DNA from: Luzula sylvatica
Lineage: Eukaryota > Streptophyta > Magnoliopsida > Poales > Juncaceae
Length of the DNA: 64,000 nt
Direction: 5' to 3'
Assembly (NCBI GenBank): GCA_946800325.1
Contig: OX326957.1
Coordinates: 18,759,591-18,823,590 of the forward strand
Below the pieces are notes generated by a model that searched no databases, had not been told where the DNA came from, and was given only the letters and a program-made list of their open reading frames with translations. Positions 1 through 64,000 of this stretch are shown piece by piece. A program made the translations under genes and the position numbers. Within the stretch, counting starts at the first letter, position 1. Each line of letters begins with the position of its first letter.

Positions 1-309
1 GCATAAAACACTTTTATACTCGAAGAGGTCCGTTCGAACGAATATTTACGGTTCGTTCGAACGAACCATCTCCTGTCTCATTTCCGTGTTAATTCCAAAT
101 ATCATTCGTAGTAGTCCGTTCGAACGAACACCAATGTTGGTTCGAACGAACCAATCCCTTGAATGAATATGTGTAAAACCGTTTTACACTCGTAGCGGTC
201 CGTTCGAACTGACACGACGGTTAGTTCGAACGAACCACTCTCTGGAACTTAACTATGCACAATCCTATTATGCATTTAACAACACATCCTTTTCATAAAA
301 TTTCTGTCA
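1..309 (-). mobile_element. Copia LTR, family X with A-type palindromes, truncated by window edge
   Basis: On the minus strand this reads as the U3 part of an LTR. Its complement matches 12170-12400 closely: a GCATAATA block, an AGTTAAGTTCCAGAGAG block, then palindromes and spacers in the same order. Three pairs of TTCGAA-centred palindromes start at 33/56, 119/141 and 203/225. The right boundary at 309 (CTGTCA on the plus strand, so TGACAG on the minus strand) is placed by aligning it with the start of the LTR at 12103. It is probably the 3' LTR of the minus-strand element whose coding debris follows. The rest lies outside the window. Confidence 0.6.
31..230. repeat. A-type palindrome cluster (3 pairs)
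   Basis: Six copies of a TTCGTTCGAACGAA-like palindrome are arranged as three pairs. Distances from TTCGAA core to core are 23, 22 and 22 bp, and the pairs recur roughly every 85 bp. Some copies have decayed on one arm only. Confidence 0.85.
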
Positions 310-2506
310 AGAAATTCGGTTTTGACATCCATTTTTCCACATCACATTGTCATAATACGTGACAATGGAAAACAGAATTTTGAGAATGTGAAAGCATGGC
401 AACATGCGAAAACGTTTCTTCATAGTCCGACTATGAATTACTTGAAACTCTTCGCTGCGAGCCTCGCTTTGCATATATGCAAATTCCTATCCATGTAGGT
501 TCTTCACCTTGAAAACCCATTCACATTTCATGAGTCTAACCCAGAAAGTGATTGAATCAAGTTCCAAACTTGATAATGTACACGGATTGAATCTCAGATT
601 TCATGACACCATGTCTTGTGGAATCAACTTTTCATAGCATCCTTGTAGGATATCGAATCATCATATGATATCGATCTATCATCATTAGCCACGATAAATC
701 CGTATTTATCGGCTTATGATATAGCCTACTTGATCTACGAAAAATTCCTTTGTGTGTTCGACTCGTATTCATCAACTCTTGATGAAGTCGGGTCAACTTT
801 CATCGGTACCATGTTCATTTTCCTGATCTCGAACTCTTTCGAGATTTATTCTACTCCCACTAGCCCGCATAGAGATAAGCGACATCAAGTTCCCAACTTG
901 TGCGCATTCGGTCCTCCTCTAAGAAGGCATCTCTTCGAGCCACGAAAATCTCATTTTCGTCGGGACGTTAGAACCAATATCCTTTAGTTTCCTTAAGGAT
1001 ATATGATAAACGAACAATTTTTAGATTTGAGATTGAGTTTAACCGAAACAAATTTCGAAATATACTCACATCCTAAATCTGTACAAATGACAACTTCGAA
1101 ACCATTCCGATCCATATCTCATATGGCGTCTTTTGTACCGATTAGAAGGTTTATGGTCCATATCATATATGCAACCATTCATTAGTGCCGCTGTCTCAAG
1201 GACGTATCCCAAAACATTTTTGGGAAATCCGTTTGATTTATCATTTATTGAACCATGTCTAACATGCGTTCATTTCCTCTTTTCGAATACATCTCAATGT
1301 TCCGAAATGAAGATAATCGTGAAACGATTCCACAATCATAAATGATCATCAATACATATAAGTCAAATATCGCCTCTTCGATCCTATCGAAGTACATAGC
1401 TCAAATACTCGCCTCCTCGATCCTATCAAAGGGCTTTGATTTTCTTGCTTAGTCGATTTTGTATTTCGTTTTGAAACTCTTTGAACCTTTCAAAAGTATC
1501 CGCTTCGGCACGCATTAAACAGATATTACCGTATCTATTTTAACCGTCCGTAAACGTAACAAAATATTGATAGCTTCCTCTTGCCTCGGAACTTATCGGA
1601 ACATTTACATCTTAATGTAATTTCCAATAATTCGTTGGATCTTTCTCCAACCTTTGGAGAATGATGTCCTTTGTCATCTTGCCTAATAAATAAGTATCGC
1701 ATCAATCAATCGAATCTAATTCGAATGATTCTAGCAATCCATCATATGGAATCTAGATTCGCGTATCTCATTCATATGGCTAAGACGACAATGCCAAAAG
1801 AAGCAATCAACTTCTAGGTTTAATCCTCCTCGGATTTCACTGTTCTTTGAGTCATTAGTCTGGACAACTCCTTGTCCGAACTTTCTGTTTGGAAAACAAT
1901 TTCCCAAAATATCCTTAGACATTTATTTCTTTCGATCCCGCCCTTAAATTACAAGGGCATCCACGCATCTCAATGCATTGGATTCCTTGGATGCTCCAAG
2001 CATCTCCAATTCAAATTTACATCGCATCTCATGCAATTCCGGGATCGACTTATCTATCGAATGCATATGATATTCGGTCATGAAGATCAAATCTCGTACC
2101 ATCAACAGATGAGTGTTAATTAAAGACCCATAAGACGTCTCAAAATTAACCTACTATTTGAGCCGCATTGAACCATTCAACGAGCTCTAGCTTTTGAAAC
2201 TATTTCATGAGCGTTGTGTTTTACTTTCGTATGCACCCGAATTCTCAAAACAATTTTGAGAAATTTGCGTCTACACATGCCACCACAAGGCACGTAATAT
2301 TGTTCGATTCCTTCTTAAAGTGTATCGAACCCGGCTTTCTCAAAAGCCAAAGCCTCGAGCCCCGAATCTACCATTTTCCGTGTCCAACACGTTCCTTTAA
2401 GTCTAAGAACTATTATTTGACTATCAAGGTTAATTATGGTAATTCCAGCCCAAAAGCCATCTATCATATCGATCTCATCGATATATTTGGTGTTGCTTGA
2501 AAACAT
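310..2506 (-). pseudogene. Degenerate Copia gag-pol (minus)
   Basis: Short minus-strand ORFs give recognisable pieces of a Copia polyprotein in the right order. A gag start lies near 2506 (MFSSNTKY). A GAG pre-integrase block with WHCRLSHMNE lies at about 1731-1920. A post-integrase KTPYEIW block, the segment that normally precedes WGC, lies at about 1111-1140. Further remnants run to about 740. Many stops and frameshifts interrupt every domain, so no functional protein is possible. The order agrees with the minus-strand primer site at 3685 and LTR at 3697. I could not place the reverse transcriptase YVDD box. Confidence 0.6.
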
Positions 2507-3684
2507 AATTCTAAACGGATGATGAAGATTAAGCTCCTAACCGTGCGTACTTAATCTATATGCTTATATGATGAATATATGAATGTGTTATTTTTATCGA
2601 ATCGATAACCCTCATACTGATACGGGACTCCAAGTCCATAACACTCAAGACCCATATTTCCGTTCCTCCCACAAGTGACTTTAGCCTATCGGGTGGGATC
2701 CCGTTATTTAGGTAGGATGAATATCCAATCGTATCCAATACGACTCTTGAACCTTTATAGAATTTCGGTGATGGATCGTATCATATACAATCCCAGTTCC
2801 GTGTGTGCATTCTATCTATGCCCCGAACTCCAATCCGATTGGCCTGGACGGTTAAGTCACAACCATATCCAACGTATCGTTCAAATAAGCTACTAGTGAG
2901 TCGACTTTAGCCTGGGCCTCACAAGTCCTGATTTAACGCTTGCCACCCTTTCGATAGTTACAATATCACGTGCCTGACTTTAGCCTGAACCCACGTGAAA
3001 CGTAACACCAAACTCGGTGGTTGTGGACATGGAAGGCATTTCCATGACTTAAATATTAAGAGGGATCATGACATTCATGTTTCTAAATTCGTGACATAAT
3101 CATATTATATCACTATCACAAGATTTCAAAAATGCATATGATTTATTTAGGGAGACTAATTATTCTAAATAATTAATTATATTATATGCTAGAATGTTTG
3201 ATGCCGATCAAATCGATATAAATAACTCAAAATTCCGAGTTTCGTAGCCAAAGTTATCGCGAAAACAAAAACAGCATTCTGCCAACGAGGGGACAGTTCG
3301 TTCCAACGAACTTTAGTGCGTTCGAACGAACCTACCCCTGTCTTTCAAGACTCCTGGTTGCATCCCCGCACCCCCGGTTCGTTCGGAACGAACTGTCCAG
3401 TCAGTTCGAACGAACTGGCCTCTGGGAACCCTGAAAACCCTGTTTTCGTGCAGTTTTTTGCCGTTTTCGCCCGTTTTCGAAGCGATCAATCATGAAACCT
3501 TTTCAAAATCATTCCTAGATACTCTCAATCAACTTTTGATTGATCTCTAGTGAATTCCACTTGTGATTTTAACGGAATTTGACTTTCTTTATATGTAACA
3601 TCATGCAAACGGGTACGGACTTTGATATCCCGTGCGTATATCTAATATACGACTATGATTCGACCCTCGAATCGATGGCGATCA
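2507..3684 (-). other. Non-coding 5' leader of the minus-strand Copia element
   Basis: There is no supportable ORF between the gag start and the primer site. The stretch resembles 10281-11672, the leader of a related element: both contain ACTTTAGCC- or ACTTTGGCC-like repeats (around 2675, 2905 and 2975) and both carry a palindrome cluster just inside the primer site. Confidence 0.55.
3294..3418. repeat. A-type palindrome cluster in leader (2 pairs)
   Basis: Four GTTCGTTCGAACGAAC-like palindromes in two pairs, core to core 20 and 23 bp. They lie about 270-390 bp inside the primer site of the minus-strand element. Confidence 0.8.
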
Positions 3685-3695
3685 CTCTGATACCA
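3685..3695 (-). other. Primer binding site, tRNA-Met type (minus)
   Basis: The minus strand reads TGGTATCAGAGT one base after the LTR end CCCAACA. This is the usual initiator tRNA-Met complement of plant Copia elements. Confidence 0.85.
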
Positions 3696-3696
3696 C

Positions 3697-4748
3697 TGTT
3701 GGGAATTCACCCGACCCCGGGCCCGCGCAGCGGATATGAAGGCCCTGTCCGGTTCCCAAAATCCAAGATCACGCCATGACTTCGAGGGTACGATGCAATA
3801 GAAGGATAGATGATTACCAGCGTGAAATTGATCACGCACGACGGGTTGATCGCTCGCATCCTTTTCTTCCTTCGGTGTCACGTTGGTGACTAGCCCGTGC
3901 ATCCCATACCACACGTCTCCCACCGTCCTGACACGCGTCCGGTTGTCTTCATGCGTCCCGTTTCCGATTCGCTCGTTTCCGTCTCCGACAGATTTCGTTC
4001 CTCCGAATCGATCACAACCGAAAGAGCCCCAAACGTTGCTCCTCTACTTGTATCCACCTTGACTCGTAAGACGTCGGTCGCGGGTGCAACTGCCTAGACG
4101 AAGCACCGGCGAACTTGCTCGATCGATTGATTCTCTTCTCCGATAAAAACAGTTTTTCTCGGTTTTTCTCTCTTCGCACCCTTTCATTTTGGGAAAGATG
4201 TCTCTCAATATTTCTGGAATATTCTGAATATTCTGAATGAATTCACATCTGGATTGACCAGAGAGAGAGAGAGAAACATCATATTTATATCACATATGAT
4301 TAGGATTGGCCAAAAGACATGTATATCAAATATACACTCTTTCACACAGAAAGTTGCATGAATCAGTCCAGTATTCTGTCCATACGAAATTGGTAAATTC
4401 CTCTGACAGAAAAACAACCAACACGAAAGTTGTAGATAATCTTATTATCTACACGAACCAATTTGGACTGGCCCAATTGGAGTTCGTATGCAAAAGTTAT
4501 TACTGTTTTACTAACTGTATGTCATACTGTTGCACCATTTCGGTATTTCATAGAGACGACACTGATACTTCGTTCATATGAAATATATTTCTACATGAAG
4601 GTTGTAGATAATCTTATTATCTATCTAACCCAATTTGAACCATTCAAATTGGATTTTCCTACTGAAAGATATGACCACAAATGTACGTCTACATTCGTTT
4701 ATCCTTGTGTACACTTTTACGGTTGATCTTGAAACTGTATTTCCTTCA
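3697..4748 (-). mobile_element. 5' LTR of minus-strand Copia (family X, D-type U3)
   Basis: A 1052-bp LTR reading TGTTGGGAATTCACCC to CTGTATTTCCTTCA on the plus strand. It is nearly colinear with the TSD-flanked solo LTR at 44792-45835. It carries no CpG palindromes. Its U3 instead has two diverged units containing the inverted repeat GATAATCTTATTATC followed by CCAATTTG and CAATTGG elements. A minus-strand TATAAAT lies near 4280-4290. The element's interior and apparent 3' LTR carry A-type palindromes, so this LTR does not match them. Confidence 0.8.
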
Positions 4749-5873
4749 TCGATAACCTCCTCTTGCCTCGGTACTCATTGGTCCACATCAATGTTTTAAA
4801 TTGCGATATTGCGGTCCATTGCGGTCGGGTCTTTTTTTGCAGCGGATTGCGTTTGCGGGCGCAATTGCGGTGCAATGACTTTATTGCGGACAGTCGTTGC
4901 GATATTAAATTACGTAAAAATAATAGTTTGTTTAAATATATTTTTCACAATATTTTTTTTCACCATTAATATCGTAAAATTTTCTTCATAATTTTCTTCT
5001 AAAAAGAATAAAAAGTTGATTGTCCAAGAACCTTTTCAGTGTAAATAAAAGTTGATCATAAAATTTTCATTAAAATGACAATTATACGGGATCTTTGGAA
5101 TTGTATTTTGTTGAAGAACTTTTTGTCGACATCCTAAAAAATATCAAGACACTATAACTTAAATTTTAAATCGAAACATCAATGAAATACAATGAAAATT
5201 ACTAAATTCATACATTTATAGATGAAAATGACACATTTTAGAAGTTATATATGTTATGAGCATATTTTATCAAATATTTTGATAATAAAACATGAAAACT
5301 AAGTATTAAATAATCACAAAATTTATGTTATAATATTTATATTAAATAATTCTCGATAAAATTACTTTAATGTGTATTTTGTGTTTAATTCAGGGTAAAA
5401 TACAAAATTTCACAAATTCAAGCCCATTGTTGCATTCCTCTCGTCGAGACGAGCGATTTCGATATAAATTTCATGTAATTTGGTGGAAGGATGAGAAAAT
5501 TACAACGTTTTGAATATTATCCGCAATATTTGATCCGATATGGCCGCAATATTACCGATATTGTGCCGCAATCTCGCCGCAATATCCGCAATTTCTCCAA
5601 AAATGATATTTTCGCAATACTTCATTGCGATATAGCGATTCTAAATCTCAGTCCGCAATATCCGCAATATCGCCGCAATTTAAAACACTGGTCCACATAC
5701 ATCCGAATGTATAAGTTCCAATAGTTCATTGGACCTTTCTCCAACCTTTGAGAATGATGATTTTGTCATCTTGCCAAGTAAACAAGATTCGCATTGCCCA
5801 TATGAATCAAATTCAAATGAGTCCAAAAGTCCATCCTTATGGAGTTTTGATATGTGCTTTTCATTTATATGGC
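4749..5873 (-). pseudogene. Copia pol fragment (pre-integrase/integrase), minus, split by a MITE
   Basis: With the MITE at 4789-5690 removed, the flanks form one stretch homologous to 1565-1880. The minus-strand reading gives HINEKHISKLHKDGLL, CESCLLGKMTKSSF and LIHSDVCGP, which are the GAG pre-integrase zinc-binding block and the start of the integrase core. It is a second copy of the Copia family at 310-2506. The X element at 1-4748 seems to have inserted into it. Confidence 0.7.
4789..5690. mobile_element. hAT-type MITE, 902 bp, 8-bp TSD
   Basis: The termini are CAATGTTTTAAATTGCG and its imperfect complement CGCAATTTAAAACACTG. The 8-bp duplication GTCCACAT occurs at 4781-4788 and 5691-5698. 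An 8-bp TSD and CARTG-like ends are diagnostic of hAT. Both ends carry clustered GCAATATT/GCGATATTGCGG subterminal repeats. The AT-rich middle has no transposase ORF. Confidence 0.93.
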
Positions 5874-8153
5874 TGATAAGGGGATTTTTCATCACTTTTT
5901 ACATGCACAAAATATAGAATTTAAACACAATAATATGCTTAAAGTATACCAAATATTCATAATTCCAATTTATTGAGATTAAATACTTTAATATGTGTTT
6001 TGTGTCAATTTCAGGTGAAAAGTACAAAATCTCGCAATACCAGGACTGTAGTTGGATTCGCCTCGTCTTGCCGATCGATTTGATATATCATATGATGATA
6101 TTTGATGAAGGCATGAGAGAGAAATCGAGTTTTTACTCCAAACGGGTCAAGGACGTGACCCGTTACACGACTGAACGCAAATGGGTCAAAACTGACTCAT
6201 TTCACCGACAAAAACAAAGTCAGCAGACCAAATCTCTTCCAGGATACTCTGTGGCAGAAAATACTTTATATTCCGTGAAATGAACCCAAAAGTCTCATTT
6301 CTTGACTTGCCACATGAAAAGCCACAAACATAATCCTTACACCGGATCCTACAGCTGACCGGTCAAAGATTACTGTTCACGTGATCCCGTGTGACCCAGA
6401 TCGCATGTGACTCGCGCTACAACGCTGCTGCCTCTGTCTTCTGCACGGTGATGTACGATCAGCCACAAAGTCCAAGCCACAGAAAATCCAATCAGGCTGT
6501 TCAAACAAACCTCTTGGAGCCAAGCGACATATTAACATCTCCATTTCGTTAATAAATGGATATGTCCATTTCAGAGCCCAATAAGGAATTAAAGAATAAA
6601 ATCTGGCCCATATCTGTCCATTTTCGTACTCAATGGAGATGAACACAGAAATTTATGGAATTTCGGATGATTTTAAGAAGAATTATTCTGAATCTTGGAA
6701 GAATATCTTCAGGGGTATTTTCGAGTTTTCTCCCTGATCCCTTAACCGCTTTTGATGAGGTTTGAACCGTTGGATTCGTTGCAACTTGCTCTACCTGATC
6801 ATGCAAGTTGCAACTCGAATCTTTTCTGTTAGCAATTTCAATTTCCTATAAAAGAGAACCAAACCCCATTCTTTCACACACCCTTGGTCCTCATTGGTCA
6901 ACACTCCATTTTAGGGGGAAGGTAAGGTCTTAGCCTCTTCCCCCTCCATTGTTAGAGCATCTCGAGCTCCCTCGCTCGTCGTCGAGCCATTTTGCCGAGA
7001 AGATCGTGTCTCCGCACGGTTTTCGAGGCCGTTCCGAGGAGCTTTTCCTCCCTCTCTCAAGCTCAAGGAAGTTGTTCTCCTCGTCCTCTCACCTCCTCTC
7101 AAGGCGTGAAGGCTCGAGGACCCCTCCAAGATCTCTTCTTGGACTCAATTCTCATCTTTTTCGGTACTCTCTTTTACAATTGTTGCGTTTTAATTAGGAA
7201 AATATTAGATTTGAATAAACTCTGATTGTAGATCTGTTATATTTGATAAAATAGAATTTGTAGAATTTTTGTGGATTTTATTTCGTAATTTTCCTATTTT
7301 CCTTTGTGAAATACTCGATTGTTTTGTGCTGTTTTGTTAATTCCATTTAAAATAGAAAAATACTCAAAAATAATTCTTTCTCAATATCACTGTTTAGATC
7401 TAGATCTGTAGTTTAAAACATATTTTGAATCAATCAATTCTCTGTAATTTCCTATTTGATATGGATTTTAGAAAATCATTGTGTTAGGGACTAAACTGTA
7501 ATTTGGTAAAAAACTTTAGATCTGGACCTTCATTTCCCTGCTTGTTGAATCCATTGTAAAACTGTTTAAATCCCAAAAATTACTTGAGATTTTACATCTG
7601 AGCTTACTCTTGAATTAGGATTTTGATTGAGTTTGTTTGATATAATTTTCGATTTGATATGAATTTCTGAAAACTGCCTCTCAATAAAAATCCTTCTGGA
7701 CCTTTTCGTGATCTCACCAGGGGCTTATTTGTAATTCGATCATTACTTTTTACTGAAAGACCAAACCTGTGAAATTCTTCTGTTCTCTCTCTTAGTATTA
7801 AATTGTGAATCTTTGTGCCAAATTTGAGATCTTGTTTTGCGATCTATATTTTTCTGGAATTTGATTAGTGCCTAAAATACCCTTGTGATCAATCATCTGC
7901 ATAAATTAGAAAATTATATTTTTGAAAGTAAAATTCTGATCAGTACTTTGTGAACTTTAGATAATGATTGTGACAAAATTTCAAAGTCTCTGGATCAGTA
8001 GAAATAATTCTTGAATTGCAATTTCGATTATACGCAAAATTTCCTTGGAACGAACCTATACTTAGTACTATACTTAGTATTTGTTATAAATTGTTTTGAT
8101 TAACTCGTGAGATTGAAATTACACAATTAAACGACCTATTTTACGTGTTATCA
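5874..8153 (+). mobile_element. Probable Athila-type LTR (about 2.3 kb)
   Basis: It starts TGATAAGGGG and ends TTACGTGTTATCA. Internal landmarks match those of the verified Athila LTR at 13663-15409 in order: a TGTGTTTT...CAGG block near 5995 and 13785, a TATA box (CCTATAAAAG) near 6846, a GGAACGAAYCTATAC block near 8047, and AACGAC near the end. No clean TSD is visible (TATGGC against AATGGT), so it could be solo or a truncated element end. Short ORFs at 6911-7225 lie in the transcribed leader and are not credible genes. Confidence 0.5.
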
Positions 8154-8179
8154 AATGGTAAAGTCCGCCATTGATCGAT

Positions 8180-8508
8180 AAATTCGTGTAAATCGATCTA
8201 GGCAAACCTTGTAATTGTTTGAGTTGGGTATTCAATTGAAAGCCGAAAAGGTGCAAGGCAACTCCGGAGACGTAGGTACTTGCAATCACTCGAGTCGGTC
8301 GATTGAGCAAGTAGTCGGTGAGTTAAAGCTACAAAGCAACCACCTACCGAACTCCGTAAACAAATATCGTGTGTTATTTGTTTCGGTATCATATTTCTTT
8401 CTCTAATTTATTTACGCTTCCGCACCCAATTGTAATTGTATTCCATTACCGCGAAAATTGGACCTTAGGGCTTCATATTCACTCCCCTCTAGGTCTAAAT
8501 TAAGCAAC
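8180..8508 (+). mobile_element. LTR fragment of Copia family W
   Basis: The plus strand matches the complement of 61770-62080: AATCGATCTAGGCAAA, then a CCGGAGACGTAGGTACT block, then GAGTTAAAGCTACA, ending in a TCTAGGTCTAAATTAAGC-like end where W has AAGGTTAGACTTAACC. The 5' part is missing and the right edge abuts Copia gag. Confidence 0.65.
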
Positions 8509-10280
8509 AACATCCTCGGATTTCTCCTTTCCTTTTTTCTTAGGTTTGGACGACGACGTGTCCGCATCGCCCTTGGTTTTTTGTTTCTTACGAATCCCAC
8601 CTTGAATCACGAGGACATCCCTAGCAACTCTTGCTTTGGGTTCCCCCGATGTCTTAAACATCTCCGACTTAAAGTTCTTGAGCATCCCATGGAGCTCGAG
8701 AATCGTCTTGTTCATCGAATGCATATGATAGTTCATCACAAAAGCCAAGAAAATCGGTGGCAATGCACATAAGATCAAATCTTGTTGCATTATTGGTGAC
8801 ACCTTTTCTCCCAATTTCTCGAGACGATCAATCAACGCTTGTACATTTAACACGTGAGTGCTGACCGAAGATCCGTCAGGCATCTTGCAGTTAACTAACT
8901 CCTTCAACGTATTGAACCTTTCAATACGTTCTTGCTCTTGGTGAAGGAAATACAGTTTTGGATCAACGGTAAAATGATACGTAGAAGGACAAACGAACGT
9001 ACGCGTTCATGGGCATAAGAAACATTTTTAGTAAAACTGCCATAACTTTCAGATAACTACTCCAATTTGAATAGTTCAAATTGGGTTGGTTAGATAATGA
9101 TATTATCTAGAACTTTCATGAAGAAATATATTTCATTTGAGCGAAGTATCAGTCTCGTTTTAATGGAATACCGAAAGGATGCGACACTTTGACATACAAT
9201 TAGTAAAACCGTCATAACTTTCGCATACGAACTTCAATTGGCCTGGACCAAATTGGGTTGGAAAGATAATAAAATTATCTACAATTTGTGTGAAGGTTTG
9301 AAGTCGGTTGGAACGATTTAAGAATTTCGTTTCAACAGAATACTGAAAAGGTGTGTGCAGTTTTCTGTTTGAAAAGGTGTATAGTAGATATACATACCTT
9401 TTGGTCCATCCTTATCGTATGTAGTATATATATGATGTTTCTCTCTGATCAAAATAATTAATTCTGATGTGAATCAAAGTCAATTAAGAGTTAATTCTGA
9501 ATCTAATTCAGATTACATTAATTGAGATGATCATTCGAAAAAGAATACTATCAATAGTTGAATGGGTTTGATGAGAAAGAGAGAATCAAACGCGATCAAG
9601 CAAGTTCGCCGGTGCATCGTCTAGGCAGGTGCATCCGCGATCGAGGTGCTACGACTCACGGTGGGTAAGAGTAGAGGAGCGACACATATGGCTCTTCGTT
9701 GTGATCAAACCGGAGGCATTCATGGAGTCCAAACGGTGGGAGACATGTGGTATGAGACGCACGGGCTAGTCAACAACGTGACACCGCAGAAGGGAAGGAT
9801 GCGAGCGATCAACCCGTCGTACATGATCAATTTCATGCTGGTATTCGTCTATCCTACTTTGCAACGTACTATCGAAGTCGAGGCGTGATCTCGGGATTTG
9901 GGAACAGGACCGGACCTTCATATCCGCTGCACGGGCCCGTAGTCGGATCGATTCCCTTCACTTGGAATATTTCCTTGAGCGTTGCGTTAATTTCGTACGC
10001 ATCCGAATCCTCAAATTGCTTCTGCAAATTCGCGTCCATACATGCCAACATGAGGCACGTCACGTCATTTGAATCCTTGTTAAGTTTGTCATATGTCGCT
10101 TTATCTTCGGTCGAAGCTTTGTCATCGGGAGCCACCATCTTCGTGTCTAACACATGACTCTTGCACTCTTGCCTAAGAACAATTCTTAGGTTATGGTGCC
10201 CGTCAAGATAGTTCTTGCCGACTAGCTTCTCCCTTTCCAAGACCGATCTAATCTACATGGAGTTGGTGTTGCTTGATGTC
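8508..10280 (-). pseudogene. Copia gag (UBN2/retrotran_gag type), minus, split by solo LTR
   Basis: With the LTR at 8942-9960 removed, one minus-strand gag is visible. It starts near 10280, has an in-frame TAG about ten codons in, then EREKLVGKNYLD, TCLMLACMD and LKEIFQ. After the insertion it continues with KELVNCKMPDG, LIDRLEKLGEKV, DLILCALPP and a lysine-rich tail (KPKKKGKEK). Gag forms the particle shell that holds retrotransposon RNA. The product would be truncated by the stop and the LTR. Downstream pol is absent, replaced by the W-family LTR fragment. Confidence 0.85.
8942..9960 (+). mobile_element. Solo LTR, family X (D-type), TSD CTTGG
   Basis: A 1019-bp sequence reading TGAAGGAAATACAG to GATCGATTCCCTTCA, flanked by a perfect 5-bp duplication CTTGG at 8937-8941 and 9961-9965. 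It is the reverse complement of the 3697 and 44792 copies, is opposite in orientation to the gag it interrupts, and has no internal element sequence. It is the product of LTR-LTR recombination. Confidence 0.93.
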
Positions 10281-11672
10281 ATCATTTCTACAACAAAAAA
10301 TACTTTTAAATGAAGATTGATACTAACACGTGCGAACTTATTCTATATGCTTATATGATGATATGAAATATGTTACTTTTATCAAATCAATAACCCTAAT
10401 ATTGATTCGGGATTCTAAATCCAATAACACTTCAAGACGCATATTTCGTGATCCTCCCACAATTGACTTTGGCCGACAAATAGGATCTCACTCTTTAGGT
10501 AGGATAAATCCAATCGCATCCAATGCGACTCTTGACCCTTTATAGGATTTCGGTATCGAATCCTATCATATACGATTCGAATTCCATTTTTGCAACCTAA
10601 CTATGCCCCGAAACCCAATCGGATTGGGTTGGACGGTTAAGTCACAACCATGTCCACATATCGTTCAATTGAACTACAAACACGCCCGATTTTGGCCTGA
10701 ACCCGCGATTGTCCTCAATTAACGCGTGCCTTTCACATTGATACATACAACAATGCACACCCGACTTTGGCCTGAAACCGTGCAAAGTGTAAGACCAACC
10801 TCGGAGGTTGTGAATACGAAAGGCATTTTATGACTTAAGTATTATGTAGAGATTTATGTGATATAATCTAATTACATCAATGAGCAAGTTTATCAAGATG
10901 AATGAACATAATTATTGATGATTAGAACCAAAATAAATGAATCAAAAAAATTTTACATGGTCAGTCAAGATGGTTGGTTTAGTCCGTCATGACGGACCAT
11001 ACCAATATTTCTCCTAAATTGGATTTCCCTTGACTTCCGTCATGACGCACAAAACACGTGCGTCGCGACGGACTTTACATGTCCGTCATGATGCCAGCCA
11101 GTGCGTCATGACGGGCTATACAAAACTATTTTGTTGTCCAATACAGAAACTTTTCAAGTTCGTCCTTCATGACGCTTGGTTATAGCGTCACGACGGACTA
11201 TACTGGACCATCACGACGCCAGCTTGTGCGTCATGACGGACTGTACAAAACAATTTTGTACATATTTCCAGAAACTTTTTGGGCTTCATCCGTCACGACG
11301 CACCAACTGGTCCGTCATGACCGTACCAATTTACACAGTGCGTCATGATGCACAACTTTTGTTTGTCACAACGGACAGAGTGTAGCGTCTCAGATCCAAC
11401 TTTTGGATTTCCCGATACCGTGTGTGCATCACGACGGACCACCCGAAAACTATTTTACTTTGTAATTTTGACTTATTTTAACCGTTTCAAAAATGATTAA
11501 TCATGAACTTTTCATGATTACTTCTTGATTCTTTTGATCATCTCATGATCAAATACTAGTAAGTTTTCCTATGGTCCTAATTTTATAACTACATGATTAT
11601 GTCCTAAATTCTCAACAAAATTCCGAATAATTCTTATTCGAAATCGATTCGACGATTGAATCATGGCGATCG
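10281..11672 (-). other. Non-coding leader of minus-strand Copia element with B palindromes
   Basis: No credible ORF. It is homologous to 2507-3684 in its gag-proximal part (the block with TCCTCCCACAAKTGACTTT, then GGTAGGAT, then a GGACGGTTAAGTCACAACCAT segment). The primer-proximal part differs and holds B-type instead of A-type palindromes. Confidence 0.6.
10982..11442. repeat. B-type palindrome cluster (about 14 sites)
   Basis: Repeated CCGTCATGACGG/GCA palindromes, often in pairs spaced 20-23 bp core to core (for example near 11040/11063, 11085/11105 and 11294/11316). Many sites show single C-to-T or G-to-A changes within CpG, as in CATGATG for CATGACG. Confidence 0.85.
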
Positions 11673-11683
11673 CTCTTATACCA
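11673..11683 (-). other. Primer binding site, tRNA-Met type, one mismatch (minus)
   Basis: The minus strand reads TGGTATAAGAGC directly inside the LTR end CCCAACA, with one mismatch to TGGTATCAGAGC. Confidence 0.75.
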
Positions 11684-11684
11684 C

Positions 11685-12102
11685 TGTTGGGTATCGACAT
11701 CACTATCGAGTCCCGCACAGGAGATTGTGGGGCCCGGTCCAACCCGATCCCGAGGACCACGTCAACGACTCAATCGTACAAATCATGAAATGCAACTAAA
11801 ACCTATGAAATTAACTCTTAATTCATAGAGAATTATACCACGTGAAATTGATCGCAGAGACGGGTTGATTATTGCGTAGTTGCTGCTGTCCTTGCTTCAA
11901 CTCCGGTGACACGCACGTCTCACGCCTGTGCGATTCGACACCTAGATTGAAGCTCCGATTTGTCGTATACAACCGGAATAGTTCCGGTTCGTCTCCGACC
12001 TTTCTAGACCTTTGCTCTCGATTGATCACACTAGATAATCTCAGCTGAGATACCTCTACTCGTATCCACCTCGAGCTTTATGTCTTTCGGTTGCGGAAAA
12101 TT
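11685..12102 (-). mobile_element. Truncated 5' LTR (R-U5 part) of minus-strand Copia element
   Basis: The plus strand begins TGTTGGGTATCG at the primer site and shares with other X LTRs the CACGTGAAATTGATCG, GACGGGTTGATT and CTCTACTCGTATCCACC landmarks. It stops at 12102, where an oppositely oriented X LTR begins, so U3 is lost. Confidence 0.7.
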
Positions 12103-12221
12103 TGAAAGAAATACAGTTTTCGATCAACCGTAAAAGTGTACATATAAGGATATATGAACATGAATGTTCATGGGTTGATTAAATGCATAATAGAATTGTG
12201 CAAAGTTAAGTTCCAGAGAGT

Positions 12222-12625
12222 GGTTCGTTTGAACTAACCATCGGGTCCGTTCGAACGGACCGCTTCGTGTATAAAATGGTTTTATGCGTAATCATTCCAG
12301 AGAGTGTCCGTTCGAACGAATCTTGTAGTTCGTTCGAACGGATGACTACGAATGTAATTATGGAATTAACACATAAATGAGACAGAGAGTATATGTTCGA
12401 ATGAACCATGATGTTCATTCTAACGAATCTTGTAGTTCGTTCGAACGGATGACTATGAATGTAATTATGGAATTAACACATAAATGAGACATAGAGTATA
12501 TGTTCGAACAAACCATGATGTTCGTTCGAACGGACTTCTTTGGGTATAAAAAGGATTTTATACATTCTTATGACAGAAGCTGTGCGTTCGAATGAACTGT
12601 ATTATGCGTTCGAACGAACATGCTG
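12222..12625. repeat. A-type palindrome cluster in U3 (5 pairs)
   Basis: Ten GTTCGTTCGAACGAAC-like sites in five pairs. I counted 22 bp core to core in all five. The cluster lies just upstream of the TATA box. Confidence 0.87.
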
Positions 12626-12680
12626 CTGGAAATGTATATTGGATATACGCTACCTTTCACCCAATCCTTGTCCTATTTTA

Positions 12681-12690
12681 GTATAAATAG
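12681..12690 (+). promoter_or_regulatory. TATA box of X LTR
   Basis: TATAAATAGG follows the palindrome cluster and precedes a TC tract, the usual order for a plant LTR promoter. Confidence 0.65.
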
Positions 12691-12692
12691 GA

Positions 12693-12736
<44 letters not shown>

Positions 12737-13250
12737 ATCAGTCCATTCAGTCTAATCTAGACAAGACAAGTTCTGTCCAGAAACTAGAGAGACTCTTATC
12801 ACGTGTTGAAAGAGTGCGAAGAGAAAGAGAGAAAGAGAAAAGGTATTTCTCAGTTTAGAGAATCAAAGGCAATCATGTAAGTTCACCGGTGCATCTTCTA
12901 GGCAGGTGCATCCGCGACCGAGGTGCTATGACTCACGGTGGATACGGGTAGAGGAGCGACACTTGTGCTCTTCGTTGTGATCAAACTGAAGGAGTGAAAG
13001 GCTGTGGATGCATGTGGGCATAGGACGCACAAAGACAACCGAAGACGTGTCAAGACGGTGGGAGACGTGTGGTATGGGACGCACGGGCTAGTCACCAACG
13101 TGACACCATAGAAGAGAAGGATACGAGCGATCAACCCGTCGTGCGTGATCAATTTCACGTTGGTAATCGTCTATCCTACTTTGCATTGTACCCTCGAAGT
13201 CGAGGCGTGATCTCGGGTTATGGGAACCGGAACCAGGACGACATATCCCG

Positions 13251-13662
13251 TTTCGATGAACGCCTACGTTCATCTACTCTCATGCGTACAATCTACAAGA
13301 ATTGAATCGTATTCAGTTTCTTGGGTCGGGACAACTCGTGCACTCTTTGGCTTTCAAGAATTGAATCGTATTCAGTCACCAACACACAAATACCGGTACA
13401 TTTCAACAACACGTACAAGTGAGCTTCCATTACATATCTTCGATCAAAAAAACCTGATCCTCAACAACTTCCATGACCGGACTAATAAAAAATGGAGCAC
13501 TCTTGTTCATTCGAGTGTTCACCAAGATCGGCATTCCTATGAGGCTGGGTACCTTTCGTTAACACATCTTTCGCAAAATAATTTGAGCAAAAATTTGCAA
13601 CCTCCTCTAACACGTATGCTTCTACAATTTGACCCCTCCACGCTTGTTTTATTTCTCACTTT
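13251..13662 (-). pseudogene. CACTA TNP2 transposase remnant, 3' part
   Basis: The minus strand beside the Athila insertion reads KVRNKTSVEGS and then, after a frameshift, a segment like the end of the DUF4218 domain of En/Spm (TNP2) transposases, where VRNKARPEGSIAEAY-like text is usual. It continues the reading at 24628-25410 once the Athila element is removed. A direct repeat of AAGAATTGAATCGTATTCAG lies at about 13298 and 13348. Not functional. Confidence 0.65.
13658..13662. repeat. Target site duplication, left copy (ACTTT)
   Basis: ACTTT flanks the 5' LTR. The partner is at 24628-24632. Confidence 0.9.
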
Positions 13663-14073
13663 TGATGTGAGGCAAATAAGGCACAAATTTAATGCTTAAT
13701 TTGGGAATTTTAGCCCTTGTGAAGAACAATTATATATACTTTATTAATCATATTTGAGATAACATGAATATTTCTTCACTAAGTGTGTTTTATTGCTTAA
13801 TCACAGGAATTAGAAGGAATTTCTGGGAATTTGGAGAGTGTAGTTGTCTCCAACACGTCAAGAGGAATGAAAACGATATATTACACCGATATATTCGGTA
13901 CATGAATGAGACGGGAGGCAAACAATTGTCATGATAGAAACTTACACAAAAGTCTACACGAAAACCACTCAATCCTTAGCCCTTATCCTGCCCACCTACC
14001 TTTGGTGGTAATTACCTCCTTACCCCCAATCCTCTCCATCAACTCGTGGCCAATAAGAAGACTCCATGAGTGC

Positions 14074-14082
14074 TATAAATAT
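14074..14082 (+). promoter_or_regulatory. TATA box of Athila LTR
   Basis: CTATAAATA lies about 410 bp into the LTR, with an identical copy in the 3' LTR near 23336. No other TATA-like site stands as close to the start of the TC-rich leader. Confidence 0.6.
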
Positions 14083-14121
14083 GACCACAAGGGCCACGAG
14101 TTTGGGGACGCTCTTTTACGC

Positions 14122-14231
<110 letters not shown>

Positions 14232-14889
14232 GCAAGTCCAAGAACCTTCAAGAACACGCAAGAATCACAAATACGAACGATAATTTTCTAAAATCGATCA
14301 CCGAATAGAAGCTCACTTCATTCGGTGAATCGGTTTACACTTCGGCTAAGGAAAAGTTGTGGAATTAGGGTGAAATTTATTTCATTCGAACTTTCACAAG
14401 CAAGGAGTCGAGCTTTCTCGGCGTGATTGGTTGGAAGCTTCTTTTCAATCGACCTTTGCACATCTCGAGCCCACCCAACCGGTACGAAGCTCACTTCTAT
14501 TGGCGGGTGGATCGGTACGGAAGGAAATTGTTGGGCGCGTTGACTAGCTCTCTAGCATCTCGAACAACAAGGAAGGCACTCAAGACGAGACTCGGAGCTC
14601 TCTTCATCTCTCTAGGTGTTTTCCTTCCTTTCTTGCATTTCTTGTAGCATAAAATTACTTGGATTTGTGTGAATCTCTTTTCTTGTTTGAATCTTTTGTT
14701 ACGAATCCTTGTTAATTGTTTGAATTGTTCTTGTTTGAATCGAAATCATGTTCACAATTTGCTCTTAATATGATTTTTGTCCATTAATTACTGTTTCAAC
14801 TTAGTTCATTGTTCCTTAATTCAATCATTAATCTTTCCTTTCAATACAATCCTTAAGCCAAATAATAAACCAGAATTCCAGTGAATATT

Positions 14890-15235
14890 CCGTTGTAACG
14901 GAACTCATACTGCGTTGTAACGGACTTGGTGGTTAGTACTTGATTTTCAGTCTGTTGAGACTCCGTGGTAACGTAGTTGATGTCCGTTGTAACGGACTAG
15001 TGGAGTTAAGCACTCGTGATTACTCTTAACAGTCCGTTGTAACGGAGTATTAGGTCCGTTGTAACGGATCCACCAATCCGTTGTAACGCTACTCCTATCC
15101 GTTATAACGTACTACATCTTTCCGTTGTAACGGAATACTCTCCGTTGTAACGGACGTTCATATCCATCTCTACGCTAGCCATAACCCTAATGTCCGTTGT
15201 AACGGAACTTAATTCCGTTGTAACAGACTATCTTC
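14890..15235. repeat. C-type palindrome cluster in 5' LTR
   Basis: About a dozen TCCGTTGTAACGGA-like sites, many paired: core starts at 14892/14914 and 15036/15058 (22 bp each), others at 20-21 bp. The 3' LTR repeats the cluster at about 24107-24450. Confidence 0.9.
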
Positions 15236-15411
15236 TGTGAATTTTCTTCGTTATTTCTCATCCATTTTGATCCAAATTTTGACGCAATTGCTCCCCGTGG
15301 AACGAATCTATACATTTGCCACTGTACAAACTTAGATTACAAATTTTGTTGATTGTTCGGGGTTTTAACACAACGACATATTAAACACTCCAAAAAAACC
15401 CGCTCATCAAA

Positions 15412-15428
15412 TGGCGCCGCTGCCGGGG
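15412..15428 (+). other. Primer binding site, tRNA-Asp type
   Basis: TGGCGCCGCTGCCGGGG lies two bases after the LTR end. From memory, Athila and Tat elements use TGGCGCCGTTGCCGGGG complementary to tRNA-Asp, one base different. The same sequence occurs beside the Z LTRs at 42495 and 54508. Confidence 0.8.
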
Positions 15429-15521
15429 AGCGGTGTTTAAGTCAATATTTTAGATCAAAATTTGAGATTTAAATTCGTAACATTGTTTACTCACTTCTTT
15501 GTTTCTTTTGTGACAATCTAG

Positions 15522-15974
15522 GTGAAGGAAGAAAGCTTTATGCACAACACAAGATCACGAAAAGGAGAATTACTTCCGTTTGTCAAAGAAATCGAAAGAA
15601 GGAACAAGAGCTCTAAGAATGGCAAGGAATCGACACAAGAAGATCAAGACGAACCTCAACTTCAAACTCAAACTTTTTCTTCTCTCTCTACTCATTTAAA
15701 TTCAAACATGGGTGATGAAACTAGGATTCCAAGGCCGAAAACATTAAAGGAATTAGTGGCCCCAAATATCATAGAAGATAATTACAATTTTATTAGGCCG
15801 AATATACCGAACTTTAAAGCCGATCCGAGCATCATTGGCTCTTTACCCATCTTTCATGGCAAAGCAACCGAAAACCCACATAAGCATTTGAAAGATTTTA
15901 AGATTCAACTAAACATCTATGCAAATTATGAAGCATTTAACGATATTCTACTTCTTATTTTTCCTTATTCGTAG
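15522..15974 (+). pseudogene. Athila gag, N-terminal part, ended by frameshift
   Basis: A 150-residue frame starting MKEESFMHNTRSR and reaching the LPIFHGKATENPHKHLKDF block that opens the retrotransposon Gag domain. It stops at a TAG right after IFPYS. The expected continuation (KDWFYNL) is present in another frame from 15971. One missing base near 15970 explains the break. In this lineage gag and pol normally share one long frame, so the copy as read cannot make full Gag or the fused polyprotein unless ribosomes shift here. A sequencing error is possible. Confidence 0.85.
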
Positions 15975-18900
15975 GTGAAGGGCCAAAAGATTGGTTCTAC
16001 AACCTACGAGGACCCCTCGATTTCAATGAAGTGGCTAGGCGTTTCAAGGAGAAATACTACTCGCATTCGAGATTGGCGGCAATTAGGCGAGAACTTCTAG
16101 CAATAACGCAAAAGCCAAACGAAGCTCTCCACGAGTATTATGATCGATTCAACCGTTTGATGGAGGAATGCCCAAGCCACAATGTCGAGGTCCATTTCCT
16201 TTACGAGCAATTCATCCAAGGGCTAGGATACTCCGAGAGTCAATTCCTCAACGCATCCGCGGGAGGAAGTATCGCGAACAAAGATCTAGAAGAGATTAAG
16301 AAGCTACTCGAAGTAATGGCAACCAATTCTCAATCAAGAAGGAATGTTGAATACCGAGTTAATGCGTGTAGCGACCTCAATGTCGACATGCTTAACAACA
16401 AGCTCGAGATTATCATGAAGGCTTTGGGTAAAGAGGAAACGAAAACATGTGGGGTTTGCCTCGCAAATACACACCACACCGATGAGTGCCCGAGTGTGAT
16501 CGAAGATGCAAATGCCCTTTACAAGAAATTCGACGCCTCGAACTCGTATAATCCGAATCTCCGCAACCACCCTAACTTTAGTTGGTCGAATCCCAACAAT
16601 GCTCAACCCGATCCGTATCGACAAGCGGTTGAAAAACCGGCCACGTACCAACATCCAAATGCGACTCAAGCGGTTCAAAAACCGATTCCAACTCAAGATC
16701 CAAATCAAGATATCAAATTGATGATGGAAGGGATGATGAGTATGATGACCTCAATGAAACAAGAATTGAAACAAGACAATAAACAAAACATGGACTCGAT
16801 GAGGCAAGATATTGGGATGGTGAAGCAAGAATTGAAGCAAGAGATCTCAAGTGTAAAGCAAGAGGTTTCGAACACGAATCGCCATGTGGGCAACTTGGAG
16901 ACTCAAATCAATCAAATTGCCACTCGAGTAAACGTAATCGAATCCCAAGGTACATCTCGACTCCAATCTCAATCGTTGGCTCCTTCCGAGCAAAGGCATG
17001 TGAACGCAATATCGCTCCGAAGCGGTAAAGAGATAGGCGAAAGTTCGAAGAGCAAGAAGTTACAAGAAGAAAAGGAGCTCGAGGTACCGGTACCGAAAGA
17101 GAGTCCGACTCAAGCCACGAAGATACCAACTCAAGAACTAGAAACCGAATCGACTCAAGTCAAGCCACCTTTCCCGAGTCGTCTCCCAAAGCCAATCGAA
17201 TCGAACAACGACGTGCTTGCCATCTTAAAGAAAGTGGAGGTGAACATTCCTCTACTCGAAGCAATCAAAGAAGTGCCTCGTTTGGCAAAATACCTCAAGG
17301 CATTGTGCACGAATAAAAGAAAGACAAAGGGAGATGAGTTGATTAGTGTGGGGGAGAGTGTTTCGGCAATCTTGAGACTCCCCCAAAAGCACAAAGATCC
17401 GGGGATGTTTGCTATCCCTTGCAAAATCGGGCAACATGAATTACCGAAATGCATGCTTGATTTGGGCGCTTCAATAAATGTGATGCCATACTCGATATTC
17501 AAGACTCTCGACCTAGGCCCCCTCGACGATACTCAAGTTGTGATCCAATTGGCCGATCGGTCCACGACTCGACCGGTTGGAGTGATCGAAGATGTGATAG
17601 TAACCGTGAATGGATTGCTATTTCCCGCGGACTTCTACGTTTTGGATATGAATGAGGGGAATAGCGATTCAACTCCAATTCTCCTTGGACGGCCATTTTT
17701 GAAGACGGCGCGCACAAAGATCGATGTACACGCGGGAGAGCTCACAATGGAGTTCGATGATGAGGTAATCAAATTCAATATTTTTGACAAATTAAAGGAA
17801 CCCATTGTAGGTACACTCAACTTAAGCGCTATGGACGTGATCGACGATTGTGTACAAGAAGTCATGGATAGATCACTCGAAAACCTTCAATGGAGCTCAA
17901 ACCCTTTGTTCGAAGAATTTGAAGGATGTGACAATCCTACATTCGAAATCGAGTCGGAGTTGGAAGAAGAACGAAGCATAGATCAAGCACTTTTTCTAAG
18001 AGATTTCGAGATTCCGATGAAGCGAACTCCACCCTCCACCGAACAAGCTCCAAGGTTAGATCTAAAATCACTACCTTTTGGACTAAAATACGTATTTTTG
18101 GATGAAGCGGAGACCTTGCCGGTGATAATTGCCTCGAGTCTAGCAAAAGAACAAGAAGAGAAACTCGTTGAAGTGCTTAAACGGAACAAGAAGGCATTCG
18201 GGTGGACACTCGCGGACATTCCGGGCATTAGTCCCTCCATGTGCACGCACCGCATTATCCTCGAGGACGATGCTAAGCCCTCGCGAGAACCACAAAGGCG
18301 GCTCAATCCGCCAATGATGGAAGTTGTAAAGAAAGAGGTGATCAAGCTACTCGACGCCGGAATAATCTACCCCATCGCCGATTCGAAATGGGTCTCGCCC
18401 ATACACGTGGTGCCGAAGAAAACGGGGATGACGATAGTTGAGAACGATGAAGGCGATCAAGTGCCGACTCGAGTTCAAAACGGGTGGCGAGTTTGCATCG
18501 ATTACCGAAAGCTCAATAAGGCGACGAAAAAGGACCACTTCCCGCTTCCATTCATCGATCAAATGATAGAAAGACTCGCGGAAAATCCGTTCTATTGCTT
18601 CCTCGATGGATTTTCGGGCTATTTCCAAATACCGGTCGCACCCGAAGATCAAGAGAAGACCACATTCACGTGCCCGTTTGGTACCTTCGCGTACCGACGC
18701 ATGCCATTCGGGCTATGCAATGCTCCGGGTACTTTCCAAAGGTGTATGATTTCTATTTTCTCCAATTATATTTCCAAATTTATAGAAGTCTTTATGGATG
18801 ACTTTTCGGTATTTGGTGACTCATTCGAATCATGTTTAAGCCACTTGTCACAAATACTCGAAAAGTGCATCGAAGCTAACCTTGTTTTGAATTTTGAGAA

Positions 18901-20959
18901 ATGCCACTTCATGGTGAGCGAAGGAATTGTTTTAGGTCATTTAATCTCGGAGAAAGGAATGGAAGTCGACAAGGCGAAAATCGACGTAATCAAGACGCTT
19001 CCGTATCCAAAGACGGTGAAAGACGTGCGATCCTTTCTCGGCCATGCGGGATTCTATAGGCGCTTCATCAAGGACTTCTCGAAGATTTCACAACCGATGT
19101 GCCAACTTCTCCAAAAAGATGTAAAGTTCGAGTTTGATGCAAGGTGCAAGGAGGCTTTCAACAATCTCAAGGGAAGGCTTTGCTCCGCGCCAATCATCAA
19201 GTCGCCAAATTGGGAGCTACCATTCGAAATAATGTGCGATGCTAGTGACACGAGTGTGGGGGCGGTACTCGGCCAAAGAGAAGGAAAAGACCCCCACGTA
19301 ATCGCCTACGCCTCGAGGTCTCTCGACAATGCCCAACGAAACTACACCACTACCGAAAAGGAACTCCTCGCAATTGTGTTTGCATTGGAAAAATTTCGCT
19401 CTTATCTTTTAGGTACGAAGGTGATTGTATTCTCGGACCATGGAGCTCTAAAGCATTTGATGAAGAAAAAGGAGTGCAAACCGAGATTGCTCCGATGGAT
19501 CCTTTTACTTCAAGAATTCGACCTCGAAATGAAGGACAAAAAGGGATGCGAGAATCTCGTGGCGGATCATTTGAGTCGGCTTCCATTGGAGATCGAAGAT
19601 CTTGTTCCGATTCGCGAGGAATTCCCCGAGGAACACGTTCTCGCGGCCCAAGTCGAAGCACCATGGTACGCCGACCTCGCAAATTACATCGTCACGAAGA
19701 ATTTTCCCCCGAGCTTCTCCAAGGCACAACGCGATAAGATGAAAAGCAACGCTCGATTCTACGTTTGGGAAGACCCGATCTTATTTCGAATTTGCACCGA
19801 CCAAGTAATTCGAAAATGTGTCCACCAAAATGAGGTACAATCTATTCTTTCTTTTTGTCATACATTACAATGTGGTGGACATTTCGGTATCGCACGTACC
19901 ACACACAAGGTACAAGAATGTGGATTTTATTGGCCAACCTTGCATAAAGACGTTGCGAACTTTGTGAAAGGTTGTGGAAATTGCCAAAAGACGGGGAACT
20001 TGAGCCGTAGAAATCAAATGCCCCTCAATTCAATCTATGTATGTGAACCATTCGATGTTTGGGGCATTGATTTCATGGGCCCGTTTCCATCGTCTTTTGG
20101 CCATACTTACATCTTGTTGTGTGTAGATTACGTGACAAAATGGGTGGAGGCAATACCAACAAGGCATGCGGATTCGAAAACGGTGGTGGACTTTTTGAAG
20201 AAGAATATCTTTCAACGATTCGGCATACCAAGAGTTCTTATAAGCGATCGAGGACCCCATTTTTGCAATCGATATCTCCAAAGCCTCCTCGAGAAATACC
20301 ATGTGAGCCATCGAACCTCAACCGCGTATCATCCTCAAACAAACGGCCAAGCGGAGGTTTCGAATCGAGAAATAAAGTCTATTTTGGAGAAGGTGGTGAA
20401 CCCGACACGAAAGGACTGGAGTACTCGACTAGGCGACGCACTTTGGGCGTACCGTACCGCTTTCAAAACGCCAATAGGTATGACTCCTTTCAAACTCGTG
20501 TACGGAAAGGCGTGCCATTTACCGGTTGAGTTAGAGCACAAGGCCTTTTGGGCGATCAAGCAATTGGCCCTCGACTACCCGAAGGACGCATCGGCACGTA
20601 AGCTCCAATTACTCGAACTAGACGAATTCCGGCAAGAGGCCTATGACAATTCGAGCTTGTGCAAGGCAAAGGCCAAAAGATTTCATGACCGAATGATTCA
20701 AAAGAAGGATTTCCAAGTAGGGGAAAGAGTGTTGTTATTCAACTCTCGTCTCAAACTTTTCCCCGGGAAAGTTCGGTCCCGATGGATCGGCCCTTTTGTG
20801 GTCACCAATGTGACTACATTTGGAGTTGTCGAAATTCGAAGCGAAGAAATGAGCAAAACATTCAAAGTGAACGGCCATCGACTCAAGCACTACCACGCAA
20901 ACTTCGAAACCGGGTGGATGGAGGAGCAAGCTCTAGAGCCCAACGACACCTCACAATGA
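15971..20959 (+). CDS. Athila-type gag-pol polyprotein (main frame)
   Basis: The first Met is at 16031, giving 1642 residues, but the frame opens at 15971 and is the continuation of gag. Order from the Met: Gag core; CCHC knuckle ([14 protein letters not shown]) at about 139; lysine/glutamine-rich linker; aspartic protease LDLGAS at about 475; reverse transcriptase with FMDD at about 921; RNase H ([14 protein letters not shown]) at about 1069 ending ADHLSR; integrase zinc finger about 1276-1316; DDE core with [16 protein letters not shown] and NREIKS at about 1346, 1405 and 1447; and the C-terminal GPF segment. No internal stop is present, so the enzymes look intact. It would copy element RNA into DNA in cytoplasmic particles and integrate it. 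I see no chromodomain and no second RNase H. Confidence 0.95.
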
Positions 20960-21101
20960 TGAGCTCGGCCAAGTCGAGCTCAAGACGTTAAACAAGAGCG
21001 CTAGTGAGGGAGGCACGCCCACGCATCAAAGGTTGTATCTCTCCATTATCCCTCTTTTTGAAATTTTCGATTTTTTTATACTTGAGGACAAGTAATCTCT
21101 A

Positions 21102-21114
21102 AGTGTGGGGGGGT
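21102..21114 (+). other. Second polypurine-tract-like sequence
   Basis: AAGTGTGGGGGGGT, preceded by GAGGACAAGTAATCTCT. It parallels the true tract at 22909, which is preceded by GAGGACGATCAAGGATT. It lies 143 bp after the pol stop. Confidence 0.6.
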
Positions 21115-21194
21115 AACATACAATCTTTGACCTGTATGAGCCCAATTAAAAATTTAAAAATCAGGGAAAATTGAAATTTTTTGATCTGGCCAAT

Positions 21195-21540
21195 AACTCC
21201 GTTGTAACGGACCTCAATGTCCGTTATAACGGACTGTACAGAAATTTAAAAATTTAACTGGCGCCAAGAGTTACGTTGTAACGGACCTCAATGTCCGTTA
21301 TAACGGAGTGAAAATACCGTTGCAACGGACATGAAAAACACAGGAAATTGCGTTGCAACGGTAAATTCCCAAAATTTGCCAGAACTATGTGCGTTGTAAC
21401 GGACCTCAATGTCCGTTGCAACGGACATACTCAGAATTTTCAACCTAAGCTACGAATAGTCTCCGTTATAACACAGTTAGTAAGTTGTAACGGACTTCAA
21501 TGTCCGTTGTAACGGACTTTAATTTGCGTTATAACGGAAT
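21195..21540. repeat. C-type palindrome cluster in 3' UTR
   Basis: About ten TCCGTTRTAACGGA or GCAACGG variants. A repeated double-site module with spacer ACCTCAATGTCC gives a constant 22-bp core distance (for example 21201/21223). Same motif family as the LTR cluster of this element. Confidence 0.9.
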
Positions 21541-22068
21541 AGTTTCTGGCAAGTTTTTTCTTTTAATTAAAATTTTCAAACATTTAACATTATTTTTGAA
21601 CCCTGAGCATCAATAATAAATAAGTCAATCAATAAATGCATAAAAAGATTTTTCTCCACTTCATTGAATTAAAATTGTTGGTTTTTAAACGAATTTTCAC
21701 CGAACCACCATTTCTACTCTCAAAATTTTAATTTTACATAATATTTGAAGAATTGTGGTTGAAATCTTTAAGAGATTCTTTCGGGGATTCAAGCCCTAAT
21801 CAATACTTTCACAAATTAATGAGTTTTGACAATTTGATCGATCCTCGTTTTACATGGCACACCATTTTCAATAAATAAACCCATTTTGAACTTGGAATTT
21901 CTAAAAAGTTTTGTTTGAACCAATTTAGTAAGTTTTGCTTGAATCTTAAAAGTTGACCATTTGCACTTAAAGGATCCGACCGTTCATGGGAATTCGAAAT
22001 TACACTAACGGGAACCAATTTGCGCTCAAAGCTTGATTCGATGAGCTCATGCACCTTGATTAAGTAAT

Positions 22069-22331
22069 GAGTGGTGTGAGTCATGACCACTTGTTGGCTA
22101 AAGGGGTGCATGAGTCGTAGTAAACCAAAGTAGCCGGTTCTTGGTGTGAGTCATGACCAAGAGTCGATGCGAAAAAGTTTTCTACAATCTCGGATTAAAG
22201 CGCTTTCGATTGTCGAGTCCGTGCGATTGATTAAGTAATGAGTGGTGTGAGTCATGACCACTTGTTGGCTAAAGATTGTACGGATCCATGGGGTTTTACT
22301 AAGTAATGAGTGGTGTGAGTCATGACCACTT
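22069..22331. repeat. Four hairpin repeats with common loop GTGAGTCATG
   Basis: Stems AGTGGT/ACCACT at 22070-22091, 22241-22262 and 22309-22330. A variant stem CTTGGT/ACCAAG lies at 22140-22161. All four have the identical 10-nt loop. Three copies sit in a longer repeat AAGTAATG...TTGTTGGCTAAAG. Confidence 0.88.
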
Positions 22332-22908
22332 GTTATCCCAAAGGACACACATGGGGACCATCGAAAGCAATAACGAACAAAAGAAAAGAAATAAAAAGAA
22401 TAAAAGAAAAGAAATAAAAAATAAATAAATAAATAAATAAAAAGGAAAGAAAAAGAGTTCGAAAATTGAGCGCAAGTTGGGAAAATTTAGTAGAAATCGA
22501 AGATGAACCAAGTACTAACGTACCGAACGGTTTAAAAGTGACAAATTACATTTAAGAAATGATTTTTTTTGCAAAACGGAAAAAATTGGTTTTCACTAAT
22601 GCTTTTTCATGATAATCCTTGTGAATAGTGGAGTGAAAAGAGTTGAATGATGGTGTTTAATCATCTTTTTCGGTTGAGATCATTTGCTTTATTAAACTCT
22701 TCGAACTTGTGAAATTTATTGAAATAGATTCTAAATTTGATCAAGCTATACTTCTTTCAAATATTAGTAATCATGATGAAATGAGAGTACCCCAAGTTGC
22801 TTTGTGAAATTAGTTTTTGAACCAACAATATAACTTCAACAAATCTTATGCAATTTTCTCTTATGTTTGACTTTTATACTCTAATTGATCGAGGACGATC
22901 AAGGATTT

Positions 22909-22920
22909 AAGTGTGGGGGT
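22909..22920 (+). other. Polypurine tract before 3' LTR
   Basis: AAGTGTGGGGGT directly upstream of the 3' LTR start at 22924. It is the plus-strand DNA priming site. Confidence 0.85.
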
Positions 22921-22923
22921 ATT

Positions 22924-23383
22924 TGATGTGAGGCAAATAAGGCACAAATTTAATGCTTAATTTGGGAATTTTAGCCCTTGTGAAGAACAATTCTATATAC
23001 TTTATTAATCATATTTGAGATAACATGAATATTTCTTCACTAAGTGTGTTTTATTGCTTAATCACAGGAATTAGAAGGAATTTCTGGGAATTTGGAGAGT
23101 GTAGTTGTCTCCAACACGTCAAGAGGAATGAAAACGATATATTACACCGATATATTCGGTACATGAATGAGACGGGAGGCAAACAATTGTCATGATAGAA
23201 ACTTACACAAAAGTCTACACGAAAACCACTCAATCCTTAGCCCTTATCCTGCCCACCTACCTTTGGTGGGAATTACCTCCTTACCCCCAATCCATTCCAC
23301 CAACTCGTGGCCAATAAGAAGACTCCATGAGTGCTATAAATATGACCACAAGGGCCACGAGTTTGGGGACGCTCTTTTACGCC

Positions 23384-23449
<66 letters not shown>

Positions 23450-24627
23450 GCAAGTCCAAGAACCTTCAAGAACACGCAAGAATCGCAAATACGAACGATA
23501 ATTTTCTAAAATCGATCACCGAATAGAAGCTCACTTCATTCGGTGAATCGGTTTACACTTCGGCTAAGGAAAAGTTGTGGAATTAGGGTGAAATTTATTT
23601 CATTCGAACTTTCACAAGCAAGGAGTCGAGCTTTCTCGGCGTGATTGGTTGGAAGCTTCTTTTCAATCGACCTTTGCACATCTCGAGCCCACCCAACCGG
23701 TACGAAGCTCACTTCTATTGGCGGGTGGATCGGTACGGAAGGAAATTGTTGGGCGCGTTGACTAGCTCTCTAGCATCTCGAACAACAAGGAAGGCACTCA
23801 AGACGAGACTCGGAGCTCTCTTCATCTCTCTAGGTGTTTTCCTTCCTTTCTTGCATTTCTTGTAGCATAAAATTACTTGGATTTGTGTGAATCTCTTTTC
23901 TTGTTTGAATCTTTTGTTACGAATCCTTGTTAATTGTTTGAATTGTTCTTGTTTGAATCGAAATCATGTTCACAATTTGCTCTTAATATGATTTTTGTCC
24001 ATTAATTACTGTTTCAACTTAGTTCATTGTTCCTTAATTCAATCATTAATCTTTCCTTTCAATACAATCCTTAAGCCAAATAATAAACCAGAATTCCAGT
24101 GAATATTCCGTTGTAACGGAACTCATACTGCGTTGTAACGGACTTGGTGGTTAGTACTTGATTTTCAGTCTGTTGAGACTCCGTGGTAACATAGTTGATG
24201 TCCGTTGTAACGGACTAGTGGAGTTAAGCACTCGTGATTACTCTTAACAGTCCGTTGTAACGGAGTATTAGGTCCGTTGTAACGGATCCACCAATCCGTT
24301 GTAACGCTACTCCTATCCGTTATAACGTACTACATCTTTCCGTTGTAACGGAATACTCTCCGTTGTAACGGACGTTCATATCCATCTCTACGCTAGCCAT
24401 AACCCTAATGTCCGTTGTAACGGAACTTAATTCCGTTGTAACGGACTATCTTCTGTGAATTTTCTTCGTTATTTCTCATCCATTTTGATCCAAATTTTGA
24501 CGCAATTGCTCCCCGTGGAACGAATCTATACATTTGCCACTGTACAAACTTAGATTACAAATTTTGTTGATTGTTCGGGGTTTTAACACAACGACATATT
24601 AAACACTCCAAAAAAACCCGCTCATCA
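22924..24627 (+). mobile_element. 3' LTR of the Athila-type element
   Basis: 1704 bp, TGATGTGAGG to CGCTCATCA, followed by TSD ACTTT. It carries the same TATA box, TC tract and palindrome cluster as the 5' LTR. Confidence 0.95.
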
Positions 24628-25410
24628 ACTTTTTTCATTAACATCGGTAAAGACCTCTCAAACGGATACATCCATCTATATGTTAAGGGTCCGCATACTC
24701 GAGCATCGTAAGCGACATGAATTACCATATGCTCCATGGAATCGAAAAAAGATGGAGGAAATTGTTTATCTAACTTGCAGAGAGTCACCACGATATTTTC
24801 CTCCATAGTTATCAAACGGGCGGGGTCCAACTCACTCGCACATAAATCGCGAAAGAAAATACTAAGTTCCGTCAAAGGTTCCCAAATAAAATCGGGAAGA
24901 AAATCACGAAATGCCATATGTATTAATATTTGCAAAAAATGTGACAATCATGACTTTTGAGCGTGCTGACCTTCATCGTATCAACATTGACCATTTGGAA
25001 ACCTCAAGTTTTTTAACCACCTTAATACTTGTTTCCTCTCCGCCGCACCGAAACAATACTTCGATTTTGGTTTGCGCCACTTCCAACCCGTCCCCAATTT
25101 ATTCAAATGTAGACTAGGTCTACTACACAATAGCTCTACATCCGGTCTAGCATTTGCGTTATCTTTCGTCCTTTTCATATTCTTATGGTGTTGAATATGT
25201 TACCGAAATTGTTTGCTTCACTATGCATCACATCTACATTGTGTGACGTACTAAATTTGTCCCCCAGTATGGCAAATCCCAAAATATACTCCTCTTAGTT
25301 CAGTTATGTTCTACCCCATATACGGGAATAACTAGGTTACCGCTTCTTTCAACCCTCGGTTTTCCATCGTATTCATCCACTATGACTTCAATCTCCTCAC
25401 CCGAATGGCG
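24628..25410 (-). pseudogene. CACTA TNP2 transposase remnant, 5' part
   Basis: The minus strand carries PYWGTNLVRHT and a TMDVMH-like segment near 25250, then RTKDNANARPDVEL, LKNLRFPNG, MAFRDFLPDFIWEPLTELS and FPPSFFDSMEHMVIH, then VCGPLTYRWMYPFERSLP, ending at the Athila insertion. These are, in order, the end of the transposase_21 (TNP2) domain and DUF4218 of En/Spm CACTA elements. Several stops and frameshifts are present. It resumes at 13662 on the other side of the Athila element. Confidence 0.85.
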
Positions 25411-26216
25411 TCGAGGAGGAGGAAATGTGATAATTTATGTTTTTTCCAGAGGTATGCATGCTATTTTTTTTATTTTTTCAAATACAATTTTTATTTTATT
25501 TCACATATTATATCATCAATTTGAGATTTATATAGGGATATATATGATAATTAATATTTTTGTAGGGGGATACATCATAGTTTCAGATTTTTTAAAGCAT
25601 AGAAGCTTTTTGTGATAGTTATCAACTTCTCATATTATATCATTAATTTCCGATTTAGATTAGGATACATATTTTTGTAGGGGGATATATCATAGTTTCA
25701 AATTTTTTAAAACATACAAGTCTTTTGTGATAGTTCTCAACTTCTCATATTATATCATTAATTTCCGATTTATATTACCATACATATATTATATTTTTCA
25801 ATTTTTTTTTTTAATATTTCTCATATGATATCATTACTTTCATATTTTTATAGAGTTATATATGGTAATTTCAGATTTTTGTAGGGGTATTCATGCAAAT
25901 TTTAGGTTTTTTTTTAAATATAGACTTTTTATATTGGTCAAATTATATCATTATTTTCATATATTTATACGGGTATATAAGTTTCATATTTACTAGGGAT
26001 ATATGCGATAATTTTATTTTATTTTAAAAGACAGGTTTTTTTGAAATATTTGTCATAAGTATACCAGATTCGGAAAAACGTTGGGACTTTGCTATGTTTC
26101 GGGAAATCGAAAAGAGAGAAACAAATTCGGGACCTTTGCAGGACCAGGGTAATATGGTAATTTTATCCTGACTAGAGACCATGATTTTGGTTACGATTGG
26201 TGCAACCAAAATGAGT
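25411..26216. repeat. AT-rich region with roughly 120-bp tandem units
   Basis: Two similar units, near 25560-25670 and 25675-25780, share TTTTTGTAGGGGGATA, CATCATAGTTTC and TTCTCATATTATATCATTA segments. Decayed further copies run to about 26000. No coding potential. Confidence 0.6.
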
Positions 26217-26225
26217 TCGTTCAGG

Positions 26226-26550
26226 CAGAATGGAATGACTTTGAGTGCGAGGGAGATGGAGAGCAAAATTAAACCCACAAGACTACATAAAAATGTCCAC
26301 GATACTCAGTTGCATTCCGCGAGGGGTATTTTCGTCATTTACAATATTTTGACTCTAAATGTTGATAATGCTTTCGCGTTTTGGGCAGAATGGAATGGTT
26401 TTTGAGTGCGACGAGGTGGAGATCAGTATTATACCCAGAAAACTACTTCAAAATGGCCACAATACTCAGCGACATTCATTGAGGGGTAATTTCGTCATTT
26501 TCAATATTTTGATTATGATCGTTGATAATTTCTTTCATGTTTTAGGCATT
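26226..26550. repeat. Two tandem copies of a 159-bp unit
   Basis: Units start with GCAGAATGGAATG at 26226 and 26385. They share TTTGAGTGCGA, AATACTCAG and GAGGGGTAWTTTCGTCATT segments at matching offsets. No function recognised. Confidence 0.7.
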
Positions 26551-26557
26551 ACTTTTA

Positions 26558-27279
26558 TCTTATGTATAAAGTAGAGAAAATTCTTGCAATTCTATGCCTC
26601 CACGCCATCAAGGGCTTTTGTGTACAAAAATATTTTTTAATTTACATTTTGCTCCTTTTTATTTATATTTTGGTCCTTTTTATTTACATTTCGGTCTTTT
26701 TTATTTAAATTTCGGTCCTTTTTTACATTTTTGAATTTATATTTTGGTCCTTTTTATTTATATTTTGGTCCTTTTTTGTTTTAATTTACATTTTGGTCCG
26801 TTTTATTAACATTTTCGTCCTTTCTTATTTACATTTATGTCCTTTTTATATTTTTTATTTATATTCTGGTCCATATTATCTATATTTTGGTCCTTTTTAG
26901 TTCTAATTTACATTTGGTCCTTTTATTTATGTTTTGGTCCTTTTTATTTACATTTCGGTCTTTTTTTAAATTTTGATCATTTTTCCTTATTTTACATTTG
27001 GTCTTTGTTTCCTATTTTACATACATATTAAAATTTGCGAATATGTGCTGATTATATTAATCGATTTTAGAAGCACCTGAGCAAATGCTATTTATACAAA
27101 TTATATTAGAAAATAATATCTGCGATAGACTAATTTCATGAACCTTATGCATCTATTCACATCATGATATTTGTTAATATATCATGATTAGATTTATTTA
27201 GTTCAAACGCATGCGTGTTAATTATATTTAAATAATTATATAAAAAACATCCCGCGCAATTGCGCGGGCACAAAGCTAG
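26558..27279 (+). mobile_element. Non-autonomous Helitron, copy 1 (722 bp)
   Basis: It begins TCTTATGTATAAAGTAG and ends CTAG. A GC-rich hairpin CCCGCGCAATTGCGCGGG lies nine bases before the end. It is inserted between A and T without duplication, the Helitron rule. The middle is a degenerate array of TTTTGGTCCTTTTTATTTA-like units. There is no Rep/helicase. A second copy at 36443-37220 shares both ends. Confidence 0.93.
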
Positions 27280-27309
27280 TACATAGTATTAATCCAGAAT
27301 AGAACATGA

Positions 27310-27479
27310 GATAGTGACACGTGTCCTTTTTTTTTCTAATTTTCTATTCAAAATTTTTATTCTTCTCCAAATTTTACCCTTACATGCTCTATGATAGTGA
27401 CACGTGTCCTTTTTTTTCTTTTCTAATTTTCAATTCAAAAATTTATATTCTTCTCCAAATTTTATCCTAACATGCTCTA
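27310..27479. repeat. Two tandem copies of an 83-bp unit
   Basis: GATAGTGACACGTGTCC starts both copies (27310 and 27393). Each continues into T-rich sequence and ATTCTTCTCCAAATTTTA. Both contain the palindrome GACACGTGTC. Confidence 0.8.
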
Positions 27480-27934
27480 TGGTTCTAAGTTAATTTATTT
27501 AATTAACATGATAACTGACACATGTTAGATATTAATTTAATACGTAATTAACATTAGTTCAAATTCATAAATTTAAATCAATATTAATGAACTTTTAATG
27601 ATATGTTGTAATTATCACGTTAATTAAATACAATATTACTAATATGGAGAATACGGCGGATACATTTTGGAGTAAAGTAAAAAAAAAAAAAATTAATATC
27701 AGTACACGTGAAAAAAAGAAAAAAATTATGAATCTCCAAAACAATGTACCTGCCGTATTCTCCATATTTTTCTATTGTATTTAATTAACGTGATAATTAT
27801 AACATGTCATTAAAGATTCATTAATCTTGATTCAAATTTATAAATTCGAACTAATGTCAAGTACTTATTAAATTAATAGCTAACATGTGTTAATTATCAT
27901 GTTAATTAAATATATTAACTTAGAGCAAAGAGCA
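27473..27934. mobile_element. Fold-back MITE 1 (about 460 bp)
   Basis: Two long imperfect inverted arms: TGCTCTATGG, TTCTAAGTTAATTTATTTAA and onward on the left, complement ending ATTAACTTAGAGCAAAGAGCA on the right. They meet at a short centre near 27690. Each arm contains GGAGAATACGGC or its complement. No ORF, no clear TSD. Confidence 0.75.
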
Positions 27935-27954
27935 TAATCCACGGAATCATAACA

Positions 27955-28412
27955 TGCTCTATGTTCTATGTTAATTTATTTAATTAACATGATAACTGTC
28001 ACATGTTAACTATTAATTTATACTTAATTAACATTATTTCGAATTCATAAATTTAAATCAATATTACTGAATTTTTAATAATATATTTTAATTATCAAAT
28101 TAATTAAATGTAATAGTATAAATATGGAGAATACGGCTGGTACATTTTGGAGTAAATTCATTTTTTCCTTTTTAATATATTCATCACGTGAAATTTTTTT
28201 CTTTTTTTTATGAAACTCTGAAATGTACCTGCCGTATTCTCCATATTTGTGCTATTGCATTTAATTAACGTAATAATTAGAACATATCATTAAATATATT
28301 CATTAATATTGGATTGAAATTTATAAATTCGAACTAATGTCAATTACATATTAAATTAATAACTAACATGTGTTAGTTATTATGTTAATTAAATATATTA
28401 ACTTAGAACATA
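27955..28412. mobile_element. Fold-back MITE 2 (about 460 bp)
   Basis: A second copy of the same fold-back structure in the same orientation, separated by only about 20 bp from MITE 1. Its right arm is shortened at AACATA just before the Helitron-like tail. Confidence 0.75.
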
Positions 28413-28420
28413 AATTAAAA

Positions 28421-28448
28421 CCCGCGCAATCGCGCGGGCACAACGCTA
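28421..28448 (+). mobile_element. Helitron-like 3' end
   Basis: CCCGCGCAATCGCGCGGG hairpin followed by CACAACGCTAA, then T. Compare the CACAAAGCTAG end of the Helitron at 27279. This matches the CTRR rule. The matching 5' end was not found, so the extent to the left (perhaps including both fold-back elements) is unknown. Confidence 0.6.
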
Positions 28449-28552
28449 ATTAATAACAAACTTGCATACTTTAATACTCCAAAAATTCACAACGCTAATT
28501 AATAACAAACTTGCATACTTTAATACTCCAAAAATTCACAACGCTAATTAAT
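28442..28552. repeat. 49-bp tandem repeat, 2.2 copies
   Basis: AACGCTAATTAATAACAAAC begins copies at 28442, 28491 and (partial) 28540. The first copy overlaps the Helitron-like tail. Confidence 0.9.
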
Positions 28553-29405
28553 CGAGTTCTGACGAGGTCTGAATTTGAGGTGTAGAGATGGAGTTCGGAT
28601 GAGGTCTGCGAGAATGGCGTCTAGAGTGGCTTGGCTCGTCTTCTCTTAGAATTCCTGGATTGGATTAGCCCTAGGCTCAATCCTCTCGATAAGAACTCGA
28701 AATAGGTGGATTTGGCTTGATTGGATGATGTCGCAGGATAATTCAGGGTTGGAAGAGTTGCGGCAGCAGGGAAAGTTGCTGCAGCAGGAAAATTGCTGCA
28801 AGGAATGGTGAATCGATTCGAACAGCGACGCGATCCGATCTCGAATTCAGCAAGTAAGTTCTCAATCGACTTTGGATTGATAATTCAAACTCGAATTGGG
28901 TCTGGATATGGACGATACTCGAATCGAAATCAATTCTGATTGGATACTTCAATCCTTGCAGAAATTCAGACCTAAACGATCGTCGAATCGAAGAGCGAGG
29001 ACTGCGAGGTCTGACTCGTCTCGAATCGAGCATTCGATGAATACAAAATCCGAATTTGCGGAACTCGAATCTTGGATCAAGAATGAAATCGGCTCTAGAT
29101 ATGAACGTCGATGAATCGGATCTGGTGAACTCACGAATTGAGTATCAAGAAGAATCTCGAGTCGAAATCAAGAATTCAAGAATCCGAGATATCGAATGAG
29201 AATCTGGTGTCGAATCTGGTGGCGAGTCAAGATATGAATCGAAGAAACGCCGGCTCTTGAATCTGAATCGGCTCGAATTGAAGAACGGATTGAATTCAAA
29301 TCAAGAAACTCGAGAAATCGAAGAATCACCGCGAATCAGATCTGGATCGGCTCGAAATGGATATAACTCGAGGAGATAGTCGTGGTAGTGGTCGGAGAAT
29401 CGATG
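28553..29405 (-). other. Interior next to a minus-strand primer site, GAATC-rich
   Basis: Low-complexity sequence rich in GAATC/TCGAA words, with no recognisable gag or pol domain. Open frames at 28743-29134 follow this composition and are not convincing. By position it is the leader of the element whose primer site is at 29406. Confidence 0.4.
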
Positions 29406-29417
29406 GCTTTGATACCA
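29406..29417 (-). other. Primer binding site, tRNA-Met type (minus)
   Basis: The minus strand reads TGGTATCAAAGC two bases inside the LTR end CGTTACA, one mismatch to the usual Copia site. Confidence 0.7.
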
Positions 29418-29419
29418 AT

Positions 29420-29732
29420 TGTAACGATTCGACCTCGAATTGTTACGAAAAACAATCTCAAACCGAATAAAATAAGGTACAAGGTTGAAGTTTTAACCAA
29501 TTCGAACTCGATTAATCAAAACTCAACAAGAACGGAACACAAGTTCTTACACGAAGAAACTATTACATCAAGATTATATATCTAATTCTCTCTCCTCTCC
29601 CTATTTATAATACCACAAAACAATAAAAAAAAATACTAGCTACACCCGGTGCACCAAGCACGTCGTGAACCGAGAGATAATTTGCAAATAAATCCCTATA
29701 TTATTCTTAATAACCCATATAACCTCGGGACA
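29420..29732 (-). mobile_element. LTR of an unidentified minus-strand element
   Basis: The plus strand starts TGTAACGATTCGACC next to the primer site. The minus strand has TATAAATAGGG near 29600, the correct orientation for its promoter. The right edge (CGGGACA at 29732) is a guess. No second LTR was found. Confidence 0.4.
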
Positions 29733-29777
29733 TGACATATTTTAATCAATTGAGGTAAAAACGAAAAAATTGACCTG

Positions 29778-30373
29778 TCACTTTTCAAAATCAGAGAGCT
29801 GCATTGTTTTGGCTTCAAATACAAGCACCATTGAATATGTTCCCTCTTCGCTGACCTAGTTCCAACAAAATCCATCCAAAATTGAACTAAATCAAGACTT
29901 TGATTGAGTAAATTAGAATGGTACCTGTTTGAGGATGGCAGTGGCGTATTTTTCTCTCAAAGCTTCTGCATCTGAGAAGGTTATACAGGGTATTGGTTTT
30001 AACTCTGCATACTGCAATTTTAAATTTGAATGGAAAAAAACTGAAAAAAGATAATAAATTGATATTTTTCTTTGTATTTTTTCCACTTCGGCACTAAGAG
30101 TCTACCATTTTGCAGCGAGTGTATTCGATACCTCTTTGAAATCCATTCATTTGTTCTCTTTGTTGAACCACAAAAATCGAAATAACATTTGCTAAATTAA
30201 AATGTAATAATCATGAAATTAACAAATTAAGAAGCTTAAAAATTACCTTGTTCCATTGTTCCTTCAACTTCAGCGAATAAGCTGTGCAATGCTTCTTCAA
30301 AGTTTTGTATTTGCCTTAAGTCTCTTTTCTCCCAAAATCCGTTCATATGCTGAAGAAGTAGACTCGCCGCCAT
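29778..30373 (-). CDS. Four-exon gene model, 125 aa, unknown function
   Basis: Minus-strand exons 30373-30247, 30191-30106, 30011-29925 and 29855-29778 join at GT-AG introns. Their lengths (127, 86, 87, 78) sum to 378 bases, so one open frame runs from ATG to TGA. The ATG context AACATGGCG is good for a plant. The product begins MAASLLLQHMNGFWEKRD, has an acidic stretch EEALHSLFAEVEGTMEQ, then REQMNGFQRGIEYTRCKM, KPIPCITFSDAEALREKYA and a C-terminal GTYSMVLVFEAKTMQLSDFE. There is no signal peptide or long membrane helix. I do not recognise the family. It may be a small host gene or a fragment of a larger one. The second exon's acceptor is the least certain junction. Confidence 0.6.
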
Positions 30374-30795
30374 GTTCTTGTTTCAGATCGACCGAGAAAG
30401 GAATAGCGACCGTGAAGATTAAGAGAAATGGCATTAATATTCGAAATCGAAATCGAAAGTGAAAGTGAAAAGAACGTGTCTTTCCCTGTGCGATTTCACT
30501 GTGCGAGGCATGAGCGAGGCGTTGGTTGCCTTTCCCTTTGAGATTCTGAGAGTCGTCAAGAAGGGGATGCATCCCTCTTGCCAGTGCGTGCGAGTGAAGT
30601 ATGGGGACATGGAATGCATCCTTTTTTTTATGGAGAGTTTTCGTGGAGAGGCGTAATTATATTTAGAAGACAACTACGTATATTTAAGAAGAGTTTAGCG
30701 ATTATTTGAGATCCAATTGGGTATGGAAGATGACGTGGCACCACAGTATTGTAATAAATTGTTTGTAAAATATTATAGTAGGATTTATTAGTTAT
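30374..30795. other. Upstream flank of the 125-aa model, nothing recognised
   Basis: The first 100 bases upstream of the ATG are GAAAG/CGAAA-rich and may be 5' UTR. Further out the sequence is not repetitive. I see no convincing TATA box on the minus strand and no ORF of merit. Confidence 0.4.
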
Positions 30796-31757
30796 TTGTA
30801 CACACAGACAATCGCAAGAATACTCAAACGTATTTTACTATCTCAAACTCTGGAAGAATTATATTTGTCCATTTTGACATCAATGTTAGATTTAACCTCT
30901 TCACTTCTAATCAAGTCAGTCTCCCGAAACTCGACAAACTTCATCTTGTGCATGCTTCTATTAATCAAAACACCATGAACAAAATTCTTGAAGGTAGTCT
31001 TGTTTTGACTTGGTTATAATTGGAGGATTGTGTCCTTTCAATGAATGGTCTTAATTCCGATAGTTTGGAAATTCTTTGCATTCGAGAGTGTCCGTTCGAA
31101 CAGCAATTCAGCTAAACCTATTTTTTCATAAATACCCCAATCCATGACTATCTGTACATCGAAGGAACCATTAATTGTAGATTGATCTTCGGAAATATGC
31201 CCAATCTTGACTTTTTATCTTCTGTGGTTTCCAATTTTATCGAAGTCGTTGGTATCGTTAGTGAACTAAAACTATGCTATTATTATCCCATGAACGACAT
31301 GATAAAAAAATACCCCAAATATGCAATCTTCCAGAATTTGAAGACTCTGGCATTCAAATGCACATGTGTAATCTGTTGGTTATTTAAAATATCGAATTTC
31401 GCTAAAAAATGCCCAAATTTGGAGGTTCTCATCTTACGTCATGATGCTTGTGAGACGTATGCCTATCATGCAAGCCTTTTTTTTTTTATCTTCTATTTTT
31501 TTTTAAATTATTTCTAAGTTATGTTTTAATTTTTTCATTCATTACATGATGAATTTGGAATCGAAGAAGAAGAGGATCATGCTAATAAGTACAACTTGTT
31601 TGCGGGGCCTAATTTGAAATTGGTGCGTGTCGTTAGATCTCGTGACAACATCGAATTTAATAAAGTTCGACTTGAAATTAAGGATCTTATAATCGATGGT
31701 GTCGAACTTCGGTTTGCTCGTGATATTAATAGAATTAGTGAACCAGTAATGTCATAA
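30796..31757 (+). pseudogene. F-box/LRR/FBD-type gene remnant
   Basis: The plus strand encodes leucine-rich pieces typical of the large plant F-box/FBD family: LEELYLSIL, then LEDCVL and SDSLEILCIRECPF, then a 111-residue frame with MPNLDFLSSVVSNFIEV and FQNLKTLAFKCTCV, then KCPNLEVLILRHD. After a T-rich, intron-like gap, an exon at about 31549-31757 gives KLVRVVRSRDNIEFNKV and ends in a stop. Frame changes and stops separate the parts, and the N-terminal F-box is missing. These proteins normally act as substrate receptors of SCF ubiquitin ligases. This copy is broken. Confidence 0.7.
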
Positions 31758-32069
31758 ATTAATTTGTATTATGTTTTCCTAATGAAATGTTTGTATTAAG
31801 AAAATCTATGATGTATGGTACTCTTATATATATGTTTTCATAACATTAAGCTCGAGAAACAATATTTGGATATGTGATAATATTTAACTCAAAATAAAGA
31901 TAAATGCAAGTGAATATATTTCATAATATTGAATTCGGTCCAACATGATCAACATAGTGCAATCAGTTGGATAAATATCTACAAATTACCCACAATGGAT
32001 TTCAAATGATCAATAATATTGAATTCCATTACACTAACATTGAATTTCAATGAAACATAGGTCTGCTAA
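31758..32069. other. Short non-coding interval
   Basis: AT-rich, between the F-box remnant and the Harbinger-like element. Nothing recognised. Confidence 0.4.
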
Positions 32070-33194
32070 GGGGCTGTTTGGCGTGCAGAATTTTGGGTTA
32101 GAGCCGGATATTATAATCCCGCTCCCTAAGATTCTTTGTTTGGCAGCCACCTGCGGAGAGGAATTAAAGTTTACCTCATTCTTTCTTTCTAATGAAAACC
32201 CCCAAATATCCACTCCGTGAAAAGCTGGAGCGACATTTTGCCGCAAAAGTTTGTGGCGCCAACTCCTACCACCAAACTCCAATTCTTTACTGGCGCCAAC
32301 TTAATCGGCCTCTTACCAGTTCGCTGAGTAGTAGAAGAGGAACTCCACTGTAAATTGTAAAGAAACTATAATAACGGGAGCATTTACTCATTTAGTAGGT
32401 CAAGGAACTCCACTGTATGCTCTGGTGTGCGGAAATGACAATAGCCAATTTAGCTTCTGAGTAATTTGTCAATCGGGTCAGGTAGTATGTCTTCACTGTT
32501 AATTTACCTTGAGAGTAGTATCTAATTTGTCTTGTCCAGTATTTTACCTCTTTCCCGTATTTAAATTAGCCAATTTTGCCTCTTGAGTAGTATGCTAATT
32601 TGCCAATTAGCCAACATTTAGCTCCTTCCTATTTGTCTTTGCATAGTATCTCCAGCCCCCTCCCTCAATGGTATGGTCTCGAATTTCTCCGGTTCTTACT
32701 TGCAATTACCGAGTAATTTAGCACATTATTGAAGGCTCTATTTCACACGATATGGGAGTGATTGAATATTGTTGATTTTCACACGATATGCTAATTAAGC
32801 TCATTATTCAATTTTTCAATCTCAATCATTGCTTTTTTCTTTGTACAGGTTTAGTTGAATGAAGGAGAGAGAAGAATATAATATTATTTATTAGAGAAAA
32901 AAAATTACGGTTTAGTTATGATTTGGTTAATGTATGACATTTGGAATTTTTATTATAATTTATTTGTATTCTAAATATGTTACATTTCTTTTTCATAATT
33001 ATTTCTAACTATTTTCATTTTTACTATATCAAAATTCCAATTTTTTTTTTCACAACCAAACAAAAAATTATATTTGCCAGCATCTTATAATTCAGACATC
33101 CAAACAAACTATGGAATTTATAATTCCAGATTTTTTTTTCCCTCCACCTTATAATCCGATTCCACTCTACTAATTCCTCTTGCCAAACAGCCCC
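32070..33194. mobile_element. PIF/Harbinger-like MITE (1125 bp), TSD TAA
   Basis: The ends GGGGCTGTTTGGC and GCCAAACAGCCCC are inverted repeats, flanked by TAA at 32067-32069 and 33195-33197. The three-base TWA duplication and GGSNNTGTTTGG ends fit Tourist/Harbinger elements. No transposase. The interior has AATTTGC/CTCTGAGTAGTAT-like short repeats near 32450-32620. Confidence 0.85.
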
Positions 33195-33197
33195 TAA

Positions 33198-34023
33198 GAG
33201 AAGATACCCCTTGACATCCTATTTATCCTTCCCCTAGAACAAACACATAAAAATTTAATGTGAACCATGCATGTTCATTGAAAATATTATATCTATGGTT
33301 CATGCATTTACTTGCAAGTCCATATTCATTCTTATTTTTACTTGTGCAGATGTGGATCCACTTCTCTAGATTTCATATTAAATGTAAGATACAATACGAA
33401 TACTAGAAAGGAAAACACTCGATACAAAACAATGAATTTGTGATATTCAAATTTCTCTAGACCAAACTATGAAATATTTTATGGAGACTTTGCCTTTTCT
33501 TAAAGTTATTATGTGTAATGTTCATGCATTTAATAGCAATTACCCAATAGAAATATAATTTATTAAAATGAAATATATAGTGTTATATACAACATCACAT
33601 TTTTTTCTAGATTAATTTAGAAGGTAAAAAAAAACTAGTATATATACACAATAACTCAAACTGTGCATTTGTAAGAATTTTGTTAATTTGAAAGCAGACA
33701 TATCGTCCTAATAAATATGTGTTGTCATTGTCAACTGTTCAATCTTATAAATATGTTAATTAAAGGATAATATATGTGCGAGTTCCAAAACATATTCAGT
33801 ACTAAAATTATCAGTATTTCATGTGGATGTCAAAATAAAGAGAAACTTAAAATAAATATACTTGATGGGTTTTTAAACTTAAATTTCTAAAAATAATACT
33901 AATATATGTGTTGGAACTTGGAACTCACACATATATGTACCTGTATATTTATATAATTGTATATTTGTATATTTATACAATGGGCACCAGATATTAAGAC
34001 AGGGAAAATAAAACTCGCAGTAC
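33198..34023. other. AT-rich intergenic DNA
   Basis: No ORF of merit, no terminal repeats, no recognisable RNA gene. Confidence 0.5.
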
Positions 34024-35427
34024 CTTCGTCGTCATCATCTTGGTGTTTTTCATGTTGGTCCCCGACAAAATAAAAAAAAAATCTAATCCATCCTGATCTG
34101 TCCTCTTCGGCTCCAAACTGTAAAAACATCGATACATATTTTTAATAATCCAATATAATACAAAAGAAGATAATAAAAAAGAAAGAAAATACCTTTGGTT
34201 GTGAGAGGGTTTCTTTGTATTTGGATCTTTACTTTGCATATAAGAGAATGAAAATATTCAAAAAGACTCCTTAAAGTCAAACTGTACAAGTGAGATAAAT
34301 TCAAAGTAAATATAACAAATCATATTTTTTCCTTGTCCTGTGTTAGTAAAATAAGATTTGCTATGCTTATTTGTCTTCTATCTATCACGCCATCTGGTAT
34401 TTCCAGTAAAGATGGGTTCGTTGTAAAAAAAATATATTTTAAATAAATGAATATAAGGAAAATTTACAAAAAAGACCCTGTATTATGTCAAAATTGTAAA
34501 ACTTGGATTACGTTAATTACTTAATGGAGTTAAGTTTAAAGTAATTATAAGTTCTATTATAATTTTCAATAATACATTTGCAATTTCAGCATAAATAGGG
34601 CCTTTTATGAAATTTAAACAAATTATAGTAATAATTTTGCATAATTAAGTGGTTAATAAATCAATCCTTGTTATTTCGTACCACTATTGCGTCCCAAACT
34701 ACAATCATCCTTTCTTCCAGGACTGAAAATCAAGTAATAATACTTAGCAAAATTTCAAAAAAGCCCTTCAATTATGGCGAATTTGCAAAAAGATCTTATG
34801 GCTATTAATATACCATTTACTCCAATTAGGGATTTTTCTGAAATCATCCAAACCAAAAACTTTTTGTGTCGAATTGAATGCGCAAGGATATGTCCCAACA
34901 ATCAATACAGAAATAATAATAATGGGAAATTGACATATTTACCGTTCCAAAAATTATTGTATCATATTTTGCCCTTTAAAAAATTAAAAAATCATATTTA
35001 CTCTTTAAAAAAAAAAATATATCCAAATGTTAACTTCCTGTTACAGAATCGATGATCCTTTTGGCAAAAATATAATATTTTATATGTTCATGAGAGAGTA
35101 TGTGTGTGTGTGTGTATATATATATATATTTTTTGGAAAGGTTAATATGATATTTTAGAGCATACCTGCAAAATTCCAGTGCACAGCAACTTGAAGAGTT
35201 GGTCTCATGCCCTAATTCCCAAATTGGAGGCAGATTAGATGCCTAAATAATCAAATTTTAACTAAACAAATCTATACATAAAACTAAATAGTTAATGTAA
35301 AATAATATAATGATTAATAGATAGACTAAAACTACTTGTTTTGAGGCAATAGTGAAATCAGGATGATAAAGCCAAGAATCATCGAGAACTAAACCAGAAA
35401 CTACTGGATCTTCGATCACTCTTTGCC
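34024..35427 (-). CDS. Putative exons of an unidentified partial gene (minus)
   Basis: Two neighbouring minus-strand exons look real: 35427-35336 (QRVIEDPVVSGLVLDDSWLY in frame) and 35242-35166 (ASNLPPIWELGHETNSSSC). Both have AG acceptors and GT donors and keep one frame. A third candidate, 34117-34024, has TTTTTACAG before it and GTACTG after it and fits the phase, but it is over 1 kb away and would encode a homopolymer-like Phe run, so it is weak. No start codon, no stop and no family are recognised. Possibly a captured or decaying host gene. Confidence 0.4.
34118..35165. other. AT-rich interval between the putative exons
   Basis: No supportable coding sequence. A (GT)n(AT)n run lies near 35100-35130. 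It would be an intron if the outer exon is real. Confidence 0.4.
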
Positions 35428-35504
35428 CTAATCATAATAATTTGGGATAATTTAATTAATTAAAGAATAAAATTGGGATAAATTAATTAAATAAAAAATA
35501 AATG

Positions 35505-36113
35505 AAAGCCCAGATCACCGTAAACTTCTCTACTTGTATCCACTGCGAGCCTCGTCTCTCGGTTACGCGTGATTCCGCTAAATCACCGTAAACTTGCTCA
35601 AGATTCAATCTCTTTCTTCTCACTCTAACTTGTCAAACAAGTCTAGTTCTTTCTCCAAGAAAAATGAACCAGGAGGAAGAAAGGATGAATGCCCATATCT
35701 TACAATCAAAGCGTCCGTTAATAGGGCACTAATGAGTATCAAAACAGCTAATCCAGAATTTGGATCACTGTCCGTCATGACGCACAGTATGGTGCATCGT
35801 GACGGACATGTCACGAGTACTGGATCTAGCCGTTACACATGTGCTCCGTCATGACGGACATGATTGTCCGTCATGACGCACCTTCGTCATGAAGCACTGG
35901 ATGGTGTGTCACGATGCTATACTCACATATTGGACTGTACAGAAATAAACTAGTGTGCGTAATGACGGACCATATGGTGCGTCATGACGATTATGTACTT
36001 TCTGTCAGATTTGCATAATCTTATAATGCATCCAAATAGTCACGATGAACGTGTACATTTATCTATCATTATGCGTACAATCTACTAGCTGATCTGAAAC
36101 TGTATTTCTTTCA
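35505..36113 (-). mobile_element. Truncated LTR, family X with B-type palindromes (minus)
   Basis: The right end CTGAAACTGTATTTCTTTCA matches the outer end of other X LTRs. The left part CTCTACTTGTATCCACTGCGA matches their R-U5 region. The middle carries B-type palindromes where the 12103 copy has A-type. The primer-site end is missing. Confidence 0.75.
35770..35990. repeat. B-type palindrome cluster in U3
   Basis: About eight CCGTCATGACGG-like sites. Core starts at 35774/35796 and 35848/35870 give 22-bp spacing. Confidence 0.87.
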
Positions 36114-36442
36114 GTCTCCCACGCAGTTTAAGATCCAACTAAAGAATATACTATAGCACATCACATGTACACATACCCTTAGAGATTGAAATTTAAGCCA
36201 AAATAAGACACCTCTATGTTCGTATGAAGCAATGGTAGTGAACTTATGCCTAAGTTCACGGGCTCATGAGAGGGATCTAGGAAAAAATCTGTAATAAATA
36301 TCAAAAATAGGGTTTTGACATTTGCCTTAATTCCGTATAAAGTAGTCTGAATCAAATTTGAGGTTCAATAATTTAAAATTTCCGTAGTTCAAAAATATAA
36401 TCTAGTATGTTCGATATTTCATAATAATTTGGTCGTAATTAA
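36114..36442. other. Non-coding interval
   Basis: It starts GTCTCCCACGCAG just outside the X LTR end and may be former interior of that element. No ORF. Confidence 0.35.
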
Positions 36443-37220
36443 TCTTATGTATAAAGTAGACAAAATTCTTGCAATTCTAAGCCTCCACGTTATCAGGGAC
36501 TTTTTTGTAAAAAAAAAAAATTTTAATTTATATTTTGGTCCTTCTTATTTATAATTTGGTCATTTTTAGTTTTATTTTACATTTCGGACCTTTTTGTTTA
36601 CATGTTGGTCCTTTTTTATTTATATTTCGGTCCTTTTTTATATTTTCTAATTTACATTTTGGTCCTTTTATTTATATTTTGGTCATTTTTAGTTTTAATT
36701 TACATTTTATTTACATTTTGGTCTCTTTTTATTTACATTTCGATCCTTTTTTACATTTTAAATTTACATTTTTGTCCTTTTTATTTATATTTTGGTCCTT
36801 TTTAGTTTTAATTTATATTTTGGTCCTTTTTATTTACATTTTGGTCCTTTTTAATTTACATTTCGTTCCTTTTTTACATTTTGATCCTTTTTCCTTATTT
36901 TATATGTTGGTCCTTTTTTACATTTGGTCTTTTTTTCCTATTTTACATACATATTAAAATTTGCGAATATGTCCTGATTATATTAATTGATTTTAGAAGC
37001 ACCTGAACAAATGCTATTTATACAAATTATATTAGAAAATAATATTCGTGATAGACTAATTTCATGAACCTTATACATCTACTGACATCATGATATTTGC
37101 AAATATGTCATGATTAGATTAATTTAGTTCAAACGCATGCGCGTTAATTCGCACACGCGTTAATTCTATTTAAATAATTATATAAAAAAATCCCGCGCAA
37201 TTGCGCGGGGATAAAGCTAG
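36443..37220 (+). mobile_element. Non-autonomous Helitron, copy 2 (778 bp)
   Basis: It starts TCTTATGTATAAAGTAG and ends with hairpin CCCGCGCAATTGCGCGGG, then GATAAAGCTAG, inserted between A and T. The interior GGTCCTTTTTATTTA array is as in copy 1 but expanded differently. Confidence 0.93.
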
Positions 37221-38166
37221 TATTGTTCTAAAGATTACTTAAATATTGATTTAACAAGATTTATGATTTAGTAATTATTAAATATTTTTTGAGTTAGACA
37301 AATAAATAAAACAATTATTTGTAATATCTGATATATAGTTTTAATTGATATAGTAATTATATGAACTATTTTATTGAGTATGCAATTAAATAAATCGTAG
37401 GGTTATATTTGAAATGTTTCAATCTAATCTCGGGCCGCAGCTTTCATTATTGTTTGAGCGGTGTATGTATAGGGGATAAGTAAACAGATTGGGGTTCATT
37501 TCTTTTCCTCATATCACAAACTTAGTAATCATTTCGCTAAGTAATAGTTGAAGAGAGAGGGATAGAAGTGAGGAAAAAGGAAAAAGGAAAAAGGAAAGTT
37601 ACTCTGCTAGACTTGGCAAGCGAGTTGGGAGGATTCGTTTCGAGTTTCGATTTGACGTCTTTTATTTCAATATCCGTTTTCGATCTCGGAGTTAGGTTTT
37701 TTATTCCGATTTGCCGTTGATCGAGTTCGTTCAATCTGTGAGTATTATTGCCCCTTTCACCATTATTTATACCTATTTTGATTCCAACGGATTTTGTTCC
37801 AAAAAGCGTATTGAATTATGAAAATGTATATTATTTCATTTATGATATAATGATATTTCATGAAACTGTTTTTGAGTATAATTATGATAACTTATGATAT
37901 TAATGATATATATAAAATTATGATTTCGAATTTAAGGATATGATAAATAAAATGGATTTGGATAATGATTTTGAATTATGATTTTGAATTTGATATTACT
38001 GATATATTTTGAACTGATTTTGAATAACAAGTATGACGATTTATGATATTAAATTAAATGATTTGTGAAATTGTGATTTTGAATTTGTATATTCATTCCA
38101 ATATAGAAAGTATATTTCGAATTTGTTTTCAGAAATGATTTGCGCTAAAAAGCGTGTTTCGATTTA

Positions 38167-39068
38167 TGAGTTGGTCAATTCTAACCTAGAGGGGGTGAAT
38201 AGCAATTTTCGCACTACGGTATACATATTCTAAATTAATGCGGAAGAGAAAATGGTATGAATTAAATTATGCAAATACCGAACAAATTGAACATAAGATG
38301 TTTGATGACGGAGTTCGGTAGGTGGCTGCTTTGTGGCTTCATACTGTGACTTCACTTCAGGTTGACTTTAAATTCCGTTATAACGAAGAATACTCCGTTA
38401 CAACGATAGAAGCATTTTCGTTATGGATTGGTGAATCCATTGCAACGGAAAGGAAGAGAGAATGTGGTGTACTGAAGTGCGTTCAAAGTCCGTTACAACG
38501 GACTGTTATGTCTGTTACAACGGACATAGCTCTATGGCTTTTCTTCAAGTTTGAATTAATTAGCGTTGTAACGGTGAAACTTCCGTTACAACGGACTGGT
38601 TAATCCATTGTAACAGACTATACAGTTTTCAGCCATTCTTGAGAAGGACGAGGAGTTCCGTTACAACGGACATAGATAGTCCGTTATAACGGAAGTCTAC
38701 TGTCAGCCTTATTTTTGTTTCATCATTTCGAATATATTTCTTTGACTTATTTTGTGCTTAATAATTCATAAACAAGGTTTGGGATACCTATAGGTTTTTT
38801 GGTGATTTGTATGATATCCCAACTTGCAGAATCTTTGATGTCTGGATTCCATGATTCTTCGATGCCTTGCTTTTTGTGTATCTTCGCGATTTTTCGATGT
38901 TTTTATCCTTGGCGTCCTCACTATTCTTGATTGATCTTTACTTGTGTTTGTCTTGATATTCTTATTGCATTTTGTACCTATATCTCCTACACGTTGTACT
39001 TGATAGAATTGTTAGTAGTATCGACATTATTTTTTAGATAATCAAACAACCGGAAATTTGAACCTACA
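38167..39068 (-). mobile_element. Solo LTR related to family W, with C-type palindromes
   Basis: The plus strand begins TGAGTTGGTCAATTCTAACC (W has TGTTGGTTAAGTCTAACC) and ends AATTTGAACCTACA (W has AATTTGAACCAACA). Shared landmarks include GAACAYAAGATGTTT and GAAGTTCGG-like blocks. The flanks ATTTA and ATTAT are an imperfect TSD. W carries A-type palindromes in this place. Confidence 0.7.
38374..38695. repeat. C-type palindrome cluster in W-related LTR
   Basis: About ten TCCGTTACAACGGA-like sites in pairs. Core starts at 38377/38397 (20 bp), 38492/38514 (22 bp), 38565/38585 (20 bp) and 38660/38683 (23 bp). Confidence 0.85.
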
Positions 39069-39840
39069 ATTATATGGTTATAATATTTTATTATGAGAAA
39101 GACTTTATTTGGATAAAGCATAAACAATATTTACGATTTTAAAGAGGGTCTCCGAGAGACTCCATAGATATGTAGAATTTTATTTGGATAAAACGTAAGC
39201 CAGGCTTACGATTTTTAAAGAGGGTCATATGAGAACAATACGTGGCCCCTCCGGTATGTTTTAGTTTGTTTGGTGTAGTGTCGCGTGACCCCGTGGCGCT
39301 CGTTGGAGCGAATTGCGCAGCAATCTTGATGTAGTGCAAAGTCCGGACCCATGAGGGGTCTGGCTGTGGCGCAAGGATATCCAGTCGTCAGCTCATGCTT
39401 TTGGGAATTCGCGCTTCCCGAGCTTTTGGATTTGTTCCAGTCCGTGTGTGACTTGCTATTAGCGCGGGTTGGCACTTCAGTCCAGACTTATTTGCGCAAA
39501 ATTTAGTATGTATATGATTAGTATTAGTATATATATGATTAAATAAGAAGATAAGAGATTTCGATTTCAAAAAACCGGAGCAAGTATTTAGAGATATATT
39601 TGGAAAAAGATACGATTTGAAGTTATACGAGATTATTTTATGAACTTATTTAACGAGGTATTTTGAAAAGTATATGACTATTTTTAACAATGTTTCAATC
39701 ACTTAGTCACTTCTGTGACTAACCTTTTCGATTTACATATTTTTAGTCCATGTATCGAAGGTCAAATATCGGGAGATGCGAGTACCTTGAGGGTGAGAAC
39801 GCCAACAATATTGCATTTCGTATTAATATATTTTATGCCG

Positions 39841-39903
<63 letters not shown>
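39841..39903. repeat. (TTG)n microsatellite
   Basis: About 21 TTG units, read as poly-Cys, poly-Leu or poly-Gln in different frames. Non-coding. Confidence 0.95.
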
Positions 39904-39905
<2 letters not shown>

Positions 39906-40019
39906 TCGAATCAATTTAGTATCTTCTTTTCCGATGTTTTCATATGAGAGTTTGTGGTATACGAGTTGTATATTGGCGGGTTGCCGCACCTTTTCCATTT
40001 ATATTCTTGGGGTGTGACA

Positions 40020-40926
40020 AAATCCATGATAACTTTTCCCATGTTGATAACGAAAATGATTGTGATCTTATACCCATCTCGAACGGTGGTGTTTAGCTCT
40101 CTTGTTCACGATATCCGTCAATCAAAAGACACAGTAATAGTCATCCTTATAGTTTGATTGACTAAAATTATGTCTCAATACCGAATTGAATCAACAAAGA
40201 CAATCGATATTAACCATTAATATCATTGACTATGGCCAGAGATTTCGTTGATCAATTCATCGATAGGCCTAAGGGATATCTCTTTCTCTCGAAAGGAACA
40301 ATTTCTATCTTGATGACTCACACCAAATTCCGTGTTTCGAATAATACCCGATTATAATCCCATGACAAACCTGTTACGGATAGTTGAAGACTATATCTAA
40401 GCATCATGCTACTCACGAAAATTGATCCATGATCATCTCAAGTGTGAAGAACTAGGACCCCATTCGTTACGATTCTATCTACAATGACTAAACCATGTAA
40501 TGGTATCACACTTTTGGTCAAGTCACAATATGCATAACCTAATACATATCCATATTCCCGAATCGACAAACTCTTTGTCCTATGATTAGCAAACATAATC
40601 ATCACTTCGGTGAATATGCTCGTGTACACATTAGTCTAATATCTTATAATAGATATACTTATCACTTAAGTATCCAAATCATGACTAGGGATGTTTTTGA
40701 AATATAATTTTTGAAATGTGACGATTTTACTTAACATGATCACATATCATGCAGACTACGTGATCACATATCATGCAGACGCTCACACAAGTTATAAATC
40801 AAGGTTCGCGTCATCAAATTACACAATCACACACAAGTTTTGATATAAGAGATAAAAGCAAATAAAATATAATTTTTTTTTGAAATTGTATTAATATAGA
40901 ATAAGTCTTGGGTGATCTATCGTTTA
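40020..40926 (-). mobile_element. Copia LTR fragment related to family Y (minus)
   Basis: The complement of about 40280-40926 aligns with 56144-56740 (CACATTTCAAAAWTTATATTTC, AAAACATCCCTAGTC, GATAAGTATATCTATTAT, GACAAAGAGTTTGTCG). It is cut by the Z LTR at 40927. The part left of 40280 has no partner in the window. Confidence 0.65.
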
Positions 40927-42486
40927 TGATGAGTGCGAATATGATAGGGTTTCACGCACTCATCTGGACTTAAAACGTTTTAGAAATTGTACTAAATGAA
41001 CTCGTAAACGTTAAAATACTAACAAAGCCACGAGAATTGTTCGTTGCCATCTTGTTTGAATATATTTGCAGATTTAGGTGCAGTACTGGATAAAAGGCCT
41101 CTACAAGTGAAGAAATGCAAGTATCGAGGGTCTCGGCACCGTTCCAAGCTTTCACAGTGCAAAACAAGCCAAAATCGCGATTATTGTTAGAAGATCAAAA
41201 CAATGGAAAGAAGCTGCAGAATCTCAGAATTTGGCAAGGAATAAAATGGCCATATCTTTTGATCGGTAACTCCAAATTTGGTGATTCAAGTTGCCATAAC
41301 TTCAGAAAGGAATCCTCTAAAAGATTGCATAATTCACACCACAAATTTCGTGGCCCACAGCCTGATATGGGCCCACTTTCTACATCCATGTATGCTGTGA
41401 CCTAACCCTAGCCGTCGACTATAAAAGGCTATCGCTGCCTTTGCTAGGGTCACACCTTTTCATCTTCAATTTTCATCCTTTCACCAGCCACCATCCACCT
41501 GTCATCCTCCTCTTTCGCCACTCGCCTCATACACCTTTTCGCAGTCGTCAACCATCAAAGAAGATCACGTCGTTTAGGAGCCGGAGTTTACGAAGAAGAA
41601 GACGTTCGTCAACAAATCGGTTTACTCTTTCGCGTTTTTAGTTTTATGGTGTATTTGATATTTAGATTTGTTTTGTTGTCGAACATGAGTAGCTAAACAT
41701 TTATCTAGGGTTTAGGGTTCATTAGTACTTGCGATGTTTTGGTAGTATTATATGCTTTGTTTCTTTCAGATTTGATTTGTGTTTTGTGCCTTGATATTAC
41801 TCGTCTTAATTAACCGTTTGTACGCGTTTAGGCCAGCCTAAGTGACATAGGTTAGGACATCCTTGACTAAGTAGCGAGAGTGGACATTTAGGATTGTTTA
41901 AGCCCTCAAATAAACCCGTCAAACCATGTAGTTAAGATCGTTTTAGGTTAACCTTGCGAAGCGAGAGCGGAGTGAGAAACCAGATTGTAAACGCACAAAC
42001 TAGGACCATTGTATTCTAAGAACATTGGTACACGTCACCCACGGGATTATAGGATTATCATAGAGTGTAACGGGTCTTTCTTAGGCATAGTCAGCGAGAG
42101 CAAGAGTGATTAGGTTGGATACGTTTAGTCGCGAGCGACAGCCGGTCTAGGAAGAACAGGATAACACCTCCACCAAAGTTAGATTTCGAGAGAGCGTTTA
42201 GCAACCTTTAGAACACACCAAATCATCCAAGTAGAATCCGAACACGCTAGAGTCCTCTCCTATACTAAAAAAGCCTTTCTTTTCCGTTAAAATCTGTCCC
42301 AAATCAACCAACAAACCTCAGTTTTAGATCGAGTCGAATTGTGAATCTGAAGTCGCCGCTAATACTCGACCCTCTCTATGGATCGACCCCTAACGTACTC
42401 AACGAATATCATGCGCTTGTGGTCCAATTAGAGTCATTTAGGGTTTTAAATGTTGAAAAGCCCTGCTTAAACGTAAATACACAACA
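40927..42486 (+). mobile_element. 5' LTR of Athila-type family Z (plus)
   Basis: 1560 bp, TGATGAGTGCGAATATG to AATACACAACA, followed eight bases later by the primer site. It is an inverted near-copy of 54532-56088; ORFs inside it (41115-41405) recur there with 7 differences in 96 residues. A TATA box (CTATAAAAGGC) lies near 41420. Only about 64 bp of Z interior follow before homology ends. Confidence 0.88.
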
Positions 42487-42494
42487 AGGTTTTC

Positions 42495-42511
42495 TGGCGC
42501 CGCTGCCGGGG
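42495..42511 (+). other. Primer binding site, tRNA-Asp type (Z, plus)
   Basis: TGGCGCCGCTGCCGGGG, identical to those at 15412 and 54508 (minus). Confidence 0.85.
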
Positions 42512-42550
42512 AGGTGTTTGATATTAGTTGATTTCCTGGTTTTCGAATTT

Positions 42551-43816
42551 ACGTTTAAGCACCTCTAACTACAACGACTCGCGGCAGCCACTACTTATCA
42601 CAAATGACCTCCCTCTAACTACAACAACTCGCTGTACGAAGGGTAAATGGAAGAATTCAGATTCGAAATAGGATCGAAATCTGGTTTGGTGGAATCGATG
42701 TGTGGAATCTGGTTTGGTGGAATCGAGTCGGTTTGAGAGTTGAGGTTTCGAACCGGGTTTGCGCGTATTATTATCGTGCGAAAAAGGTTTAGGGTACCAG
42801 CGTTGCGGACTTTTATTCTTTCTTTTTTTTCTTTTTTTTTCTTTTTTTTTTTTGCCGCCCTGCAACGCTGCTCATTTTTAGCCCATTTGCATGCACGGAT
42901 TCTTCTTCGATGAACGGGGAGAGGGATCAGAATTGCGACGTGCTTGGAATCCCTTCTCCCAAGTTTACGCCTTTGGCGCAACTGGTTTTTGATGTCAGAT
43001 TTGGATTAGGTGGAATAGGGTTAGGGTTTGACCAATTTCGTACAGCGAGAGCTCGATCTAAATATGGTTCGGCGGGCCCACGGTCTCACTGTATAAATGT
43101 CAAAATCAGGCCCGCCTCACTCTTACGCACTCCTACCACTGCCCCGCTCGGATCACGTTGAGCGGGGCTCTCATTCGGCCTCTTGCCAACACACTCCCCT
43201 TACTACTCAAATAATGAACCTCCCTCGATTGCCGCTCGTGCGAATTCGTCCGTTTAAGGGTCAACCCTGCAAAATTGAGTGCGAGAAAGACTGGTAAAAT
43301 TTTGCGTGAAGGCCTGCCTACTTTTTAAGACGCGTTTAGGAGTGCTTTGGAAGTCCCCCCGTTCCTTGTTCGCATGCGAAGCTTCGCCCCGACCAAGGCT
43401 CGCGTACGTCGATTTGGCTCGCTATTTCCCATCCCCCGCCAGGCTTACTCCCGACTTCATCGATTTCGATGTTCAAAATGTCGGCGCGTTTGTTCTTCCC
43501 GAAGCTCGGCGTTCGACTTCCAAACCTGCTTTAAAACATCAAAGGATTTTTGGGTCTAAGAGGGACCCGTTAAATATGGTCTCGGAAAGTTTTTATCTAA
43601 ACCCTATTTTTGGTGTTTTATCTTTTCTGATTTTTTTTTTCTTTTCTTATGTTTTGATTTTTTTTGGATTTAATTTTTTTTATGTAACTACATGCAAAAT
43701 AAAGATGAAAAGAATAAAATGAAAAATGTACAAGATGCAAGGCCGTGAATGGTATACCCTCCCAAGTTTAATATTACGCGTCGTCCCCGACGCAATTTAA
43801 ATCTTGCAGCCAGGAG

Positions 43817-43881
<65 letters not shown>

Positions 43882-44164
43882 ACTGTTTCCTCTCGATTGA
43901 GACAGGAGATGCCCTTGGTCTTGCAGCCAGCCCCACCGTCGTTTGGTGTTTTCGTTTCTTCTCGTTTGTCGTATACGAACTGCTCAAAAGAGCCACGGTC
44001 GCGATTGTATATTTTTTTCTCTCTTCTCTATCTATGGGGCCTGCAGTTAACAAACAGTGAAATATGCAAAATATGCTGAATGCAATGAAAGAAAACCTAT
44101 CTGCTGGGGTTGCCTCCCCAGAAGAGCTTGTTTAATGTCGTTAGCTTGACCGTTTCCTCTTGAT
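42551..44164. other. Unassigned region between plus-strand Z leader and minus-strand Z pol
   Basis: It contains T-rich and A-rich runs, a TGTATAAATG TATA-like box near 43090 followed by CT-rich sequence, and a (GA)n run at 43824-43880. By position it could be the 3' UTR of the minus-strand Z element. It has no homologue elsewhere in the window. The 147-residue frame at 43279-43722 ends in poly-Phe and is not convincing. Confidence 0.4.
43824..43880. repeat. (GA)n microsatellite
   Basis: About 28 GA units. Confidence 0.95.
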
Positions 44165-44791
44165 TCATAATATCGACGAATCGGAGAGGAGGCATGATGT
44201 GATTTTCCCCACCGTATCTCCGTTGATGTAATGCTTCAAACGCTGGCTGTTTACGATGAATTCTCCTTTTCCTTCGCTCCATAGTGTCACTGCACCGTAC
44301 GGGCTAACCTTTTGTACTATGAATGACCCCGACCATCTCGATCGTAGTTTTCCTGAAAATAGTTTAAGCCTTGAATTGAAAAGAAGTACCTTATCTCCTT
44401 TGTGGAATTTGCGTCGTAGGATCTTCCTGTCATGCCATCTCTTCGTCCGGTCCTTGTACAACTTCACATTCTCGTATGCATTAATGAGGAACTCGTCTAG
44501 CTTGTACAGCTCTAAAAGTCTTCGATCGTACGCTGCCTTCGAGTCGAAATTTAAGTATCTGAGTGCCCATAAGGCTTGGTGTTCTATTTCAACGGGAAGA
44601 TGGCAGGCTCGTTCGTACACGAGTTGAAACGGGGACAATCCTATGGGCATTTTGAATGATATTCGATACGCCCACAATGCGTCATCGAGTTTTGATGACC
44701 AATCCCTTCGAGAGCTAGAGACTATTTTTTCGAGGATCATCTTGATTTCGCGGTTCGAAATCTCCACTTGACCGTTGGTTTGAGGATGCTA
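44165..44791 (-). pseudogene. Z pol: integrase C-terminal part (minus)
   Basis: The reading begins with HPQTNGQVEISNREIK, which holds the catalytic Glu of the DDE integrase. It continues through LDDALWAYRISFKMPIG and ACHLPVEIEHQAL to [12 protein letters not shown] and SGKLRSRWSG, ending KHYINGD. It is the continuation of 45841-46215, separated by the solo LTR at 44792-45835. Very like the corresponding part of the Athila polyprotein at 15971-20959. Confidence 0.9.
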
Positions 44792-45835
44792 TGTTGGGAA
44801 TTCACCCAACCCCGGGCCCGCGCAGCGGATATGAAGGCCCGGTCCGGTTCCCTAAATCCAAGATCACGCCATGACTACGAGGGTACGATGCAATAGAAGG
44901 ATAGACGATTACCAGCGTGAAATTGATCACGCACGAAGGGTTGATTTCTCTTCCTTATTTCTCCGGTCACGTTGGTGACTAGCACGTGTGTCCCATACCA
45001 CACGTCTCCCACCGTCTTGACGCTCCTCCGGTTGTCTCCGTGCGTTCCACGCCCAAGCGCTTCCACCGTCTTTAACCGTTCTTTCTCTCCCTCGAGTTGA
45101 TCACAATCGAAGAGCCACAAGTGTCGCTCCTCTACTTGTATCCACCGTGAGTCGGAGTTCGTCGGTCGCGGATGCACCTGCCTAGACGATGCACCGGCGA
45201 ACTTGCTTGATCGATTGATTCTCTTCTCCGGAAAAACTGTTTTTCTCGGTTCTCTCTCTTTACACCCTTTCACTCAATAGAAAGATGTCTCTCAATATTT
45301 CTAGAATATTCTGAATATTCTGAATGAATTCACATCTGGATTGACCAGAGGGAGATAGAGAACCATCCTATTTATATCACATAGGATTATGATTGGCCAA
45401 AAGGCATGTATATCCAATATACATTCTTTCACACAGAAAGTTGCATGAATCTGTCCAGTATTCTGTCCATACGAAATTGGTAAATTCCTCTGACAGAAAA
45501 TCAACCAACACAAAAGTTGTAGATAATCTTATTATCTACACGACCCAATTTGGCCTGGCCCAATTGGAGTTGGTATGCAAAAGTTATGACTGTTTTACTA
45601 ACTGTATGTCATACTGTTGCACTCTTTCGGTATTTCATTGAAACGACACTGATACTTCGTTCATATGAAATATATTTCTATATGAAGGTTGTAGATAATC
45701 TTATTATCTATCTAACCCAATTTGAACCATTCAAATTGGATTTTCCTACTGAAAGATATGACCACGAATGTACGCCTACATTCGTTTATCCTTGTGTACA
45801 CTTTTACGGTTGATCCTGAAACTGTATTTCCTTCA
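44792..45835 (-). mobile_element. Solo LTR, family X (D-type), TSD TGCTA
   Basis: 1044 bp, TGTTGGGAATTCACCC to CTGTATTTCCTTCA, with perfect TSD TGCTA at 44787-44791 and 45836-45840. Inserted in the integrase core of the Z element. No palindromes of types A-C. Confidence 0.95.
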
Positions 45836-45840
45836 TGCTA

Positions 45841-46517
45841 TGGGCTGGTGACTTTGTGGTTCACTCCGTATGTTCGGAGTAGGGTAGCAACCTGGCTATT
45901 GTTAAAGTGGGCTCCTCCATCGCTGATTAGGGTTCTCGGTACACCGAACTGAGGGAATATGGTCTTCTTAAGGAACTTCTGAACCGTTTTCGAATCTGCG
46001 GCTTTGCATGCGGCAGCTTCTACCCATTTCGACACGTAATCGACTGCGACGAGGATGTAAGAGTAACCATTCGAGGTCGGAAAGGGGACCATGAAGTCGA
46101 TTCCCCATACGTCGAAAACTTCTACTTCGAGGATGTTATTTAGCAGCATTTCGTGGCTTCGCGAGATGCTCCTCGTTCTTTGGCATCTATCGCAACCTGA
46201 AACAAATCTGTGCACATCTCAAAAAATAGTAGGCCAATAGAAACCTGATTGCAATACCTTTGCGCTAGTTTTTTCCCGTGCTAGCGTGTCCTCCATATGG
46301 TGAGGAGTGGCAGTGAGCGATAATGTCCATCCTCCATATAGATCCCGTCCACCCCCTGCTTGTAAAGGAACGGATCGTCCCAATAGTAGTACTTCAGTTC
46401 GTTGAAGAATTTCTTCTTGTGTTGGGGCGAAAAGTCTGGCGGAACTATCTTGCTTGCGAGGAAGTTCACGATTTCCGCATACCAAGGCACAGGGTCTGTC
46501 GTGGCGGCTGGATTCAT
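45841..46517 (-). pseudogene. Z pol: integrase zinc finger and DDE core (minus)
   Basis: Minus-strand pieces: PVPWYAEIVNFLASK and YYYWDDPFLYKQG (46281-46517), a frameshift, then GFYWPTIF (46219), [29 protein letters not shown] and GVPRTLISDGGAHF. The two catalytic Asp residues are present. The reading meets a TAG where the conserved Tyr of the PYHPQTNG motif is expected, just before the LTR insertion. Confidence 0.88.
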
Positions 46518-47600
46518 CGTTCTTTTCGTGCGGAAGGGTCCCAGTCGTGCTCGGGAAAGTTGCTGTGGCGATCATTTGGTCTTCGTTCGTCGCTGATTGA
46601 CGCTACATATGCAACCAATCGGTCATTCTTGAATGCGTCGTCGATCGGGTCGGTCGTATCTCTAATGTCGTCGCTGCGTATTCGAGATAGGTAGTTGGCC
46701 ACGCTGTTCTCGGCTCCTTTCTTGTCTCGAATCTTGATGTTGAATTCTTGGACTAAAAGGATCCATCGTAAGAGTCGTGGTTTGGCATCCTTCTTATTGA
46801 TGAGGTACCTAATAGCTGCATGGTCGGTGTAAATAATAACTTCGGATCCTACAAGATATGACATGAATTTGTCGATGGAGAATACGACGGCGAGTAACTC
46901 TTTCTCCGTCGTGGCATATTTGGCTTGTGTTTCATCCAGCGTCTTGCTTGCGTAATAGATGACGTGAAGTTTCTTATCTTTACGTTGCCCCAAAACTGCC
47001 CCTACGGCGTAATCGCTTGCATCGCACATTATCTCGAAAGGTAGCGAGTAATCTGGTGGCGTCATGATTGGCGAAGATACAAGGGCTCCCTTGAGCTTTG
47101 TGAACGCCTTCAAACATTCGTCGTCGAAATCAAACGGCTCATCTTTTAGTAGCAGGTTTGTGAGTGGTTTTGCGACCTTCGAGAAGTCCTTGATGAATCT
47201 CCGATAGAAACCTGCATGAGCAAGAAAACTACGTCGACCTTTTACGTCGTGTGGCGGTGGCAGTTTCTCGATCACCTCTATTTTTTCTCTATCTACTTCA
47301 CTTCCTCGAGAGGTGATAACGTGGCCGAGCACTACTCCTTCTAGGACCATAAAGTGGCATTTCTCCCAATTTAGCACTAGATTAGTTTCTTCGCACCTGC
47401 GAAGTATTTTGGAAGGGTTAGCTAAACAAGAATTGAAATCATTACCGTACGCGGAGAAATCGTCCATGAAGACTTCCATGAAATCTTCGATGTAGTCGCT
47501 TAAAATGGCCATCATCGCACGTTGGAACGTGGCTGGGGCGTTGCACAAACCGTAAGGCATTCGGCGATAAGCGAACGTGTGCCGTATGGACACGTAAAAG
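46514..47600 (-). pseudogene. Z pol: reverse transcriptase C-part and RNase H (minus)
   Basis: It starts with [20 protein letters not shown] and contains the catalytic FMDDFSAYG. It runs through [16 protein letters not shown] to RNase H ([38 protein letters not shown]) and ends VANYLSR, where HLSR is usual. It is joined to the upstream frame (47512-48654) across a two-base insertion near 47580-47590 (GGCACACG where GGCACG is expected). Confidence 0.9.
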
Positions 47601-48624
47601 TCATTTTTTTCTTGTCGTTGGGGTGGATTGGGATCTGGAAGAAGCCTGAATAACCGTCGAGGTAACAAAAGCACTCGTGATTCGTGAGTTTCTCGAGCAT
47701 CTGATCTATAAAAGGCAGCGGGAAATGGTCTTTTCGGGTCACTTTATTCAATTTACGGTAGTCAATGCACATCCTCCATCCCGTGGTAGCACGAGTCGGA
47801 ATTAGGTTGCCATTGCTGTCTTGTACGACCGTCGTTCCACCCTTCTTGGGGACCACGTGAACGGGACTGACCCATTCGCTATCCGAGATAGGGTAGATGA
47901 TGCCTGCGTTAAGGAGCTTCATTATCTCCTTCTTTACCACCTCCTTCATATTCGGGTTGAGGCGGTGTTGATGCTCGATCGATGTTTTGTGGTCGTCGGT
48001 GAGAAATATCCGGTGCATACCGAATGAGGGGCTTATCCCCTTGATGTCGTCGATCGTGTAACTGAGATCTTTGCGGTGAAGACGGAGCGTATGAAGTAAT
48101 TTCTCTGTCTGATCGGGAAAGAGATTCGCGTTCACAATGATCGGGTACGAGTCGTTCGGCCCGAGGAAATCGTATCGGAGTCCTGGTGGAAGATATTTAC
48201 GCTCGACTCGTGGTGGAACATCGATTTTTGGTATCTCCACTGATTCGACAGTTTCTATTTGCGGCGTCAGTTCGACGAGGTTTTCGCATTGGTTTAGCAT
48301 CTCCTCAAATTTGTCTAACTCCGTTCTCATGATGCTGGCATATTCGTCCATCGTTAGGACACCTTCAACGTCGATTCGATAGCACGAACCGTCCGGGTCG
48401 GGGTTTTTGATCGCCTTCTCTAGATTGAATTCGACTTTCTCCTCTCCCAAGTTAAAAGATAGCTTCTCTTCTCGAACATTTATTATTGCACCCGCGGTGG
48501 CTAAGAATGGTCTCCCTAAAATAATCGGGACCTTTTGGTCCTCCTCCTTGTCTATTACGACAAAATCGACCGGGATATAGAATTTCTCGACCTTTATTGG
48601 CACGTCCTCTACAACCCCGGTGGG
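47512..48624 (-). pseudogene. Z pol: protease C-part and reverse transcriptase N-part (minus)
   Basis: It reads VPTGVVEDVPIKV, ILGRPFLATAGA, then the linker, then [63 protein letters not shown] and [10 protein letters not shown] up to CPYGT. This is protease end and RT fingers/palm in normal order. The upstream end is cut by the CACTA-like terminus at 48625; the first residues of the open frame beyond that point come from the inserted DNA. Confidence 0.9.
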
Positions 48625-49236
48625 CACTACAACAATACTGGCATACGGTGACACTTATTTTTTGGCATTTGACTATATGCTGTCATTACTTGTATAAAAG
48701 GCGACATTAATTGATTAATCCTGTTGTTGTATTATATAAAACAGCATTTTGCGTTAAATGTCAGGTATACCATTATACAACTGCATTTTGTTTCGAATGC
48801 TGTTATTGAGATAAAATCATAGCAAAAATAAATGCTATCAAAAGATATTTAATACACGTATTATTTAAGTTGAATGAATAAACATAATAATACATATAGC
48901 CTAATATGCAATAGGAAAAAGAATGTACATGATAATACATGATATAGCCCAAAAGAGCCCAAATGAGACAGCCCACAACCCTTCTCCCCCAACCCCAAAC
49001 CATCTCATTCTCACACGCATGCGCCCCCAACCCCAAACCCAAGTACGCAGCCCGAACCCTCTCATCCTCACGCACGCTGCTAGGATTCTCTCACCCTCGC
49101 GCGTCAGCCATACCCTAACCCAACAAACTCACACCTCATACCTTACGCCTCACGTCTCACGTTCAGACCTGTACGAAGCATCTATCTACGGCAGAAAAGA
49201 AGTGCCGTCGTCGAGGCGCATTTTTGATGAAAATTT

Positions 49237-49318
49237 GGCGCGATTTCATTCCCGCCATTCCAAAATCAGCCAAATAATTGGCTTACCGCCGGTTCTCCTC
49301 TATAAATTCAGTAGTCAT
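49237..49318 (+). promoter_or_regulatory. Promoter-like segment with E2F-type sites and TATA box
   Basis: TTTGGCGCG (near 49233-49241) and TTCCCGCC (near 49249) match the E2F consensus TTTSSCGC in the two orientations. CTCTATAAATTC follows near 49300. No matching coding exon could be identified downstream. Confidence 0.35.
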
Positions 49319-49329
49319 GGCTTTGATTC

Positions 49330-49410
49330 CCTCTCTTTTTGTTAGTAAGTTCTCTTTTTTTGTTAGTAATTTCACTCTTTTTGTTAGTAATTTCACTCTT
49401 TTCGTTAGTA
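49330..49410. repeat. TTTTTGTTAGTAA short tandem repeats
   Basis: Four units of CTCTTTTTGTTAGTAATTTCA type in a row. Confidence 0.8.
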
Positions 49411-51112
49411 ATTTATTATTAGTTTATAGTCTCTAATTGTGATTTTTTGTGTGCTCTGCACAGTTATAAGCTCTGATGTATTGCGGTTTAGTTTGCTTTA
49501 TAGCTAAAATGTTCTTAATTCATGAGTTATATTTTTTACCATTCGAAATGTTCTTAATTTCTGAGTTTATAATGCTCTTAGTTCCTGAGTTTATAATGTT
49601 ATCAATAGTCTCTGATTTTTTGTGTTTTATTTGGAGTTAAAATGCTCTTAATTCCTGAATTTGTAGTCTCATCCAATTAGGTTTTGGTCTTTGTATTAAA
49701 CTGTTTGGACAGTATATCAGATCAATTTAGGTTTTGGTCTTTGTATTAAGCTGTTTAGACAACATATAAGATCAATTTAGGTTTTCATATTTAATATAAA
49801 TATTTTCCCCACTGAAAATTACTTAGCAGATGTAATCATCTTCACATTTTCATTTCGGTGAATAATACATTGATAAATATGTATGTCAGGGTTGCTGGCG
49901 ACATGTTCGATGAAATGCTTAACAGATGCTTATTCTTTCCCGAGTCCGTGTTTAGCAATATAAATATTCTGAGTTTTGTTATTTTTATTAAAATGTAATT
50001 TTGAGTTCTTTATTTGTTTGTTTTTATCTGATTTATTTTCAATTGTTGAGCTTCACAGAATAAATTCCCACTGTGTTTTGAAGTGGAGCACACTTTGAAC
50101 ACTTCGGTATTTTACTATTTTATTCATTTAATATCTTAGGTTATTCGTGCCGATCCACTTTTAATATCTTGATGCTTGATCCAATTGCAAGGCATGCAAT
50201 ATGGCACGGTAATTAATCAAACATTTTTTTTGCTCTGTCAATTATTAAAATTATCAAATTTGCTCTTCTATGTAGCCTCCAGTGTCTGATATGGCACAGT
50301 CAATTATTAAAATTAATCAAACATTTTGTCGAGCATGTGGCAGGCGTCGAGAGGTAAATTTTCAAAAATACCCTTATAAAACGACAATTATCTCTTATAC
50401 CCTTTATAATGGTAAATATCCTGGGGCCTATTTGCAAATCTTTATTTTAGCAAATTTCAGGAGCCTAATTGAGTACATTTTCAGGGTTTTATTTGTAAAT
50501 TCTCACAAACTTGCTATATGGTGCTGATATGGTATTCAAACTTTCATTAATTTTAGGAGTTTTTGATGTCGACGGCATGGAAGAAAATATAGGATTTATT
50601 GTTATGGTGGTTTTGATGCAGCCATGTGTTCGACAAAATGCAGGGTTTTATCGTATGCAAAAATAGGTTCTCAAAGGACGAAGCCTTTGTGTTCGACAAA
50701 ATGCCTGTGTTGGTTTTCAAGGTTCTACTATTTTGGCATAGTGATTTTTTTCTAAGCAATACTAAAGATTGTAGGGGCTTATATGCACATTGGGGATCGC
50801 AGAGGCTAACATGCAATACTAAAGATAGTGAGCTGAAGAGAGTTCCTCTGTAAAATAAAGTCGCAATTCAGGTTGGTTTGTTGCTCTTCTTTATAATATC
50901 AAATCAATCCCTTTATTGTTATTCTAAGCAAGAAGACTCTTTGTTCTGATTTTTTCATAGATTCTTGATTTCGACACAATTTACATATTTCAGAAATTTG
51001 TAGGAATTATAAGAAAATTTCAGGAAATTCAAGGGGTTTTATGTAAAAATATATGTTTCCTACAAATACAAAAATCAAATGAATTAAACGGTTAATCAGT
51101 ACCTGTTTTTCT
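49411..51112. other. Insert interior without recognised genes
   Basis: AT-rich, with repeated phrases (TTCTTAATTYMTGAGTT near 49510-49660; AATTTAGGTTTTGGTCTTTGTATTAA near 49676 and 49728). Short frames at 50282-50527 and 50553-50853 show no known family. Parts may be introns or further captured exons. Confidence 0.4.
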
Positions 51113-51490
51113 GTTGTCGAAGCCACCTGTTTTGTCTCCCCAAAATCGTCCCACAGGTAAACAAATTACAATTGTATCCTTCCATTATTTATTTGATTAG
51201 TCTGTTTATTGTTTTTATTAGTATTCTAATGCAAAGGAAGTGATCGAAGGAATTAAACACATCAAAAGATACACTCCCCGTTTGAACTCAAACACGAGTG
51301 TAAATTTTTTTTAATTAGGCTCCAATTAAACACGACAATTAAATTTGAGAATAAATAATGATGCAGGGATTTAAGGAGGTGGTGACAGCTGGCGCAAAGG
51401 AAATTGTGGTATTTGCATCTTCATAGGAATCATTTTTGAACTCGAATATTAATTGTAGCGTCGAAGACTATAGTCTTTCATTGAGAATGT
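51113..51490 (+). pseudogene. HMG-CoA lyase gene fragment, three exons
   Basis: Three consecutive plus-strand blocks match the conserved N-terminal half of 3-hydroxy-3-methylglutaryl-CoA lyase, the leucine-catabolism enzyme that splits HMG-CoA to acetoacetate and acetyl-CoA. 51113-51156 encodes VVEATCFVSPK and ends at a GT donor. 51222-51300 gives NAKEVIEGIKHIKRYTPRL. 51367-51490 follows a GCAG acceptor with GFKEVVTAGAKEIVVFASS, a stop, then ESFLNSNINCSVED. Defects: a lost base after FVSPK, TAG inside FAS(A)SES, and missing N- and C-terminal exons. Introns are retained, so the fragment came as DNA, not cDNA. Confidence 0.8.
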
Positions 51491-52442
51491 AGGGACTTGT
51501 ATGTATTTTTTTTAGTAATTCATGAGCTAATTTGTAATTAAACAGCATTTCAGGGACTTGTATGAAATACTTGTGTAGTTGTGAACAATATGTTTTAAAT
51601 TCAACACTTCAGTGTCTGTTTCTCAAATTGGAAAATTAAAATTTATTTAATAAACAATAAAGGGATTAACGATTCTAAATCATTCGAGGAATTGACGTGT
51701 AGAATAATGGTAATGAATTAATTACAGAACAATGTGATGGATGTATACAAATAATGGCGATAAATTAATTATAGAAATACATGTATAGATTATAGGAATA
51801 TATGTATAATGTGTATGACCACTACAATACTTTCATTTTAATAAAATTCTAGATTAGCTAGTACATATACATATTTTTTTATCATAACAACAAATTATTA
51901 TTATTTTAAAATAAAATATGAATTCAATAGCAAAAAATATACGATACTTATTACTAAAAATTTGAATTCTAGATTATAGGAATATATATATTTATTACTA
52001 ACAAGGTATGTTGCGCGGTACGCAATAAGTATCGTATGTTATATACTATGATATGATAGTTCAAAGAAACAGAGAATACAATACATCTAACAGAGAATAT
52101 TATGATATGATATTACTGCTTTTCAGTGTTTTTAACAATATTTGCATATGAGTAGGAGTACACTTAAGGTATGACTTTTTTGGTTTGAATATATATGCAA
52201 TATTCGCAAATTAAATTATAAGTAATAATATCTATGTGGTTTCATATTAATAATTATAAAAAAATAAAATTCTAAATGTTATTAACAAAACAATACTAAA
52301 AAAGAGCATTTCTACATGTAATCATGTAATCAGTGAAAAGTTAATTTTAGGATCAATTTTAATTTTATGAATTATTTGGTTGAAGGCATGAGAATAATAT
52401 TATACGAATTATAAATTTATTACTAACGAGGTATGTTGCGTC

Positions 52443-53328
52443 TAGATCACAAAGTCATTCTCGTCTCCTTGAGTTCTCCCAATTCGAGGGTTATAATAAT
52501 CGAATGTGACATGAGACTAACGCTTGCACCTAGATCACAAAGTGCCTTGTCAAACGACTTGTTCCCGATGATGCACGGGATGGCGAATGAACCTGGATCC
52601 TTCATTTTCCGCGTCAATTTTGCATCTCGAACAAGGGCACAAGACTGGGCACCGGTGAGGGTTACGGCATCCACTTCCTCCAGCCTCCGCTTCCTCGAGA
52701 GAACCTCCTTTAAGAATTTTGTATACATCGGTATTTGCTTGAGGTCGTCGACGAACATAATCGTAACTTCCAATTTATCAATCACCTCCTTGAATTTGAC
52801 AAAGTCTTTGTCGAGGCGATTTTTCGCGAGGCGTTGGGGAAATGGTATCGGTGGCTGAAGTGGCGGAGGTGGTACATATTTTTCTCCTTCTCCGTAGATC
52901 GGAAAACCGAGTTCGTCGAAACCAATCGGTTTGGTCGGTTTTGGTGCACCTCCGCGTGTTGAGTCGGGGCTGTTTGAATTCCCCGCGTCATTTTTCGCTG
53001 CCTCGTTTGAGGCGGTTATCGCTGAAATTTCTGGAATGGAATTTGGGGCTGTTGAAGAGGTTTTCGTAAGATTGCCGGATTTAGAGATGGCGTTTTCGTC
53101 TCCAGATTTCTTGTATTGTTTTCCACTCCTCAATTTGACTACACAAACATTTTCGCGTGGGTTTTCGGTGCGTCCGGGCAAACTTCCTTGAGCTCGCGGA
53201 TTCGGGTTTTCGAGGGCATATAATAGTGTTGTGACACCGTCAATCGAAACGGTTAGCTTCGTGAGAATCTTCTCTAGCTGCTCGTTTTGCCTAGCTTGCT
53301 CACTCATAAAAGATTTCATTAGTGACAT
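52443..53328 (-). pseudogene. Z gag-pol linker and protease N-part (minus)
   Basis: A 293-residue minus frame with a low-complexity linker (RGGAPKPTKPIGFDELGFP), FPQRLAKNRLDKDFVKFKEV, and LKEVLSRKRRLEEVDAVTLT, leading to the aspartic protease LCDLGASVSLM near 52540 and ending LKETRMTL at the insertion. Colinear with the 15971-20959 polyprotein. Confidence 0.85.
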
Positions 53329-53382
53329 TACGTTCTCCCCCGAAGGGTTCGGACCATTAGAAAAAATAGTAAAACGAGATTG

Positions 53383-54366
53383 TTAGTGTGGGGGCCTATA
53401 TATGCCATTATTATCTCTACAAAAGTTGTTATTGTTATTTCTCCAACCATAATTCGAATTTAAAAATTGTACCTCCTCTTGGTTGGCATCACAATCTTTC
53501 GTCTCGTGTCCTTGCACACCACATGCGTCACAAGCGAACGTAACTTGCCTCTCTTTCGACCGCGGCTTGCTCAAATCGACGTGCTCGAGCTTCCTCATGA
53601 GCATGTCTAGCTCGGCGTTTATGGTTGTTATCGCGTCGACTTCTAAAACACCTTGTGGCCCCGTCGTGGGGGCGCGATCATTCGACCATCCATGGTAATT
53701 GAGGGCCATGTTCTCGATCAACTCCCAAGCTTCCTCCACACTCTTATCCATCAATGCACCTCCCAAAACCGCGTCGAGGTTGGCGTGGGTCTGGTAGGTG
53801 ACTCCATTGTAAAACGTTTGCAAGAGCAGCCACTTCGCTAGGCCGTGACGAGGTCACACGCCTTGTAATTCCTTGAAACGCTCCCACGCTTCGTATAAGC
53901 TTTCGTCTGCATTTTGTTGAAAACTCGTAATCTGGGCGCGTAACATGGTTGTTTTGCTGGGCGGAAAGTACTTGCCGAGGTATGCGTCGCAGAGTTGGTT
54001 CCACGACATAAAATGTCCGTCGGAGTGACCGTAAAGCCATTGTTTTGCCTTGCCCCAGAGAGAAAAAGGAAAAAGAGTTAGCATGATAGTATCATTCGAA
54101 ACTCCATTTACCTTTACCGTGCTCACTTTTTCGTATAGATTTTGTAAGTGAGCGTGCGGATCCTCCATCGCACCACCACCGAACTGATTGGCTTGCATCA
54201 TATTTAGAAGCGGTGTTTTGAGCTCGAAATTGTTTGCAGCGATACCAGGTGGCGCGATGCTTCTCCCATTTGACGTGGCGCTGCGCGAAGTGTATTCACG
54301 TAGAGCACGTGCGCGAGGCGGAACTGGTCGGACATTCTCTTCTTGATTCGGTTGGTTTTGCTCCAT
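53383..54366 (-). pseudogene. Z gag (minus), frameshifted
   Basis: 54366-53854 starts MEQNQPNQEENVR and holds the Gag core (FPFSLWGKAKQWLYG, YFPPSKTTMLRAQITSF, SLYEAWERFKEL). A frameshift or stop near 53850 separates it from 53823-53383: QTFYNGVTYQTHANLDA, a region ending CDACGVQGHETKDC (CCHC zinc knuckle) and an Asn-rich tail. The motif order is that of Athila Gag. Non-functional as read. Confidence 0.87.
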
Positions 54367-54507
54367 CGTAATCTGCGGTGACCTTCGCGCTTTGTTTCTT
54401 AGATTGTACCTTTCTGCCAGCGAAGATCTGAAATCTGAAAATAAAAGAAAACTAAAATGGGTGAATCGATCTCGAAAACCAGGAAATCAACTAATACCAA
54501 GCACCTC

Positions 54508-54524
54508 CCCGGCAGCGGCGCCAG
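54508..54524 (-). other. Primer binding site, tRNA-Asp type (Z, minus)
   Basis: The complement reads TGGCGCCGCTGCCGGGG, eight bases after the LTR end, exactly as at 42495. Confidence 0.85.
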
Positions 54525-54531
54525 AAAAGCT

Positions 54532-56088
54532 TGTTGCGTATTTACATTTAAGCAGGGCTTTTCAACATTTAAAACCCCAAATGACTCTAATAGGACCACA
54601 AGCGCATGGTATTCGTTGAGTACGTTTGGGGTCGATCCACAGAGAGGGTCGAGTACTAGCGGTGACTTCATATTCACAAATCAAATCGATCTAAAACTGA
54701 GGTTTGTTGGTTGATTCGGGACAGATTTTAACGGAAAAGAAAGGTTTTTTTTTAGTATAGGAGAGGGCTCTAGGATGTTCGGATTGTACTTGGATGATTT
54801 GGTGTGTTCTAAAGGTTGCTACGTTTTCTCGAAATCTGACTTTGGTGGAGGTGTTATCCTATTCTTCCTAGACCTGCTCTCGCTCGCGACTAGACGTATT
54901 CAACCTAAACACTCTTGCTCTCGCTGACTATGTCTAAAAAAGACCTGTTACGCTCTATGTTAATGCTATAATCCCATGGGTGATGTGTACCAATGTTCTT
55001 AGAATACAACGGTCCAAGTTTTTGCGTTTACAATCTGGTTTCTCACTCCGCTCTCGCTTCGCAAGGTTAACCTAAAACGATCTTAACTACTTGGTTTGAC
55101 GGGTTTATTTGAGGGCTTAAACAATCCTAAACGTCCACTCTCGCTACTTAGTCAAGGATGTCCTAACATATGTCACTTAGGTTGGCCTGAACGCGTACAA
55201 ACGATTTAATTAAGACGAGTAATATCAAGGCACAAAACACAAATCAAATCTGAAAGAAACAAAGCATATAATACTACCAAAACACCGCAAGTACTAATGA
55301 ACTCTAAACCCTAGATAAATGTTTAGCTACTCATGTTCGACAACAAAACAAATCTAAATATCAAATACATCATAAAACTAAACACGAGAAAGAGTAAACC
55401 GATTTGTTGACGAACGTCTTCTCGTAAACTCCGGCTCCTAAACGACGTGATCTTCTTCGATGGTTGACGACTGCGAAAAGGTGTATGAGGCGAGTAGAGA
55501 AAGAGGAGGATGAGAGGTGGATGGTGACTGGTAAAGGGATGAAAATCGAAGATGAAAAGGTGTGACCCTATCAAAGGCAACGATAGCCTTTTATAGTCGA
55601 CGGATAGGGTTAGGTCACAACATACATGGATGTAGAAAGTGGGCCCATATCAGGCTGTGGGTCATGAAATTTGAGGTGTGAATTATGCAATCTTTTAGAG
55701 GATTCCTTTCTGAAGTTATGGCAACTTGAATCACCAAATTTGGAATTACCGATCAAAAGGTATGGCCATTTTATTCCTTGCCAAATTCTGAGATTCTGCA
55801 GCTTCTTTCCATTTTTTTGATCTTCCAACAATAATCGCGATTTTGGCTTGTTTTGCACTGTGAAGGTTTGGAACGGTGCCGAGTCCCTCGATACTTGCAT
55901 TTCTTCACTTCTAGAGGTCTTTTATCCTGTATTGTACCTAAATCTGCAAATATACTCAAACAAGATGCCAACGAGCAATTCTCGTGGTTTTGTTAGTATT
56001 TTAACGTTTAAGAGTTCATTTAGTACAATTTCTAAAATGTTTTAAGTCCAGATTAGTGCGTAAAACCCTATCATATTCGCACTCATCA
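54532..56088 (-). mobile_element. 5' LTR of Athila-type family Z (minus)
   Basis: 1557 bp. The minus strand begins TGATGAGTGCGAATATG and ends AATACGCAACA at the primer site and the gag at 54366. It is an inverted near-copy of 40927-42486. Outer flank GTTAT, against GTTTA outside the other LTR. Confidence 0.9.
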
Positions 56089-57368
56089 GTTATCTAATAT
56101 CGATAATCATTGCAGAGATTATAGTCTTAGTAGAGATTGTAGGTATAAACGCTATATCAGCCAATACTTACTCAATATTAGTGCATTTCAAAAAAATTAA
56201 TAAATTTTGATTGCATTTATACTTATATGAATACTGGTGCAAGGTTGTGTAATTTGATTACAAGAACCTCGAATTATGTCTTGTGTGAGCGTCTACATAA
56301 TACGTGATTATGTAAAGTAAAACCGTCACATTTCAAAAGTTATATTTCAAAAACGTCCCTAGTCACGATTAGGATACTTATGTGATAAGTATATCTATTA
56401 TAAGATAATTGACTAACGTGTATACTAGCGTATTCGGCGAGGTGATGATTATGTTTTGCTAATCATAGGACAAAGAGTTTGTCGAATCGGGAATATGGAT
56501 ATGCATTAGGTTATGCATATTGTGACTTGACCAAAAATGCGATACCGTGACATGGTTTAGTCATTGTAGATGGAATCGTATGCGTAACATGATGCGTGCG
56601 TAACATGATGCTTAGATATAGTCTTCCACTATATGTAACATGATGGTCATGGGATTATGATCGGGTATTATCTGAAACACGAAATTTGATGTGAGTCATC
56701 AAGATAGAAATTGTTCCTTTCGAGAGAAAGATATATCTGAAAGAAAATATGGCTTAAGAATTAACTTGGAAGAATTCATATAAATAGGCAATTCTGTAGT
56801 CAGAATTAGGTTCGTTCGAACGAACTATATGAGTTCGTTCGAACGGACTTATTCGTGATAGTCAGAATGAACGAACCATTTAAGTGGGTTCGAATGAACT
56901 GGGTTCGTTCGAACGAACCATTTAGGTGCGTTCGAACTGACCTAATTCCTATATATATATATATATATATAATTATGATTTCGTTTTAACCTAGGCCTTT
57001 TTCAGAATTAGGGTTTTGAGCCGCCGTTTTCTCTCTCTTCTTCCACAGAAAATAGATTAGATCTAGAGTGATTTAGAGGGAGATTTGAGCAAAGATCTTG
57101 AGAGAACCGATCGTGACGGCGACAAGAACGACGTTGACGATTCCGATCGGACGAAATCAAGGTGGACACTAGTAGAGGGATTGCACGAGCGCTCCTTGGA
57201 GAAGGTTCACTGATTTGGAGAAGAAGGCATCACGTACTAACTCGTACGAGGTAATTTCTCCAACTCTTCCTTTTTGGATGGTTTTCGAGCGTGATCCGGG
57301 TAGAATTAGGTTACGCATGCGAAACTAATTCCGCTGCACACCTTGATAAACATGTGCGTAACCCTACA
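56089..57368 (+). mobile_element. 5' LTR of Copia family Y (plus), 5' end cut by Z
   Basis: It ends GTGCGTAACCCTACA one base before the primer site. ATATAAATAGG lies near 56780, A-type palindromes at 56810-56940, then (AT)n and a leader with TCTCTCTTCTTCC. The upstream part aligns with the inverted fragment at 40280-40926. Confidence 0.75.
56810..56945. repeat. A-type palindrome cluster in Y LTR
   Basis: Six GTTCGTTCGAACGAAC-like sites just downstream of the TATA box. Clear pairs have 23-bp core distance. Confidence 0.82.
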
Positions 57369-57369
57369 G

Positions 57370-57381
57370 TGGTATCAGAGC
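57370..57381 (+). other. Primer binding site, tRNA-Met type (Y)
   Basis: TGGTATCAGAGC, a perfect plant Copia site. Confidence 0.92.
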
Positions 57382-58823
57382 AATCGCTCGTTAAAACCAT
57401 CGAAAATCGATGTTTTATTTCGAATTTAGGAAATTTTAGAATTTTTGGGCTAAATTGCAAAATTACACAAAATTGAGCAAAAATACATGATAGAAAGACC
57501 TTTAATAAATCAATTATTGGATATTTGTATGTTATTAAAGTGATAAACAGATTGGATATGTTGAAAATTGGATTTTCGGAACGAAACGACAAAGAAATCA
57601 TGTTTACAGAAAACTGACAGATTAAGGTTCGTTCGAACGAGTTCGTTCGAACGGACTAAATGAACCTAGGGTTCATACGAACGAACTTGGAGTTGCGTTC
57701 GAACGAACTTAAGGTGAAAATTTTTCTGTTGTGCGTTCGAACGAACTTGGAGTTGCGTTCGAACGAACTGAATTCAGAAAAAAAAAAAGTGAATTTTTTT
57801 TTTCTTCTGTCGTGCGTTCGAACGAACTTGGAATTGCGTTCGAACGAACAAAATTCTGGACAACCAAATTTTTTTCTGTCAAAAATGCCCAATAATTTAT
57901 AAATTCGATTCGGTATAGCATATAGCCTAAAACGGGGATGATTGTCTGTGAATGCTTGTATGTGTGTTGTGTGGGGGCCGGTGAGCTTTCCAAATTGTAT
58001 TTTATTTAAATATGTGGGGATCGGTGAGTCTTCCAAAGTTGTAATAAAATAAAATAGGTTTAGTTTTGAAGAGGGACCTTCAAGGCAAGACGACACGACA
58101 CGGAGATTGGATCTTCAAAGCAAGGAATCATCTTGGGTTTTAGGGTTGGGAATTTAGGGTTTTATGATTGCTTATAAAACTAAAAGGCCAATATGCTATA
58201 CCGTAATATTTTATTTGTTTTTCTGAATGAATAAAATAAATGATTTTAAAAAGAAAATCCTCCCACGTAATTATCAAGTTATTTGCCTCCCAAAATGGAA
58301 CCTTCGAGACTAGTGTTTGTTTATTTGTGTTGCATGGCCATAGTCTAGCACAGATTTACACATACGTAGCAAGGAAGGCATGCATTGATTAGGAGTTGAC
58401 GTGTTGCATGGCCATAGTCTGGCATGTCAATTCGCTAATTGAATGATACTCCATTTGTGGTTTGGACTTGACCAATTCGCTAGCTAGGCTACGATTTGGG
58501 GCAAGGAGTGAGGTACACACACTCTGGTTTTTAGTTGGACTCAATACCGGACCTCACGAATAAAGCAAGAATCGTCTTGGAGATGATTGGACACCGTCCT
58601 ACCCGATGTGACGTATTTTCTGAGTAGTTGGCCATAGTCACCTTGGAAATACGTTAAATAGGGATCTTGCCCATTATGAGCTTTAAGGTATCAAATCTCC
58701 GTTTCAATAGTGGGGGCTATTTGAAATGATAAAATAATGGGTATTTCAAGTTATTTAAAAATGAATTTTAATATATGAAAGACCACGTTATTAATTACAT
58801 TATTTTTCAAAATTGTAGAATTT
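57382..58823 (+). other. 5' leader of Copia element Y
   Basis: Non-coding, 1.4 kb. It holds an A-palindrome cluster, a repeated GGCCGGTGAGCTTTCCAAA / GATCGGTGAGTCTTCCAAA phrase (57975, 58020) and a repeated GTTGCATGGCCATAGTCT (58333, 58403). Confidence 0.7.
57630..57852. repeat. A-type palindrome cluster in Y leader (4 pairs)
   Basis: Core starts 57676/57698, 57736/57758 and 57817/57839 are exactly 22 bp apart. The first pair (57632/57646) is 14 bp apart. Three pairs share the spacer ACTTGGARTTGCG. Confidence 0.92.
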
Positions 58824-59174
58824 ATGGCTTTACCAAGTAACAACCGCTTTAGTTTGCGTTCCATTTTGGAAAGGGAACGAATGAACGGAAAGAACTTTCT
58901 CGACTGGCAGAGGAATCTGGGATTCGTTCTGAACAGGAAGGAAAGGCACATGTCTTGGAGACGCCTCTCCCTCATGTACCAGGGAATAAAACAACTGAGG
59001 ATGATGTATTCGAATATACGACCATGTTGGACGATTCGAATGATGTCACATGCCTCATGTTGGCTACTATGACTCCTGAATATCAAATACAGTTTGAGAA
59101 ACAGGATGCATACGAGATTATGAAACAACTCAGGGAGATGTTTCAGGTTCAAGCAAGGGTGGAGAAGTATCAAG
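58824..59174 (+). pseudogene. Copia Y gag, N-terminal part
   Basis: It starts MALPSNNRFSLRSILERER with GKNFLDWQRNLGFVL, shifts frame near 58950, then reads DDSNDVTCLMLATMTPEY, DAYEIMKQLREMFQ and RVEKYQV up to an inserted LTR end. Homologous to the gag at 8508-10280. Truncated; the remainder is lost at the junction at 59232. Confidence 0.85.
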
Positions 59175-59232
59175 TGATGGGAATTCACCCGTCCCCGGAC
59201 CCGCGCAGCGCATATGAAGGCCCGGTCCGGTG
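59175..59232 (-). mobile_element. 58-bp stub of an X-family LTR
   Basis: TGATGGGAATTCACCC then CCGCGCAGCGCATATGAAGG matches the primer-proximal end of X LTRs (3697, 44792). It is antisense to the gag it interrupts and abruptly joined to minus-strand W pol at 59233. Confidence 0.85.
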
Positions 59233-60010
59233 ACAATTGAGTTGCCTTTTTCATTTTCAACGAGTGTGCAAAATTTGATGAAGTTGTCACACGTTTCACT
59301 TTTATGGAGTAAATAATACACCCATGCGAAACGTGAGTAATCATCCACAATTACAAACATATACCTTTTATTACCTATGCTCGAGACGCTTAGTGGACCG
59401 CAAAGATCGAGATGGATGAGTTGCAGAGGTCGGATTGTGGTGACCATATTCTTCGATTTGAACCCGGATGACCTCGTGTGCTTACCCTTTTCACACGCAT
59501 CGAATAACCCTTCTAATTCAAGTTTATGAGATGGTAATCCTCTAACTAATTCCTTTTTGGATAACCTATAGATAGTTTTCATACAAATATGGCCTAATCT
59601 TCTATGCCATAATCGAGCTACCGACTCCGATACGGTGAGACAATGAATTCCCGGCACGAAAGATTCAAAATCGAAGTAGTATAGATTTTCGTGTCGGGTT
59701 CCTTTGCATACCGTGATATTATCTTTTATTCGATCAATCACACATGAGCTTTGATCGAATTTTACACAATATCCGGCATCACATAATTGGCTTATGCTAA
59801 TCAAGTTATGTTTAAGTCCTATTACGAGATAGACATTTTCTAGGGTCCAATTTGAGGTACCTATGGAACCGATACCGACAATTTTACCTTTTTGATTTCC
59901 TCCGAAGGTAACGTCTCCTCCCTTGAATGGTTCGAGAGATTTAAACATCTTTCGATCCCAAGTCATGTGTCTCGAACAACCACTATCTAGACACCACTTT
60001 GATGACTTGG
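59233..60010 (-). pseudogene. Copia W pol: protease and integrase N-part (minus), truncated
   Basis: Upstream of the Met at 59966 the frame contains the protease site WCLDSGCSRHMTWD (near 60000). Then GNQKGKIVGIG, LKHNLISISQLCDAGY, GAG pre-integrase (LWHRRLGHICMKTIYRL) and integrase LIHLDLCGPL with the first catalytic Asp, VDDYSRFAWVYYLL and NEKGNS, where the sequence is cut by the LTR stub. The remaining integrase, RT and RNase H are absent. It resembles the SIRE/Maximus group. Confidence 0.87.
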
Positions 60011-60160
60011 TTTTGGAGGTTAAGCCCCATCTATAAGAAATTCATATTAGTTAAACCATAAATTGAAATTAAACTAATATGAATTCTTATTTACTATACT
60101 CCCCCTCAATATTTGGCTTATGGTATGGTAATATGAGGGAGTACAGTGTCACAGTTGGGC
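60011..60160 (-). other. Non-coding gap between W gag and protease
   Basis: A roughly 150-base interruption with stops in all frames. On the minus strand it ends TTTCTTATAG just before the protease reading, like an intron acceptor. It contains a perfect 14-bp inverted repeat AATTCATATTAGTT at 60039-60052 and 60072-60085. Confidence 0.5.
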
Positions 60161-61708
60161 TTAAGCCCTAGGGGGTCCAATACCATATGAGGTAGAAGGA
60201 CCCATTGTGTTACGATCTTTGCGCATCCAAACGACGTTAGACGTCAATTTTGGATTGCAACAATAATTACAAAAGACCACGGTTGGACTATTTGTGGTTG
60301 TGGAACTCTTAACAAAATAGTTGGAGAGTGAGTTTGAGTTACTTCTTTGAGGAATTATCGATTTTGGCATTTGATGATATTGATTTGATTGAAATTGTTT
60401 TGATTTAAATCGGGATGGTTGAAAATATTTTTGTGTGTTGGTGTAATGTTTGGGAGCCCCTTTTTGATACGAAGCCTCGGTGTAGTTAGTCACTTCATAG
60501 AAGTAACCATTTGGTCCCCGTTTGAATAAGCAATCGGTTCTTCCCAAATTGTTACGTCTAGGTTGTGAATTTTGTGCGAAATGATTATTCCTATAATTAT
60601 GATTAACAAGTTTAGGTTGTTCCTTTTTCACATTTTTACCCTTGTTGTAATCATGGTACATGAAAGCACTCCCACGACTACTAACTCGATTGTTCTCCCA
60701 TGTTGATTTTTGATTTTTGGAGTTGGAAGAATCGAGTTTATTACCGTTATTCTTCTTATATCCTAAACCGGATTTGTCATTGGGCTTTTGTCCCATGAAT
60801 GACGATTTCAAAATTTCATCCAATGAAGGAGGACTCGATGCAATGGATGCACAAGCCTTCTTCAAGGAATCATTTTCAATTTTAGAATTTTGAAGTTCGA
60901 CTTTTAAGTGAGCAATCTTGCCTTTTAAAGCTTGACATTCACATTTTGAAAAACCTTTAAATTCATGTATTTGAGATTTAAATGCCAAAATAGATAGTTC
61001 AAGAGAAGCTATCTTATCCTTGAGAGCTTGTGTTGAGCTCTCAAATTTACCCCTATTTCGTTGAGAGTTCCCATCATCCCTCAAGAACTGGTCACAAGAC
61101 TCAATTTCTAATTTTAACGAGGGTGAATATTGAGGTTGATGTAATGATTCCAAATTAAGTATAGATTCGATACGTACCTCATGACCTTGGTCATGTGTCG
61201 ACTTTGGAGTAGGTGTAGAGGGTTCGACATTGACGACCACGGGTGTGTGAGGTGTCTGGATTGGGCCCCGTTCAATTCGGAGAGATTTAATTGCCGCTTC
61301 CACCGCGCTCATTGATGGAGAGTCGATCTTTACCATAAGGGCTAGGTTTGCGTTGTGTAGGTTTGATGAACCATTCGAGTCGGATGATGAGTTTGATCCG
61401 TTCGTTTCTCCCAACCTATAATCAACCTTTGTGATGTGAGCCTTTTTCGTTTTGTATTCCTTACCTTTGTATTTTTGGCGATCTTTTTGACCCTTGTCCT
61501 CGTGTCTCTTTTCGTGTAGAGTTTCTCTCCTTTCCCGATTTGTTTGGTCATCATCCCTTTTGGACCAATGGGAATTTTCGGGATATAGCGTCCAACATGA
61601 CTTGTCGTTGAAGTTTGAGATGTTTGAATTGGGGACGGTATTTATCGGATTTGTAAATGAATTTTGTACGATTGGGTTAATTTTGGCCATTAGATCTTTG
61701 AAGTACAC
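60161..61708 (-). CDS. Copia W gag C-terminal region (515 aa, minus)
   Basis: A 515-residue uninterrupted frame. It has a charged KR/ED-rich N-part (ERRETLHEKRHEDKG), Ser/Thr-Pro stretches, a coiled-coil-like middle (LKDKIASLELSILAFKSQIH, LKVELQNSKIENDSLKKA), an Asn/Gln-rich basic tail and, near the end, FCNYCCNPKLTSNVVWMRK, which stands where the CCHC knuckle is expected but lacks the usual GH. The canonical N-terminal gag domain is missing: the frame starts only 36 bp from the primer site. Likely a gag deletion derivative of a SIRE/Maximus-like element. Confidence 0.7.
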   Translation of the reverse strand: MYFKDLMAKINPIVQNSFTNPINTVPNSNISNFNDKSCWTLYPENSHWSKRDDDQTNRERRETLHEKRHEDKGQKDRQKYKGKEYKTKKAHITKVDYRLGETNGSNSSSDSNGSSNLHNANLALMVKIDSPSMSAVEAAIKSLRIERGPIQTPHTPVVVNVEPSTPTPKSTHDQGHEVRIESILNLESLHQPQYSPSLKLEIESCDQFLRDDGNSQRNRGKFESSTQALKDKIASLELSILAFKSQIHEFKGFSKCECQALKGKIAHLKVELQNSKIENDSLKKACASIASSPPSLDEILKSSFMGQKPNDKSGLGYKKNNGNKLDSSNSKNQKSTWENNRVSSRGSAFMYHDYNKGKNVKKEQPKLVNHNYRNNHFAQNSQPRRNNLGRTDCLFKRGPNGYFYEVTNYTEASYQKGAPKHYTNTQKYFQPSRFKSKQFQSNQYHQMPKSIIPQRSNSNSLSNYFVKSSTTTNSPTVVFCNYCCNPKLTSNVVWMRKDRNTMGPSTSYGIGPPRA

Positions 61709-61744
61709 GTTATCCCTAATATTCTAAGAGATGGTTAGTACCTT

Positions 61745-61756
61745 GCTCTGATACCA
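61745..61756 (-). other. Primer binding site, tRNA-Met type (W, minus)
   Basis: The complement reads TGGTATCAGAGC, two bases inside the LTR end. Confidence 0.92.
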
Positions 61757-61758
61757 AT

Positions 61759-63005
61759 TGTTGGTTAAGTCTAACCTTGAGGGGGGTAATCTAGGTAATT
61801 TACCGTACAATTACTTTATCTAATTACCTAGTTCACTATGCGGAATAAATAAAAATTTAAATGAAATAGATGATACCGTAAACACTTGAACACAAGATGT
61901 TTTTTAACGAAGTTCGGTGTAGCTTTAACTCACCCTTTACTCGCTTAATTGACCGACTCAATTAGTTGCGAGTACCTACGTCTCCGGGAATGCCTTGCGC
62001 CTCTTTTTGGCGTTCAATTGAATTCCAACTCACTCGATTACAAGGTTTTGCCTAGATCGATTTACACGCTTCTATCGATCTATAGCTAGGTCTCTTACAA
62101 GTTTCTTGCACTAGCCTAATACACTTTTCACTAATCAAACTACAACGTGATCGGTCACGTGAGTGGGAAACGATTAGTGAAGGGATTTCGAAATTAGATC
62201 AGTGATCTAGAGGGATTTCTCAAAGCAATCAATGGATATAGCTTATCTCGGCTTTTAAGGTTTTCTCTCAATTCTTGAAAATGGATATAGAGTGTGTAAT
62301 GTTTCAAGTAGTGAGAGAAGAATCCTTGAGGGTTTGTATTTATACTCTCTATAGAAACCCTACAGAAAATTACTAGTCCGTTCGAACGCACAACCTTTCG
62401 TTCTGAACGCACTGTAATTTGAACTAGCCGTTTCAAATAACGCAATTGTACTTTTGACTGTCCGTTCGAACGAACAATATGTTCGTTAGAACGAACTCAA
62501 TTATACATTGTTTTTGCCTCATTACAGTAGTGATATTCGTTCAACGCTCTTAACTTGTGAGTGAACGAACGAAGAGTTCGTTCTGAACGAACATTTGGTT
62601 CGTTCGAATGCACACACTACTGTAATGAGGTTGATTCAATCAAGTGATGAGTTTTTAGTATGTAACAAGTTCGTTCACAACGAACTTGATGTTCGTTCCA
62701 ACGAACTTGATACTGGATTGAACTCTTCGTTATTTGAACATGATTGTACTCGAGGTCTACTCGGTTTTTATCTATGGTTTATTTTATTTGTGGCGAATCC
62801 CACTCACGGAAGGCTTCGACATCTTGATTCTTGATATGCTTCAAGGGCCTTCCTTCTAATCTTCTTTTAGTTGTGCTTCTTGTGACTTCGAGACTCTTCG
62901 TCATCTTCGTGTCGTACTTGCGTTATCCTACACACTATCTTGATATAAACGTTAGTAATGACAGTGTTTTGAAATAATCAAACCATTAGGAAATTTGAAC
63001 CAACA
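61759..63005 (-). mobile_element. 5' LTR of Copia family W (minus)
   Basis: 1247 bp, plus strand TGTTGGTTAAGTCTAACC to AATTTGAACCAACA. A minus-strand TATAAATAC lies near 62336 with A-type palindromes upstream of it (62370-62710). Related copies: 8180-8508 and 38167-39068. Confidence 0.88.
62370..62712. repeat. A-type palindrome cluster in W U3
   Basis: About ten TTCGTTCNGAACGAA-like sites, some with one extra central base (GTTCTGAAC) and core distances of 20-22 bp. Confidence 0.85.
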
Positions 63006-63060
63006 ATCCCAACATGTCCTAAAATTAGAAGAGACACAAAATTGTAATGACATGTTGAAA

Positions 63061-63147
<87 letters not shown>
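63061..63147. repeat. (AT)n microsatellite
   Basis: About 43 AT units next to the end of a transposase-like gene. Confidence 0.95.
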
Positions 63148-63148
<1 letters not shown>

Positions 63149-63150
63149 CA

Positions 63151-64000
63151 TTAAATTGGAAGATATACCGTCCGATTATTCGTCTGCGAAGATGACGGGA
63201 TGGGGCGGTACGGCCTCTGCTGTGACGAGGACGTCGGCTGATATCTCGTCGGAGTGTGATGCATTTCTTGCGACTGCATCCGATCCATCTGGGACATGTT
63301 CATCGGGTGTGAAAGTGGAGACCTTATCAAGTTCTGCAGGTCCGTCCCTACCGAATAATTCGTCCGTCCTGATCCGTCGCGCCGTGCTGCACCCGATCCT
63401 GCCGGAGATAATCCCGATCCTTGCCCCTTGAAAACATAGTATAATTTCAACATGAAACCAATTGAATATAAAAGTATTTACAAGCAAAACCTACTTACCT
63501 GTTGACGACTCTGCTGAGACATCAGATGAGCAATGGAACCCTGCATTGCCATCATTTGCTCCTCAAGCCTAACACGCCTCTCCCTATCTTCTGCGGCTTG
63601 CATCTCAAGCCTCCTAGTCCTCTCTCTTTCCTCGGCGAGCTGACTCCGCAACTCACCCATCTCTACCGGGGACGGTCCGTACGAGCTAGATCCTCCTGTG
63701 CCCCAACTTGGTGTTATCGGTGTTTTATACAAATTCGGATCGACGATGGAATCAATCCCATAGAAGTGTCTGTGAGCCCTCCCTCCTGACACGGCCATCC
63801 AATCGTGATGGTTGTCTCCATGTTGCTCGAACCAATCCGGACCGTGCTTCTTCCTCATTCGTGCATCATACGCCATCTATTAAATAATAAAAATCAAATA
63901 CTTGTATTAATGAAATTTAAAATTAGAATTAAAATATAAGCAAATAATTTACCATTATTGCCTGCGATTTCGCATCGACGTACTGAACTTCTCCTCCAGG
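63151..64000 (-). CDS. Ptta/En-Spm-like plant transposase gene, 3' exons
   Basis: Three minus-strand exons keep one frame across GT-AG introns: 64000 (window edge) to 63953, 63876-63499 and 63426-63151. The reading holds YVDAKSQAIM, MRKKHGPDWFEQHGDNHHDW, RAHRHFYGIDSIVD, then a Glu/Arg coiled coil (LRSQLAEERERTRRLEMQA) and a Gln/Ser/Pro-rich tail (SQQSRQQ, GSGRTNYSVG, MHHTPTRYQPTSSSQQ) to a stop. This architecture fits the C-terminal half of plant Ptta/En/Spm accessory proteins of CACTA elements. The open frame suggests recent activity or a host-domesticated copy. The family call is by resemblance. Confidence 0.6.

Follow-up and report, generated by a model that had tools for sequence, protein, structure and literature searches.

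A palindromic dyad common to Copia and Gypsy retrotransposons in Luzula sylvatica forms helically phased arrays, putative sites of a cooperating dimeric protein

Copia and Gypsy elements of Luzula sylvatica carry arrays of a 16-bp dyad, GTNCGTYNNRACGNAC, in their long terminal repeats (LTRs) and internal non-coding DNA. Closely neighbouring sites mostly stand 20-23 bp apart throughout the genome, most longer gaps in the sampled arrays are close to whole turns of the double helix, and the site cores change less than their flanks between lineages. The arrays were followed from a 64,000-nucleotide stretch of contig OX326957.1 (hereafter the window) to the whole 445-Mb assembly. Judged from the sequence, they are probably sites of a dimeric DNA-binding protein cooperating on one DNA face, most likely serving element expression or anti-silencing.

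The first-pass annotation of the window described three palindrome families, A, B and C, as having unrelated cores. Instead, all cores fit T-Y-CGT-Y-NN-R-ACG-R-A, and the three types are variants of one dyad with a single half-site, differing mainly at the centre (CG; RT/GC/AC; CGTC..GACG). The consensus, obtained from the first array set, was repeated in a later set; in the first set its positions -1, 1 and 12 are degenerate. Positions 2 and 13 are complementary within 245 of 460 sites (158 expected) and within 86 of 153 sites of 13 cluster representatives (54.5 expected), part of this excess being a difference between families. The window holds 54 A matches at no more than 3 mismatches (6.0 expected), 18 B matches at no more than 2 mismatches (1.0 expected) and 136 C matches at no more than 3 mismatches, counted as both-strand rows (9.1 expected); none of 100 shuffles reached any of these counts. 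Owing to the likeness of the motifs the three lists overlap, and part of the A and B sites also appear in that of C.

Genome-wide, exact A occurs at 4,100 sites and its reversed pattern at 2. The pair pattern CGTYNNRACG..CGTYNNRACG yields 43,528 site pairs at spacings of 10-40 bp, against 32 for the reversed-pattern control, and 37,425 of them (86%) fall at 20-23 bp, against 3 in the control; these numbers count copies, not events. A chance origin of sites or pairs is ruled out by the shuffles and reversed-pattern controls. The genome-wide excess at 20-23 bp, whose absence the first-pass annotation would have taken as a refutation, is large, and the nine pairs it quoted are all present where it had placed them, the second site of the B pair 35774/35796 being weak (TGCATCGTGACGGA). 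Spacing at about 22 bp is, however, only part of the rule, since the pairs belong to longer arrays. There are 13,690 pairs at spacings of 50-53 bp and 2,679 at 45-48 bp; in about 47 of the 50 distinct places listed for the latter, inspected by eye, a third, often degenerate, site lies between and splits the gap into two steps of 22-23 bp or into 29+19 bp.

Arrays in the window span 118-456 bp. Those of A type lie at 29..234 (6 sites; gaps 23, 63, 22, 62, 22 bp), 3297..3414 (gaps 20, 61, 23), 12224..12618 (9 called sites; gaps 22, 61, 22, 85, 22, 85, 62, 22), 56811..56993 (gaps 23, 70, 23, 53), 57628..57848 (8 called sites; gaps 14, 30, 22, 38, 22, 59, 22) and 62377..62705 (gaps 84, 21, 95, 22, 72, 21). 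B-type arrays occupy 10983..11438 (10 called sites; gaps 53, 23, 43, 82, 43, 62, 22, 51, 63) and 35771..35991 (7 called sites; gaps 22, 52, 22, 16, 73, 22), and a C-type array of 9 sites lies at 38374..38693 (gaps 20, 42, 53, 22, 71, 22, 53, 23). The remaining C-type arrays belong to one Gypsy element. Centre orientation is mostly uniform within an array (GT 11:0, AC 12:0, GT 10:2, GT 8:2, AC 9:2, AC 5:1), and GT prevails on the sense strand in the two related Gypsy elements whose sense was mapped. Outside the arrays, a CCAG box sits at one place: of 204 deduplicated flanks, 20 have CCAG at -11 and 21 have CAGA at -10. The sequence CGGAC..GTCCG was seen solely where it spans the spacer between two paired sites, and in some pairs only.

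That Gypsy element is Athila-like and lies on the forward strand, with a 5' LTR (13661..15410) 97.1% identical to its 3' LTR (22922..24628). The 5' LTR is followed by what we take to be a TGGCGCCG-type primer-binding site. A gag-pol open frame (15941..20956, forward; Pfam scan, in two pieces) holds gag and then RT, RNase H and integrase in Gypsy order. The 5' LTR contains a C array of 12 sites (14889..15227; gaps 22, 51, 21, 50, 22, 22, 21, 23, 20, 52, 21), the 3' LTR its copy with 11 called sites (24107..24445), and a further 12-site array (21198..21538) begins 241 bp beyond the final sense codon of pol. By eye, no clear TATA box was seen between 15227 and the LTR end. C arrays flank Gypsy frames at locus L057 as well, and the layout with an array behind pol recurs at C1:89.4/95.6/98.3 kb. 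On the Copia side, the A array at 62377..62705 stands upstream of a 520-codon frame (60164..61723, reverse strand), assigned to gag by position only, being free of Pfam matches and just upstream of a Copia pre-integrase/integrase fragment (59133..60041, reverse strand), which a protein search placed no further than Copia. This frame is 71% identical, over a 492-residue alignment, to a frame lying between A arrays at L056, and an LTR-like repeat of L055 carries 15 A sites. Occurrence in both Copia and Gypsy, as first proposed, holds. No DNA-binding family matched the element frames above the Pfam cut-off; below it were Transposase_32 in L055 (1.4e-5) and Copper-fist in the window (53386-53853, minus strand; 0.018).

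Gaps within the arrays cluster near 21-22, 31-33, 41-42, 50-53, 62-64, 71-75, 82-85 and 95 bp. Of 165 longer gaps between neighbours in the 57 sampled arrays, a homology filter on the intervening sequence kept 92, and 67 of these depart by no more than 2.1 bp from a multiple of 10.5 bp, where 36.8 would be expected. The gaps are not independent events, since the arrays go back to a small number of ancestors and some relationships may be too old for BLAST to reveal. The other 25 of the 92 are off the grid, and off-phase gap families occur at 58, at 38-39, at 18-19 with 24, and at 45 bp. In the first set, 43-47 deduplicated gaps gave R 0.57-0.58 at 10.5 bp, and the phasing was repeated in two later-fetched sets (mean cosine 0.44-0.49, this set still including L020, the partner of L003, and 0.59-0.61). 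Motif-masked clustering placed the 57 arrays in 13 homology clusters, the largest of 18. With one array per cluster, 49 gaps gave R 0.44 (Rayleigh p 7e-5), a strict test weaker than the pooled one, and the all-pairs period was 10.58 bp (bootstrap 10.52-10.86), none of 500 jittered sets being equally strong. Unmasked clustering had joined 52 of the 57 arrays via the motifs themselves, leaving 12 gaps (R 0.48, p 0.06), and was replaced by the masked version. By type, the mean cosine was 0.41 for A (n 51), leaning on gaps of 62-64 bp, 0.59 for B (n 16) and 0.59 for C (n 27).

The earlier idea that sites two helical turns apart face the same side is strengthened, most longer gaps also being whole turns. 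A tetramer or two dimers falls short as the full rule, since phasing reaches about 9 turns, and a rule of the 22-bp pair alone was rejected because longer gaps are phased too. A regular 22-bp ladder with missing middle sites was likewise rejected; it predicts 44, 66 and 88 bp, whereas the modes are 50-53, 62-64 and 71-75 bp.

Arrays were defined as at least 3 sites at no more than 2 mismatches, with neighbours up to 130 bp apart; at least 2 sites sufficed in the two later sets. The first set comprised the window with L001, L003, L011, L017 and L019, and most pooled loci were chosen for carrying the motif. Of the other loci, L002 and L004 share sequence with L001 and L003, a scan of L008 gave no array, and the remaining arbitrary places were without a core site. 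Pooled array counts exclude L002, L003, L004 and L020 (overlaps or copies of L001/L055); they include the array copy at 24107, which was left out of the first-set gap and consensus analyses. Two identical L055 repeats are counted in the total of 403 gaps and were taken out by the homology filter only.

Site cores are conserved relative to their surroundings. Summed over 8 alignments, hand-picked from 65 computed and with some loci in two, identity in the core (a called site in either sequence) and elsewhere was 295/304 and 2179/2549 at non-CpG positions and 257/289 and 182/239 at CpG positions. A decayed older repeat pair at L017 showed no core constraint (31/40 in the core, 1064/1210 elsewhere). 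The first-pass argument that symmetric CpGs should decay unless selected is weak. The CpG observed/expected ratio is 1.16 in the window and 0.48-1.54 in 15 arbitrary 10-kb places, and in a genome without general CpG depletion the persistence of CpG says little by itself; it was rejected as proof of selection and replaced by the core-to-flank comparison.

From these regularities we infer a protein, its dimeric form, its cooperation and its role. A homodimeric or paired-domain protein would bind each palindrome by reading the half-site RACGNAC, and dimers bound at adjacent sites would cooperate along one face of free B-form DNA. Such cooperation would hold sites at whole turns, most often 2, then 5, 6 and 7, sometimes 3, 4, 8 and 9. 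The arrays would thus form a cis-regulatory nucleoprotein platform in the LTRs and in the non-coding DNA behind the coding region, most likely supporting element expression or anti-silencing. Related factors that differ in specificity may recognise the different centre types; the half-site may resemble those of MYB (AACGG), NAC and bZIP proteins and the CENP-B box. A bolder version, possible but rather doubtful, has one family of dimeric binders, perhaps element-encoded or domesticated, common to Copia and Gypsy here, whose one-faced, helically registered complex over LTR and internal arrays would protect the elements from silencing or drive them, as a common control code across superfamilies.

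The spacing could also have been inherited from a few ancestral units of 22+52 or 22+63 bp, tandemly duplicated with the sites kept and the rest diverged, so that two or three founding lengths would account for the phasing. Such an origin fits the repeats with periods near 73-74 and 85 bp, the evidently recent duplications within 21198-21538, 57628-57848 and 12305-12532, and the grouping of the 57 arrays into 13 homology clusters. We nevertheless consider it unlikely: intervening sequences are often unalignable, as the 92 of 165 long gaps passing the homology filter attest, eight gap classes lie on the grid, some with only about four gaps, and nothing would make founding lengths multiples of 10.5 bp in each of A, B and C. 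Tandem duplication, which the first-pass annotation had raised as a possible full cause of the pairs, contributes in some arrays (the spacer cctcaatg is repeated within 21198-21538) but does not account for them all, as the 40 exact-22-bp pairs of the first set hold 36 different 8-bp spacers, in 20 classes at fewer than 6 of 8 identical positions. A rotational setting on the nucleosome, with all sites outward or inward, would explain a periodicity of about 10 bp, and the window arrays have the length of one to three nucleosomes; the period of nucleosomal DNA is, however, roughly 10.2 bp, which the fitted value and its whole bootstrap range exceed, and this setting is improbable.

Somewhat less unlikely than the nucleosome, though still quite a long way from convincing, is that the arrays work at the level of RNA or single-stranded DNA, neighbouring palindromes forming a hairpin of 14-16 bp with a loop of 6-8 nt that has a role in the life cycle or that the host treats as a source of small RNAs, as proposed for maize Sirevirus palindromes. 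Being self-complementary, the palindromes can pair with one another in any combination, most asymmetric centres within an array share one orientation, GT on the sense strand of the two mapped Gypsy elements allows G-U pairs, and palindrome clusters of maize Sireviruses are described as attracting small RNAs (PMC10760457). A hairpin needs neither whole-turn gaps up to about 9 turns nor the symmetry of each site. Finally, a host protein for silencing or insulation might recognise the sites, which the retrotransposons would be unable to lose or the host would have spread, with no benefit to the element. The same dyad in two superfamilies and the CpG and CHG methylation described for Luzula retrotransposons (PMC11538461) agree with this, but selection would then favour site loss, yet cores are kept between lineages; we give it as little credence as the nucleosome.

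If the arrays are indeed sites of a cooperating dimer, long-known and unexplained palindromic repeats of plant LTRs would acquire a testable physical rule of same face, whole turns and a shared half-site. The rule predicts a cooperative binder for which spacings of 21-22 bp are active, 26-27 inactive and 31-32 active again. It also suggests a common site grammar adopted by unrelated retrotransposon superfamilies within one genome, and the identity of the binder would tell one borrowed host factor from an anti-silencing system of the elements' own.

Proteins bound to the same face of promoter or operator DNA cooperate when their sites are a whole number of turns apart. To our knowledge, such phasing has otherwise been described for individual promoters or engineered constructs, whereas here it is spread over very many transposon sites.

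Dense arrays of short motifs in non-coding transposon DNA are also described for the VANC targets of Arabidopsis VANDAL DNA transposons, which evolve via tandem repeat formation and differ in motif variants between related elements (PMC5735166, PMC10398659). The VANC21 motif YAGTATTAY is single-oriented, and VANDAL elements encode the binder (PMC5735166, PMC10398659); the strings "palindrom" and "spacing" are absent from the accessible text of PMC5735166. The arrays reported here are similarly dense and non-coding, but those assigned to elements sit in LTR retrotransposons, not in VANDAL/MULE DNA transposons.

The closest known system is the repeated motifs of Sirevirus Copia elements (Bousios et al., 2010; PMC2829016), short palindromes, mostly with CpG, present in 8-32 copies per element. 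They lie in the LTRs and, in ENV-bearing elements, also in the linker upstream of ENV; they differ between elements but keep a core, CGG-CCG in 12 of 13 motifs, and are considered Sirevirus-specific by those authors (PMC2829016). Their text, as far as accessible, has "helical" and "spacing" in reference titles only. The arrays of L. sylvatica likewise have many palindrome copies per LTR (12 called sites in one Gypsy LTR and 11 in the other, and the 15 A sites of the L055 repeat) and additional ones in the linker that follows pol, as at 21198-21538 and the C1 places. Unlike the Sirevirus motifs, they have a CGT-ACG core, their C arrays belong to gag-pol elements of Gypsy order, and their sites stand mostly at whole helical turns.

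The A, B and C sites quoted by the first-pass annotation are all present in the window, but what it had described as unrelated cores is a single half-site, since the three palindrome types fit one common frame, T-Y-CGT-Y-NN-R-ACG-R-A, with different centres. Matches in the window, in lists that overlap one another, numbered 54 for A, 18 for B and 136 for C, as against 6.0, 1.0 and 9.1 in dinucleotide shuffles. The centre dinucleotide is CG in A and GT, AC, AT or GC in C, and the B type reads CGTC..GACG around AT, GT or AC. The dyad is flanked by G before and C after (G at -1 with a frequency of 0.68 in 140 outer sites), the second position being degenerate. A CCAG/CAGA box at -11/-10 beyond the outermost sites was found in 20 and 21 of 204 flanks, both sides pooled, and is possibly the mark of a second factor or a cap.

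Centres with GT or AC mostly keep one orientation per array (14889-15227 and 21198-21538 in the window; L011, L040 and L041 elsewhere in the genome), and GT on the sense strand prevails in two mapped, related Gypsy elements. Some B pairs (stretches L042, L049 and L054) have a nearly symmetric spacer, such as CACCATATGGT, so that the pair comes close to one 32-bp palindrome. Another CpG palindrome, CGCGCAATTGCGCG, is present as isolated copies in A+T-rich repeats at 27259, 28429 (with one change) and 37200, and forms no arrays within the window.

The assembly comprises 445,347,901 bases in 37 contigs, six of them of 60.5-77.2 Mb each, and the window lies within contig C2; Luzula sylvatica has six chromosomes. 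Exact A sites number 4,100 in the whole genome, and the search with the reversed pattern returned 2. Pairs of the form CGTYNNRACG N{0,30} CGTYNNRACG total 43,528 (control, 32); this and the other pair totals count copies, not independent events. The excess at 20-23 bp that had been noticed in the window extends across the genome, with 37,425 pairs (control, 3), that is, 86% in four of 31 spacing values. Spacings of 45-48 bp are found in 2,679 pairs and those of 50-53 bp in 13,690 (control, 5 each). Inspection by eye at the start of contig C1 showed that, of 50 distinct places listed for the 45-48 class, some 47 have a third, often degenerate site between the two members; most of the 50-53 examples listed there, judged by eye with no exact count, had no intermediate site.

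The core is also carried by satellite DNA, as a 363-bp tandem repeat spanning 10 kb at C2:5.00 Mb contains CGTYNNRACG 14 times. The 10 kb sampled at C1:5.0 Mb and at C6:5.0 Mb consist of a 124-bp satellite. Where this satellite fills whole arbitrary 10-kb stretches (L005 and L018), CpG observed/expected is 1.33 and 1.54, and G+C is near 0.28, as it is in L006, L007, L010 and L015. In the portions consulted of the genome paper, where the term "124-bp" appears, the most abundant satellite makes up 25.10% of the genome, Copia/Angela 10.15%, Gypsy/Athila 2.61% and Copia/SIRE 1.58%, and the retrotransposons carry CpG and CHG methylation (PMC11538461).

Beyond the 22-bp pairs, neighbouring sites mostly follow the helical repeat of DNA. 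A first set, consisting of the window and five other stretches (L001, L003, L011, L017 and L019), yielded 18 arrays with 127 neighbour gaps, and most of the 52 gaps of at least 28 bp cluster at 41-43, 50-53, 61-64, 70-73, 82-85 and 95 bp (Rayleigh R 0.60 at 10.5 bp, phase -0.6 bp). Removal of gaps with alignable intervening sequence left 43-47, with R 0.57-0.58. Because the grid had been seen before it was tested, two further sets were fetched: places with exact A sites (L020-L037, including L020, the partner of L003) gave a mean cosine of 0.44-0.49 over 35-41 deduplicated gaps, and places from the CGTYNNRACG pair listing (L038-L054) gave 0.59-0.61 over 38-43. The pooled set contains 57 arrays and 403 gaps, of which 211 measure 20-23 bp (121 exactly 22) and 165 at least 28 bp. 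After homology filtering 92 of the latter were left (R 0.505); 67 deviate from a multiple of 10.5 by no more than 2.1 bp, where 36.8 are expected, and 25 are off the grid. Off-phase classes include 58 bp (one B family), 38-39 and 18-19/24 bp (A families), and 45 bp. By type, the mean cosine is 0.41 for A (n=51) and 0.59 for both B (n=16) and C (n=27). Once the motifs are masked, homology groups the 57 arrays into 13 clusters. The strict test on a single array from each cluster is less strong than the pooled result, with R 0.44 over 49 gaps (p 7e-5), and all site pairs at 28-250 bp in that selection show a period of 10.58 bp (bootstrap 10.52-10.86, R 0.31), a strength reached by 0 of 500 jittered sets.

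Duplication, which in the form of tandem copying of one 22-bp-spaced ancestor had been put forward as a possible full source of the pairs, clearly explains the growth of some arrays, but 40 pairs at 22 bp contain 36 different 8-bp spacers, which argues against it as the whole account. Divergence was compared in eight homologous-array alignments from different elements, chosen by the author and with some loci used more than once; summed over these, non-CpG positions are identical in 295 of 304 cases in the core versus 2179 of 2549 elsewhere, and CpG positions in 257 of 289 versus 182 of 239. Two older related repeats in L017 showed no core constraint (31 of 40 core and 1064 of 1210 other positions identical). 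In the summed counts CpG positions show lower identity than non-CpG ones, in the core and elsewhere alike, which is consistent with CpG decay, although counting a position as CpG when either sequence has CpG already biases the comparison in that direction.

Several elements carry the arrays. The Gypsy element at 13661-24628 has LTRs 97.1% identical, a gag-pol frame with the Gypsy domain order and a primer-binding site, TGGCGCCG.., which we take to be Athila-like. C arrays in both its LTRs stop some 180 bp short of the LTR end, and a further one lies 241 bp behind pol. The same layout recurs in a second, related Gypsy element at C1:89.4-98.6 kb, identical to the first at 86% in gag, 95.5% in RT and 88% in integrase. 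L056 (C1:589200-595700) contains a frame, flanked and followed by A arrays, that is 71% identical to the gag-like frame preceding the window's Copia integrase fragment, the latter frame being named from its place, as a Pfam scan gave no match. This stretch has the gag-like frame between A arrays and no Copia integrase match, in the manner of a TR-GAG element. At C1:516500-526400 (L055) lies a pair of direct repeats, each at least 3.6 kb long, 99.97% identical and 5,159 bp apart, the second leaving the stretch. The pair carries both an A array with 15 called sites and a B array with 5, and a 180-codon frame lies between the repeats. This is a very young LTR element, perhaps non-autonomous, or a tandem repeat.

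Symmetric sites, less diverged cores and spacing by whole turns, at a period matching that of free B-DNA, speak for a putative dimeric DNA-binding protein, copies of which would touch along one face of the DNA. The location of arrays in LTRs and behind coding regions points to a probable role in element control, where such a protein might activate the element or protect it from silencing.

Among the matches listed from the open-licence literature, no helical-spacing rule for LTR palindromes appeared in titles or the beginnings of abstracts. Palindromic cis-regions occur in several transposons, and those of maize Sireviruses have been connected with small RNAs, according to passages of PMC10760457. 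On the part of PMC2829016 consulted, the Sirevirus repeated motifs are the nearest in kind, sharing with the Luzula arrays the palindromes, the many copies and the location in LTR and linker; when tested, the Luzula arrays lacked the defining CGG-CCG core, and the C arrays were in Gypsy elements, not in a Sirevirus host. Among the systems compared, the targets of VANC are the nearest functional model for the Luzula arrays.
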